From Blattamonas nauphoetae (taxonomy: Eukaryota; Preaxostyla; Oxymonadida): DNA of 64,000 nt. Below are positions 1 through 64,000 of this stretch, in pieces. Below the pieces are notes generated by a model that worked only from the letters and a program-made list of their open reading frames with translations, was not told the DNA's origin and did no database searches. Location of the stretch: contig JARBJD010000072.1 in the NCBI GenBank assembly GCA_033064195.1, positions 222,522-286,521 of the forward strand, written 5' to 3'. The translations under genes were made by a program, and so were the position numbers. The stretch's first letter is position 1. Every line of letters begins with the position of its first letter.

Positions 1-1
1 C

Positions 2-676
2 GACGACGGAATCGGCCTCAAACGCAAGAAAAGCTACCAGCTGATCGACTTTGTGGAGGAGAAGGAAGGACCGACAGACTTCACCCGCCAGCTGAAAGTC
101 GAAGTGCGTGACCTCCCAGCTGTGACAAGTATGGCCTTTTTGGGATGGCTTATACCTTTGATTGTGGTTATCCTGGCTGTGGTTATTGTGGGCGTTGTTT
201 TGTTGTTCATCTGCGTCATCCGACCCAAAATGGCAAAGAAGGGAGAAGATCCAGCCATCAAAACACCACTTTTGGCCGCAAAGACAGAACAACAGCCTTA
301 TGCAGCGACAACACAAAATTCACAGCCTTCAGAGTATCAATCAGGTGAAGTGCCAGCTTCAGAGCCAGCTGCTGTTCCGACACAAGAATCACAGCCGTCG
401 GGATATCAGTCAAGCGAAGGGCCCAGCTCGGAGGAAGCTGCCCCTGTTGAGAATCCAATCGCACAGGCAGAGCAGGCTGACAACATTGAGCAGACGACCG
501 AAGAGCCAGAACAGAGCGAGGTGGAGAAGAAGATGGAAGAAGAGAAGAAGATTGAGGCGGAGGCTGAGCAGGAGCAGCCGGCTGTGGAAGAAACGGCACA
601 GCCTGAGCCGGAGACAGCTGAGAGCACAGAGGCTCCTACACAGGAATCGAATGACGCACAATCAGGGGAATCTTAA
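2..676 (+). CDS. C-terminal part of a single-pass membrane protein (5' end outside window)
   Basis: The frame is open from the first bases of the window to a TAA at 674-676, so only the last ~224 residues are present. About 45 residues lie before one long hydrophobic segment (starting near AFLGWLIPLIVV, positions ~136-225) followed by a basic stop-transfer patch (RPKMAKK). The remaining ~150 residues form an acidic, Glu/Gln/Pro-rich tail with repeated QPS.YQS.E blocks and a charged stretch rich in EEEKKIEAE. This is the layout of a type I surface protein with a disordered cytoplasmic tail. No enzymatic motif is visible in the tail. Which surface family it belongs to depends on the missing ectodomain. 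Confidence 0.7.
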   Translation, partial: DDGIGLKRKKSYQLIDFVEEKEGPTDFTRQLKVEVRDLPAVTSMAFLGWLIPLIVVILAVVIVGVVLLFICVIRPKMAKKGEDPAIKTPLLAAKTEQQPYAATTQNSQPSEYQSGEVPASEPAAVPTQESQPSGYQSSEGPSSEEAAPVENPIAQAEQADNIEQTTEEPEQSEVEKKMEEEKKIEAEAEQEQPAVEETAQPEPETAESTEAPTQESNDAQSGES

Positions 677-824
677 GACAGACACTCGTTCACGTTTCTC
701 TTTTGGATGTCCGTTTCATAATTTGACTTTACCTATTGTTATCCATGAGAGGCCACACAGGTGTGATGATCCTTCTCATCAAACCAGATCGTAACCCATA
801 AAACGGAACTCATCAAATTGGATC

Positions 825-1627
825 ATGCTTCAAAACGAACAACAACAATTCTCCATTGTCGGTACGCCCAACCTTTCCTTATCTTTTTTGTAGCTCGTGG
901 AGTTGGGACTGCGATGTTCATTCTCTTTATTGTTGGATTTATCTTGCTGGTGCCAACAATTTACTTCAGCTTCCGCTACTTTTATATACATTGGCTCCCG
1001 GCCGTCATCGTTTTCCCGGCATCGCTTTGTTTCATGGCCCTTTTTTTTGGAGGAGCGTATGGTCGCCGCGTCACCATCAATGTCGACATAGCCGAGTCCA
1101 CATTCACCATTCACGTAGAAGAAGGATTAATACGCAAATGTATGCCCTGCTGCTGCCAGACAGGTATACGAGGCGCCTCAAAATTCAACTTCACAGATGC
1201 GGTGACTATTCATCTGGAAGCGTTGTGGTGTACCCGATCTGCCATCGAAATACTCTTCTTGAATGGGTGTTTCTTCAACTCTAACGTCTCTTTCAAAAAC
1301 AGAGATTCAAGACGTTTCTGCCAAGTTGTGAATGGATATAACAATCAAAGATTTCCTCAACCAGTCTCAAACAGCCAACCCATTCAAGGCAATCAATACG
1401 TCGGCAATCCACGGGCAGTCCATCCACTCACAACAGAAGACCCACAACAACCTGTATACGCTGTCCAGTCGGAATATCCTGTCCAGCCTGTCTATCCAAC
1501 ACAGCCTCAAATGGCTCAAAGGAATGCTCCTCCACCAGGCGCTAACCCTCAACCAGCACGACCACCAGCCCAGCTACCCCCGCAGAAAGTCCACCCAACT
1601 GAGGTTCGTCCCATTCGTCGACAGTAA
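825..1627 (+). CDS. small two-helix membrane protein with Pro/Gln-rich tail
   Basis: The continuous frame reaches back to a TTG, but a better model starts at ATG 825, reads MLQNEQQQFSIV and removes a 32-nt GT-AG intron (862-893), then continues ARGVGTAMF in the same frame. The protein (~256 aa) has two adjacent hydrophobic segments (~914-980 and ~985-1055), then a Cys cluster (CMPCCCQ, ~1140-1160) in a folded-looking middle part. The last ~90 residues are rich in Pro, Gln and Asn with repeated QPVY motifs. The paired helices joined by a short loop suggest a hairpin membrane anchor with both ends on one face. I do not recognise the family. It follows the previous gene by ~150 bp on the same strand. 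Stop is TAA at 1625-1627. Confidence 0.6.
862..893 (+). other. predicted 32-nt spliceosomal intron
   Basis: The stretch begins GTACGC, is pyrimidine-rich and ends TTTTTTGTAG. Removing it joins codons as GTC-G|CT-CGT (V-A-R) and links an upstream ATG to the main frame. Its size matches other introns inferred in this window (e.g. 12719-12762, 57283-57317). Confidence 0.6.
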
Positions 1628-3227
1628 CTGAATGTTCGTGACGCGGAGGGAAGAGGAAATAAAGCGACAACCAACATCATTAAGAAGAAGAGAAAGATGA
1701 TCGAAGCTTCGAATCAGTCTTTTCTGTCGGTAATCGGCCCCTTCTATGAATGTTACTGTTGGATCACCCTGTTCGTGTGTCGCTCATGCATGGAGACAGA
1801 ATTATTCGCTATCACATTTTTGTGTTTTCTTTTCCTTCAAATTCACCAATGAATGTGGTTCTTCTCCTTATTTTAAACTCAATACATGTGAAATGAACAG
1901 AGAAACCAGGGGTGAAGTGTTTCTTTCCTGAAATCGAACGAACAGGTGGAGATCGCATTACGTAATGAAAGAATGATCGGATGATTGTTCCCTGATTCTC
2001 TTTATTCTTATTTCATCCAGAAAAGTCCATTTCTTTGCATTGGTAAATGAGATGGATTGTGAAATGAAGGAGTCGTTCAAACGGCAAAAAATGGAACGTT
2101 CCTCGATGTCATGATTTGTGAAGGACGTGCGAAAGATGTGCGAATGAAGTGTTGATGTGCGAAGTCGCGGAATATTCAAATGAAGACGGCTGCGAAGCCT
2201 TGGTCGTCATCAACAACGTGACTCGTTGTTGGGTGATATTCCAGTTGAATGTGAGGATTCCAAAGACATGCAATCAAATCGGTTGGAAAACAGAAGAAGA
2301 AAGAAACGATAAAGACCCAGAATTGAGTGCTGGATCAGCTACGCGAGAGAAGGAAGACTGAATAGAAATGTGTTCATCCAAACAGACAATTTAGAGAGTG
2401 GTGTGTGGATGGAACAGTGAGTTTGGGCGACGTCAACGAGAGATGTCTCCCTCAACGACGAGTGAATGAGGTGTCAATGAACGGTGATCAGAGACGACAG
2501 AATTTGGAGTGGGATGAAGTTGTCGTCATCCACACTGTGTGAGTGTGTTCTTCGTAGGTGTGCATTCAGATCAGGTTCAGATGGTTCATTTTGGAGTCGT
2601 TGATTGGTTGAGTTTGGAATGCATTCCACTCGTTCGAGAAATAGGTGACATAGTGATCACTGGGATCCGTTGATGGGTGTCGGGGAGAAACACAAAATGG
2701 GATGTCGAGAAGAGCAACAGGAAGAACCAGACAATCCATGTTCTGAATCATTGCTGGTCGTTCTGAGTCTTCGATGGCATGACCTAATCACACATCCTTC
2801 GAAGATGTGGACGGATATGGAAATGGATGAAGAAAAAGAATAAGTTGTGGTTGAGATCCAATGACGAGCGCTGAATGGATATTTGGTATGAGCTGAGGTG
2901 TGGTGGATCGGGAGAGTGAGGAAGAACAGAAGATGAAGTGAATGATTTCCAACGAGGAGCACTGAATAGATAGTGGTGATGAAGTGTGGGATGATGCATC
3001 TGAGGACGAATCGCGGATGACGTGGTGCGATTCAAATCGCGGGAGTCAACAAAAGAAGTGTCGATCTCAGTGAGCGTGATGTGTGTTCAGGTGAGATCGG
3101 CAAAGAAACGAATAAAGACTTCGGAAAGATACTTAAAAGGACGAGATGGGTGTGGAGTAAGAACGAAATGTCCTGCTGTGGTGTGAGAGGGCAGAGTGGT
3201 GGTTCAGAACACAACAAGCGAGAGGAA
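1628..3227. other. intergenic, no gene recognised
   Basis: Only short frames occur on either strand, without domain-like composition. The segment separates the + strand membrane-protein genes from the stop codon of the minus-strand receptor gene, so two 3' ends converge here. I see no tandem or inverted repeat. Confidence 0.6.
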
Positions 3228-4760
3228 TCACAGGTGTTGGAGAGTTGGGTCTGGCTTTTGTGATGATGGATGGAGATTGTGTGGATGATTCTGGAGCTCC
3301 AGAAGGTCAGCTGCGTCTTCTTTCTTTCCTTCCCCAATCGACTCCAGACGAGAAACAACTGATTCCAGTGAAGGACGAGAAAGAGGATTCAGATCCAGAC
3401 ATTCCGTCAGAAGCATCGCAAGCTCAACTGGCTCAACCGAATCCATCGATGGAACAATCCCCATTCCCAGTTGACGCTGAGCGTTCACTGCATCTGTTTC
3501 ACTGAATGGAACCTGTCTCGTCGTGATTTCCCACAAGATCAGGCCGAGCCGAAAAACCGTCACCTTCCCTTCATCAATCCCATTCTCACGTTTCTCTTCT
3601 TCAGGCGCTGACCAGCGCTTCTCTTCCTGTGTCTCCTTTTGAGTCCCTGATTGTGAAGGGAGCGTCGTTGGTGCGTGGGATGGAGTGTCGTCGTTCAGTT
3701 TGAAACAGATTCCGTTCGATGGAGAGAACAACACCCAGTGAGGACTCAGTTTCTGAAGTGCCAGAGCGTTCGGGCGAAGGGAGAGCAGCTTGTTGATCGC
3801 CTTCACCAGATTCAATCGTGTTTGATGTGTATTCAATTCCGATTTCCCCTCACGTCGATGAAGTCTGTTGAAGAGTGTGTCGTGTGAATTCGTGAATCCA
3901 TCTTCGAGCTTCGGTCGACCATACTGATCCTCTCCCACAATCAGAACAGCTGCTTGACCTGTCGAAGCTGGTATCATTTTGGTGTTCGGAAGGGATGGAC
4001 AGGTGGGAGTGTTGTGGAATGTCAGGGCGGGGTTCAGTTGCTTCTGACCAGCTGTGTGCACAGAGTTCTGATTGTCGTCGTTGTTGTCGTCTTGTAACAC
4101 TTCCATCTTGTCTTCAGTCTGATCCAGTTCCTGTTCCTCATTCTGATCTTTCCTTGCTTTGTTCTTGTTTCGGCGTCGGAGTACGAGAACCACAACCAGA
4201 ATCAATGCGAGAAGAGCACAAGACAAAACAACTACGAGAGGAATCCACAATTTCATGTTGTCTCGAACTGCTTGTGTCAGTCGACCAGACGAGTTCAGTT
4301 GAATCAGGAAACTGTTGTTGGTTGTTTGATTCTCTCCAAAAATCAGTTTTCCTCGCCATTCCAGCGAGTCGTCCAGAGATTCGAGAGAGGAACTGGGAAG
4401 TGTGAGCACGATCCTTGTCTCATTGAACGATGTCGCTGAGTCTTGTGTGAGAGGGATCAAGGTTGATTCTCCCTCCGTTTCATCCTTTCTCAACTCCGTC
4501 ACTTCCAGAAACAGCGAACAGGGAATTAGAATCGTTCCTTCGATGGTCAATGTGAACGATTTGGACTTCTTGTCGAACTTCGACGTGGAATTAGAAGAGA
4601 GTGTTGGGATGAAGAGAGGAGCATCTGTATTAACTTCTGTTGACTCGATCGAACAACCTTCAGACGAGATCCACGCAGACGATTTCTTGAACCCATCGCC
4701 AGCTGTCAAGCTTTCAATGTGAACCGTCCCATCTGTCCCAATAATTTTGAAAGAATCCAT
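3228..4760 (-). pseudogene. receptor gene, block 4: membrane helix and divergent kinase domain
   Basis: From ~4760 (MDSFKIIGTDG) about 190 ectodomain residues precede one hydrophobic helix (LWIPLVVVLSCALLALILV) and a basic RRRNKNKARK anchor. A charged linker follows, then a region with kinase features: LSPHWVLF at the position of the catalytic loop, RWSAPEEE as an APE-like motif, VFRLGLILWEI as subdomain IX and CLDLNPLSRPS as subdomain XI. No HRD or DFG motif is recognisable, so it looks like a pseudokinase. The nucleotide-binding lobe is also poorly preserved. The block is open over its length; the upstream joint to block 3 is lost in repeats. Confidence 0.7.
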
Positions 4761-5599
4761 CCGTTTCACTGGTCTTTCTATCAAATTCTGTCTATTCTTG
4801 TTCCAGGAACAGATTAAAGTCCTCAATCTCCACGGATATCTTCTCTCAAAACTTCGTTTCTACACATCCTCTTTTCAAGCACTGACTCTCCAACCTTCAT
4901 TGTGACCTCACTGCTCCACCTTTGATAAACTGCGTTCCACTCAGATCGATGTACATCAAGTCACATGTGTGAAGATCGGGTGTGCTCTTTTCACTTTCTT
5001 TGAAACTCGTAGCACCTGAAAGCGGATTCTCTTTTTCCATGACGGTTACTCTTGGAGATTAAGATAATGATGTCCCAATGTCTCTTCACCAGTGTCAAAC
5101 AGACATATAAAACCTGTTTGTTCTCAATTATCTCTCATAATTTCAGATAGACAAAGGAAAGGAGTGTTCAGGACACGATCGATGATGATCTTGCCAGATG
5201 GGTGCAAACATGTGTCCAATTCAAGAAAAAATACTTGTACTCCTGGGTTCATGCAGAAATCTAATTTCAACTGATAATTCAAGTGCAATAGAGCATTTTC
5301 GAGACTATTGAGTATTTTGCCTCTATTTCTTCACAATACATCTTATCCGTACTCTCCATTGTAGAACCTTCTTTTTTCACATTGTCTCACCTCATGATCT
5401 TCTCTCATCTGTTTTTGAAACAATAAATGTGTTCAATTGGCGTTTCAAAAAAGTGTCGTTTCTCGTCACGATCGAAGCTCAATTTCGAAACAAACCCCTT
5501 TTCCATCATATTTGAGTGATTTTAAGAATTTGGAGAAAAATAAAAAAAGTGAAACCATCCATAGTGTTTTGGCTCTTTTCAAAATTATTGGGACATCTT
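4761..5599. other. no gene recognised; gap inside the receptor gene
   Basis: The sequence is AT-richer than the coding blocks and holds only short frames. It probably belongs to inserted material separating blocks 3 and 4 of the receptor gene, but no left-hand target site was found. Confidence 0.45.
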
Positions 5600-5917
5600 C
5601 CAAGACAAACGAGTGCTCCTCAACACAGCGAGTACCCTGAAATGATATTAGGGGCTGGCCTGATAAAATGTGAAAACAGAAAACCAATAATAAGATTTAT
5701 CTGTTCCAGAAATCCCAACGGGGAACTTAGAGTTCACAGGTTGGTTTACCCCAAAATGGGGCCGTTGAGGAAAACAAAAAAGCTTTATGGGCAAGAAATC
5801 CCTAACAGGGAACAAAAACTTGCCAAATGGTCTAAATAGACGAAGTGAAGTGAAAAAGCCAGAACTTGCCAGGTTGTGTGGCAGAGTTGCAGGTTGAGGA
5901 GCACTCGTTTGTCTTGG
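5600..5917. mobile_element. 318-bp MITE-like element with 25-bp perfect terminal inverted repeats
   Basis: The first 25 bases (CCAAGACAAACGAGTGCTCC then TCAAC) recur as an exact reverse complement at 5893-5917. The interior has no coding potential. The terminal sequence also resembles the ends at 5917-5972 and 9926-10012, so the small element belongs to the same repeat family. No clear target duplication flanks it. Confidence 0.5.
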
Positions 5918-6283
5918 AGGAGTTCCCTCTGGTCACTCCAAGCCCAAACGAGGGCTCCTCAACACAGCGAGTGTTGAAAGGAAAAGCTGAAAGAGAGTAA
6001 AAAAGGAGAAAGCCTTCTTTGTTATTCCTTCCAAGAGATGAGAGTCAGGCCGTGACCCCACTCGGGCTGGCACCAACTCTGTGCAAGTTCTGACTCAAAA
6101 TGAATGAGAAATCGGAGGGGAGCTGGGCTTCCACAATGACAGTGATGGGGAGTGCCTTGATTCCACTGCGATACTGCTTCCACATCACAGTCTCCCTGAC
6201 CCAGCGCCCCTCCACATCGATCCCAACTGGATCAGTTGCATACCATCTCCTACTATCCTCGCGCTTCACGCTGAGGTGGGGAG

Positions 6284-6656
6284 AACAACTCAACACACTG
6301 TTTGTGAGGAGACAACTCGACTCACAGTTTGTGTGGGGAGAACAACTCGACCCACAGTTTGTGAGGAGACAACTCGACTCACAGTGTGTGTGGGGAGAAC
6401 AACTCGACCCACAGTTTGTGAGGAGACAACTCGACTCACTGTTTGTGTGGGGAGAACAACTCGACCCACAGTTTGTGAGGAGACAACTCAACTCACAGTT
6501 TGTGTGGGGAGAACAACTCGACCCACAGTTTGTGAGGAGACAACTCGACTCACAGTGTGTGTGGGGAGAACAACTCGACCCACTGTTTGTGTGGGGAGAA
6601 CAACTCGACCCACAGTTTGTGAGGAGACAACTCAACTCACTGTTTGTGTGGGATCT
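6284..6656. repeat. 57-bp dimeric minisatellite
   Basis: Two alternating subunits repeat: GTTTGTGAGGAGACAACTCG (27 bp with its tail) and GTTTGTGTGGGGAGAACAAC (30 bp with its tail). The 57-bp period is a multiple of three, so frames stay open on both strands across the array. This explains the repetitive predicted peptides, which should not be taken as genes. Six to seven periods are present with point variants (cag/ctg, cgac/caac). Confidence 0.85.
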
Positions 6657-6669
6657 CATCCCGAATCCT

Positions 6670-6860
6670 GATATTGACGATTCAGGCTAACACTTCCAGA
6701 ATCAGTGAGCAAGGAATCAGTGTCGTTCCTTTCATCGTAAAATCGAACCCTTGTGTAGTCTTGTTCAGCGTGCTCGTTAACGATAGACTACATGTATCAT
6801 TCATTTCAACTCCGCTCTTTCAAGTGTCCGAGGAAGTTGCGGAACGGACAGCCTGAGTGA
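6670..6860 (-). pseudogene. fragment of a second receptor ectodomain
   Basis: Read on the minus strand, the segment gives FDFTMKGTTLIPCSLILEV, closely matching FTLTIEGTILIPCSLFLEV in receptor block 4 (~4500-4570). It is therefore a remnant of a paralogous surface protein or a duplicated piece of the same gene. It ends in a stop immediately beside the minisatellite and has frame changes upstream. Confidence 0.6.
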
Positions 6861-9780
6861 GGAAGACTGTCAGAGTGAGGATCAGGTCCCAACTTCCGAG
6901 CTCAAGCTGACGTGTTTTTTCGAATTTGTCGTATTGACAGAAGTCAGACACAACGATATCGTTCGCCTTCTGTGACAGGTCAATATTCTGGGAACAGCTT
7001 GGACGGTACCTGAATCCTGGATTGTGACCATGAATGTCATGGAATTTCAAAGATGGAATGGACTGCAGTCTTTTCTGAACGCTTCTGGCTTGACGAGTGT
7101 CTACTCATGATCGACCTTGTCCGCAATGAACAAGTGGCATTACGATCCCTTGTGAATGCAATCCGCATTGATCGTTGATTGTTCCAGTGTCTCGCGAAGT
7201 GTGTTGTTGAATATCTTTTGAATTGTTATCCTTCTTCGTTCACTTCCTCAATCTGGCAGTTTAATCCGCATTCTCAGGTACTGTTTGAACATGTCGGTCG
7301 AGTGCCCCTTCACATCGTCTTTTCATTTGTCAAGTTAAAAGTCCTTGTCTATACACGGCTATCACGAGTTGAATTTGTGGTATTTCCGTGTCAAGCTTGG
7401 TCAGGTAGTATGCAGCCCTTGTTTGTTGATTTCTACGAGCGCATCGTTGGTTCTCCTCACCGAACAGTCTGTTGGAGTGTGATGCAATCTCTTCGTTGCG
7501 TGTGAGACAAATGAGATGCAGCCCGTGTCACAATGTTTCAATGACTCACTCGAACGGAATTGCTTTGACGATGTCTGGTGCAACTAACCAGTTTCTCGGC
7601 TTCGAGATCGTTTTGTCGTCGTTTGGAGCACGGGAAACTAGCAGCTTTGATGGAAGGAGTGGTGACGTCCTCTTACAGGAGGGTGATGAGTTCCATTCGC
7701 AAGGCTTGATTGGGAGGCCCCACTCATCTTGACAGATGGGGTTGTCCGAGAAAGCTGAACTTGGGCATTCTCCGGACTGTCCATTCCTTCTTCGAATGGA
7801 CATGTCACTGTCAAATCGCTTATGCGCCTTGTGTCTGCAAACAGATCCACAAATAAGTTGCTCCCAGCGATTGAAGGGTTGTAACAATGCAGAGGAGACT
7901 TCCTTCGCTCCTCTTCTCTACGATTGAGCCGTCAAGTGGTGTCAATTTCGAAAATGGAACCATCGTTTCGCTTCCGATTCAGATTGAGAAAGGGTTCTTT
8001 TCTTCATTCTCTAAGAAACGAGAGCAAGTACGAGAACGAGCGCAGCAACAACGGAAGATATGCTCTTGGCACCTTCGGCGTCTTTGAAGGCTTGGACAGT
8101 GAACCTGCCGCCATCGGTGATTTCGAGGTCGGCGGTGGGATCGGTCTGAGAAGCAACGTGCGGTCGTTGAAAATGAAGTCAACATCAATCGTGCCAGCAA
8201 AGTGAGTCCACTTGAATATGTAACCTTGGTTGACGAATTCGGTGTTGGATGTCGCAGCGACGGTGGTGAGCTTGAACTCTTGCTTGCCACATTCTGGGAG
8301 AGCGGCTGGGAGGATGCCGTTCTCAATGGTGAGGGCGAGGTGTTCCTTGGTAACGTCCCTCTTGTCATCTTCGACGTAGGTGAGCCTTGGGACCGCAGTT
8401 GCTTTCTTAATTCCTGCTTTCGTTTCAGCGAACAAATTTATGAGTGTTGTTCTTCTTCTGTTTGTAAAATCGATTCTGCTTTCTTCAGATTTGTATTAAA
8501 TTCTTCAAAGTGGTCTGTGATTTCCCTCTGGTGGAAGAACTCGTGTTGTGTCGAGAATGGTGTTGGAGGCTGACGCAATCCTGAAAACTGGAATACAGGA
8601 TTGAGAATTGGCGATTGTCGACCAGAACTGGGAATTTTGTGAGCTCGGAAATGAGATTTCACCCTCAGAACCTTTTCTTCACGGCTGGTTCGAAGTATTG
8701 GCTGTTAGCATGCCAGCATTGGAATTTTTCCTTGAGTGGTCGATCTAACTCATGCCCTTGGGTCTTTTTGTGACATGTTCTTTGCCGTTTGACATTGGAT
8801 CCACCGTCCGAATATGTTTTCCAATTGTTCTTGATAACTTCGTGATGTCGAGTTAATGCGAGTGGTGAGTAGATGAAATGACCTTGTTGAATCGCGAATG
8901 TTCATTTGTTGAGTTGATCGAAGCGTCAAAGTGTTGAGTTCATCCTTCTTATGGTGGTACTCAGTTGTGAGGTCGAACTTGACTTCCCCCCATTTTTCAC
9001 CATTGAAAGCAAGGATTAGTGCCGATTGTAACTTGGACAACAGATTCTTGCCGAAGATGCAAGATATAATGCATGAAATCGAGGCAACTGTTGATGATCT
9101 GGATCGACATCGGACTGTTGTGATATGGCATCATTTGGCTCAAAAACGACGAACGGATATCTTCCGAGCCATGAATCGAAAAGTCTCATGCATTTATGAG
9201 GATCGGCACCTGTTTGTTTGAACTTAGGAGTCGTGGGAAAATTGTCCAGATAGGACAAGTGTTGGCTCGTGTGGCGAGTGTCTTGACCTCAATGAGAAGG
9301 GGGTAAACAATTTCCAGGATAAAGAGGTGCTTCCCTCATGTTGCCTCGTTGCTGGACGGGATGAAGTTCTCCACGGAATTGGAACTCTATCTTTGTTCCT
9401 GCCTCCTCGTCGTTGTGAATTGCTGCTGTCCCGTCTTTCTAGTGACTCTCGTAATGGCAATATCAATCTGAATAGCATCCTGGCAGTCGACGGAGTTCTG
9501 TTTCGATGTCCAATTCAACTTGCTTGCCCTGTGTCGAGAAGATGTTTCGAACAATAACCGCAACTGATTCCACTTCAATGGCACTATCTTGAGCGCCATG
9601 AACGGTGAAACAGTTGAATTTTGCATGAATTGGGAGCGTGAAGTATTCTTCCGAAATTGGTTCGGTGTCGAAATGGAAACATCTGATGTAATTATCGACA
9701 TTTGGAAGCAGTTGTCTGAGTCAACCTCATGTGATGACTTGTCGCATGATCACGACAAGTCCCTTGACAAAGGCTGGAAT
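6861..9780 (-). pseudogene. decayed minus-strand coding sequence of unknown identity
   Basis: Several minus-strand fragments have protein-like composition but change frame every 60-140 codons. One (8435-8004) reads ATAVPRLTYVEDDKRD and EFVNQGYIFKWTHFAGTIDV, and by a frame change ends near 7925 in a hydrophobic tail (SSVVAALVLVLAF) that could be a membrane anchor or GPI signal. Others lie at 9040-8750 (FNGEKWGEVKFDLTTEYHH), 9258-9016 (RLFDSWLGRYPFVVFEP) and ~9720-9480 (YIRCFHFDTEPISEEYFTL). All share orientation and could be one or a few long genes. I recognise no family. Polymerase, integrase, capsid and protease signatures of large self-synthesising transposons were looked for and not seen. 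Confidence 0.4.
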
Positions 9781-10039
9781 GGCTTAAACGGTTGAAGGTT
9801 GAAATGAGGTATTTCGATAGTAATGAGCTCGAAAATAGTAATCATGATAACGAATCCGAATATTGCCAAAGATAGTGTTGCAGTTTAAGACGAGGAGGTC
9901 ATTATTTTCTGTTAGATATATTTTGATCAGGCCAGCCCCTAATATCATTTCAGGGTACTCGCTGTGTTGAGGAGCCCTCGTTTGGGCTTGGAGTGACCAG
10001 AGGGAACTCCTCAGAACAGACAATGTTGCGACGAGCAGA

Positions 10040-11951
10040 CAAGAAGGGTTCTTGGTGCGGTGAATTGTTTGTGAAATACGCTCCTTGAATGTTCATGTGT
10101 CACCCCTTCATGCTGATCACTCCTTGCGAGATGTTGAAGAACTCGTTGTTCTTCACTTTCAGTTCGGTCTCAATCAGTTCGATCAGTCCTGTCTTCCAAA
10201 CACACAACTCTTCCAACTCGTTTCTGCTTTCGGCTGTTGAACTGTTGATTGTCATCAATCCATCTTTCAGAATCATTTTCGATGACGATGCGGAGATCAG
10301 AACGAATGATGGATTCGACGATCCAACTACGATGTCGATGTTTTGGATGTTCAGAAGAGCTGATGAAACCACAATCAGAGCTGATGTCGATGATTCTGCT
10401 GCTGATGACGGAATGTTCAGTGATGGTTCGTCATGTGTTCCATTCTGGATCAGAACTGACATTCCACTTCCAATTGTCATCTGCGACGACAGAGATGTGC
10501 CGGTCAGCAGCGAGAATGTTGGATTCATGATGTCGAGTGCTCGCATGATCTTCCACGCAGCATCCATCGTCGAGCAAGGGCGAGAGGAGTCTCCGCATGT
10601 CCAACCATTCTGCCCTGTTTCTGTGTCAACGAAGATCTCAATCACATCCGGACGAGTTGGGGTCTTTCCAGTGAATGATGAAGGTGTTAGAGCAATTCCG
10701 CTCGCTTCGTCGGTCGGAGTGATGGCTTCGATGAGAATATCGGTGCAGAATGGGAGAGATTCATCAAATCCAATCAACATTTCCGGTGATTCTGCTCGAG
10801 TCGGAGATTTCACCACAATCGAGAATGTGTGAGACGTGTTGAGTTTCACTTCGTATTCTGTCCCGATTACCAAATCTTTGCCTGTCAAAACCGCAATGCA
10901 ACCTGTCCCAAGCGAGTTCGTGAACTCAAACTTCACAGCAGTAAATGAGGGAGGTGCAGGAATGCGGACAGTGATTCCAGAGTCGACGAGGAGCGTGCTT
11001 GCTTCGTCTGCTTTTGAGCAGACTGTGTAGTTTCCTTCGTATTTCAGATGTGTCCCACTTTGTTCCGAAGCAACCAGGAAGTCTGCTTCGCAGAGTGTTT
11101 CCGAGATTCTTCGCATCGACGAATATTTCCAGAAAGTTCCTTCGAACGACACCCAAACCGACCCGAGTGAATCACCCAATGCCATTCCTTCCAACGAGAT
11201 CGTCACTTCAGATCGTTCCTTGTTGAGATAAGCTACAGTGCACGAGCAAATCCGAGACGGTTCTTTTGGTGTCTCGAAGACACACGTTTCCGTTTCAACG
11301 AAGATCGACGTTCCATCAACCACTTTCATCCAATCCACACAATACGAGTGTCCATACTTAACAATCGCCTCTTCGAAGGGATACAGGGACAGCGTCACTA
11401 TGTTCTCTGTTGCTGACGACGCTGTGAATGTGATTGTTGTTTCATGATTTGCTTTTGACTTTGACGAGAGAGGTGTTCCTGTCACTTTCAGTTCGTATTT
11501 GTCTCCAACTGAAAGAAGACACGATGATAGTGTCAGAGTGGTCGAGTTCAATCCCTCATCGTCCACACTCACAATCTTCACAAGACGAGATGGTTCGTCA
11601 GGCGTTTTGAATTCAAGTGAGGCGGCGAGTGCGAAGTGGAGTTTGTCCGATGTCTGTGACCTCACTTCGTATGTCGTTCCATATTTCAGTTTCGTACCTC
11701 CATAAAGAAGTTCTGATCCACTCCCTGTTGTTGTGTTGTCGATAATCACTGAAATGCTGAGTTCTGTGTCTGTTCCTTTTTCAACAAATGTCAGATTATG
11801 TGTTCCTGACATCATTCTCAATCCATTCAATGACAAAATCACTTCCTTCTTGTGTGGTGCTTTCAACGATGTCGAGATCGACAGAAGTGTCGGTCCAACG
11901 GGTGTTGTGAAGCTTGTCTGGTTGAATAGAACGTGATCATCATCCTTTGTC
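10040..11951 (-). pseudogene. receptor gene, block 3: further modules and second repetitive ectodomain
   Basis: This block continues block 2 in frame after element A. It contains three more modules with the boundary motif P.EPSR (FKTPDEPSRLVK, FETPKEPSRICS) and then a switch to a second domain beginning IEIFVDTETGQ.GWTCG..RPC.TMD. A Cys-x9-Cys 'CG...PC' signature of the same type occurs at ~60420 in element D. The frame runs to a stop near 10100. Beyond it, shifted by one base, the coding pattern continues to NIVCSEE (~10015), where the conserved end of a repeat family starts. The one-base shift may be a mutation or a read error. Confidence 0.68.
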
Positions 11952-12718
11952 GGGGACGACTATATCTCATCAAGCATTCCATCTATATCTCATCAAGTTT
12001 TGATCAAAGGTTTACTCTTTCCCTTAATAATCTTTTTTCCTATTCTGAATTCACTCTTTTTCAGACTCAACACATCATTCTGATCTTCATCTCACTGTAA
12101 TTCTCTCCATTTTCGATATTATTGATGCGAAGATCCTGCTTCTGTGCTCTTGTGCCGTTCCTCCTCTTCATGCCACTCGACCTCGCTTTTGTTCGTACTC
12201 TCAGTTTAACCCCTTCTCTTTCCCTCCAGCCGCCACTCGAGACATGTCGTCAGACAGCTCGATCATCCCTCGGCTCGTCTCGCTCGTCGCGTGGTGCACG
12301 CTTTTCGTTGAAGTACCGTCCAAAATTGTGTCTTCCATCCTTCATCCTCTCCTCCACTCCCTCTCTGCCCTCACCCTCTTCAGCACTGCCAGTCTGCCCC
12401 CCTCTCGCTCATCCTCTTCAGATGGGAACAAGATCATGATTGTAAAGAGCGACGCCTACCAACTCTCGTCCGCCTGCTCTCTCGCTCACCCATCCTCTCG
12501 CTCCCTCCCCTCATCCCGCAGAACGCCCTCACCACTCTCTGGAACTGTGCCCGCAATGGTCTCCCTCCTCCCATCTTTCTCTCTCTCAGAAGAAATCAAA
12601 GACATCTCGCGCAGTGTCGGTGCCATCGACACCCTCCTCGATGCATCCATCCGCAGCGAAGTCGATCTCCAGACCATCGAGACCACTCTCGGCGCTCTGT
12701 TGAGCCTGACTGTGAACG

Positions 12719-12762
12719 GTGTGCCCTCCTTCTTCTGTCTCAACTGTCTGTCCTGTTCGCAG
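12719..12762 (+). other. predicted 44-nt intron in the element A cargo gene
   Basis: GTGTGCCC at the 5' end, pyrimidine-rich body and TTCGCAG at the 3' end. Removal joins GTG-AAC-G|CG-GAG (V-N-A-E) and links two armadillo repeats in register. Companion introns at 12559-12589 (31 nt) and 13014-13060 (47 nt) behave the same way. Confidence 0.65.
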
Positions 12763-13729
12763 CGGAGAACAAGAGCTACGTGAGGGAGCACAACGGGCTT
12801 CCCTTGCTCGTGTCCGGTCTGGCCCGTTTCCAAATTACTCCGCACACACCACAACACATCCCCGTCCTCCACACAGCTCTCACCACACCCCGAAACTGCT
12901 GTTCGAATGGTGTGCTCCTCGCGGCTCTCACCCCACACGCCCCTCCGTCTGTCACAAAGGAGGCTGTCCTGCTGGTGAAGAACCTCACGCTGGTGGATCA
13001 GAACAAGAAAGAGGTTGGTTTGGCATTCTGGCTCCATCATCCCTCCCTTTCCTCTCCCAGTCACTCCAGCCGAATCTCGACAGTTCTTCTCGCAAGTATC
13101 TGAATCATTTCGCTTGTTATGTCACTGTACGAACCTCTGTCAGAAAAGTGCGAGCACATTTCCAGGGGTAGGTCTAGACTCAGATCCGAAAAAGTCTAGA
13201 CGCAGATCTGCAGATCGGTTTAGGCGCAGATCTGCAGGTCTACACGCAGATCCGACATTTACTCCATATTTTCCACTATACACCTCATTTTATTCTTCCA
13301 ACACCTCAATATCGACATCATTTCCTGTTTTTTGGTTTAAGATCACCATTAGGTGTTTTTAACATTCAACGTTCAACGAGACTGACCGATCCTGGGTTGA
13401 TCAGGTCTAATCATCGACATAACGAGTAACTACACCTGATTGAATGTTCTCCAGCGAGTGTTTGTTCTCTCATTCATGTTACATGTTCATTTTTAGAATT
13501 ACCGTTCCCACAGCTGGATTGTCAGTTTCTTGTTCTGCACTCCGTCTACGACGATTTGTTCATTGATTCGCCTCTTATTCCATGTCAATTGATTGTAACA
13601 ACATATATGTTTGCTTTTTCGAGTTTTCTTCACTTTTTATTGATTTCTCATCGATATCTTCTCTCTCTCATTTCTCACGTTGACCAACTCTTCATTCTCA
13701 CTATTCTCTTCCTTCAAGGATCTTCAGTT

Positions 13730-14149
13730 TGGTATTTAGTCCCTCCTTGACAGTATCTCAGGACCAAAGAGTGTGATATTCGCTATTGATTGTGAACGCT
13801 CGTCCAACAATCGCCAAGTTGGGAACACTGTTAGGAAGGCCGTATCCGAAGATATGAAGAGAGTTTCAACGTATGTTCTTTGAACAGTAAATAGAGTTGA
13901 TTCTTCCTATTTTTCGCATTGTTCATTCTCTTAGTCAGTTACTGGAAGCCTTCGATCATTTTTTCATTCTTCGTTTCGTCCAGTTTTGCTGATGTGGCGT
14001 TTCTTGGGATTCAGAATATCCACACAGTGAGGAGGAGTCTGCGGACATTCATCAACACATTGGGGCATGCCGACCTGATTCTGAAAAAAGAAGAACCAAT
14101 GCAGGAAGAAGAGAAGAAAGAGGAGAAGAGAGTAGAAGGGAAAAGTTAG
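13730..14149 (+). pseudogene. gene fragment resembling a myotubularin phosphatase (captured in element B)
   Basis: One segment reads VIFAIDCERSSNNRQVGN and AVSEDMKRVST, then a GT-AG intron (~13869-13981, ending CGTCCAG), then FADVAFLGIQNIHTVRRSLR. The block 'vFL.I.NIH.mR.SL' preceded by a 'D.R...N' motif matches the region just before the catalytic domain of myotubularins as I remember it. The catalytic HCSDGWDR region is absent and the frame ends in a Lys/Glu-rich tail (EEEKKEEKRVEGK) that may be transposon-derived. It is a truncated fragment and cannot encode a phosphatase. Family assignment is moderate. Confidence 0.45.
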
Positions 14150-14640
14150 AAAGAAAGCAGAAAAAAAAAATATTACTCAATTGTAGCTCACAACTATAGT
14201 CCAATTGGCGAGTCTGCCTTCTTTCCGAACAGTCATTCCTTCTCACTCCATCCTTCTCCTCTTTCTCTCTAATTCCTCCCAGACTCATCCAATCCCTCCC
14301 TGCCTCCTTCTAGTCCCATCACATGGTACATCTTTCCACTCTGCCACCTCCCTCCTGTCTTCCGTTTTTCTCATCATAAACTGAAACAATGGATGAGACT
14401 AAACACCTTCACGTTGTTGTCTTGTTTCCATTCTTCTCACGCGTCACCAATCACCAACTAGATTTATCAGATTGCTTCAAATGACTGGTTCCTGCTTGAT
14501 CAACCCAGGATCGGTCAGTCTCGTTGAACGTTGAATGTTAAAAACACCTAATGGTGATCTTAAACCAAAAAACAGGAAATGATGTCGATATTGAGGTGTT
14601 GGAAGAATAAAATGAGGTGTATAGTGGAAAATATGGAGTA

Positions 14641-16087
14641 TACTGCCCGACACGACGACCTGATCCGGCTGTATTTTTTGTTTTTTGACAGAACAAGAGA
14701 GAGATGAGAGTTCCTTTTTCACTTACTTCAACTCCACGGGGTTAGACATCTCCTGAATTTTTTTGAAAGAACTGTAGTGAACAGTAGAAGAGAATGACGT
14801 GAAATACTAAAGTTGGGGGACATTCGTAGAACGACAGGACACGTGATTCGCCTCTGATTGCGCTCAACAATGGTTCCAAGATTGTCTCTGTCGAATCAAA
14901 GAAAGATTCAGAAAGAACGAAGGAAAGGCAAAGGAAGAAATGAAACAGCTCGCCATCTGAAAGTCTCTGTCAACACAGTCTCAAAGTACTCTCACACTCT
15001 CATCGTCACCGATCGACCGCGAGTTGTGAATCATAAACCCCAGTCACACCTCTATCCCAACAAAACACTCAAAATGTCCAGCTTGCGATCAAGAACAAAA
15101 CATACAGCTCCGCAAATCCAATTGAAAAGAGATCTCAAATTGCCAGGATCCGACCGTTCCTTCCAACGCTTCCTGAAAGCAAACAAAATAGGTCTCCACA
15201 AACATCATAAAGTTCCCCCCTTCCAACCACACCACATCAAAACAGATTCGACTTCGCCAAAGAGACTCTTTCAAAAGGCTATCTTCCTGACCTGTGTCTA
15301 TTTGACGACGAGAAAACTGTGAGAGGGAGAGGACCAGATAAGTATTACCGGTCATTAAGTGAGAAAGACACACAACGACCCGAATCAGAATCACGCGCTC
15401 ATCCAATCAAACTCAACATTTGGGGATGTGTTGGAGTTGGGTTCAAAAGCAATCTCTTCATCACAGAAGAGAACATCAACGGCAGAATCTACACAGATGC
15501 CCTCATCAACGGACTCACAAACGCTCAGATGGACCCTCCACTCGGGTCCTTCTGAGCGATAATGCGGGTTGGCACAAGAATAAAACGGAACTTCCCCGAA
15601 TTGAATTGGCGAATATCAGTCACAAATTCCTTCCACCTCTCTCTAGCGACTTGAACCCAATTGAACACGTCTGGGCAATGCTCACTACCAAATTATATGA
15701 GAATTTCGAAGTTTATGACACAATTGACTCACTGCGGAAAGCAATCGTGAGATGCTGGAAATCGATCCCACAAGAAAGTATCGACAACATCGTTCTCTCA
15801 TACGGTGACCGCCTCCTCGAGTGTTACTCTCATGAAGGAAAAATGACGAAATATTAGAGTGGTCGAGCTGGATGAAGTGGATCAGATGTCATGTCGCGAA
15901 CATCATGACCATCATTTTTTTTATTTTACAGTTTTCGCGTCACACAGAATTTTTTGGTTTCTACTTTATTGTCAAACTGTGTCTAACTCTCAAAATTAGT
16001 ATTCATAGAAAATTGAACCACATTGTGCCTCTATTCAGAAAAATACATCCGTTTTACAGCCGGATCAGGACGTCGTGTCGGGCAGTA
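14641..16087 (+). mobile_element. mariner element C inside the right TIR of element B
   Basis: Ends are TACTGCCCGACACGACG at 14641 and its inverted copy ending at 16087, each extending into CTGATCCGGCTGTA. A TA duplication flanks it (14639-14640 and 16088-16089). The sequence either side joins to recreate the uninterrupted TIR of B (GGAGTAAATGTCGG), which proves the insertion. Length is 1447 bp, usual for mariners. A second copy with the same ends lies at 32528-33982. Confidence 0.88.
14870..15857 (+). pseudogene. Tc1/mariner transposase, frameshifted
   Basis: ATG at 14870 starts MVPRLSLSNQRKIQK, followed by a basic helix-turn-helix region (NETARHLKVSVNTVSKY). The catalytic core is recognisable in three frames: LFDDEKTV (first Asp, ~15300), WGCVGVGF (~15425), LLSDNAGWHK (second Asp, ~15560) and SDLNPIEHVW (Glu, ~15660). 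The spacing between second Asp and Glu is 34 residues (DD34E). At least two frame changes, near 15300 and 15545, prevent a continuous product, so it is probably inactive unless these are read errors. Stop is TAG at 15855-15857. Confidence 0.8.
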
Positions 16088-16835
16088 TAAATGTCGGATC
16101 TGCGTGTAGACCTGCAGATCTGCGCCTAGACCGATCTGCAGATCTGCGTCTAGACTTTTCTAGATCTGAGCCTAGACTTACCCCATTTCCAGGAGCCCAC
16201 TGTCGATGAATTATTGGGCATCCTCGTCGGTGATGCAGATCGGTGGTGTGGTGGGACGTTCGGGCGGAATGACGTCGAGATTCTCTTTCGGAAAGCTCTC
16301 TCGGAACGATCCTGTTCGACTCTCGAGAGAGCTACTGATGTGATCTCTCTTTATCTGAACAAGGCCCTGATCTGCTCGTAGAGTGTGTTCATCTCCTCCA
16401 GAAGCATCTCGATTTGGTGATTAGTCAGGGAAACTTGGCTCACGAATGGGTGACTGTGGCGGTGAAAGAGGGTGGAGAAGGGGTGTGAAGGCCTGATTGT
16501 CCTGCGGGGACCAGAAAGGGGTGAAAAAAGGTTCCTCGTCCGTTATTCCTCCTCATCATCATCGCGAGACCATGTGAAATCCAAGTCTGGAGCAGGGGAA
16601 TTCAGAAGTCTTGGGTTGGATCAGCGTGTTCTACTAGAAACGACATATTCGAGTTCTTCGCATCAAAAATATCGAAAATGGAGAGAAATACACAGAGGTG
16701 ATGATAAGAATTGCGTGCTGAGTCCGGAAAAAAGGATGTCAGAAGAAGAAATAAAACTATTAAGGGAAAGAGTAAACCCTTGATCAAAACTTGATGAGAT
16801 ATAGATGGAATGCTTGATGAGATATAGTCGGCCCC

Positions 16836-18073
16836 TCCTTTGTCACACTCTGCACAGTATACATGGTGTTGAACTGCACTTCTGTTGGCAGACCTGCTTT
16901 CACTGTCCCTCTTCCTTTTGTCGATTCTGAGAATGTGATGAGAACGTTGTGTGAATCTGAGAGTGTGAGTGTGTACGTGTGCGGAGAGGGGAGGTTCTGC
17001 CCGATCACATCGATTTTGAACGAGTCCGACGAGCATTCAGTTGGAACAGAGAACGATGTGATCACAGGAGGATTTGGCACAGTAAACGAGATTCCAGAAT
17101 CGATCACAACATCAACCGAGTCGATTGTTGCTGATTGCACAGAATATGTCTTCCCAAACGAGAGATGATTGGTGTCCTCCCCCCACGCGGTTGAGAGCAT
17201 AGCTGTGCATTGTGTTGGCGAATTTCTTGTCAGCACACCTTCCACCAGTGTATCACTGCCCGTCTGTTTCACATGAATCGTTCCTGTTCCATCAGGGAGC
17301 AATGAAGCGAGGAATGAAACCGTTAGTTCATCTTTCTTTCCATTCAGCGAGCGAGAACTCAGTGATTTGATTCGGGGAGGTTCGGCTGGTGTTGTGAATG
17401 TGATTCTGTTGAGTGTGTGTACATCCGCTTCAACCCCTCCCTGTGGAAGCCACATTACTTTTTTGACTTCGTATTGCGTCCCCCATTCCAGTCTTCCTGA
17501 TGCATCAAGTGGATGAAGAGGCGCTTCTCCAACAAGAGTCGTCGTATCGGAGCGAGTCAGCGAGATGTTGAAATGGTTGCCTCCGTTTGGGATAAGCATC
17601 CAATAATTTCCTTCCTTCAGATTCATTCCATGAAGAACAATTGTTGTCGTGTTCCCATCTTTCAGTGATGAATGGGCTGAGTTGACTCTGAGCAATGAGA
17701 GGTAGTTTGAAGGCATCGATGATGCGCGGAGTGAATATTCTGCTTTTGGAAGAAGCCCTCGATCTCCCGAATACACAACTGCTGTTCCTGATGTCGATGT
17801 CTCGGAGTCTGTCCCAAAAGGAACATGAACAAGACGGGGCACATTCGACCCGTTCAGCAATATCCCCATCGTTCCCTTCACTCCTTCACTCGCTGTTGCT
17901 GTCACTGCTGCCCTCTCTCCACTGAACGACACACTCACGGTCACCGTTGGAGTGGACTCGAGTTGAGGAACGAGATCACTCATATCGTCCGCGCCACCAG
18001 CGACATACACATTGGGAGCTCCCGAAGTAGAGTCGCAGAACCTGACAGTTTTTTCAGTCGCAATTACACCATT
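16836..18073 (-). pseudogene. receptor gene, block 2: repeated beta-sandwich-like modules
   Basis: About 410 residues encode tandem modules of roughly 110 residues. Module boundaries recur as FTTPAEPPRIKS and FTVPNPPVITSF, preceded by Y.V.S/Y.VK strands, which looks like repeated immunoglobulin/IPT-type beta domains. The start joins block 1 across element I. At the low-coordinate end the frame reads YTVQSVTK and runs into the right TIR of element A; after the TSD copy the native continuation DDDHVLFNQ is found at 11951 and below. The last residues of the uninterrupted frame (16784-16835) therefore come from transposon sequence. I cannot assign a ligand. Confidence 0.72.
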
Positions 18074-19708
18074 CCGTGAGTGATCATCCATATGACAAGA
18101 TGATCACTCCCTTGACTTTTTAAGAGCCATTTTCTCCTTATATTTTCCCGAAAACCGCATAAATGATCAAAAATATGTTCTGTCGTGAGAAATTATCATT
18201 GGAAAGTGTGAATGGTTACAGCTTGTATTGGGGGGTCCAGCGTGCGGGAAACTGTGCCCGATTTACGAAACCAAAAATGGGGCTTTGATCAGTTTCCTCT
18301 TTCTCCTTCCTTGTGTCCTCTTCGTCTGGAATGCAATGTGATTCCATATCACTAAACGTTGCATCGTTCAATTCTACGGTCTGTTTGCCTCTTTTCTCTT
18401 TGATTCGGAATCCAGCGTTCTGGAAAGCCAACCGATTCTTCTTCTCATCGGTACAACTGGTTAATGTGAGAGCTGCTTCCCTAAATCGGTGTGTTTGTGT
18501 GGTCGCATTGTGTATCTCACTGTCTTTTCTTTCCATCTGTTTTAGAGCAGTGAATGTCAGCTGATCGCACGGCTGCGTCAAATGAGAGGACGCAGGCGGG
18601 AACGTAAAGAGAATGATGTTATTGACCGCGAGGTTTGTCTTAATGTCGCTTGTTTTATGGATTTCTAGGTTATCTGCGAGCAGGACAGCGGTATTCTCCA
18701 GCAAACCTTGTTGAATCCGAACAGATCGAACATGAGGAATGAAATGATCATTGATCCAACGATGATATTGATCGGCTTGAATCAGTCCACTGGAACTAAC
18801 GTTGACATTCGCATCAATATTGCCTTTTTGACTTCGGGGAGGACTTTTGGATCTAGTTTCTCCGCCTTGACTACTATCAGTGGTTTGACAGGCTTGCCTT
18901 GAAACGGAATACAAGCAAGCATTCCAGTCACCTTTTGCTGGAACTATCCTTAAACTTTGGGTTTGCAGTTTCTTTGTTCACGACAACTTTTTTGTTCCAA
19001 CCGATGGTGCCTTTCTCAGGAGGCTTTCATCACAATTAAACAGAAGGCGTGGATGGACGCCGACCACAGACTGTTGAAGGCGTGCTTTGTATTTTCGTAT
19101 CATTTTTTTCTGTAGGCGAGATCTTGAACTTTCCATTGGTTTTGCGACTGTTCGTTTTAACGTCTTTTTATGCCTGTTTAGGAAACGGCAAACCCATCCC
19201 TGGGTCACAACCATGCGGAATTTTGACTTGACCATCTTGATTATACCCACCCTGCCGATTGGTTTGTGACAGTTCGCAAGGGCACAAATTTCATGTACGA
19301 GCTCTTTTTCTTGTTCATCAGTCAGCTTTCGGTCAGTTGGCATCAACCCCAATCTTCGCTTGTTTCTTTGTGCCCGGAGATGCCAAAGGAATTGACGTGT
19401 TGAACGGAATACCCAAGCTACGTCAGCTATGAACGCTTTGCCCAGATAATACTGTGGCCAGTTGTCGAAGGCGAACAGCAAACAGTCAGAACGTGTTGAC
19501 GGCCGTTTCCGAGAAAGAAGATTGTACGCTCGTCCGCCCAGGTCTTTCCCAAACTTTTCTTTGCACCTCCCAAGTATATCCTTTCGGTTGAGTTCCCAAT
19601 AACTTTCGTTTGTTTTATTTTCCATAAAAATGGTTGAAAAAGAGAGAAAACGAAGTGCCGGAAAAGTGAAGTGGATGATCATTTTAACTGCAGGCTGATC
19701 ACCAACGG
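18074..19708 (-). mobile_element. pogo-like DNA transposon (element I) with 3-bp TSD
   Basis: Ends are CCGTGAGTGATCATCC (left) and GGCTGATCACCAACGG (right), imperfect inverted repeats containing TGATCA. ATT flanks both sides (18071-18073 and 19709-19711). Removing the element and one ATT joins the receptor frame as FGALN-GVIATEKT. Size 1635 bp is almost the same as element H (1628 bp), which has matching ends and transposase. Confidence 0.82.
18216..19625 (-). pseudogene. pogo/Tigger-type DDE transposase of element I, frameshifted
   Basis: ATG at 19625 (MENKTNESYWELNRKD). The N-terminal half has a helix-turn-helix with TQGWVCRFLNRHKK, typical of the CENP-B/Tc5 DNA-binding fold. Catalytic motifs follow: LLFNCDESL (first Asp), AVLLADNLEIHK (second Asp) and HLTQPCDQLTF (third Asp). 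Frame changes near 18990-18790 break the core between the first and second motifs. The C-terminus is an acidic tail (DEEDTRKEKEETD) and a final WTPQYKL shared with element H. The protein is related to centromere-protein-B-like transposases. It is inactive as written. Stop lies near 18216. Confidence 0.8.
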
Positions 19709-21316
19709 ATTCAATGCACCGAAGTAAAGATCTTTGGTTTCCGGTCGATTCGTCGAGGAGCAATCTCTGAACTGGAGGAAGGAGAAATCAATCGAGTCCA
19801 CATTAAAGACTCCCAATGCACCTGCAGCCCAGATTGAAGAACAAGAGACAAAGGCACAATTGGAGAGAGTGGCGAGTGAGTGAGAGTTGAGTATGAGCGC
19901 CCCAGCTTCATCTTGTGAGTAGCTTTCCTCTAAGAAGCAGTCGGTGAGGGCAACTGTTGAATTGGAGTCACAGAACACACTTCCACCAGTACCCATAGAT
20001 CCAGTGTTCTCACATTCCGTGAAGGAGCACAGAGAGAGAAAGACGGGATAATCCAGACTGTACTCCCACACACATATCGCTCCACCATCGCTTCTGTATT
20101 TGGTGGTTGTGCATTTGTGGAAGAAGCACTGCGTGACTGTCAGAGTGGAATGCGCTTCGTCGACTCGGATGGCTGCCCCACCATCGCTGCTCACGTACTC
20201 GCCAGAAAGTGTCATTTCGTTGAAAGTGCAGGAAGAGAACTGCACGGACGTTATTTTTGAAGTTACGTCGACGTCTGTTCGTCTGATGACGCTGGTATCG
20301 GAGATGTTTTTGTGTTGATGGTCAATGACAGCGTTCGATGTTCGGACACAGGAAGAGAACGAACTGTTCACGCAAACAATGTTTCCTCTCAATCGAGTCC
20401 CGCACAGTCCTGTCCCCATGTCGTGGTTCGTGCTCCCTGAAATTTTGCTCCCAAACACTCTCTCCCACACACAACTCCCCATTCCCAATGCCCTCCCCCT
20501 TCTGACTCCAAAATTGTTTGTCACATTCAAAATAGTGCTCGTTCTCAACTCAGTCGAAATCTCTCCAATCATCTCAATTTGTGCTTCGTTCGACAGCAAC
20601 TTCCCAGCGAACGAGAAAAGTGGGCCAGTTCCAAGTGGAAAGTGTGTTGAACAGAATGATAGTCCAACTCCAATAATCTCTTCCCTTTCCATCAATCCAT
20701 CTCTCCATCCCGTTCCATCAAACATCCATCCTTCAGTGTTCTTGTTCGGTTGTTCATAACCTCTCCCAACAAGCGGAAGAACCTTATTTGGAGTCGATGA
20801 TTGGTGTCTGGTCCCAACTATCACAATCTTGTTCTCCCCGCTTCTCCCCGAGTCTGCAAGCACAAATCCTGAACACTCCATGTTTGACAAGATTTCACTG
20901 GCAATCACCTCAACTGACGACTGAAGGACCAAACAGACTGATGTTCCCGCCATTCCCGCGTCCAGTCTCCATGATCGCATCGTTAGTGAACTATTCCGCA
21001 CCTCCATCATCCATCGTTCAACACCCGAGACTTTGCTTAGCATTTCCTTTTCATTTTTGGCATCATTGCCATTCAGTTCATTTCGCACATTCGTCCTATG
21101 TGTCAGCCATGTCTTGTTTCCGTTCAGTTACACCGATTTCGATACAATCCCAATCTCATTTGTCCAATACAATCCATCATCGAATGATAGATCCATCAAT
21201 TCAGAGTTAGAGCCGAAACTGCTTTCGGCAAGTTCCTTCTCAAAGACAGCATCAAAATGTTGATAATGTTCATCAAAGCAATGAAAGAGGGTACAAAACA
21301 ACAGAAAGAGTGACAT
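19709..21316 (-). pseudogene. receptor gene, block 1: signal peptide and repetitive ectodomain
   Basis: ATG at 21316 opens a hydrophobic leader (MSLFLLFCTLFHCF) typical of a signal peptide. A 36-nt GT-AG intron (21096-21131) joins IVSKSV to TNVRNELNG. Downstream, ~450 residues are rich in Ser, Thr, Cys and Asn, with short repeats such as SSCTFNE, TQCFFHKC, SLCSFTEC and SNCAFVSC at regular spacing. That pattern fits stacked beta-helix turns of a cell-surface protein. The block ends at an ATT target site (19709-19711). Skipping element I continues the frame as FGALN-GVIATEKTV in the next block, so the break is an insertion and not a true gene end. Confidence 0.72.
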
Positions 21317-22779
21317 TGGAGGAGACCTCCTTGGTAATTAAAACGCTTTGAGAGGAAACTAAGATCTTGCCCATAGACCACATTGTCTCAATGTCCGAAG
21401 GTGACCCCTTTTCGAAAAAGGAGCAGGTTTCCTAAAAGAGTCAAATTTTGGTACCCCTGTGTGTAGGCTTGTCTGACCGGCTAAAAGTGCCGATCAGTGT
21501 CATTTAACAATTCTTCAAAGGGTCAGATCCCTTTCGAACGTTGAATTTCATGTTCTGAACAAGAAACCGACAAATTGCCTGATACAAATGTCTGGACCTA
21601 CTTGCTGATATAGCTGTATGACATGGTTTTTCTCGATGTCAAGATGTCAGTGAACCTCCAAATGGGTCAGATCACACAGTGAGCCTTGAAAGATCTTAAA
21701 TCGCTCTCTATGTCTATGTACACACGTTATAATCTCATTTTACTCTTATTTGAGAAGTATTTCTGGCAGGTGCAGATGAGGTGGTGGTGGAGAACAAAGA
21801 TCAAAATAATGCTGCAATGAAGATGAAATGTCATGATAAAACTCAAAAATTGAAACAAAACTGGGAGAAAGAAGTAATTCCAAGGCGTTTTGTGAGAGGT
21901 CTCCCAGGGAAGAAGGAAAAAAGCAACGGCTTGATCGAATCATTTCAAGCACTTTATCATCATGAAAGAGATTCAGATAGTTTATTTGCGCGTTTTGAAG
22001 AGAAAGCAACTGAGACGCTGTCAGAAGGGGAGATCTCGTCTCAAAAGAAAATATTTAGCTGAAACAATGAAAAATACCACTGAAAAAGCATGAATTTGGC
22101 ATAGATCACATGTTTTTTTGTTCCATTCGTAGTTATTTGGCGATGTTGTGAGATTGTTTGACTGATGATCCAATTGGTTAAAGAACTGGGGAAGAGTGAA
22201 AAAGAAGTCGAGAAACATCATAAAGATCACTGACATGTTGAGTGAATGTTCATTATTAGGAATGAACGACCATATTGTTGAATCATGGTGTGAAAAATCG
22301 AACATACGAACTGAGGTTCCAGTCTCAAAACGGGAGAGGTTCGAATGGATGTCACACTGACGGACAACGAAGAGTCGATTAAATCTGAAGGTGACCCAAA
22401 AAATGGCTTATGAGTTGGAGAATCTTGATCATCCCATGAATCCTAGAAACTGATGAAAAAAGTCCGAAGAAGGCGGAAAAATTGAACGATTTCTTCTTTA
22501 CAAAGTGTTACAGTCTCTTTGCACTCATAATCATGACTGCATATCATCACATTCGTGTTCTATCAGGATTTCAAAAAAGATCTCGAACCCATCATTGGTA
22601 ATCTCGATGTCATGACCGTCAACGACTTTCTGGAAAAAACAGGTATGTCATGTCATGTCAGACAGCTATACTTGCTGATTCTACTGGACTGACCGAGCTC
22701 AAGGGCTCGGTCTGTGTCAGTGACCTTTACTTCTAAGGGTCAGATCAAGTGCTGAGATCCTGAAATGCCCTCATCGTAT
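21317..22779. other. mostly non-coding; possible short exons on +
   Basis: A frame at 21781-22062 encodes a charged, helix-prone peptide (NNAAMKMKCHDKTQKLKQ, ALYHHERDSDSLFARFEE). A second segment, 22569-22645, is bounded by TATCAG and GTATGT and reads FKKDLEPIIGNLDVMTVND. A third, ~23028-23127, reads KRWLRSDLESSDLRNKTF. They may be exons of one weakly conserved gene whose intron contains a satellite unit, but I have no independent support. The phrase GGGTCAGATC recurs at ~21520, 21665 and 22740. Confidence 0.3.
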
Positions 22780-22920
22780 GTCTTCCTCTCTTTAACCTGT
22801 CTCTTTTTGTTGTTTATCTTATTTCGAACTCAATTGAAGAATGTTAGAATGATGAAATCAGAAATATCAAACCGCCTCTCCTCTTGGGGCATTGAGTTGA
22901 GTACAGTCGAAATCATATCC
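22780..22920. repeat. outlying unit of the ~140-bp satellite
   Basis: TCGTATGTCTTCCTCTCTTT and the following pyrimidine tract, TTGTTGTTTATCTTATTTCG, then ATGAAATCAGAAATATCAAA match the order of motifs in the array at 24505-25205. It lies upstream of the Tc1 gene, suggesting the transposon landed within or beside the array. Confidence 0.6.
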
Positions 22921-23229
22921 TTCCGCGATTGTGTTACACTTCAGTCTTTGTTTCTTTTCCGTTTCAGTTGTTTTATTCATCAATTCAAATCAGTGTAGAT
23001 ATTCGACATTCGACATGATGTGCAGGAAAACGGTGGCTGAGATCTGACCTAGAAAGTTCAGATTTGCGAAACAAAACGTTCAAGACTGTTTTAGGTGAAA
23101 TGGAAGAAAGTAATCTGAAAGTGAGATGACAGATCGTATCATATCTCAAGGAAATCATCAAAGAGCGTTTCTGTAGTTAAAAGTCGACGAATCAATACCC
23201 TCGCAAGAGTCCATCGAACAAAAAAGTGA

Positions 23230-24316
23230 ATGGTTCCTCGTTTGTCCACAAAAAAAGTCTCCTTTTCCTATTGTATTCTCATTTGAACATTCCTAGACTC
23301 AAAAACGATGGAGACTTAGTCCCCAAGCCAAAAAAGAGATCCTTCTCAAGCGGAAGGCTGGCTTGTCGGTCGCTGCGATCGGAAGGCAAATCCACAGATC
23401 GGAGAGTACCATTCGGACCTTTCTCAAAGGTTGGCTAAAAAATCCAAGAAAGAAACGAAGCATACAGAGGACTTACACGCGATGCACAACGGTCCAGGAA
23501 GACGCCATGATACTCGCTGAAATTGACTGCAATCGCTTCAAATCAAAAAGAGATGTCAAAGAAAAACTTGCCAAGACACACCAGATTGTTGTTTCTGAAT
23601 CTACAATTGGGAGGAGAGGAAAGGAGAACGGGATCTCCCAACATCCCGTCAAGAGAAAGCCCCTGCTTCGATCTATCAACATTGAGAAGCGTTTGTCGTT
23701 TGCACGGGATCATGTGAAGTGGAGTCAACAAGATTGGAAGCGAGTCCTCTGGAGCGACGAAGCAATGGTTTGCCTAAAAGAACCGAAAGGGAAAGTGTAC
23801 GTATGGAGGAAAAAGGGGGAAGAATATGATCCGAAATGTGTACTACATACAGTCAAACATTCGGTCCACTTGATGGTTTGGGGTTGTGTTGGATGGGGTG
23901 GAGTTGGGAAGCTTGTCTTCATAAAAGGTAAGCTTGAACAAAAACAATACCTGAAAATAGTAAAAAAACACGTTCATGACCATGGAATTCAGCTCTGCGA
24001 ACAACCTTTCATATTCCAACAGGACAATGACCCGAAACACTCTTCGAAACTCGTCCAAAGTTGGATCGCGCGACAAACCTTTTCCACCATGATATGGCCA
24101 CCTCAAAGCCCCGACCTTTCACCAATCGAGAACGTTTGGCGCAATATGAAAGTAATACTGAACAAAAGAGATTGTCATACTGTTGACGATTTGAAGATTG
24201 CGATAAGAAGTGTGTGGAACAAGGATCTCTTGAGTTGCATCCAGTCTTCAATCTTATCCATGCCAACGAGGATTGCTGAAGTCCTGACCAACAATGGATC
24301 CTGGACACATTATTAA
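23230..24316 (+). CDS. Tc1-type transposase, apparently intact, with one intron
   Basis: The uninterrupted frame lacks an in-frame ATG near its start. Splicing a 40-nt intron (23257-23296, GTCTCC...TTCCTAG) links ATG 23230 (MVPRLSTKK) to TQKRWRLSPQAKKEILLKRK in phase 0. The product is ~348 aa, normal for the family. Order: paired helix-turn-helix (LSVAAIGRQIHRSESTIRTF), then VLWSDEAMV (first Asp), WGCVGWGG, FQQDNDPKHSSK (second Asp) and SPDLSPIENVW (Glu), spacing DD34E. MVPRLS is also the start of mariner C's transposase. No stop or shift interrupts it, so it may be active. I could not identify flanking TIRs. It lies within the satellite region. Confidence 0.82.
23257..23296 (+). other. predicted 40-nt intron in the Tc1 transposase gene
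   Basis: Begins GTCTCCTTTTCC and ends ACATTCCTAG. It contains an in-frame TGA when read through from ATG 23230, and removal gives one continuous 348-codon frame in phase 0. Confidence 0.7.
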
Positions 24317-24504
24317 GGAGACGGAACTGGTTGTGGGTTGGAGAGATGAACCCACATTCTTTTTCTTTTTCCATTCACGCATTACCAGATACTTTTTCCA
24401 GTTAGTCGAAGTGTCCAAAGTGGAGAAAATAGAGAAATATTGAGTTCTTATGAGAATTAAATGTGTGGATTGTTATTCCTAAACCGCGGACTGATGTGAC
24501 AGTG

Positions 24505-25205
24505 ACTGTAAACGCTGTCATCGTATGTCTTGCTCTCTTTAACCTCTCTCTCTTTGTTGTTACTCTGATTTAGAAAACAATCCAAGGACGATACAATGGT
24601 AAAATGAGAAGGATCAAACCACCAGCTCTGTTGGGGCAATGAGCTGTGATCTGCCGTCGCTGTGTGCCTTACTCTCTTTTATCCTTTTTCTCTTTGTTGT
24701 TTCTCTTCTTGAGAGTAAAAACGATGATAAATAGAATGGAGAAATGAGAAGGATCGAACCACCTGTCCTGATTGGACAATGGAACGATCAAGAGCCTTTA
24801 TGGCATACTTCTCTCTTATTTTACATTCCTCTTTTTTGCTTTTTCTCATTTTTTTGACTCAATGTTAGATAGATCGAATGTGACATGACTATGATCAAAC
24901 TGTCCGGATTGATCAAGAAATCTGATGCGAAGTGTTGTCACAGTTTGTCTCCCTATCATTTTACCTCTCTCTTTTTCGTTTTATCAATGATTCAGGACTT
25001 CATTCACGATAGATACTTTGTGAAATGAGAATGAACTCACAGTCTGTCCTGATCGGACAGTGAAGGGCTGAACTGTTCACACGGTATGTTTCTCCCTCTT
25101 GTTACCTCTCTCCTTTTTGTTTTTATCTATTTTTAAGACATAGTAAGCAATATTCGAGATGTGAAGTGAGATGGATCAAACGGGCTGTTCTGATCGGATA
25201 TCGAA
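24505..25205. repeat. ~140-bp satellite array, left part
   Basis: About five diverged units follow each other. Each has a CGTATGT/CATACTT-like start, a pyrimidine tract (CTCTCTTT..ACCTCTCTC), TTTTTGTT, a dimorphic middle ending AATGAGAAGGATCAAACCAC and a GATTGGACAAT/GATCGGACAGT end. On the minus strand each unit contains GGTTYGATCC, resembling a pol III B box. The array is cut at 25205 by element E and continues at 34767, with GATATCGAA duplicated. Confidence 0.7.
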
Positions 25206-25387
25206 GGCTGCCTCAATTTGAAGTTGGTTTTCTCGAGTGCAGTTGGTTTTCTGAACTGCAGTTGGTTTTCTGAACGACCGTTGGTTTTCTGAACGACCGT
25301 TGGAAATCTGAACGACCGTTGGAAATCTGCAAAAAAAGTTGGTTTTTTTAAACCTTATCGGTGTGGATGTTTGATCAAAAACAAATT

Positions 25388-25459
25388 GTACAAATGGACG
25401 AGTTGGTAGATACAAAGACTTCCACTGTTGGGTCCCAGGTTCGAATCCCGGGATCTCCA
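25388..25459 (+). other. tRNA-like sequence in left TIR of element E
   Basis: TGGACGAGTTGGTAGATACA matches the pol III A box and D-loop layout and GGTTCGAATCC is a perfect B box. The T arm is near-complete (one mismatch) and an anticodon-like loop TTCCACT would give CCA. The 7-nt acceptor strands (GTACAAA and GATCTCC) do not pair and the D and anticodon stems are weak. It is therefore a tRNA-derived sequence, not a functional tRNA. It could act as an internal pol III promoter. Confidence 0.6.
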
Positions 25460-25702
25460 ACTTTTTTCTTAACAGGATTTTTCTGACGTGATCATTCATA
25501 TTTTTGTGAAATTATTGCAGTATTCATGATCGGATGAGTAATGTTCGACAATTGGATTGAATTGGCCTTTTTTTGAATCGGATCATCCCACTTTCTCTTT
25601 AACTCTCCTCTCTCTGGTGTATACCGCCCTTTCAACAGGATATATTCTGTACCAACAATCACAAAAATGAATCATGAGATGATACAATGAAACAGAGCAA
25701 GA

Positions 25703-27008
25703 ATGGAGTTGTGCAAATCGACGCGATTATCTTTCACCGAAACAGGTGCCATTTCAGTAATCCCTGTCCCAAAACCAACAGAGTCCCAAGGATATTCCTC
25801 CATTTCAGCCAACTGCAATCTCACACCGCCTCCCCTTCCTTCTCAACCATACGTTAACCGTCAGATCCACGACTGGCATCGAGAGAACGCAACACCAGCA
25901 AACAAAGCGGAGACAAGGCAACTGGCTAACCACGTGTGCACCTCACTTTGTCTTCCAGCAGGGGCATATCAAGAAGAGACCGAAGGGAATGAATCCGATC
26001 TTTTCCACTCCCTCTTCTCGTACAGACCCAGCTCCCTTCCCACACAGAATCTCTTTTAATCGCATCTTTCCCAACCGGACACGAGAGATTTGCCGCAACC
26101 ATTCTTCACAGTCAACCTGTCTCGAATCACCAACATCTCTGATGCATCTCCAGTCTTTCTCTCACTTGTGACACTTGTGAAAGAAGGAGCCGTCTTTGGA
26201 AAGTCTGAAACCCGAAAGGCCTGCCGATTGCTGGACAAACTTGCACCTGGGCCCAAGAAACTGTTCACTTGCGGCGAGATTCTGTTTGACCTCGTCCCAT
26301 CACCGAATCGAACCTGTCGACTGTTCGCAGAAGCAATGGTCTCCCTTTTATCCTGTAGCAATGAAACAATATCATTTTCAGCACTTTCATTTCTGGATAC
26401 AACACTAGAAATGGCCGACACTCGTGACCGACTCAAACTTGTGGAAGCCGAATTCTTCTGACTCCTCCGCTTTCATTCTGCGAGCAAGAGAATCATCTGA
26501 AGCCTCAACACATAATTCTTCTCGTGAGAATCATTGTTCGCTGTCTCTCTCAACTCGGCGACTCCATCTATTTTAGGGACTTTTCTGTGATTCCAGAACA
26601 ACTTCAGTTCTTCCACATCATCTTTTCGGATCTCCTTGTTCCACTTGAGGGTTTTCTGAGATTCATCTGTCGTCACTACTCCATATTCGACATCCACAAT
26701 CCGACATCCAGCATTATGACTCTGCTTCTGGAGCCAATGCGATGCGCTCTTTTCTACGAAGAAATTCACTCTTTCATGCTGCCCCCCCTCTCTCTGTCGC
26801 CATCATAAATTGCTTCATTCACTTCACCACCGTTGAAATGATCGATCAAGGCCTGTCGTACCTGAGATGGACTCTGTTGATGTGGAAGGACGCAAAACCC
26901 GAAGTGCAAAGGAGAAGCAAGGACATCATGGCCAGCTTGCGAGAGGAAGGTCTTGATGACTCCTTGGAGTTGGAAACAACATTCTCCTTTTTGCACACGA
27001 AACCATAG
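25703..27008 (+). pseudogene. armadillo/HEAT-like helical protein gene, frameshifted (cargo of E)
   Basis: Three + strand fragments in different frames carry one protein-like pattern. The middle piece (26090-26461) reads SLVTLVKEGAVFGKSETRKAC and FAEAMVSLLSCSNETISFSA, a helical repeat pattern I associate with an expanded oxymonad family. The last (26740-27008) reads CFIHFTTVEMIDQGLSYLRW and KDIMASLREEGLDDSLEL, a plausible C-terminus. Frame changes occur near 26060, 26470 and 26800. Introns explain none of them convincingly, so it is probably degraded. Role unknown beyond a helical scaffold. Confidence 0.5.
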
Positions 27009-28011
27009 CGAATTTATTTCGGATCACTCGATGTGATGACATGGTTGGGTATGAATACACTGACAACTCAAATGCTCATTTTGGGGTCTCCACTGGCACA
27101 ATAACGAATCGACACTGAATCGCACTCGATTTGAAGAAAACTTAGTCCCTGACTGCCCCCACTATTTTCTCAACAGATGAGACAAAACCAAAAGAAACCC
27201 ATTTCTTGCAAAGAACGCCGAACGAGGTCTCATCGAACAGCAGATGGTTGTTAATGTGAACTTGTAGAAAGATCCGTGCAGACAGGAACAACTCGATCTG
27301 GAACAACAATTTGTTCTTCCGTGAACATATTTTGCGACGCAGCTGAAGTTTGAAGCGGAGATCAAGAATGCTGAAGCCATCCAATTCTCGTCATTCTCTG
27401 CTGCCATCCCCAGATTGGTTGGACGGTTGAAACGCACTCGATTCAAATGATAAGGATTTCATTGTTTGCTGGAACCAGATAGTAAGTCATCCCCAACTCC
27501 TGTGCTGCACAAATCCAGTTTGTTTTTGAACACTTCACCAACCAATATTTCGGAAACAAGACAATATCACGTCTTCAATTCATTCAGTGCATGTCACAAG
27601 CAATCAAGAAAACAAAATATTCGCGAAAATAGGCTCAGAAACTGGTAAAGAATGGGTAAAACGATAATAGCCTCAGATCCCCTCCCCCGAATCTCTATCG
27701 TCTCATGTACAGGCAAGAAAGGGCAGGACGCACAGAGAAAGACACTGCCAGAACAGAAAGCTACAGCGAGATTCAGCGCAGAACAGGACAGCCAAATGAT
27801 GACGAGCTTCGAAGCAGAACAGAACGCGGAGGAAGAAAGAGGATGGGACACGAACCAATAGAAAGGGAACGGACCACGACGGCAGATCCACCCAATCCGA
27901 TCGGAGAAACAATCAGAAATGGCGCTTCTGCCTCGCAGCCACAGCCTTCCCCTTCGCGACGGATGTTGTCGGTGTTATCTTCTTCACACTCGCAGAATGC
28001 ACACTTTCGTG
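27009..28011. other. no gene identified within element E
   Basis: Short frames exist on both strands. A Gln/Glu/Arg-rich stretch (27650-28000, +) has no recognisable motif and overlaps the tail of the minus-strand gene that follows. No repeats seen. Confidence 0.4.
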
Positions 28012-29480
28012 TTATGGGGAAGAGGGGGAGGGTGTGGGAGGGGTTGTGGGGAGCGAGACCAACTTTGGGGCTGGCTTCGAGTGTTGCGGCGAGCGCATCC
28101 CATTCCCGCGCGAGAACCGGTGCATCGTCACAAGAACAGGACTCGGTGGCTCGTTCAAGTTCGCGTGGTCCTTCGGAGGCGAAAGGGGGTTTGTGAGTGT
28201 GGGCGACGAGGGGCGAGAGCGGTCTGTGTTGCTGTCCGCTGCCGACGGAGGGGTGTGCGGTGTGGGCGAGAAGAGCGGCAGGAAGTGCTGGTCTGTGTAC
28301 AATGAGAGCGGGGTGGGGTTCAGTTCAATCACCGACTCGCTTTCTTCGTTCGTCGCGCACGTCGGCGAATCAACACGCGACGAGGAGGCCAGCGAATCCA
28401 GTGACGCTGCGGACGAGACTTGTGAGAGTGTGGGCGGCCGGGCATGCCGTTCGGGAGTGGTGCCCGGCCGATCCTTGCCGTCGGAGGGCGTTTTGTTCGA
28501 TTGTCCGAAGAGCTGACAGTTTCGGTTTCCAGCTTCCATCAATTCCAGAATCGTCGCATGCCCCAACAATTGTGCGGGCACATTCTGAACATTAATCTGC
28601 GGCACGTCCAATCCGAGTGGAGTGTAGGTTCGGCAAGCGCTGGTCAGCGGCGGGCGACACGCGAAAGAAGCGGGCTCGTTTTCGCCAACTTCAGCGGCAT
28701 TCGGTGTCTCCTCGCATCGCCGGACTGCAGAATCGATCCCGCTGGCTCCGTCCCACTTGTCGGTTCACTCGTCTGCGGTCGTTTCGTCGACGAGCTCGAT
28801 TTCGGTTTCACGACACACGGCGCCAGTGAGCAGGGGAACTTCACTTTCGGAGCAGTACGCACACTCGGCGCAGACTGAGCCAGTCGCACTGCCTGGTTGA
28901 ACGACGTGTTGTGCAGAGTGAACGATTCCTGCAAAAGACGAGGCGTTTGCACAAGACGATTAATCACTCCAGCATGCTTCCTCAACCCCGAAACGAACGA
29001 TCCCTTCATCCGAGTCCGCCGGCTCAGCGACGTCACTTCCATCGCAAGCTCCACTCACCAACTGTAGCGCTGAATCAGAAAAATCGACTCAATCAGCATC
29101 ACGCGGTTGTGCCCTTGAGGTGAATGAACCAGGATCACCCCGTCACCATCAAGTGCTTTGTCAAGAAAGCTGCACACACGGCTCACATGTTTCGCTGGCG
29201 ATGCCAAGAATGTCGTTCCAGTTCCACAGATCACCACATGAGTGATTCGTTGCGTGTTCAGATACTGGCGAACGAGGAGAATGACGGCGAGAAGAAAACG
29301 AACAGCAATCGAAGAAGCGGCATCCTCATTCACCAAAAACAATTGAGGCATCAGCTTAGACACAGGCGTGGGTGGAGTACGTCGGCTAATCACATCGACT
29401 GTGACGTGCATGTTGTGATAGTTGCTGTTCCAGTGAGGATGAACTGTGTCTGAAAGAGTGCGCGATGGAGAGTACGCCAA
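28012..29480 (-). CDS. dual-specificity-phosphatase-like protein with Ser in place of catalytic Cys
   Basis: The minus-strand frame 29480-29055 contains QYLNTQRITHVVICGTG and DGVILVHSPQGHNRVMLIES. The latter aligns with the phosphatase loop HCx5R but reads HSx5R. A likely intron (~29050-28930, GTGAGTGG...TTTTGCAG) leads to ESFTLHNTSFNQAVRLAQSA, matching the helix after the loop. A long Ser/Pro-rich tail follows (SQVSSAASLDSLASSS), ending near 28012 after frame uncertainty at ~28620. A missing Cys predicts a STYX-type pseudophosphatase that binds rather than hydrolyses phosphoproteins. A sequencing error is possible. It lies inside element E, so this may be a captured host gene. Confidence 0.5.
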
Positions 29481-29489
29481 AAGTTGTCT

Positions 29490-30100
29490 CGGAGGTTGTT
29501 GAGCAGGATGTGTATGTGCAGGCGGTGACTGTCACATCGAAAGATGGGCCTGAAGCTGACATTTTTGACAGACTTCCTTGACATCGAGTGTGAGATGAGG
29601 AGTGATGAGTAGTCGTAGGCGGAGATGAAAATCCATTCTCCAGATCGTCCGCTCGAACACTGACAGATTTTATCGAATTTTGAGTCGATGACAAGACTTG
29701 AAGGTGGGAATTTGGATGGACATGAAATCGAGATCCCTCTGCCGTCATGTGTGGAGGATCACGTGGAGAACGAGCATTCTCTGATGATGGGAAGATGGTC
29801 AGAGAGGCAGTGGGGGAGATCAGAGATCCGACAGACGCGGATGACAGGGTCGATGGAAGAACGACGATCAGTTTGGAGAATGCCAGATCATCCACACACA
29901 TTGACGTTCGTGGCAGCAAAGAGGTCAGATATGAGGCTGTGAGTCCGCTGGGGTCCAGGAACAGCGCCGCTCCATTCGCGGTAGCTGAACTGTCAGAAAA
30001 TATTGTCGAGGTGATGGAGAGTTGTCCGCCTGTGACTGACCGAGAGAGCTCCTCCATTTGCAGCTGAACACGGCGCGAAGATCGAACTGGCAATGGTTTC
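29490..30100 (-). pseudogene. surface-protein-like fragment and adjoining coding-like sequence
   Basis: On the minus strand Ser/Thr-rich repeats (GGQLSITSTIFSDSSATANG, SLISPTASLTIFPSSEN) resemble the ectodomain turns of the receptor gene. A second frame (~29620-29440) reads FRPIFRCDSHRLHIHILLN and could be an exon of the phosphatase-like gene. The boundary between the two is unclear. Confidence 0.35.
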
Positions 30101-30299
30101 TACCTTATCAGTGCCGATTGTTCCACTCAGGGCTTAGCCCGACCCAATCGAGACGAGAGAGGTGAACGAGCAGCTTGACATGGCCATGAATCCATTTTGG
30201 TCAATGTTAGTGTCTCGCTTGTTTCAGTGAAGGCAGAGTCCACAGACAGTGTGATTGTGCGGCAAGTCGCGTCAGAGTTGACAGTGACGGTGATGCTCA

Positions 30300-31165
30300 A
30301 CTGACCCGCCGCGGTGGTGGCTGTTTTAGATCTTGAAACACATTGACATAAACGACTGAAAGAGACACGGATTCAGTTAGTGTGGCATCGATGAGAGATG
30401 AGCTCGTTGACCCACAATCGGTGAAGGAGAGGAAGAGAACGTCACTGTTCCAGTTGACTTTGTGATCGAGAAAAGGGTGGTTGTTGACGTCAGATCGTTG
30501 ATGATCGTCGTTGTGAAAGCTACATTGCCTATGGACGTGACGGCGAAGAGAGAAGAATGTGCAGTTGGACTGAGCGAGGCAAGCGTGTATGAAGAGATGG
30601 AGAGTGTTGCTGTTGATATGTGGGAGAGTATTGGTGAAACAGTGCAAGTCGTGAACGAGCACAGTCTTTTCTTGTTCAAAGAAAGCGAGATTTTGCCTTC
30701 CTGTGAACATCTGAGCCTTATCACGGCGCGGACGTCCTCGCCAAAGTGGAGGAAATGATCGATGCAGTGGACGTCGAAATCGTAAGCCCAGCCATCGCCT
30801 CCTGACACTCACACCATCTTGTTCGACAGGATGTCGCTGTTCTTCCAGAGTTGATTGATGATGTCAAGATCATCGTAGTAGTCGACGAGGGATTGGAAAT
30901 CAGCAGCAACCTTCTCAGCTCGTTCGCCAGCCTTCTCGCCGTCTGATCCTTCTTCCCGCGTGTTGGCGACTTCGACTGAATTTGTGTCGGTGCCACATTC
31001 ATCGGATATGTCGGAATCGACAAATAGAAACGCCAGTTGTGGACAGCATCGGCTGATCCTGTCTACTCCATCAGAATGCGAGGGTCAGTCTCGTAATGCG
31101 GGAACCACACAATGTGTGCGTTGAGGGCAACTTGATGGGAGTTGGAGGACATGGGAAGAAAGTAG
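30300..31165 (-). pseudogene. unidentified conserved-looking protein fused to surface-type repeats
   Basis: From ~31155 the minus strand reads SSNSHQVALNAHIVWFPHY, then ADAVHNWRFYLS, then (shifted frame) VDYYDDLDIINQLWKNSDIL, then after a probable short intron WAYDFDVHCIDHFLHFGEDV. These segments have the composition of a folded cytosolic protein but I do not recognise it. Below 30690 the frame changes to Ser/Thr-rich repeats (SISSYTLASLSPTAHSSLF) like surface proteins. The abrupt change suggests two fragments joined in one element. Confidence 0.35.
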
Positions 31166-31420
31166 GGAAGTGGAAGATTGGGGTTTGTAGAAGGAGGGTT
31201 GGGTGAAGTGGTGGATGTCTTCCTGTGGGTATCTTTGGTGCGAGATTGGCTCGGATTGATGTGTTGTTTCTGACTGTTTTTGATTGGTGTATGTGGGAGG
31301 CAGTGCGAAAGAACCAGAAAAATCTCGTTCGGTTAGCTGGTTGGCGCGAGATGTGGCATATTCTTCATCGAATGGCTGATTCTCTGATTGTTGCAGTGGA
31401 CGACGATATGACTGGGAATT

Positions 31421-32330
31421 CTACGTGACAATGGCAGCAGACGATTGTTGTGGAAACTGTGGGTTGATGTGCTGTTGCTGTTGGTTCACAAAACCCTCCC
31501 TGTTTGAGAGGGAGTCGGGCTTCTGTTTGGCATACCGCTTTGCCTGTAAACGGACAGTGCTGTGCTCGTTCTGAGAAAGGAAGGGAGAGAAGTACTTTTG
31601 TTGATCTGGGAAGGCAACAACAACTCGTCCAGAATCGACAAGCGGGTTCTGGACATCGTTGACCTTGTCTGGAGGGTGTTCGTGTTTGTTTCGATTCTCA
31701 AGGGCTTTAACATGAGAATGGAGGGGATACGTCATAACATCGTCTGAGTAGAGAGGTGGGAGTCGAGTATCTTCCGCTTGCTCCTGTTGTGAGTGCATCA
31801 GAGATCTGATGGTCATCGGGAACTCCTGACTGGGCACATCTGCTTGGACATCTTCAAAAACAAGCACTTGTTGATTGTATGTCGGTTGCTGCTGACGAGG
31901 AGGGTATTGATGGGCGAGAGATTCCACGATGATGGGATAGAACTCGTCCGAGTTGTAATTCTGGTCCCTCATCGAAGGATGCTGCCAATAGTGCATGTGG
32001 CGAGGTCGAGGACGCCCAGACATTCCCATTTGTGTTGAGGGAGTCTTTCAATGTCATCACCTGGCTGTTGGGGAAGACGTCGACGATGCTGTCGGGGTGA
32101 CGTTCTTGACGATGCAAATGGGGATTGAGAATCGTCCCCCTCGACACCATCCATAAGGTCGTCATGGGGAAGGGATTTAAATTGAGTTCAAAGTTTGTCG
32201 GCTTGACAGGGACATAGATGAATCCATTCCGTTCGATCGGAAGAGGATAGTTATGTGTCGTGTGATCTCGACCGTATTCAGGAAAGATATCGAGGAATGG
32301 AGGATTTCGAGTCGTTTGGTTATGTTAGTT
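31421..32330 (-). CDS. hypothetical Gln/Pro-rich protein fragment (element E)
   Basis: A 202-codon frame (32029-31421) reads HYWQHPSMRDQNYNSDEFY and ends Gln-rich (NQQQQHINPQFPQQ). Upstream, other frames read ERNGFIYVPVKPTNFELN (32230-32170) and DLMDGVEGDDSQSPF (32160-32100), perhaps further exons. No domain is recognised. Low-complexity composition makes the call weak. Confidence 0.3.
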
Positions 32331-32527
32331 AATACAGTGTCGCATTTGCATCAGAATACAACGAGTTTTTCATCATCTTTTGATTTGTTGTGTGGATGAA
32401 AGGTATGCCATATTTGCATGCACAGAGGAGAGATTATCTGATTCAGAAACCTGAATTGATTGATGAGACTTCGCTATTGATTATTGTTGAGGATCTGATT
32501 GACAATCCAATGTGGACACAGTTAGTA

Positions 32528-33982
32528 TACTGCCCGACACGACGACATGATCCAGCTGTAAAACGGTTGTAGTTTTCTGAATAGAGAGACAATGTGTTTC
32601 AATTTTCTATCAATGATAATTGAGAGAGGTAGACACCTTGTGACAAAAAATTGGACACCAAAAAATTTTGAATGACGTGAAAACTGTAAAACAAAATAAA
32701 TGAAGGACATGCTCTTCGCGACATGACACGTGATTCACTTCATCCTGTTCGATCCCTCGAACTTTAAATTTTTTTCACTGTACGGGAGTAACACTCGAGG
32801 AGGCTGTCACTGAATGAGAGAACGCTGATTCCATTACTTTCTTGTGGGATCGAGTTCACGCCTCACATGATTTTTCGACAAAGGAAGTCCAATGTGACGT
32901 AAATCGCATAATTTTGAAAAAAAAATTGAAACGAGGGTTCACGAAACGTGTTTGATGAGGTTAAAGTCTGTCAAGATAGTTTGAAGGTATTTCTGACCGA
33001 TATTGACCTGTTTGATTCTCTGAAGTTTCATGTTTTTTCTTGTTTCATCCAGTTTTATCTCTGAGAAGGATCCGTGTGTGGTGGAGAGGGTCTATCTTTC
33101 CCTCAGTGAGAAATTGGACAAAGGAACAAGGCATTGTTTACCTTCATTGATCTCTTCCACCACGACAAGTTTACAGTTTCAACTAAACCTAGCACATCAC
33201 CAAATCCCGAGTTTACTTTGATGATCACACAACCTTGATTCTCAGCGTGGTGTGTCTTTTCTCTTTGTGACTTCTTCAATTGCTCTCGTCCTCTCTCTCG
33301 CACGTTCTTCACATCGCCAAACAGACAAAGCTTATGAATAAAACATTTTGAAAAAGTGCCATTTCCGAAGGCGCAGCGATTTTGAAAATCATGACGAAGA
33401 ATGCAAGGAACTCTGTGCGATTCATGGAGACCGAATCGACTCCCATTGAGGAAGGGTTGAAAGAAACGGTGTGATTTTGTGATTTTGATTTCTCCCTTTC
33501 GATGAACAGCTGAACAGTATGACACGTTTTTGAATCCGATTTGAACTAAATTCAATGTCTTGATGGTTTCCAACTGTAGCTGGCCTTTTCATTTCGCTTC
33601 TCACTGTTGATCGTCGGTATTCAGCGCATCGGTGTCCTTTGATACTGCATTGACAGAGAAATGGAGCGAGCGAGTTGACACGTGTCTTCCTTTTCCTTTT
33701 CTTCATTCAATCTGCTTCTATCTATCACTTGACATTCACAATCTTGGATCCTTTCAGGAGGGATATCTGTTGTGAATCACGTGTCATGTCGTTCGAAGTA
33801 TGTCCCCCCACAGTAGCATTTCATGTCATACTCTCTTATTTTTCACTGTTGTTCTTCCAAAAATTTCACAGAGATGTATAACTCAAGGTAGCTGAAGTGT
33901 GTGTAAAATGAACTCTCAACTCTCTCTTGTTCTGTGAAAAAATAAAAATTACAGCCGGATCAGGACGTCGTGTCGGGCAGTA
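32528..33982 (-). mobile_element. second mariner copy, interior heavily decayed
   Basis: Ends match mariner C: TACTGCCCGACACGACGAC at 32528 and its inverted form ending 33982, flanked by TA (32526-32527, 33983-33984). Length 1455 bp against 1447 for C. The transposase runs on the minus strand but is full of stops; recognisable remnants are FLNGSRFGLHESHRVP, then TDFNLIKHVS (for SDLNPIEHVW in C) and the Ser/Glu end near 32800. The ends are far better preserved than the middle. Confidence 0.75.
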
Positions 33983-33985
33983 TAG

Positions 33986-34345
33986 GCATGGATTTCGCTG
34001 GAAAATGACAAGGGACCCACATTTCTCGAGAGTGATCTAGGCCTGAGTGAAGATGAGTCGATGTCGAGTGTTTTTAACTCTTCTTTGAGTGTCCATTCTT
34101 CCTGTTCAATACACGGTTCCATTTTTCATCATGATCCAATCGCTCAGGAGGGGTCATCAAACAGTGAGATTCAGCATGTGTCATGGCTTGCCCAAGCATT
34201 CGAAAGGATGGGAAAGCCCTTCACCGTGTCCCTCAATCGAATCTGAGCGATGAGAGGATGAGATTGTTCAAACACAATCAGAGATAGAGGCCTTTCTGAC
34301 CGTCCAATCTTTCCAGACTCACAATGAAACTCGTCGCTTTCAGGA
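33986..34345. other. no gene identified between mariner remnant and right TIR of E
   Basis: A 61-codon + frame (34061-34246) lacks domain features. Composition is similar to coding DNA and it may be a fragment of the gene originally next to the TIR. Confidence 0.4.
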
Positions 34346-34532
34346 TATATATCCTGTTGAAAGGGCGGTATACACCAGAGAGAGGAGAGTTAAAGAGAAA
34401 GTGGGATGATCCGATTCAAAAAAAGGCCAATTCAATCCAATTGTCGAACATTACTCATCCGATCATGAATACTGCAATAATTTCATAAAATTATGAATGA
34501 TCACGTCAGAAAAATCCTGTTAAGAAAAAAGT

Positions 34533-34604
34533 TGGAGATCCCGGGATTCGAACCTGGGACCCAACAGTGGAAGTCTTTGTATCTACCAACTCGTCCATTT
34601 GTAC
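34533..34604 (-). other. tRNA-like sequence in right TIR of element E
   Basis: Exact inverted counterpart of the left copy over A box, anticodon-like loop and B box. Its perfect conservation while nearby TIR bases differ (e.g. the TTGAAG/TTTAAAG subterminal positions) suggests recent duplication or constraint. Confidence 0.6.
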
Positions 34605-34775
34605 AATTTTTTTTGATCAAACATCCACACCGATAAGGTTTAAAAAAACCAACTTTTTTTGCAGATTTCCAACGGTCGTTCAGATTTCCAACGGTCGTTC
34701 AGAAAACCAACTGCAGTTCAGAAAACCAACTGCACTCGAGAAAACCAACTTTAAATTGAGATGACCGATATCGAA

Positions 34776-35130
34776 CCGCACAACTGATCGTACAGTATGT
34801 TTCTCTCTCGATTCACCTCTCTCTTTATTGATTTTCTCTTATTTAGGACTTAATTCATGATGGAAACCATCTGAAATGGATATTATCAAACCACCCGTCA
34901 TGATCAGACGAGACATTGCCAAAATGCTGTCACGGTTTATCTCACTCTCATAGAACATCTCCTTTTTGTTTTTTCTCGAAGTTATAACACCGTCGATGAT
35001 TGATATAATGTTAAACACGAGAAGGATCAACCGCTGATCCAGATTGGACAATCTGAGGATGAACTGCGCTGACCGTATGTCGTGTCCCCGTTTTTTACCT
35101 CTCTCTTTTCGTATTTGGGTCGTTCCCACT
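34776..35130. repeat. ~140-bp satellite array, right part
   Basis: Two and a half units continue the array cut by element E: CGTACAGTATGTTTCTCTCT, GGATATTATCAAACCACCC, TGACCGTATGTCGTGTCCCC. The array ends where element F begins (35131). Confidence 0.65.
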
Positions 35131-38100
35131 CAGAATGACCCCCCTCTTTTTATATTTTCAAATCACTTCATTCGTTCTAATCAAACTATTTTTTGGGGCA
35201 AAACCTTATCTTTTCACTAGATCGGTTTCATCGCATCTCTCAGAAATAATTATGAGTCCGATCGTCTTCCATCGCAACAATTGATTAAAATCGTCGTACA
35301 CCTTGTGTCTCGTCATGTATTCTTCTATGATACGGGAAAAAGGTGGAAGACATCAGTTATCCGGCAGCGTATCGCAGTCTCCACATTTTGACCCGTCATC
35401 GGTCAGATCTCTGCCGTTTTGATTCTTATATCAGGAATCAATCGAGACAATCATCTCAACGACTGTTCACGTTTGATTTCAGTCTCCTGACAAAGCTATG
35501 TTCGTCATTTGACGAACCTTCTCAACCACTTCTGTAATCCAACTATGCCCTCACATCGTCAGTGGTCGCTGCCTCATATTCCTTTTGTCAAGATAACTCT
35601 CTTGAAACCAAACCGCAATCGTCAAGTTCTGTTCGAACCGCCAGAGTTAAAGCGACTTCTCAAGTACTTCGTCGAATTTCCGTCCCGATCCGCTCCTCAG
35701 CCTCTAAATCTGCCGTCAATCGCCAGAATTCGGATGATACCCAGCAGAATCATCTCTTCGGCAGTTAAAGCTCTCGTTACATCCACACAGGCACTCAGCT
35801 CTTTGTCGTGCCCCCCAAATCCCTCACAGGAACAGAACAATATCTTACTCTCACTTACGTTGCTCTCCCTATCACTGTTGCCCCTCATCTTCTCCCATTC
35901 CACTCCTTCTCTCCCTGCCTCCTTTCTGGACCAGCGCAAACTTTGGCCGCAGCTGGATTAGGCAATCGAGATCCTTCTCCTCTTCATTCACCACCAACAT
36001 TCTCTCTCCCCCACAACCATCCCATTTCTTCCCTCACTTTCGGTAGACCTCACCAATTTCTGCACAACCAGCATTGACGCATCGCCGGCGAGTGCTCTCC
36101 CTCTCCCGTCGATCACAACATGCCCAATCACCCTCCTCGACAAGTATCCATCGCTCTCCTCCTTCCTCCACATCCACTCCACTCTCATTCTCTTCTCTCT
36201 CCTCCATCCATCTGTCCCTCTCCACCAATCAATCAAATCGAAAGCTGGTGCCTTCATTTCCGTCACCGAACGCCTCGTCGCCCTCCACACTCGACCAGCA
36301 GACTCTCCTATTGGCGATCTGCCTGTCACCTTCCGCTCCCAAACGGACGATCTTGACTCGAATGTGAGGTGTCGTCGACAAACTCTTCGAAAGCCATCGT
36401 CGCTCTCAAAATCTATTGTCAGTGTGTCGCCTCCGCCTGGAATTGGAAAAAACCAGCCTTTCCCTCTCGTCGACACAACTGAACACACGCCAGCTGTGTC
36501 AACCATGTTCACACTGCCAGACCATGTCCAGGGTGCTTCCATGCCATCAGCAGAGTCGGAGAACACGCTGTACCATTCGCAGGACTGGAACATGAGCATG
36601 CCACTCACTCCATCCAGTCAGCAGACCGAAGTGACATTTGACTATGCCCGACAATCGTGCTGAACACTACCCAACTCAACGAAGGACGATTCGCGAGCTT
36701 CAGTTCATTCACTGCAACTCTCCTCACCAAAGATCCTCCTCCTTTCGACTCGCTCTTCCGTCCGAAGCGGTTCAAGAGTCTCGGGATCCAACCGAACACA
36801 ACTTCGTTTATTGTCTCTCCAGCATCCACAGCGCTCGCGTCGTTGATCATGCCACTTCTCTTCCGTCAGCTGATCCCTGACACCAAAACACCTCCATCAC
36901 AACACGTGTTGAGAGTTCTGCCGAGGCTGTTTCAGGTTCTTCGCCCTCTTCTAACAATCGTGGAGGAGACGAACGCGTTCTCGAACCCTGTCGCTGTTGA
37001 CGTGTCGAATCCTGACAATTCCACTGTTCCAGCCGTTAAGTTCACGCGGGCACAGAAATTATCGTTGAGACATCACTCGATTGGGGACAGCGAAGACCAC
37101 AGCGGATCATCGGCCACGCTGAACTCGGACCAACGCCCGCCAGCCGACGAGAAGGCGAACATGGCACAAGCTCTGACACTTCTCTCCAAACAGCCGGAAG
37201 TTCAACTGTCGTCGAGCCGTCTTCTTCCAAAATTCACAGTTTCCATGATGAGCGACAGTACTGACAACCTGCACGCCTTCTTCAAGTCCAATTCACATCA
37301 GAGCACATCACAGAACAGACTGAACACGTCTGACACTCTCGACACTCCCTCCTCGTCTCACCCCTCACGCACTCAGTGGCAGTACGATTCGCCGTCTGCC
37401 CCTTCGACTGTCTCGCCTGCTCTGACCGACTTCAAAATGGAGCAATATGACCCAATATCACATCGAGGAAGCATGCAGACACCTGTCGCACTGTCGCCCA
37501 TCTCCCAGCCGATGCTGAACGCTCTCCTCGCACTGTTTTCGGGAGTTGTGGAACACTTTCAGAAGACGGGAGGGTTGGGTGATTCCCAAATGATGTCGCT
37601 GCTTCTCCCTTTCGTTGTTTCGCCCTTCCGTTCTGTGGAATCAGTTTCGAGGCGAGCTGTCATGTTTCATCTTTTAGATGAATTTCGGGACACACCCACA
37701 CTTCAAGCGAGAGATAACACCGATATGCTGTTGAAGTTCCTGCGAATGGAGAACTCCTTCGACAACATGAAGACAGGATCGCTTCCTCCCACACCATCCT
37801 CAACTGACAACAAGCGACTCAACAGCCATGGTCCTATCCTGCCTGCGCTGAGAATCAAAAAGAACAAGGACCCAGGCGAGATGAACTTTGCGTTCTTTTC
37901 TGTCTTCAAGTTCAACGCGAGGCAGATCCCTGTGATCCACCAGGCAGCAAGCACGTCCTTCCCTTCGCTGTATTCCGTGATGTTGTCAACTCTCTCGCCT
38001 CTCCTTCAGCGATATCTCCGTCATCGTTCTGTCTCGTCCATCGCCAGCATCGACACCCTCTTCTCAATCATCCTTCTCATCGTCCAATCCACTTTTGTCT

Positions 38101-40953
38101 ATCACGAAACCAGCCATATCCAGCCAGCTCGCCGTCTCTCCACTCCGCTCTCGTCATCGATTTGGTCGGATTCAGTCAACTTCATCATAGTTTTGAAGAG
38201 GCAGACGAGACACACAGCGATCCGCTCTCATTCTTCACTCCGGTCAGTCAGTTTCGGATCGGGACGGAGGCAGATGAGGACACGATGTTACTTCGAAATC
38301 TGACGACGAAGGCGGCGAAGATTGTGAATATTGTGTTGGAAATGACGAAGCCGATCCACCGCTCATCCCTTCCTTCGAACATTCCTTCACTCGCAACTGA
38401 TGAAGGAAGAAGAGTTCATTATTCTTACCCACGCAGAGGCAGTTGGAACTCGCCTGTCGACATCTGTCAAACCTCCGCCTTTCTTCGCTTTCTGCTCCGA
38501 AGATGAAGAAGTGTCGATGAAGTACTGCAAGTTATCTCTGAACGTGATGCTGTATGGGTTGAGTGAAAAGGAACAGGCAGTGTTTGTTGTTGACAACATT
38601 ATAAGATCGTCGCCGGAACGAAATGCCATCACACGAGCTCCCAGACACTGCACAGCTGCCCATCCGCATCCATACCATCCACACGCCCTCGTTCTCTCCT
38701 CTCTCCTCAGACTGGAGACGATTCTGTCAAAAAGTGACCACGTACGAGCGTTCTTCATCAAGGAGATTCCGCAGTCGCATGTGATTGTTGCACAGTATGC
38801 GTCACTTCGGAAGGAGCAGACTTGGCATCACGGACACAATCACAGCACAGCAACGAACGATGGATTGTCGTCGACAGTGAGCAGCTTTTATTCTGCACAC
38901 TTTTTGTCCCCGAGCGTGCTGGAATTGGCAGACACGCCTTCGCAAACGGACGAGGAGAGAGACGAAGAACTTCAGGTTGCTGTGAGAAGAGTCATCCACG
39001 CGTTTTTGGAAGGAGAAGACGAAGAACTGGACAACGACTGTCTTTCGATCAAATGGGGCGCGATTTTCATTTCGAGTCTTTGGGAGTTGTGTTTGAAGCA
39101 ACCCTATCCCGTTCCTGTCTCGTCTGCCATCCCTCCTCGCCCACCTCCTGGCGAGACACCAGCACCAGCTCCTGCCCCGACACCGTCCGAACCACACATT
39201 CTCCCACAAGCGCCAAGCCCAGTTCCTGATGCTGCGACGAGCGCTCCTCTTCCAGCGACCTCGCCCGCCCAGTCCAGTCCACCCGCATCGGCAGTGATGG
39301 TTCTGGACTTGTCAAAGTCGAACGTCATCACACCATACTCCATCCCCCACGTTGAAGAATCGTTCGTCCCTCCACTCGGCTTCGAGATTGTCTTTCACGC
39401 GACGTTGCGAGGTCTCATTCCCTTCGCCCGCTCCCACCCGCCCGACAAATATGCCCACATCTGGCTGAACATCTTCAATCAGCTGTTTGTGGCTGCTGTT
39501 GTGAGGAACCTTCCTGAAGAAGATCAGGACGTGTTTCGTATCTGATTCGATTGTATTTCGCTGATCATGGGAACACATCGAACATGTCGGATTATGCGCC
39601 GCACGCGCAGTTGATGCAGGTTGACTCTGTTCTGGTGAAGGAAGTGATTGCTGAGTTCTGCATTGAGATTCTCTCTCAGTTTCCAGTCCGAACATTCGCT
39701 CCATCGTCTGTTCCTCTCGCTCCAATGAAAACTGAATATCTCCACTTTTTGGGTCGAAAGCGACGAGGTCGGCGTGGAACAAGCATTCTGGATGTGTACG
39801 AAGATCCACGGGAGGACAGGAACTTCGCAATGACACGTCTTCTGATGGCAGTTGGGATGATTCCCGAACAAATCGCACAGCTGTTGGCGTCACCGTTGGT
39901 CGAGATGAGGACTTTGACGACTGACTTCTTTGTTCTATTTCTGTCGTCGATGTATGGCACACTCCGTCCAACTCTGAATCAACTCGAAATCGCTGGATAC
40001 TCATTCAAATCGCCAGCTGAGATGGTTGGAATGGCATCGCAGGGGTTTGTGTATCGTCGCTTCAAACAAATTCTGAGCGAATCAGTTGAGCAGCTGAATC
40101 AACTACGGAACGAATTGAACGATCCATCCAACACCCTCGTCGATCCGCATGTTCTGAAAGGAATGCTGAAAAGTGGAAGACGCTTTCGACCTCGGCAAGC
40201 CCTACACACTCAGGTTTTATGGAAACCAGTCACTCTCTCCGCCAGATACGAAAGCAATGAGAAAGACATCACACGGCCTGCACTTCCAACAACGACACCG
40301 CTCTCTCTTCACCGCTCGTCTGATGAATATCCGTCGATCGAAGTGCCGGTGACACTCGCTCTGCTTCATTCTTCGCAATGTTGGCGGAGATGGGTTTTAG
40401 AGGCGACAGGGCAGCTCACGACAATCTCGTTCCTCTCCTCACTTCTGCTCTCTCCTTCCGTTTCACAACTCGTGTCCTCTCGATCAGCGCAGTGGGATAC
40501 ATCGCTAAGAACCAGCCGCTCGTTCAAGACAAGATCAGAAAAAGCGGAGCAATCATGATTGTTTAGAAGATTCTCTCGAAGAAAATCTCACTCAAACGCA
40601 CATTCATTCCTCACACAAGTCATCCCTTCGCTGCAATCACACGCATCTCAATCCTCACTCACTCCAATCACTGTCAGCCAACGACTTCTCAAATCCTTCC
40701 TTCGCATCGTTCAATCAGTCTTAGAGAAGGAACAGGTTGAAAGAATAAGCAGTAATTATGTCTTCTTTTGTCATATTTCATTACCATTCACATCAATTCT
40801 CAGTTTTGAACCCCCCTGACGATAATTGACAAAATAATGGGTTTGATCAACTTCAATTGTGATCTAGTGAAAAGATAAGGTTTTGCCCCAAAAAATAGTT
40901 TGAATTGAATGAAAGAAGTGATTTGAAACAATAAAATGGGGAGGGTCATTCTG
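35131..40953. mobile_element. element F: 5.8-kb segment bounded by ~93-bp inverted repeats
   Basis: 35131-35223 and 40861-40953 are inverted copies starting CAGAATGACCC and containing TTTTTTGGGGCAAAACCTTA and CTTTTCACTAGATC. They bracket one large gene. A target-site duplication was sought and not found, so F may belong to another superfamily, be old, or be a rearranged segment. Confidence 0.6.
35509..40819 (+). pseudogene. very large helical-repeat-type gene with several frame breaks (cargo of F)
   Basis: Coding-like sequence runs on + almost from TIR to TIR. Pieces: 35509-35961, ~36070-36663 (ITTCPITLLDKYPSLSSFLH), 36657-38303 (548 codons), ~38165-38500, 38400-39545 (381 codons), 39551-40558 (335 codons) and 40378-40566 (MGFRGDRAAHDNLVPLLTSA). 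Together ~1700 residues, rich in Leu/Ser/Pro with amphipathic helices. The segment PMLNALLALFSGVVEHFQK...LLLPFVVSPF faintly recalls a RhoGAP helix pair, but key residues cannot be confirmed. One junction (near 39542) looks like a missed intron; others look like 1-nt shifts. Function unknown. Confidence 0.5.
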
Positions 40954-42972
40954 GTCAAATGGAGCTCATTTACTCTACTCTAGAACAAAAATGAGGATGT
41001 GCAGGAAGATCGGTCCAGATTCACTCTTTGTTCACTCATTTCTCAAAATATCTCTCCAATTCGTTTATTGTTTGTTAAATGCTATTCGTATCAACTTCGA
41101 CTCATAGAATTTAGGTTTAATGGAGAAATGAACAAAAACAGTTTTGATCAGCCCAATCACGATGAGGTCACTCATCCTGCTTTCAGTTTTGGTCTCTATT
41201 TCCCGAAATCAACCAGATATGCCCTTGGAACTCGATCAACAATCGTTTCTTCAAAGAGGATGAAGTCTTACCTTTGAATTTCTTCTTGTCTCCTCTGAGA
41301 TCTGACACATATTTTAAAAACACCCGGTCACTGGCCGTCAGTCCTTTTTTGAAAAAAGTGACCGGTCACCTCGGTCAGTCCAGTATATTGCTGATCTCAC
41401 TTTGCAGACTTTCTTCCATTATTTATTCTTCACTGTGTTCATTGTGAGTTTCACTTCCATTGTTATCTCTTTCTCTGTCATTTTCTCAATTTTCTTCAGA
41501 GAAATCGAAGAGAAAACATCCCTTCTCCAGCTTAATGGTCTATCATCTCCTTTCAAATGACTACCAAAGAGAGTTGACTTCAATATCTGGAATCAGGAGC
41601 AATCGGAACAGAAACAGCCATAGTCTTGAGATAACCTGGAGTTCTGTTCTCTGTATTGATCCAACTCGCAGGTTCGATTCTGTTCAACGGACATTTCAGC
41701 ATTGTCGTTTCACAGAGTGTGATTGTAATGGTAGATTTTCTGTTTGATATGGGTGAGAATTTTGGAGAGTTTAAAAAAGGGTGAATTCACGTATTCGAAT
41801 CTCGTCTCACCACACAGCCGAGAAAGACATTGTCCATTCTCAATGATTTGTTGGAGACACACTTCGATGTCATTCTTGTGAAATTCGACAAAATACTGGC
41901 TCGAGAGATTTGTCTCGTTCTCTGATTCGGATTCTCACTCTTTTTTGACGATCTCAAAAATTCTCACCCAAATGATTGTGGTGTTCGAAACCCGCCAGTG
42001 TTCAGAAATCCGTAACGGGAGTCCAAAAAACCGCAACCGAACGATCTTCATCACAATCACGCTATTTCACCATTTGTTATCGTACCCATCGTTCTTTGTT
42101 GACAGTTGACGATGATATGTGTCTTTTTCATTTCATTGATTTAAAATTAACACCAGTGATGTTGATGAATTCTGGAGTATAAAGATTGTCGTCTTCCACT
42201 GGGTTTCAGTCCATCAGAACACTTTTTTCGATTTGAATCATGTTACTCCATCACGGTTGACAGGCGGAGTGGCTGTTAAAACTGTCGATATCTCATTTGC
42301 GTAGATTGAGTTGTCCTTTTGAGGAGGGTTCTTTGTCCGGAAACACTTGTTCTTCAGAAATATCACATGAATCAGATCCTGTGTTGGATATGACTGACAT
42401 TGTTTTGAAAATTGGCCCATTGCGTCCAAGTTCACTTCTCTCTGATGTATTCTTGTTTTTCTCTCTTCACAAAATTCACTTTAATGCATACAACAGAGGT
42501 TATGAGAAAATGATAACACATCAAGACACAAGTGGCGGGTTTCTTACGCAAGGTGCGGGTTTCTGACAAACATTCAAATCGAATTCTCTCAAAGCACACT
42601 CACAATGATAGACACGACCATCCACGACAGCAGCCACTCCTACTCCTTTCATCTGTCTCCTTCACTTCCTTCTCGACAATGTCTCTCTAGTTCCTTATTT
42701 AGCCCTTCTTGTGGAACAAAGTGGAGAAGATGCAATCGGGTATGTAGAAATGGAAACGACACTGCGGACCCGTCGAATGGATTGGGGAAGAGACAAAAAT
42801 CAGTGTTGTCGATTTTGTCATCACCTCCAACGGACTTCTCTTCTCGCCCATCATCCTTTCGAACATAGATGTCTTGAGCGATCCAGACTCGAGCATGTTG
42901 TGTTCATTTGTGGTCTCGCTCGACAATCCCCCTTCAGCCTCAGCATAGATGATCACAGGAGAGAGGGACTCA
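40954..42972. other. intergenic, small inverted motifs only
   Basis: No convincing gene. A GACCGGTCAC-containing segment at ~41325-41395 shares TACTGGACTGACCGAG (inverted) with ~22670-22700, so a short dispersed repeat may be present. GAAACCCGCCA at ~41988 is mirrored by TGGCGGGTTTC at ~42533. A minus-strand frame (42970-42700) reads FERMMGEKRSPLEVMTKST and may be a surface-protein remnant cut by the following repeat end. Confidence 0.4.
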
Positions 42973-43065
42973 GGGGATTGACTATATCTCATCAAGATTT
43001 GATCATTGGTTTGCTCTTTCCCTGAATAGTTATATTTCCATCTTCGATATTTTTGGTGGGAAGCA
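42973..43065 (+). repeat. solitary left end of an element A relative
   Basis: GGGGATTGACTATATCTCAT followed by CAAGATTTGATCATTGG, GCTCTTTCCCTGAATAG and CTTCGATATTTTTGGTG parallels the TIR of element A from its first base. No partner end occurs in the following 20 kb, so it is a truncated or solo end. Confidence 0.65.
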
Positions 43066-43984
43066 CTTGTTTCTTTTGTTTCAAAGACAAAGGGTTGATC
43101 AAGCCATTGATTGTTTCTTACAAATCTCCAGAATCTCCTCACAACTCATCATTACACTCTGTTTCGACTTCAAATGGAGTCCAGTCCACGTTTGCGTAAT
43201 CTTTCTCCAAACACGATGTTTTCTGACATTTTCTTACTGAGGTTTCAACATTCGTGGAATTTGGAACTTTTCCTGTAAAACGAAAAACCACAAAATCGAA
43301 ACTTTTTTCTAGCTACGAATCACGACAGCTCACCACACCGCCATCTCACTTGCTGACATAGAGAGAGTCCTTCGTGAGAACGGCTGGCCTCTATTCGCAG
43401 CGTTTGAGGCTGGACTCACAATACAACGATTTAAGTGGAAGTCTTTTGCGGATGGATGCCGCCAACTGATATCCTTTTAAGTCGCATAATCTCATCCAGT
43501 ACTTACTCGGCAATCGCTGGCAAAATTCGTAGGCTGTTCTCTGAATGTGGTTGGTTAGGCAATCCATGGGCAGACTTGTGAAAAGAGCAATCGGACGATA
43601 TCTGGTTTTCATCTCAATTTTTCCGCTGTAATCCGATTTTTTATTGATATACTCCTTATTCACCCCATGTCACCACTTGGGACAATATTTTTGACATCAT
43701 AGCTCAAAACCTAAAAAGAAGAATTTCCGAAAATCCATTAATCCTTCATCCAAGAAGATGATGCGTATTTTTAAACTGAGATTCTCGACGTTCTGACCTT
43801 AATGATTGCTCTTCTCAAAAAGATCGATAGATCGAACCATAATAATCATCTTCTGTCAGACAATTTCTGAAAAGAGCGTTTTCCGATTTTGCTGTCTGTC
43901 AAATGCAGTTTCGTCATGAATGAATTCGGAACCAGTGTCCTGGATACAGTTTGTTCTCTCCATTTCGTCATCTCATGACAATCT
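43066..43984. other. no gene recognised
   Basis: Short frames only; no repeats noticed. Confidence 0.45.
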
Positions 43985-44990
43985 CAGACTGTTGGTTTCT
44001 CAGCCCTTTTGTCACCTTTTTCTTTTTCTCTCTCTCCTATTTGTTCATTTTTCCTTTCATCTATCCCTCTTTCCCAGTCAACACTTTTCCCAGAGCTCAA
44101 CCACCGTCATCGAACATACCTTAACTGCCTGTGCCAATCGTCAACCTTTTCTATCATCTCAGGTCTATCAGTCTCCATCTTTTTCCATTGCCTCATTATT
44201 GCTCTACCAATCGATCATTTACCACGATGTTTCCATCCTCTGTGTTTTCATTTCAGAAGGATGAATGAAGGATATCATACCAACTTTCAACATAACAGGC
44301 ATAGCACATCGGTCAGCTTCCCACGGCGATGTTCGTGTGAGTTACTTCGGCGGATAGCACATGGGTCACGCTTCAGCCTGTTCTGAGAATCCTCCCATTG
44401 GCCATCCTCACCATCTTCATCGTCAACTGTGTTTCAGTCAATCTCCACAAAGAACTACCATCAGCACTTCCCTTCCTCTGGAATCGCTTCATCTACACTT
44501 TCCTCTCATCGCTTCTTGTCTTCTTCTCTCCAACGGAAAGATCAACCAATTTTCTTGCTCTCGATGGCATCATTTGCAGTGCGTTCTTGTTCTTCGCATT
44601 ACAGCTCACAGGTCGATACGATACAACCACTCAGACACCTGTCTAGATCAACATGTCCTGCGCAACCATCTCGATCTTCATCGGGATCCAACTCAGCGTA
44701 CCTTGGGATGATTCGTTCATATGGAATGACCAATAAGTGATCAAGATGACCAGCAATGAAGTGAAAGTACGGCAAATTCCCGGATACATTACGATCGTGC
44801 TCGTTCAATCTGTGCTCAGTCCAATTCTGTCCTCCAGTTGGGGGATGGTTGCCATTTCCGTGAAAATGAAGCAGAAGCTACGGGGAAGGTTTTCACGGGC
44901 TGTATCATCACAAATTCTCCTCACTGCATTGAAATTGTGTCTGATCGTTCTCTCCCCTTGTTGTAGTCCAATCCACCTTTAAACGACCGA
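43985..44990 (+). pseudogene. polytopic membrane protein remnant
   Basis: Several hydrophobic segments occur on + in three frames: LFLFLSLLFVHFSF (~44010), IISGLSVSIFFHCLIIALPI (~44155), LAILTIFIVNCVSVN (~44395), FIYTFLSSLLVFFS (~44490) and ITIVLVQSVLSPILS (~44790). The succession of ~20-residue hydrophobic stretches suggests a multi-span transporter or receptor. Frame changes every 80-120 codons and an early stop (TAG 44644) indicate decay, or unrecognised introns. Family not recognised. Confidence 0.4.
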
Positions 44991-45136
44991 AAAATGTGAA
45001 TTAAATGTCTTCGACCCTCAATAGATCATGAAAGGTGTTCGCTTGTTCTGTAGATCCATTTTACGGCACTGCCAACGAGATCAGGAAATATCAGCTCATT
45101 TCGTCAATTGTGCCATTGATTTGAGTTTATGAAAAA

Positions 45137-47763
45137 CTATCGAGAGAAAACCAATCGATGGTGAAGTTTTCGGAGAGAAGATTGTGCTCTCGAAACGAAA
45201 AGAACGAAGATTGCGTCAGATCTGAGTTTAACCAGAAGGATCGAGTCATTCATCGAGGAGGAGAAGGAGCATGATGTGATTTGGAGGGATTCTGCGAACG
45301 AGAGAGATGAAAAGAGCAGGGTATTCGCTGTCCCAACCGACGAATATTCCGAGTCCGATTCAGTTCCATCGCTGCTGTCTGCCTCGCTCGAGTGTGGTGC
45401 GTGTTTGTCTCCGCCGTCTTCCTCATCTTCTTCCTCCTTCTTCTCTCCGCGTGGCCCATCTGACACCGTTCGAGATTCCGCTACAGTCTCGCTGAGATCG
45501 AGTGAGGTGTCGAATGTGTTGAGCGACATCAATTCCCGCTCTGTCCGCTTCTCCTCCCGACCTGCCTTCTTCGACTCAGAAGCGACAACAACGCTCTGTT
45601 TCTCTTTGTCGACCTCGCTCTCTTCGTCTTGCTCCTCTTCGGCTGTCTCGCCAACTTGGATTGTCGTTCTGCCTTCTTCGCTGGTCAGACTGTCGAGCGA
45701 TTCGTGTTTGTTCATCTTCGTCCTCTTTTCGCGTTCAGCACTTTCTGCCCCTTCCATCTCAACCATCCTTTCGTTGTAGCTTCGTCCAGCTCGTGTCTTG
45801 TGCAGCCAGTCCGAAAGAGTCAGTGTGTTGGTGAAAAACGCTGAAAACTGGTCTTGTTGCTGAACAGGGACGTAACTGGCAGCAGCATCGTTCTTTTCAA
45901 TCGGCTGGAAGTGCTGTTCTCCAAATGTGTCTCGCTGGGGAGGTGTCTGGTGCGGATGGAGTATGTTCTGAGTAGGTGGATGTGTGAGGTGTTGATTGAG
46001 CTGCCTCGAAATGTGTGTCGATGGAAGAGACAGACGCGCAAGCTGTTCGGAAATAGTCTCGCGTGGATCAAAATGTGGTTGCGGGTGCTCGTTGTGTGTG
46101 TGGAACAGATGGTGGTTCTGCTGTCGCTGAACCACTGACGAGACGGTCTGGGCGAGTGTTGTCTTCAGTTTGGTGATGACAGTGTCGAGCAGGGCGTCGA
46201 TTTCCGAGTCGTCGCCATCGTCAGAGGTGTCTCTTTCCTTCTCATCGTGCTTGGCCTGAACAGATTTGTTGTTCTCATTTTCCATCAGAAACTCTCTCCC
46301 ATCTCGTTTGATGTTCGTGCTGCGGAGAGAAGTGGACAGGAAGGGAATCGAAAGTGGACGACGACGAATCAAAGCCAGCAGAATCTGTCTGGTCTGGACA
46401 GTTCTCCTCTTCAATCATATCGTCCTCGTTCTTTGTTCCGCCTGGCAGAGTGACTGGATGAGATCGATGCCCGATTTTGGTGATCGGGTCATCAGAAGGC
46501 CTGTCGTCGTTGAAAGTTGTGTACTGCTCGAACAGACACTCGTCCTGCGAGGAGTCTTCGGTGTTCAGCTCGCTCAGCGTCGATTCTTGTCCGCCTGTCC
46601 ATCTTTCGGGTCGTCTCCAAACGCGGTTCTTCCAACTTTGTTCATTTTCTCCTTTCGACATTTTGTTTCGTTCCTTTCGTTTCTCAAAAGGTGTGTTTGC
46701 GTTTTCATCGTCCAACACAAACGAGAGACGCGAGGGTCTGGTTGGAGTTGAAGTGGAACGAGATGATTGTTCCCTTTCTGTCTTCTTCAGCACAGAATCG
46801 GGGGCGGGGTTCGTTCGTCGTTTCTTTCTGAGGGTGTCAAGATTTCGGTCAATCGGTGAGCGGATGGGAGAGGCGTAGTGTGGAGTGCTGGTTGATCTGA
46901 TGTGCCGTTTGAGAGGTGATTTTGAGGATGTGTATTGGGGATTTAGGGGAGATTTGTGAGATAGTGTAGTCATCAGAGGAAGTAGAAGGGATTTTTATCG
47001 GCAGGGAGGGAGGGGGACGAGGCTGTTTCTGATTCGGTTGAATGACGTGTTTAACGATGTTTTGATATGAATCATCACTTGAATCACTTGAAAGGAATGA
47101 TGAAAGAGTTTCTCGTGGGATAGGAAGTCCAGTAAAACGGTTTTTCTGTTTAGGATCAGTCGGTGTTTGGGATTGTTGATGATTAGATGAGGAGTGTGGG
47201 ATCAATGGAGGAGATGAGGTCTGACTTTGTATTTCATTCAAAAAGTTGAATGACGGTGTAGAAAAGTCAGGATATCGGATGGAATTGAAAATTGGACGAG
47301 TCTGATTCACGGGTGGCTGGAGATTCGGTTTGGTGGCAGAATGAGGAGGAAGAATCGAGGAGAAGACAGGAACTGACGGGGTAGTTGTGGGTGAAATCAT
47401 TTTTGGTGTTTGATAAGTCATAGGTCGTTCTAATGGGCGTGTTGTTTCGGATGGATGTTGTGTGGGAGGCTGCATCTGATGTACCGTCTCAATATGACGA
47501 GATGAGGAGTTATTGTTCGCAGGAGCTCGATATATTTGGAGTGGGTGAGGAAATTCCAGGAAATCGGAAGGAATCAGGACGACACATCCGAGATCGAGAC
47601 AACAGTGTGGATGGGCTTGACAAAACGTAGAAATCAGATCAACGTCAGATGGGAGCAAGAGTGGCCAACAATCTTGTGATAGTAGTGAGATTCCAACGTA
47701 AGATAGGGAGAGGTTCGACGTCGAGAGTTTAGAAAGAACAGCTTTCAAACATGACCGACTCAA
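45137..47763 (-). CDS. large disordered Ser/Pro/charged protein
   Basis: Three overlapping minus-strand frames form one likely gene of ~870 residues. The N-terminal part (from 47763: MSRSCLKAVLSKLSTSNLSL) is folded-looking with a Cys/His patch (HPHCCLDLGCVV). The middle (47400-46300) is Pro/Ser/Thr-rich with SKSPLKRHIRSTSTP-type basic-proline motifs suggestive of phosphorylation sites. The C-terminal part (46270-45137) is acidic with a helix (DALLDTVITKLKTTLAQTV) and a KKEEEDEEDGGD run. Frame changes near 46950 and 46400 could be introns or indels. No domain recognised; a cytoskeletal or regulatory scaffold is possible. Confidence 0.5.
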
Positions 47764-47977
47764 CGAGAGTGAGACTGCACTTCGATAGAGAACTTTGCGA
47801 TCATTTTCTTCACCAGAACTGATCTTCGTCAGTAAGGTTGCGCTTTACAGATGACATAAACAGCTGGTAGAAGATGTTCAGCAAGATACAGGCAGATTTA
47901 TCGGGAGGGCGGAAGGACAAACTATTCATCCACGTGAGGGATGGAGGACGGCGTGGAGAGATGACAGACGAGACTGC

Positions 47978-49191
47978 TCACTGTGGACGATAAGCCATCT
48001 TCTCGATCAGCTCGGATTTGGCGTTGTCGACGATGCGAGTGGGGTTCAGAGTGACTTGCTTGAGAGATTTTGTCTTCATGTCTTTTCGGATGGACGAGAG
48101 GAAGCTGTAGATCAAGTTGGCGACGCCCTTCTTCCTCTCATTTGCTCCCTAACTCCACTCCATCCCTATCTCCGTATTCACCTCACTCACCACTCTGACT
48201 TCATTCCAACCAGCGAGTTCATAATAACAAGCCCAATCTGTTGCATCATCAGCTCAAACTCATTCTCTTTCCCTCCCTTCCTTTACTTCTCCATCCATCC
48301 ACCCAAAAACACAATCACGCCCACCAAATACCCAACATGTGAATACGAGTGCCATTCAGATTCTGAATCCGGTGATGACTGGGTATTGTAGTTGGAGGGA
48401 CAATGAGTGTGGTGTGGGGTGTTGGTGCGGATGAGAGAGGAGAGAGTGTGCTTTGTGGATGGATGCGAAGACTCATGAGTGATTTGGGAAGATGGAGGCT
48501 CCTGATTCTGTTCCGTTTCGTCTGGTTGAGCAGCTGCTTCTTCGTCCTCCTTCGCTTCTGGTTCGCCACCATCTGTCTTTAGTCCTTCTTCTCCTTCCTG
48601 CGGTTGTTGATCTTTCTCCACTCACCTCGACCTCTTCCTTCTTCTCCTCCCCTTCTTCCTTCTCAACCACTATCGCATCGGTTCCTTCCATCCTATCCAG
48701 ATTTTCATCCGTCAGGAATGGAGATTGGAAGGGTTCGTTGTCGTCTTCAGCTAGTTCTTCCTTTGACTCTTCTTGTTCAGCGGCTGGTTTGGAATTCTGT
48801 GCTACTGTTTCGTCTCTCTCTTTCTCTTCTTCTCGCTCCACGTCTCTCTGTCCTTCTCTCTCTCTTCGCTCATCTTCTCTTCAAAGTGCTCACACAAATC
48901 GTCATTCGTCAGATTGATCTTGAAACATCCATCCACAAACACACTCACGCTCTTCCTTGTCTCTCGTCGCTTTCTTGTTGACAACACTAACAACTGATCC
49001 AGCATGGAGTCTAAAATATAGTGGGAATGAGTATCTTGGTTGTGATTGTGTCTAATGGTGGTTAGAACTTGACCAGACCACGTGAGGGCCGATCGAATCA
49101 CTATCTCCACATCATCATTCTTCTCCTCATTTGCACACTCCGTCGATGAAAACAAAAGTGGCAACACCAATCTCACCGCTTGCAGCCCCAA
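47978..49191 (-). CDS. acidic, helix-rich protein with short introns
   Basis: Read from ~49190 down: AVRLVLPLLFSSTECANEE, SHYILDSMLDQLLVLSTRK, FKINLTNDDLCEHFEEKM, then a long Glu/Lys region. A 28-nt intron (48598-48625, GTGAGT...ACCGCAG) joins KKEEVE to EGEEGLKTDGGE in phase 0. The last exon reads NLIYSFLSSIRKDMKTKSL and NPTRIVDNAKSELIEKMAYR, ending TGA at 47980-47978. A frame change near 48850 is unresolved. The helical, charged composition suggests a coiled-coil or helical-repeat protein. Family not recognised. Confidence 0.5.
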
Positions 49192-49533
49192 AACCGAAAC
49201 CCAAACCTACAACGCCAAAATCTGTCTCAACACCAAAAGCAGCAACATCAAGTCGTTGTCCAAAAGCTAAGACCTCACCTGCTACTTCAACAGCAAAGCC
49301 ACTGAATTCTTCGGCATCGAAAACAAAGTGGAAGACACAAGCGTCCGCAACAGCCCAATCACCAATCGCCTTTCAACACCCCTGAATGTCTCAATGAAAC
49401 GAAATCATGATCATAGATCCAATGGAAAAGGTCAAATCAACGCTCTCAACACAGTTGACATTCTGACCGTTGTGTTCGTCCATCGAGAAACTCCAACCAC
49501 TGCTACCAATTAATGAGCTGACTATCGTCGATA
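49192..49533. other. low-complexity stretch, no confident gene
   Basis: On + the segment is repetitive in Lys/Pro/Thr/Ser codons (PLAAPKPKPKPTTPKS). It may be a disordered coding tail or simple sequence; no start, intron or stop supports a model. Confidence 0.35.
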
Positions 49534-50560
49534 GTGAACTATGCAACGCTCTTGCCAACATGCTTTAATCTCCATTTTTGGGCTACTTTAGGACTAGTCA
49601 CGTTTTTCTGGTTTCTTCCTGCTAAAGACAATCCAGATGTCATTGTTTCGATTCTGAAGGAGGGATTGAGCAGAGTGCTGATCGAGAAATCGGATGCTTC
49701 CAAGCAGGATGTTGTTGAGGAGACATTTGTTGCGATTTGCGACTTGTCGCAAGGGACAACTCAGAAAAAGATTCAACTCGTCGAACAACGCGCCCTCTCG
49801 GTCCTCGTCCACTTGCTTGAACACCCTAACCTGAACAACACAAATGCATCAACCGTCGTCTTGCACATATTATCAACGCCAGCGCCCAGGTGACACCTTA
49901 CAACGATCCACTACCAGTTTTTCACAAAATATTGAATTCTGGAAGTTTATCAAGTATTTAACAGTTGTGAACGAGGAAGGCTGACGAGGGCAGTGAACGT
50001 TCAGCAGCGGGATCTCTGTGCATTCTCCGCAGAAGAAAGTTGATGGACGATGATTTCAAGCTGATCATCTCCACAGTTGCCGCTGAAATTGCAAACGGAG
50101 AATATATGTCGAGAATAGGCCCACTTCAAATCCTCCCATGCCTGACTGGTGTCCCTGGTCTGCCTTAGCTCATTCTCGCTCATTCCATCACATTCTCTCA
50201 CACTTTCTTCGAAAAAGACTGCAAGGCTCTTCTTGACGCAAATCTTTGGCAAAAAATAAACCAACTATTCAGGTATCCCTCTGCTTCCCTTTAGTTGTCC
50301 CTTCTCTCTCAAATCCCATCCTTTGACAAAAATAAGTTAGACATCGTCAAACAACTTCATAAGCAACGTGTATGCCTTCCTGACCTCTCTCTCCCACGTA
50401 GATACCCCCGCCACAAAGTAGGAAAGCATCGAGACTCTCCCAATAACAGTGCTGGTCACGTGGCGGAAGAAGGAGGACGAGGTGAAGGCTGTAGGCGACG
50501 AGGATTTGATTGCTGTTGGGATCAATGCACATGCTCTTCTTTTGGAAATGCAGAAGTTAC
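49534..50560 (+). pseudogene. armadillo-like gene remnant
   Basis: Fragments on + read VIVSILKEGLSRVLIEKSD, DVVEETFVAICDLSQGTTQK and ALSVLVHLLEHPNLNNTNAS, then (another frame, ~49990) ERSAAGSLCILRRRKLMDDD and FKLIISTVAAEIANG, then (~50345) NNFISNVYAFLTSLSHVD. The helix pattern is armadillo/HEAT-like and related in style to the cargo of element A. Frame changes and stops separate the pieces; some may be short introns, but the whole looks degraded. Confidence 0.45.
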
Positions 50561-51835
50561 TTTGTCTGTGTTGATCCACATCGTTGTCATTTTGTTGATT
50601 TCTCGTTTTCTTCCTCCGTTTGGCCAGAATCCGTAATCTGCACAAGAAACACACTTCGATGGTGATGGGGGTCCTCTTATCGTGGTTGGATGAGTGGGTG
50701 GAGAGTGGTTGAAGAGACATGAAGAGCGAAACTGAAAGAATCCTGAGAAGATAATTATCGATCTCCAAGGAAGTGGGATACCCCTCAAACAAAGAGTGGA
50801 TGGTTGTGGAACGATGGGAATATGGGGAGACTCCAATCTCAATGAGAAAAATAAGATGTGTTTCTGAGATCTGCTCTATGAGATCTGAGAAGGGATGGAT
50901 AAGGAGGAGAGAGGAGATGAGAGGAGGATTGAAAAAAAAGAAGAAGATAAGTGATAGTGATGAATGAGAAGAATGAGTCACTCACACCAGACAAGCCAAT
51001 CATCAGATGGTTCATTTTCAACCTTTTCGGGAAGGATTCGGATTGTTGCTTGGTTTTCTCGTCACTATTCAGATTAAATAGGATTTCATTCGAAAAAGAT
51101 GAGTTTTTCACACACATTGACGGGTGTATTGAAGGCAGAAGTCGACATCATTGCATACCGTATTTATTGCCTTTCCTTTGCTTGCTTCTTCTCCTTTCCA
51201 TTCACCACTTTCCATTGTGAAGTCGGTATCGTTATCATCAAGCAGCGATATTTCGCCAAGACGCCTTGGCCTTAAAGACGAGGAGTTATGACCGTGTGTG
51301 CCGTGGAAGGAATGAATTTCGTTGTCCACACGGTATTGTCATGTTAGCTTTGAAAGTTTGTCATTTTCAGCTCATATCCAGGAATAGCGAGTGTGAACAC
51401 GATAGTTTTTCAGGTGCATCCATCCTGGGGTATCATGAGTCGGCCGCGGAGTTTTTGGATGAGTTCACTTCCGAGTTAAATTTCGTCATCATTTTTTGAA
51501 GAGAAGGAGTTGGATATCGAGCTGAAGATTTCGACCTGACTAACGGTGAAGGATAGCAATCCCTTGGAGTTGAATATCTCGCTCTGAAATAAGTGTATGA
51601 CTTAACTGACAATAGTCGGAAAGAAGAAGAGAAAAAGGGAGGAGGAATACCTTGCTTATAGGGAGGACCACTTGACGAGGCTTTGCTTGTAGGACCCATT
51701 CAGATGAAGCGAAAATAGCAGAGATCACAGCGTGAAGAACCTCAAATTCAACCTGAAAAAGAGAAGGATTGATTAAAGGAACAAAATCTCATTTCGGCAG
51801 TTGGGGTGGCGTAGAACACGGTAGCGTTGATAAGA
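50561..51835. other. intergenic, no gene recognised
   Basis: Only short frames on either strand. The segment leads into the minisatellite region. Confidence 0.5.
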
Positions 51836-52060
51836 AGAAGAGTGTGGGCAGAATCCTGTTGAATGGAGGTGGGAGAAGGGAATAAACAGGTCGATTGGAG
51901 GAGGGAGGAGGGCAGAATCCTGTTGAATGGAAGTGGGAGAAGGGAATAAACAGGTCGATTGGAGGAGGGAGGAGGGCAGAATCCTGTTGAATGGAAGTGG
52001 GAGAAGGGAATAAACAGGTCGATTGGAGGAGGGAGGAGGGCAGAATCCTGTTGAATGGAG
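51836..52060. repeat. 64-bp tandem repeat (about 3.5 copies), relative of the 32-bp array
   Basis: GCAGAATCCTGTTGAATGG recurs at 51849, 51913, 51977 and 52041, an exact 64-bp period, i.e. twice 32. Internal motifs GTGGGAGAAGGG and CGATTGGAGGAGGGAGGAGG parallel GTGGGAAGAGGG and GTGGATTGGGGG of the main array, so this is a diverged higher-order edge. Confidence 0.75.
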
Positions 52061-52773
52061 GTGGGAAGAGGGCAATGCGAGGTGGATTGGGGGTGGGAAG
52101 AGGGCAATGTGAGGTGGATTGGGGGTGGGAAGAGGGCAATGCGAGGTGGATTGGGGGTGGGAAGAGGGCAATGTGAGGTGGATTGGGGGTGGGAAGAGGG
52201 CAATGCGAGGTGGATTGGGGGTGGGAAGAGGGCAATGCGAGGTGGATTGGGGGTGGGAAGAGGGCAATGTGAGGTGGATTGGGGGTGGGAAGAGGGCAAT
52301 GTGAGGTGGATTGGGGGTGGGAAGAGGGCAATGCGAGGTGGATTGGGGGTGGGAAGAGGGCAATGTGAGGTGGATTGGGGGTGGGAAGAGGGCAATGTGA
52401 GGTGGATTGGGGGTGGGAAGAGGGCAATGCGAGGTGGATTGGGGGTGGGAAGAGGGCAATGTGAGGTGGATTGGGGGTGGGAAGAGGGCAATGTGAGGTG
52501 GATTGGGGGTGGGAAGAGGGCAATGTGAGGTGGATTGGGGGTGGGAAGAGGGCAATGCGAGGTGGATTGGGGGTGGGAAGAGGGCAATGCGAGGTGGATT
52601 GGGGGTGGGAAGAGGGCAATGCGAGGTGGATTGGGGGTGGGAAGAGGGCAATGTGAGGTGGATTGGGGGTGGGAAGAGGGCAATGCGAGGTGGATTGGGG
52701 GTGGGAAGAGGGCAATGCGAGGTGGATTGGGGGTGGGAAGAGGGCAATGTGAGGTGGATTGGGGGTGGGAAGA
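52061..52773. repeat. 32-bp G-rich minisatellite, block 1 (~22 units)
   Basis: Unit GAGGTGGATTGGGGGTGGGA plus AGAGGGCAATGY. Units are nearly identical; the only common variant is C/T at the last base (CG or TG before AGG). Since 32 is not a multiple of three, all frames cycle through the same peptide and appear open on both strands. The long frames seen here are artefacts of the repeat. Block 1 is cut by element D after GTGGGAAGA. Confidence 0.95.
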
Positions 52774-53454
52774 GGTAGCGTCTAGAGGCAGACCCCATTT
52801 TAGCTAGGTGCAGACCCCTGATATCTAGAGGCAGACCCCTTATATCTAGAGGCAGACCCCAGATTGCTAGAGGCAGACCCCATTCTAGCTTGGTGCAGAC
52901 CCCTCCTGTTTTCCGTTATTATTCACAAATTTTCCACTGTTTTTTACAAATTTTGATGAAAAATCACTTCTTAAGCCGTTTGCTCATGGTGTTTTCCAAT
53001 AAGATCCTAATTCACCGAAGTCTTCATCAAAACACAAATTCATGGGTTGATCGTCCAAAAACCACTTTTCTTCCTTCCCATCGGAGAACACGGCTTGAAG
53101 GTAGTTGTACATGGAGAAAGTTGCTTGTTTCTATGAACTTCAGAAATTTCGTGGCGACGTCGTGAAGATTATTGTATGACGTGACATCGATCTGGAGTGA
53201 GGATCCATATTCTCTGTGAATTGCCTATGTGCCCGACTTAGCTTCTTTGGTTCATGTCAAATAACAATGGAGCATCGAGGTTGACTCTTTCTGCTTTGTT
53301 GCAACCTCTGTTTATTCCTCCAACCCCTCCTGAAAGTAATTCGATCCAATCCAGGCCATTTTCTCAAAAAAGACAATCTTTTGCAGACACCTGGCAATTC
53401 TTTGGGTATTGGACCACTCCACTTTAGTCGTTCGATAATTCTGAAGGGAACCCT

Positions 53455-56400
53455 TTGGATCTACGCTCAGCTTCAACTAGTGGAAGAAAGAGACGAGTAT
53501 CGACAGGGTCACCTGGAACAGAGACTCTATTCGATGGAGGCACATTATCGCAAGTTGGAACGCCAACACTGCCATTCGATTATCGAGATGTGGAATCAGA
53601 CAAGTACCAGACTGAAACTCGCTTCTGTCCTCAAGGAAAAGAACTATTCGAAGAAGAATTTACCTTTCAAATTCAAAACTTGCGGAATATGGATGATAAA
53701 CTCGATGATGATAGCTTCTTTGACCAATTGAAGGCTCTGAATCTGAAACCGATCGAAAAATCCCGACCTGACACCCAGTCGGCTTTTGATGAGTCTCGTC
53801 GCGATGTTGTCAAATTCAACATGACTATCAAAGCAACGTACCATCAGAACTTTGTGTTTCACAATGCTAACCTGTGCCAAATCGCCCACCACCAACCAAA
53901 CCTTCTCGACCACCTCCCATCGCTGCGGATGCATACTCAATATCAACCCGTCCGCTCAACACTCCTTCTAAATCTCCAGTAGGCGGACATATTTCAAGCA
54001 AGACTAAGTATAGCACAGCTCCAGTTCTTCCAACATCCAACAATCAGAATACGGTTGTTGCGCATCATCAATCGGATACGCATCGTGTCCTCACTCCATT
54101 TCTCCACAGTCCTCACAGTCCTTCCCTATCAGCCACTCACATCCGGTTTCTATACCCACAAAGCATCGACTTCACATCTCTCAAAACAGATCTCCAGGCT
54201 TCTGATTTGATCCCAGTGATCCCAGTCGGATCTGATCCCACTAAATACCTACAATACCATTTCGTTTCTTTCATTTCAAAAAAGTCTTCTTATATATGAT
54301 ATTTGAATGGAAAAAAAAGTAAAAAGGAAAATGGTCACTTCATAGATCATGAAAATGCAAACTTTGGGTGCTGCTGTTTCAGTTTGTTCTACAACAATAA
54401 TTATTAAAACAAGTCGATAATGCGTTATTATGTCTTCTTTGATGGTTTTTTCTCACTGACTAAAGTCAATGAAGGGAATACATCGAAAAAAGAAGTGTTG
54501 GTGATTGTGATCGTGCGTGTTTTTGGGAAATAAGAGCTGTCTGAAATATTGAAGAGCATTATGTGAAAACAAGAAGTGAATTGAACATGATTAATGAAGT
54601 GATAATGAGAAAATCTCAAAGGAAAAGAGTTGAAATTTGATCTCAGTCCAAATTTAGGCACTGACATCAATTGATCCCAGTTTTACCTATTTTGATGGGA
54701 CTACTCAGATGCCTGCAGATCTCTCCACGAGAACTATTCTCATCGAAACAGAAATCAGAGATACAGACAATCTTTCTTCACCTGGTCTTCCTCTCATTTT
54801 CAACAATAAGGGCATTGGAAGCAATGAAATGCTGACAGTTCACAAGAGCTGTGTAAGGTACCACGAACAGGGCCACACCTTCGGTGACGAGATCAAAGTG
54901 AAACTCCCCCTTTCATACTTCCCCTCCGAAGCCCACTGCAACCCAAACACACTCCACCCCCTCTTCAAGTTCTACCATCTGGAATGCAAAAACGTGAAGG
55001 ATGGGGAGCCAGTGACTCTCCAGCTCATCGGCCATTGTGTGTACCCCCACAACCTCTTTTCGTCCCACATCGACCTGTCCCAGAAGATGCCTTCGCTGTG
55101 CTTCCAGGAGGGACTGGAACACGGATATCTCGCCCACCAGCCCACGAGGGGGCTGCGTCAGATTGATCTCAGTCAGAGCTTGTTCACCACTCGGAACGGC
55201 ACTTATTTCGCTCCCGACGCGATCTGGAAAGATGGAGTGTCAGATGCGAAGACACTCGCCCTGTCCACACTGACCGACCTCATCTCAATCATCCCGTCAG
55301 CCAAGCCCACCCCCAACTCCTCGTCAACTCCTGGCTCGCCATACACTCCCTCTTCCCCAACAACCAAGCACACGAGATGGTCCGCTTCTTCCCAGCAGTG
55401 GCCGACACCCTGCTTCTCCCGATTTGTGAGCACAGTGGAGAAAGTGTTCCAAATTGAAGTCACTGAGCTGTCCAACGCGGTGGAGTCCGATCAAGTTTGA
55501 CTCGTCCCTCCAAATCGCAACCTCGCCGTCGTTCACCAACAACTCCGAACTTACTCCTGTCCTTCACCAATACATCGACCACTTCTTCGCCAATCCCGTC
55601 ATGAGCGGTGGAAGGGCTGCTACTCTCAACAGTCAAAACGCTCATCCACAAGTCGCTCCTCGTCCACCTCCGCTCTCTCGACACTCCTTTCACCTCCCCA
55701 CAACTTGATGTCATCTCGCCAGAAGAAGGCAAAGACACGAAATCACCCACTCTCCTCTCCCTCGTCTCCTCCCACAACCACTCGCTCATTCCAAACGTTC
55801 TGTACGAATCCCTCTGCCGCCTCCTCCCGTTTCATCGCCATGCTCCTCTGCAACATCGTCTCCCTCGCTGCTCAACGGTCGTCAGCCTGTGACAAGACGA
55901 AGCAGTCACAGTCCAACCTCTCTTTCCTTCCCGCCACTCTCCCTCGCAAAGAGAGACACTCCATCGCCGAGTCTATGTTGGCGTTGCGACTGAACATGTT
56001 CTCGAAGGAGAAATGGAAGCCCCACAAATTTCTCCAGCTGATTCAGCGGATCCTCTTCGACTTATTGGACTCCGAGATGCACAAGCTCGGGTTTTCTTTC
56101 ATCCCGCTGTCACCCCTCCGACAATCGATCCGACTCAACATGTCTGTTGTTGCAGCAGTCAACACGGGTCTCAGGTCCATCTCCGAGATCTCCGAGGGGT
56201 GTACGGACCAAACACAACCACATCTTTCGCTTCTCCCTTCGCATCAAAATTGGTCATCAACCCATTTGCTCCCGATGCTGGCAAAGTTGTTCATCCCCAC
56301 CTCCACGGGCAAATGCTCAAGCGACTGAAACACCAGACTGAAGAAACGAAAAGGAGAAGCCCGGAATCGCTGAAAGAGGAGAAACTGGCGACGAAGAAAG

Positions 56401-58043
56401 AAGAACGAAAGACACAGACGAAGACCAATCAATCCGAAACGCTAAGTCGTTCATCAAGCAACTCAAGTTCCTGACGAAGCCAATAATCCCAAAGTCTACA
56501 AAACACCAGGCAGATGGCTATCTGCAACATTTTGGAGCACTTGTCGTTTCGGATTGTGCACGACTGCAATGAAATCTGGACACATCATCGGAACATAAAA
56601 GTCACTTCTCGTCGCCCTCTGGTGCCAACACTCCAGTTTCAATGTCCACAGTCGGGAAGACCCACGAACAATCGCAAGACAAGACACTCAACTCGATCGG
56701 AAAGACACTGATCAGGAATCTCAGAACTGTCCTGTTTCAGGAAGACTGTGCGCTTCTGAACTCGACTCTCTGTGTTGTATCTTATTTGTCCTCTCTTTCC
56801 TGTTCTCTCTTTCTCAGGCTTCTCCTTTCTGCGAAGTCGCCCACAACTTCGCTGGTCAAATGACCAAACTCCTCAAGCGGTTCGAAGCAATCAACAATCT
56901 GCCAGCTGAGTCTCAGTTCCAGCGGGCTCGCTACCTCAGCATCATGATCAGCGAGTGTGTTCTCCCTCTTTGTTCATCTCATTTTTTTCATCTCATTGCT
57001 CTCCTTTCCAGGTACGATGCCAATCCCCTCCTCCAAGTCATGTGCTACAAGCGTCTTCGCAAGCACCGGGAGAAGACATCGCTCCGAGACACTGCCGCCA
57101 CTGTCCAACTCTGAAGCATCATGGTAATCTTCGTGATTGTGACTGAAATGATCCGCAGTGGCTTTCTGGACACGCCAATCAACACTCGCGAGCGGAACAA
57201 CCTTCTCAACGACTGCACCACGTGCGGATGGAGGCAGCTCATCCTCGACATCATCCCCACTGCCACGTTCCTGACGAAGGAGGTGTGTTCCTTTCTTCCT
57301 GCTTCATTCTTTCTCAGCGTCTGGCCGACATCTTCACTCGCGACGTCATTTCTGTGATCATCTCAGCCAAGTCGAAGCCGAGTGTCCCGCTCTTCTCCAT
57401 CCCCTCGCTCATCAGCTCGCTCATCGTCTCAGCCACCCTCTTCTCCAACGGGCCATTCTACGAACTCTCCACTCGCTTGTATCAGCTCGTTCTTCGCCTC
57501 TGCGCGTCCATCAACGACACTCGGACCATGTCAACAGTGTAAGCGTCCCTCGTAACCACAACAAAAGACAACCTTTCTGTTTACGGCCCAGACAGGGTCA
57601 GGAACCAATACTGGCTGGTTGGACTGCATGGGAAGGGCTTCAGGCAGCTGGACAAGGAGTACATGTGGAAGACCGTCAAATTCGAAGCGCTGGATCGGAT
57701 GATGAAGCTGCTCCGAGTCGAATACGCCAACCTTGTCTCCCTCGCGAACAAGGAGCGTCCCATCCACGCCTATATCGCCCGTCGGAAGGAGATCCAGAAA
57801 AGCCTGGCCTCCAAATCGCAGCCGGCGAAGGAAGACGAGTTGTTCCACCAGCCTCCACTGACTGTGTTCCCCGAAAACGAAATGACCATGTTGGTGCATG
57901 GACGCTGGATCGGTTTGTTTGGGATTGTTGTGAAAAGGCTGACTGTGCATTTTCAGCGTACGATCTGCTCTTCGAAGACAACATCCCACAGTACCCAACT
58001 GGGGTCTGCAGTGCAAAGATTGACGCAAGACTCGCCGATTTAG
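53455..58043 (+). pseudogene. DOCK-family (zizimin-like) Rho/Rac guanine nucleotide exchange factor, incomplete (cargo of D)
   Basis: The N-terminal part (53455-53860) is charged (FFDQLKALNLKPIEKSRPD). FLYPQSIDFTSLKTDL (~54150) and SCVRYHEQGHTFGDEIKVKL...LFKFYHLECKNV (54840-55000) match the DHR-1/C2-like domain of DOCK proteins. A helical middle part follows (LVNSWLAIHSLFPNNQAHE, ~55310). QYWLVGLHGKGFRQLDKEYM (~57605) matches the DHR-2 motif with the pattern YFRVGFYG.KF.DLD. Introns at 56774-56817, 56955-57011, 57283-57317, 57539-57595 and 57894-57956 can be phased. The last DHR-2 lobe, which carries the nucleotide sensor, is not recognisable and the frame runs into a surface protein. Shifts near 53860, 55310 and 57115 suggest decay. 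Confidence 0.62.
57283..57317 (+). other. predicted 35-nt intron in the DOCK-like gene
   Basis: GTGTGTTCC...TTTCTCAG; removal joins FLTKE to RLADIFTRDV in phase 0. A second clear example in the same gene, 57539-57595 (57 nt), joins RTMSTV to VRNQYWLVG in phase 2. Confidence 0.7.
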
Positions 58044-58199
58044 GAATCGACTACTACCCCGCCCCAGCAGCTCTGCCGTCAGTGGCTGCGACAGAATACG
58101 GGTTCTTTTTGAGGACAGCTCCCCAAACAGGCAGTGGAACGAAAGGATTCACCAGTCGTCTCTCTTCGTTCATTCAGACCGTGGAATTTCCAATCGTCG

Positions 58200-60496
58200 T
58201 GTCTTGGATGACCACTGCGATTCAATCAACCACATCTCCGGCCCAGACAGTTTCTGGATCAGCCCAGCTCGTGTGGCATTTCTTTACGTTGGATTGCTCA
58301 GGAGCTGACAATGAAGAATGTGACCCTCAGACAGTTCTCGATCAGTGGAAAGAGCTTCATTGCTCTGAGCGGGCCTGCTCAGCCTCATTGACGAGCCTGA
58401 CAGTGCAAGGCATCACTCAAAAAGGAGAGTCTGGAAATGGAGCCTTTGCTCGCCTCTTAGACGCTTCCTCCATTTCTGTCTCCTCGTCGACCTTCGCTGG
58501 GGTGACAAGTGTGGGCGACGGAGGAGTGTTCTTCTCGACATCGTCTGGCTCAATCTCACTCTCGTCCTGCTCGTTCACATCGTGCAGCTGTGGCAGTGGT
58601 CACCAAGGAAAGTGGGTGTTTGTTAAAGCCCACTCTTTGGGAACGTTGCTGGATCCAGACAATTGGGCATCAACGACCGCCTCTCTCGCATCACATGCGA
58701 ACGATTCGCTGCTGATGGGGAGGATTTGGCCGAAGCCGAAGGGAGCACGTTCAGATCGATCTCTGCTCTTCTATCTGATTGACTTCAAAGCTGCCACGAT
58801 CACGACTGGAGATGGGAAAGACGCAAAGGATGTGGACAGTCGGGATTTCACTGCTCTTCGATTGATGAGGCGTGGTCTCATCTGAAAGATTCCCTCGCAT
58901 TCTCGTCATCTCCACGCAGTCGCAATTGAGCCGTTCGCTGGAAGTGAGTGAAACCACAGTCGAACTGAAACCGAAGTCAACCACTGGCACGATCAGAATT
59001 GGAAAGACCGGATCATTTGTTGTCTCGGTCCACTCGCTCAGCCCGACCAGTCTCTCGCTTGTTCCTGCTGTCTCTTCAGAAGCACGCGATTCGTCGTTGT
59101 TCTCGGTTGTTGGAGGATCGCTGGCCGTCAAATCGTGCTCGTTCGTTGATTTCTCTCTCGTCGCACGCTCTGATCCATCACACTGGATCGACCCTGAAGA
59201 TGGATGATGTTGCATTTGAATCGATTGTTCGTTCGGATGGTTCGGGAAGTGTGGTTGTGTCCGAAATGGTGTCTGGAATGAAGTTGGACTTGAATGATGT
59301 TCGTCTGATTGATGTCTCGTCGTCGAATGGAAAGTTTGATGGGATTTTGTGCAATTTGGATCGAAAAGTTCTCCTCGTGCCTCCCCTGAATTCAACTTGA
59401 CGAATCTTCACTTTTCGGCGACCTCGTCTGCATCTCTCTCCACTTCAAACACTGACGAGACCGCGCCGTGTTTCTTGTGGATTGAAGGAGCGAATCTGGG
59501 TTCGATCTTAACTGAAGGCGATGCTAGGTTTTAAGGATCAACTCCCGACGATGTTCTGGATTGTTGGTCTCGACGCAGTTGGGATCTCATCGCCGCACTG
59601 TGGTTTCTTCGCTGTTTGGTGTCCGACGCTTCGGAATGCAATCGCTCGTCTTGCTTCAGCTGAGAGCACAACAGTTCAAGTGCAGACGTCCATCGTTCTC
59701 TCGGAATCAGTCTCATTTTCGTTGATGAAAACGTTGTGTGGTGTGAATTCTAACTCGACTGTGACAATCGAATCAGGTTGCTCGTTTGCTGTTGCTGAAT
59801 CATTGCCTGATGTGGTCGTCACAATAACTTCACTCTGCTTCCTTCTCCCACAGTCCATCACATCTGATAAATTATTCGCCGTCACTGGAGGGTCACTCCA
59901 AGTCACGTCCTGCTCCTTCTCTCCTAAAGGCGAATATCCTTTCTCGTTCCAACTGATTTGTGGTTCAGCTCACCAAGTGACACTGGAATCGACGAATGTC
60001 TCGTCAGCGTCTCTCTCGTCTGTTGCTCTCTCTGATTTCGACGAGCTGTTCAGTTTCGATGTCGAATTGCCGCTTCTCGTCGATTGTTGTGTTGGAGGGT
60101 CATGGAAGTGTTCTGCGTGCTGATGCGAGCAACACAGCTCGTGTTTCAGTGTTGAACACAGTTTTGTCGGGATGTTCGAGCTCGGGTGTCGGGAGTGCGA
60201 TTCTTTTGTCGAAACTGAATGGGGGATCGTTCTCATCGACCGATTGGGATGGGATGTTCAATCTGTCGAGCACAATGGGTGAAGTTTTGGTGTTTGATGC
60301 GTCTCTCCGAGCATCAAAGTCCAACTCATCTTCGCTGCTGTACGAGTTCCATCCTCACGTTGCTGGAAACCCAATTTAATGTCGACTGGATTCTGGGACC
60401 ACTCGGATTGTGGACTGGAGGAACTCCCCTGTGCGTCATTGGCTCATGCGTTGTCGTCCGTTGCTTCTGTGGCTGAGATGTGTTGTTCAAAATGGA
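58200..60496 (+). pseudogene. repetitive surface-protein gene fragment (cargo of D)
   Basis: Several + strand frames encode Ser/Thr-rich repeat turns: ISVSSSTFAGVTSVGDGG, SISLSSCSFTSCSCGSG and KWVFVKAHSLGTLLDPDNW (58470-58680), LAVKSCSFVDFSLVARSD (59120), LQVTSCSFSPKGEYPF (59890) and SVSMSNCRFSSIVV (60055). The final part reads DHSDCGLEELPCASLAHAL (~60400), the same Cys-rich module start as CG..SRPC in receptor block 3. The reading runs straight into the right TIR (from 60496) without a stop of its own, so the gene is truncated by the element end. Frame shifts at ~58880, 59210, 59400, 59530 and 60120. No membrane helix is left. Confidence 0.6.
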
Positions 60497-60777
60497 TTGA
60501 TCAACCCATGAATTTGTGTTTTGGTGAAGACTTCGGTGAATTAGGATCTTATTGGAAAACACCATGAGCAAACGGCTTAAGAAGTGATTTTTCATCAAAA
60601 TTTGTAAAAAACAGTGGAAAATTTGTGAATAATAACGGAAAACAGGAGGGGTCTGCACCAAGCTAGAATGGGGTCTGCCTCTAGCAATCTGGGGTCTGCG
60701 CCTAGTCAAAGGGGGTCTGTGTCTAGCAATCGGGGGTCTGCCTCTAGCTAAAATGGGGTCTGCCTCTAGACGCTACC

Positions 60778-61657
60778 GTGGGAAGAGGGCAATGTGAGGT
60801 GGATTGGGGGTGGGAAGAGGGCAATGTGAGGTGGATTGGGGGTGGGAAGAGGGCAATGCGAGGTGGATTGGGGGTGGGAAGAGGGCAATGTGAGGTGGAT
60901 TGGGGGTGGGAAGAGGGCAATGCGAGGTGGATTGGGGGTGGGAAGAGGGCAATGCGAGGTGGATTGGGGGTGGGAAGAGGGCAATGCGAGGTGGATTGGG
61001 GGTGGGAAGAGGGCAATGTGAGGTGGATTGGGGGTGGGAAGAGGGCAATGTGAGGTGGATTGGGGGTGGGAAGAGGGCAATGCGAGGTGGATTGGGGGTG
61101 GGAAGAGGGCAATGCGAGGTGGATTGGGGGTGGGAAGAGGGCAATGCGAGGTGGATTGGGGGTGGGAAGAGGGCAATGCGAGGTGGATTGGGGGTGGGAA
61201 GAGGGCAATGTGAGGTGGATTGGGGGTGGGAAGAGGGCAATGTGAGGTGGATTGGGGGTGGGAAGAGGGCAATGCGAGGTGGATTGGGGGTGGGAAGAGG
61301 GCAATGCGAGGTGGATTGGGGGTGGGAAGAGGGCAATGTGAGGTGGATTGGGGGTGGGAAGAGGGCAATGCGAGGTGGATTGGGGGTGGGAAGAGGGCAA
61401 TGTGAGGTGGATTGGGGGTGGGAAGAGGGCAATGCGAGGTGGATTGGGGGTGGGAAGAGGGCAATGTGAGGTGGATTGGGGGTGGGAAGAGGGCAATGCG
61501 AGGTGGATTGGGGGTGGGAAGAGGGCAATGTGAGGTGGATTGGGGGTGGGAAGAGGGCAATGCGAGGTGGATTGGGGGTGGGAAGAGGGCAATGCGAGGT
61601 GGATTGGGGGTGGGAAGAGGGCAATGTGAGGTGGATTGGGGGTGGGAAGAGGGCAAT
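60778..61657. repeat. 32-bp G-rich minisatellite, block 2 (~27 units)
   Basis: Same unit and orientation as block 1, starting within a unit (GTGGGAAGAGGG) directly after element D and ending at GGGCAAT where element H begins. C/T variants at the unit end alternate without a simple period. Confidence 0.95.
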
Positions 61658-63285
61658 CCGTTTGTGATCACGACCATGACAATGTGATCACTCTCTTGTC
61701 ATTTCCGGCATTTCATATTCTCCAGTTTTCTTTGATTATAGTCTGTAGAATAAGGATGGAAAGTTATTGGAAGACACATAAAAAGAATGTACTCGCGAGA
61801 TGTAAGGAAAAGTTCGGCAAAGTTCTTGGAGGACGAGCATACACTCAACTTGCTCGAAAGCAACTGTCGACACATTCCGAATGTCTCCTCTATGCGTACG
61901 ATCATTGGACACGATTCTACCTGGGGAAGGCATATATAAAAGATATCTCATACATTTTTCGAACCAACCGACAGTTCTTGTGGCACATTCGGAATCAACG
62001 AGAGCGACGAAATGCAGGGATGATTACAAATGATCGCAGACTGTCTGACGATCAAGAAGTCGAGCTTGTTGGCGAAATACACAACCTTGCGAACCTTCAT
62101 CGACCAGTAGGAAGGACTGGGATAATCAAGTTAGTCAAGAAAAATTTCATACAAATGTCACCCAGGGATGGGTTCATCGGTTTTAGGCCGGCACAGAAAG
62201 ACTCTTACACGCACAATTGCCAAGCCGTTAGAAAGCTCACGATCCCGACTACAAAAGAGGATGATTAGGAAATACAAGAAACGATTACAAGATTCTGTTG
62301 TGGGTGTCCATCCACGACTCATATTCAATTGCGATGAAAGTCTGTTGAAAAGGCTGGATCCGTCGGGACAAAGAGAGTTGTGGTAAAAAGGAATCTGCTC
62401 CACCCCGATTCAAAACTAGTGCAAGTAAAAAGTGACCGGTATATTAGCTTGCATACCGTTTGAAGGCAGAGCTGTAAAACCATTGATCGTCATCAAAGCG
62501 AACAAACTCGACGGAAAGGTTGCGCAGGAGGTGAAGAAAGGAAATATAGATGCTGTCACCGGAGTTAGCCAAAGTGGATTGATCCAGTCAGATCAATACA
62601 TGGACTGGATCGATGAACAGTTCATCCCACACGTGCAAAAGTCCGTGTCCAACAAAACCTCCTTGACAATACCGCGGTGCTCCTGGCGGACAATCTTGAA
62701 ATTCATAAAACTGAGAAGATAAAGCAAAACCTTGCAGTTAACAACATCATCCTATTCACCTTCCCCTGCATCTTCCCATCTCACTCAGCCATGTGACCAA
62801 CTGACCTTCACCGCCCTGGAAGCAAATGGAACGAAAGATAATGAAATACAAGATGCTAGAACGCAAACAAACCGATTTAGCGAAGCTGCCCTGACACTAG
62901 CAAGTTGTACAGACGAAAAAAGAACCGGTTGGCTTTTCGCGATGCTGGCTTCACAATAAAGGAGACAAAAAGGCAAACGGACTGTTGCGCTCAATGAAGA
63001 TGTATTCACAGAGATGGAAGAGCATTGCATCCCTGATGAGGAAGAATCACAGAAGGAGAAAAGTGAGGATGATCGGAACCCGTTGTTTGGTTTTATGAAT
63101 AGGCAGCAGTTCCCCACTCGATGGGCTCCGAAGTACAGACAGTAAGGAGTTGATTATATTCTTGTTTTACTTACATTCCACAGTTTTTGATAATTGACTA
63201 TTTATATTTGCTGGAATAAGTCCGAAATGATGAATATGAAATGTCATTGGGGCGATCAACATGACATACCGGTGATCACCAACGG
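61658..63285 (+). mobile_element. pogo-like DNA transposon (element H) with 3-bp TSD in the minisatellite
   Basis: Ends CCGTTTGTGATCACG (left) and GGTGATCACCAACGG (right); AAT flanks both sides (61655-61657 and 63286-63288), and joining GGGCAAT to GTGAGG restores the array unit. Size 1628 bp. Same family as element I at 18074-19708. Confidence 0.85.
61756..63144 (+). pseudogene. pogo/Tigger-type DDE transposase of element H, frameshifted
   Basis: ATG 61756 (MESYWKTHKKNVLARCKEK) parallels element I's transposase through YLGKAYIKDISYIFRTNRQF and LHRPVGRTGIIKLVKK. A frame change near 62155 breaks the helix-turn-helix (SPRDGFIGF for TQGWVCRF). Catalytic motifs: FNCDESLLK (~62330), TAVLLADNLEIHK (shifted, ~62670) and SHLTQPCDQLTF (~62780). 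Other shifts lie near 62390, 62645, 62765 and 62945. The C-terminal tail ends WAPKYRQ, matching WTPQYKL in I. Not functional as written. Confidence 0.8.
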
Positions 63286-64000
63286 AATGTGAGGTGGATT
63301 GGGGGTGGGAAGAGGGGCAATGCGAGGTGGATTGGGGGTGGGAAGAGGGCAATGCGAGGTGGATTGGGGGTGGGAAGAGGCAATGCGAGGTGGATTGGGG
63401 GGTGGGAAGAGGCAAATGCGAGGTGGATTGGGGGTGGGAAGAGGGCAATGCGAGGTGGATTGGGGGTGGGAAGAGGGCAATGAGGTGGATTGGGGGTGGG
63501 AAGAGGGCAATGCGAGGTGGATTGGGGGTGGGAAGAGGGCAATGCGAGGTGGATTGGGGTGGAAGAGGCAATGCGAGGTGGATTGGGGGTGGGAAGAGGG
63601 GCAATGTGAGAGGTGGATTGGGGGTGGGAAGAGGCAATGCGAGGTGGATTGGGGGTGGGAAGAGGGCAATGTGAGGTGGATTGGGGGGTGGGGAAAGAGG
63701 CAATGTAGAGGTGGATTGGGGGTGGGGAAGAGGGGCAGTACGAGGTGGATTGGGGGTGGGAAGAGGGCAATGCAGAGGTGGATTAGGGGTGGGAAGAGGC
63801 AATGCGAGGTGGATTGGGGGTGGGAAGAGGCAATGTGAGGTGGATTGGGGGTGGGGAAGAGGGGCAAATGCGAGGTGGATTGGGGGTGGGAAGAGGGCAA
63901 ATGCGAGGTGGATTGGGGGTGGGAAGAGGGCAGTGAGGGTGGATTGGGGGTGGGAAGAGGGGCAATGTGAGGGTGGATTGGGGGTGGGAAGAGGGCAATG
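63286..64000. repeat. 32-bp minisatellite, block 3, with many indels; runs off the window
   Basis: The same unit and orientation resume after element H, but units vary between about 28 and 35 bp through one-base gains and losses in the G runs and in GAGGGCAATG. Blocks 1 and 2 show almost no indels. This suggests either genuine decay or poor consensus near a contig end. Confidence 0.85.

Follow-up and report, generated by a model that had tools for sequence, protein, structure and literature searches.

Capture of host genes by Mutator-like elements (MULEs) is treated, in the sections of the sources available to us, as a plant phenomenon (PMC6431247, PMC6446971), apart from a rare case in an animal (PMC8277862). 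In plants it is represented by the Pack-MULEs of rice and other species (Jiang et al. 2004, as cited in PMC6431247, PMC6446971, and PMC8277862), among which, in the excerpted account of that study given in PMC6431247, no element exceeded 7 kb and most measured 1 to 2 kb. The animal element, Ssk-FB4, was termed a Pack-MULE by its authors (PMC8277862). No gene-capturing MULEs of metamonads, oxymonads included, were found reported in the open-access literature searched.

The window analyzed here, a 64-kb stretch of the Blattamonas nauphoetae genome, contains four elements, A, B, D, and E, each ending in terminal inverted repeats (TIRs) and flanked by exact copies of a 9-bp target duplication (Table 1). 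On the reading we favor, at a probability of about 0.88, all four are non-autonomous MULEs moved in trans, and D and E are Pack-MULE-like elements carrying broken host cargo. Ends and 9-mers lay where the initial annotation had placed them and, as it had also proposed, GG formed the first two bases at all eight ends; its description of the four as independent did not hold, B being nested inside A. Two further candidates, 5606-9984 and 35131-40953, have inverted repeats and were rejected, with no flanking repeat of at least 7 bp near their ends.

Table 1. Elements, flanking duplications, and cargo in the window. TIR lengths are in alignment columns and TIR identities omit gap columns.
Feature	Position	Right-hand copy	Strand	Remarks
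Host open frame broken by A	10103..18103		-	1036 aa after removal of A and one 9-mer
A, left 9-bp duplication	11943..11951	16836-16844		TCCTTTGTC; uninterrupted paralogues match the joined flanks
Element A	11952..16835			TIRs; 9-bp duplication TCCTTTGTC; B nested within
A, left TIR	11952..12133	16655-16835		182 columns; 87% identical
ORF in A	12312..13100		+	Sub-threshold Armadillo; only A elements matched at E 1e-8
B, left 9-bp duplication	13157..13165	16184-16192		CATTTCCAG; empty site known
Element B	13166..16183			Inside A; 9-bp duplication CATTTCCAG, perfect in 5/5 relatives; TIR, outer 95 bp, 94% identical
F, Tc1/mariner-type	14641..16087 (boundaries approximate)		+	Splits right TIR of B; 35-bp TIR; TA flanks
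E, left 9-bp duplication	25197..25205	34767-34775		GATATCGAA
Element E	25206..34766			9-bp duplication GATATCGAA; other copies mostly ~8 kb
E, left TIR	25206..25645	34347-34766		440 columns; 98% identical; 19-bp subterminal repeats
Host-gene piece in E	26060..26904		+	92.6% identical to C27:64965-65811 over 847 columns
F relative inserted in E	32526..33984		-	72-78% identical to F
D, left 9-bp duplication	52765..52773	60778-60786		GTGGGAAGA; satellite phase
Element D	52774..60777			In 32-bp satellite; TIRs; 9-bp duplication GTGGGAAGA
D, left TIR	52774..53052	60499-60777		279 columns (279 bp); 95% identical
Host-derived block in D	53375..57889		+	Broken DOCK gene and adjoining DNA
~520-bp insertion in D DOCK copy	54195..54717			Absent from C128 and from MULE-bearing C55
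Second cargo piece in D	57905..58843		+	Residues 211-523 of ORF 57275-58882

The 88.3-Mb genome holds multiple copies of all four families, and a 238-bp query from the TIR of B matched both ends of other B copies. Relatives were sampled as 10 A, 5 B, 13 E, and 10 D pairs, chosen by eye among the matches listed (40 candidates scored per DNA search); E pair C94, for which the right tip was not found, was excluded, and pairs omitted included C357, C629, C87, C187, and C247 for A, C105 and C458 for E, and C376, C745, C579, C184, and C125 for D. Of 37 resolved relatives, 33 had perfect flanking 9-bp duplications (9/10 for A, 5/5 for B, 10/12 resolved of 13 for E, and 9/10 for D), at sites that were nearly all different. 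TIR pairs elsewhere without such duplications, named in the initial annotation as evidence against its proposal, amounted to four (C254, C408a, C408b, and C113a), and the proposal withstood this test. Pairs C578 and C15 represent one insertion site. With long TIRs (about 100 bp upward) and 9-bp duplications, the window elements do not conform to the non-TIR TvMULE type, which has no long TIRs and duplications of 10 to 14 bp.

Predicted pre-insertion sites agreed with the genome for A, B, and D, by a different kind of evidence in each case, as the initial proposal required of a true insertion. Uninterrupted relatives of the host frame crossed the empty site of A in 25 of 25 non-self matches, and the site of B was seen empty in all four near-identical copies of A. 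For D, the 9-mer itself is weak proof because the surrounding satellite is full of GTGGGAAGA; deletion of D with one 9-mer restored the phase of the array at 32 of 32 positions, and joins shifted by 1 to 12 bases reached a fraction of no more than 0.50. An origin as segmental duplications, or as ordinary repeats of gene families that carry inverted repeats by chance, would account for the flanks that C113a and C254 share with other copies and for the synteny of the D cargo with a resident locus described below, but the recurrence of perfect 9-mers at nearly all different sites, together with the three kinds of empty-site evidence, leaves this explanation with a negligible probability.

The claim that all four elements enclose host genes was upheld for D and E, and no host cargo was seen in A or B. 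The nearest relatives of A are ~1.86 kb. Its ORF, previously taken for an armadillo gene, scored 17.5 bits for Armadillo against a Pfam cut-off of 20.6, and no relative was found outside A elements. Four of the five other B pairs are ~1.53 to 1.56 kb, and the extra DNA of B, once considered a carried gene, is the nested Tc1/mariner element F (~1.45 kb; Pfam DDE_3, 5e-11; HTH_38, 7e-5). Cargo of B was assessed by one ORF (13430-13747), the only one tested outside the F insert, which gave no Pfam match.

Host-derived sequence in D is colinear with C128:10832-17596 in 14 blocks covering 6.8 kb of C128, where the resident DOCK gene is a single open frame of 2016 codons (DOCK-C2, 76.6 bits). The block spans most of that gene, and synteny with C128 continues downstream of it. 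The copy in D carries an in-frame stop at 53425, where the related resident gene is open, a 145-base frame-shifting deletion, and many other deletions; a TGA at 55498, initially considered an in-frame stop, arises from the frame shift. The last ~60 bases of the ~520-bp insertion are part of a short segment with matches at many sites across the genome. The second piece of D is 29 to 61% identical in amino acid sequence to members of a large gene family with long frames. In E, the piece related to C27 differs from it by two 1-bp indels and one stop, at 26459, where the related resident gene is open, and a stop fell within the matched stretch of plus-strand cargo in 20 E copies, that of the window included. 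Predicted gene models of E had no Pfam match. Paralogues outside the elements, with which a comparison had been proposed, were thus found for both D (C128) and E (C27); neither a D TIR on C128 nor an E tip on C27 was present among the matches listed. D and E are, by these observations, Pack-MULE-like: their internal sequence is related to host genes that exist outside the elements and sits in an element copy without a MULE transposase match.

Between D and its relative C55, the DOCK cargo has a dN/dS of 0.9 at a dS of 0.02 (416 codons, 22 substitutions, computed on ungapped blocks); a value of 0.82 was dropped, the alignment having been forced in C55 DNA that does not match D. Between these two D-type elements the cargo shows neutral evolution, and in D it travels as passenger DNA with no detectable selection. 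ORF 29389-30099 of E, considered as a conserved element gene, was rejected, since comparison with the C65 repeat over 192 codons gave a dN/dS of 0.91. That the elements are vehicles moving whole, working host genes and thereby spreading gene families is consistent with the size of the cargo, which in D corresponds to most of a 2016-codon gene, and with its presence in many copies, but the in-frame stops and deletions of D, the stops in 20 E copies, and dN/dS ratios of 0.9 (D and C55) and 0.91 (E ORF 29389-30099 and the C65 repeat) make this highly unlikely. The initial suggestion that spliced whole genes are moved was not borne out, because the cargo of D and E is truncated and interrupted by stops and frame-shifting indels and the resident DOCK gene is one frame (introns may be present elsewhere in the cargo); likewise, the analysis lent no support to a spread of working surface or scaffold gene families. 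Some predicted genes in the B. nauphoetae genome may accordingly be broken transposon-borne copies, which is a warning for its annotation.

By synonymous divergence, neither C128 nor C27 is likely to be the direct donor, so that the capture was probably compared with relatives of its source and not with the source itself. Against the C128 gene, its nearest resident relative, the D cargo has a dS of 0.61 and a dN/dS of 0.12, values that misfit a single neutral branch since capture and point to a different functional gene, distinct from that of C128, as the probable donor. A protein search returned no closer DOCK donor outside the elements, the next DOCK matches being ~41% identical in amino acid sequence. 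These data also bear on the possibility that D, and perhaps E, arrived by horizontal transfer between protists after acquiring its cargo in the genome of another flagellate, in the case of D with a foreign DOCK gene: the divergence from the resident gene, set against a dS of only 0.02 between D and C55, the missing closer donor, and synteny with C128 beyond the DOCK gene would all fit. However, the same numbers would result from a paralogous block of this genome that was lost or is missing from the assembly, and GC3 is similar in cargo (0.48) and C128 (0.50), so that we consider such a transfer improbable.

The elements themselves showed no MULE transposase, in line with the initial annotation: of 100 genome matches to the MULE domain (PF10551), 96 of them above the Pfam cut-off, none lay in the window, and the only one listed for its contig (C690:168922) falls outside it. 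Partners were found elsewhere. In C55, C90, and C76, TIRs of D type (90 to 94%) bracket a MULE match located 1.42 to 1.44 kb from one element end, each with a perfect 9-bp duplication; the frame in C90, the only one read among the three, encodes 672 aa (MULE, 74.5 bits). At L022, a MULE frame lies between TIRs 66 to 69% similar to those of D, with duplication CCTTCGAGC. For A, locus L030 holds a 637-aa MULE frame between A-like tips with duplication CAGATTGTG; at both tips the first 13 bases are shared with A, and the TIRs diverge further in. At L034/L036 a single A-like TIR (84%) adjoins a MULE match, and the second end was not found. In all, 20 of 100 MULE loci were read (6.9 to 9.9 kb each), 15 of which showed no inverted repeat spanning the MULE match. 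No partner for B was found among them; L017, the only one with a B-type TIR, was rejected since that TIR is oriented away from the MULE match. A MULE transposase with the same TIRs, which the initial annotation had proposed to look for, was thus found for D; for A the partners are putative, by similarity of their ends, and none was found for B among the loci read or for E among the pairs listed.

For E, membership in the MULEs is argued from structure, because none of the 22 exact-tip E pairs listed, the window's included, contained a MULE match (MULE matches were compared with E and D pairs by eye among the matches listed). This absence, together with tips (GGCTGCC/GGTCATC) that share GG alone with A, B, and D, could mean that E is another, unrecognized transposon type with 9-bp duplications and that the MULEs are limited to A, B, and D. 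Yet the duplication length is equal (10 of 12 resolved), E has long TIRs with tandem subterminal motifs and similar cargo, and MULE TIR length is highly variable within and between groups in the part of PMC6446971 that treats it; a separate transposon type for E is thus rather unlikely. The original proposal of Mutator-like elements with host-gene capture is consequently supported by the 9-bp duplications, by MULE-associated TIRs (directly for D, by similarity for A), and by capture in D and E; this support does not extend to capture in A or B.

From the directly observed ends and duplications, the empty sites seen for A, B, and D, and the transposase-bearing relatives of D and of A-like elements, we infer that a MULE transposase moves these copies; for B and E we infer the whole claim. 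Supplied in trans by longer relatives, the transposase would excise the elements at their TIRs, and reinsertion would create the 9-bp duplication. The ancestors of D and E would have taken up genomic DNA with host genes before amplifying, that of D a DOCK gene with neighboring DNA and, joined to it, a fragment from a second gene family, and that of E a fragment from a large gene family. The initial ~2 kb of the D cargo is also present in transposase-bearing C55 and C76 (98 to 99% identical), which implies a common cargo-bearing ancestor for D, C55, and C76; the transposase region was presumably lost on the line leading to D. Simple deletion in C55, C90, or C76 would not yield D, because the likeness of C55 ends at window position 55379 (3.3 kb of C55 read), no DOCK match was found in C90, and neither C55 nor C76 was among the matches listed for the second ORF of D. 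B lies nested within A, and both B and E contain nested Tc1/mariner elements. A related resident gene and transposase-bearing copies sharing cargo together form a system in which the start of capture can be studied.

Like plant Pack-MULEs, as characterized in the portions of the sources available, D and E are non-autonomous TIR MULEs that carry fragments of host genes, are often multicopy, have distinct duplications, and would be moved in trans. Unlike them, they reside in a protist and are large (D, 8.0 kb; E copies, ~8 kb), and the cargo of D corresponds to a 6.8-kb genomic block, part of which is common to transposase-bearing copies. Among protists, EMULE-Ei1 of Entamoeba invadens likewise has long TIRs (187 bp) and a 9-bp duplication, but measures 2,882 bp with one transposase ORF, and a captured gene is not mentioned in the available part of its description (PMC2725143). 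The TvMULEs of Trichomonas vaginalis are also metamonad MULEs, but according to the same partial source no typical long TIRs were identified in them and their putative duplications are 10 to 14 bp (PMC2725143). Ssk-FB4 of Drosophila shares with the window elements a gene cargo, long TIRs, and 9- to 10-bp duplications; it differs in its animal host and, in the excerpt available, in forming a coding family that bears signatures of positive selection (PMC8277862), whereas the cargo in the window is broken and, in D, evolves neutrally. Together with the clean empty sites, the large captured blocks of this protist suggest that gene capture by MULEs is not bound to plants.

Searches of 88,311,006 bases in 837 contigs of the Blattamonas nauphoetae genome placed each of the four terminal inverted repeat (TIR) elements of the window, A, B, D and E, in a family of several to many copies, these copy numbers being lower bounds. 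The E-tip pattern matched 102 times and the reversed control pattern 0 times. In agreement with the initial annotation, exact 9-mers flanked the TIR pairs of all four; A and B, described there as independent, proved to be nested, B lying within A. The right TIR of B was split by a ~1.45-kb element assigned to the Tc1/mariner type because of its 35-bp TIR, TA flanks, and DDE_3 and HTH_38 matches, and E carried an inserted relative of it (identity 72 to 78%). Elsewhere in the window, the open frame 23297-24313 (339 aa, DDE_3 and HTH_Tnp_Tc3_2 domains) is a Tc1/mariner-type transposase gene, apparently intact, and the 543-aa frame 3231-4859 partly matched a tyrosine/serine-threonine kinase (31.4 bits). 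No flanking repeat of at least 7 bp was found near the ends of the inverted-repeat pairs 35131-35223/40861-40953 (tips CAGAATGACCC...) and 5606-5668/9922-9984 (tips CAAACGAG...).

The ends of 38 relatives, taken as short pieces, were scrutinized for target duplications. Perfect 9-bp duplications flanked 9/10 A relatives, 5/5 B relatives, 9/10 D relatives, and 10 of the 12 resolved E relatives (of 13; the copy on contig C94, whose right tip was not found, was left out of the resolved count). Among the copies without one, C254 had a right flank identical to that of C46, while C113a (C113:256-7650) shared its left flank with C113b (C113:24557-32036) and its right flank with the C605 copy (C605:8045-15520). 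With flanks from two different insertion sites, both look like recombinants between elements or assembly joins. The remaining two were E copies on the same contig, C408 (2331-10422 and 17169-25248), neither with perfect 9-mers; 7/9 duplication bases matched in C408a, and C408b gave no match. The 38 distinct 9-mers from the window, its relatives, and two MULE (Mutator-like element) insertions had a GC content of 47% and no strong consensus.

The pre-insertion sequences predicted for three of the elements were likewise recovered. For B, 4/4 near-identical A copies matched over 133 bases without gaps (99.2 to 100%); the more distant A copies L006-L008 gave a less informative two-piece match with a 4-base gap. 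D breaks an array of a 32-bp satellite (51861-52775, 60778-61657, and 63286-64000), and joining its flanks minus one 9-mer brought the satellite phase back at 32/32, compared with at most 0.50 for control joins shifted by 1 to 12 bases. The same satellite is broken a second time by a ~1.6-kb stretch (61658-63285). Joining the A flanks minus one 9-mer gave an open frame of 1036 aa, as did frame-keeping shifts, a 1 in 3 chance. All 25 non-self genome matches to a 340-base join of these flanks crossed the junction (66 to 79% identity), four over the full 340/340 bases, which shows that the gene hit by A belonged to a host gene family.

The Pfam MULE model PF10551 had 100 genome matches, 96 above the curated cut-off. 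Three sat between TIRs of the D type (90 to 94% identity), each in an element with a perfect 9-bp duplication. Within the 672-aa transposase frame of the C90 element, MULE scored 74.5 bits, and there was also a ZSWIM-type RNase H-like match.

Positions of the window elements and of the MULE-bearing D-type elements
Element	Position	MULE match to one element end (bases)
A	11952-16835	
B	13166-16183	
E	25206-34766	
D	52774-60777	
C55, D type	C55:95840-110929	1442
C90, D type	C90:338206-361092	1442
C76, D type	C76:52117-64883	1419

Twenty MULE loci were read in pieces of 6.9 to 9.9 kb. Inverted repeats spanned the MULE match at five. Of the five, L022 and L030 were flanked by 9-bp duplications; L022 has a TIR resembling that of D (66 to 69%), and L030 carries GGGGACGACTATA, identical to the left end of A, at both tips. 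At L034 and L036 (C358 and C823), a single A-like TIR (84% over 180 bp) lay 0.9 kb before the MULE match; a second element end was searched for and not found, and the two loci were common only over 1192 bp (99.7%), from the A-like TIR tip to the MULE match. Support for assignment to Mutator is good for D; for A the assignment is likely, and for B and E it is based on structure only. The MULE transposase with matching TIRs that the initial annotation proposed to look for was found for D; for B and E, none was found among the 20 loci read, and no PF10551 match fell within the 22 E pairs listed. A transposase of the C90/C55 type would move the elements in trans.

Host-like cargo was present in D and E. 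D 53375-57889 aligned colinearly, in 14 blocks, to C128:10832-17596, a segment containing an open frame of 2016 codons, in which a DOCK-C2 domain is encoded, plus downstream DNA. As the D block includes DNA past the gene, capture probably occurred at the DNA level. The D copy was ~2.8 kb shorter than the C128 segment; it carried a stop codon in frame at 53425, its frame was shifted by several indels, one of them 145 bases long, and it had gained a ~520-bp insertion (54195-54717). D ORF 57275-58882 joined a C128-like part (residues 1-208, 58 to 62%) to a piece related to a large family of long-frame genes (residues 211-523, 29 to 61%), which makes the cargo chimeric. D cargo was present in C55 and C76 at 98 to 99%, suggesting a common cargo-bearing ancestor. 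D would not simply be C55, C90, or C76 minus its transposase, because similarity to the 3.3 kb read of C55 ended at window 55379, a protein search found no DOCK match in C90, and C55 and C76 were not among the matches listed for the second ORF of D (best 81 of 626 candidates). On the way to D, the transposase region would have been lost.

Across 416 codons, D and the MULE-bearing C55 differed by 22 changes (dS 0.019, dN 0.017, ratio 0.9), consistent with neutrality and with near-neutral decay of the cargo. Against C128, the ratio was 0.12 for D (dS 0.61, dN 0.073) and 0.11 for C55. Decay within the element since capture from C128 would predict a far higher ratio; given the low value, the captured DOCK gene had probably already diverged from C128 while still functional, and its capture probably came shortly before D and C55 separated. 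A protein search found nothing outside elements closer than C128 (85% aa). The simplest reading is a donor in a lost or unassembled paralogous block; a donor in another species would be a bold one.

E 26060-26904 was 92.6% identical to C27:64965-65811, with two 1-base indels and one stop relative to the C27 frame; over 279 codons (dS 0.18, ratio 0.26) the pair repeats the D-C128 pattern in a weaker form. Further relatives among the matches listed were many frames, mostly of ~340 to 430 codons, at 29 to 45%. E ORF 29389-30099 recurred in other multicopy repeats and lacked coding constraint against the C65 repeat (dN/dS 0.91). A stretch of the E minus strand was common to other multicopy repeats (72 to 87% aa), those of C65, C102, C232, and C498 and those of C312, C200, C52, and others, possibly further element families. 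The A ORF had no relatives outside A elements at E 1e-8 in the genome search. The initial observation was largely right. Its claim of gene movement holds for D and E in the sense that host DNA was captured and is now broken cargo, not as the proposed spread of working genes.

No gene-capturing MULE of a metamonad was found among the open-access papers listed, itself weak evidence of absence; 'mutator' and 'mule' occur 0 times in PMC8767320, as does the word start 'transpos' in the B. nauphoetae assembly paper (PMC10703272). Pack-MULEs, non-autonomous MULEs with host-gene fragments, are presented as plant elements in sections of PMC6431247 and PMC6446971. A section of PMC8277862 reports 100 animal reference genomes without a Pack-MULE, and Drosophila Ssk-FB4 is nevertheless called one. 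Among protist elements described in part of PMC2725143, TvMULEs lack typical long TIRs, and EMULE-Ei1 has TIRs of 187 bp and a 9-bp duplication.
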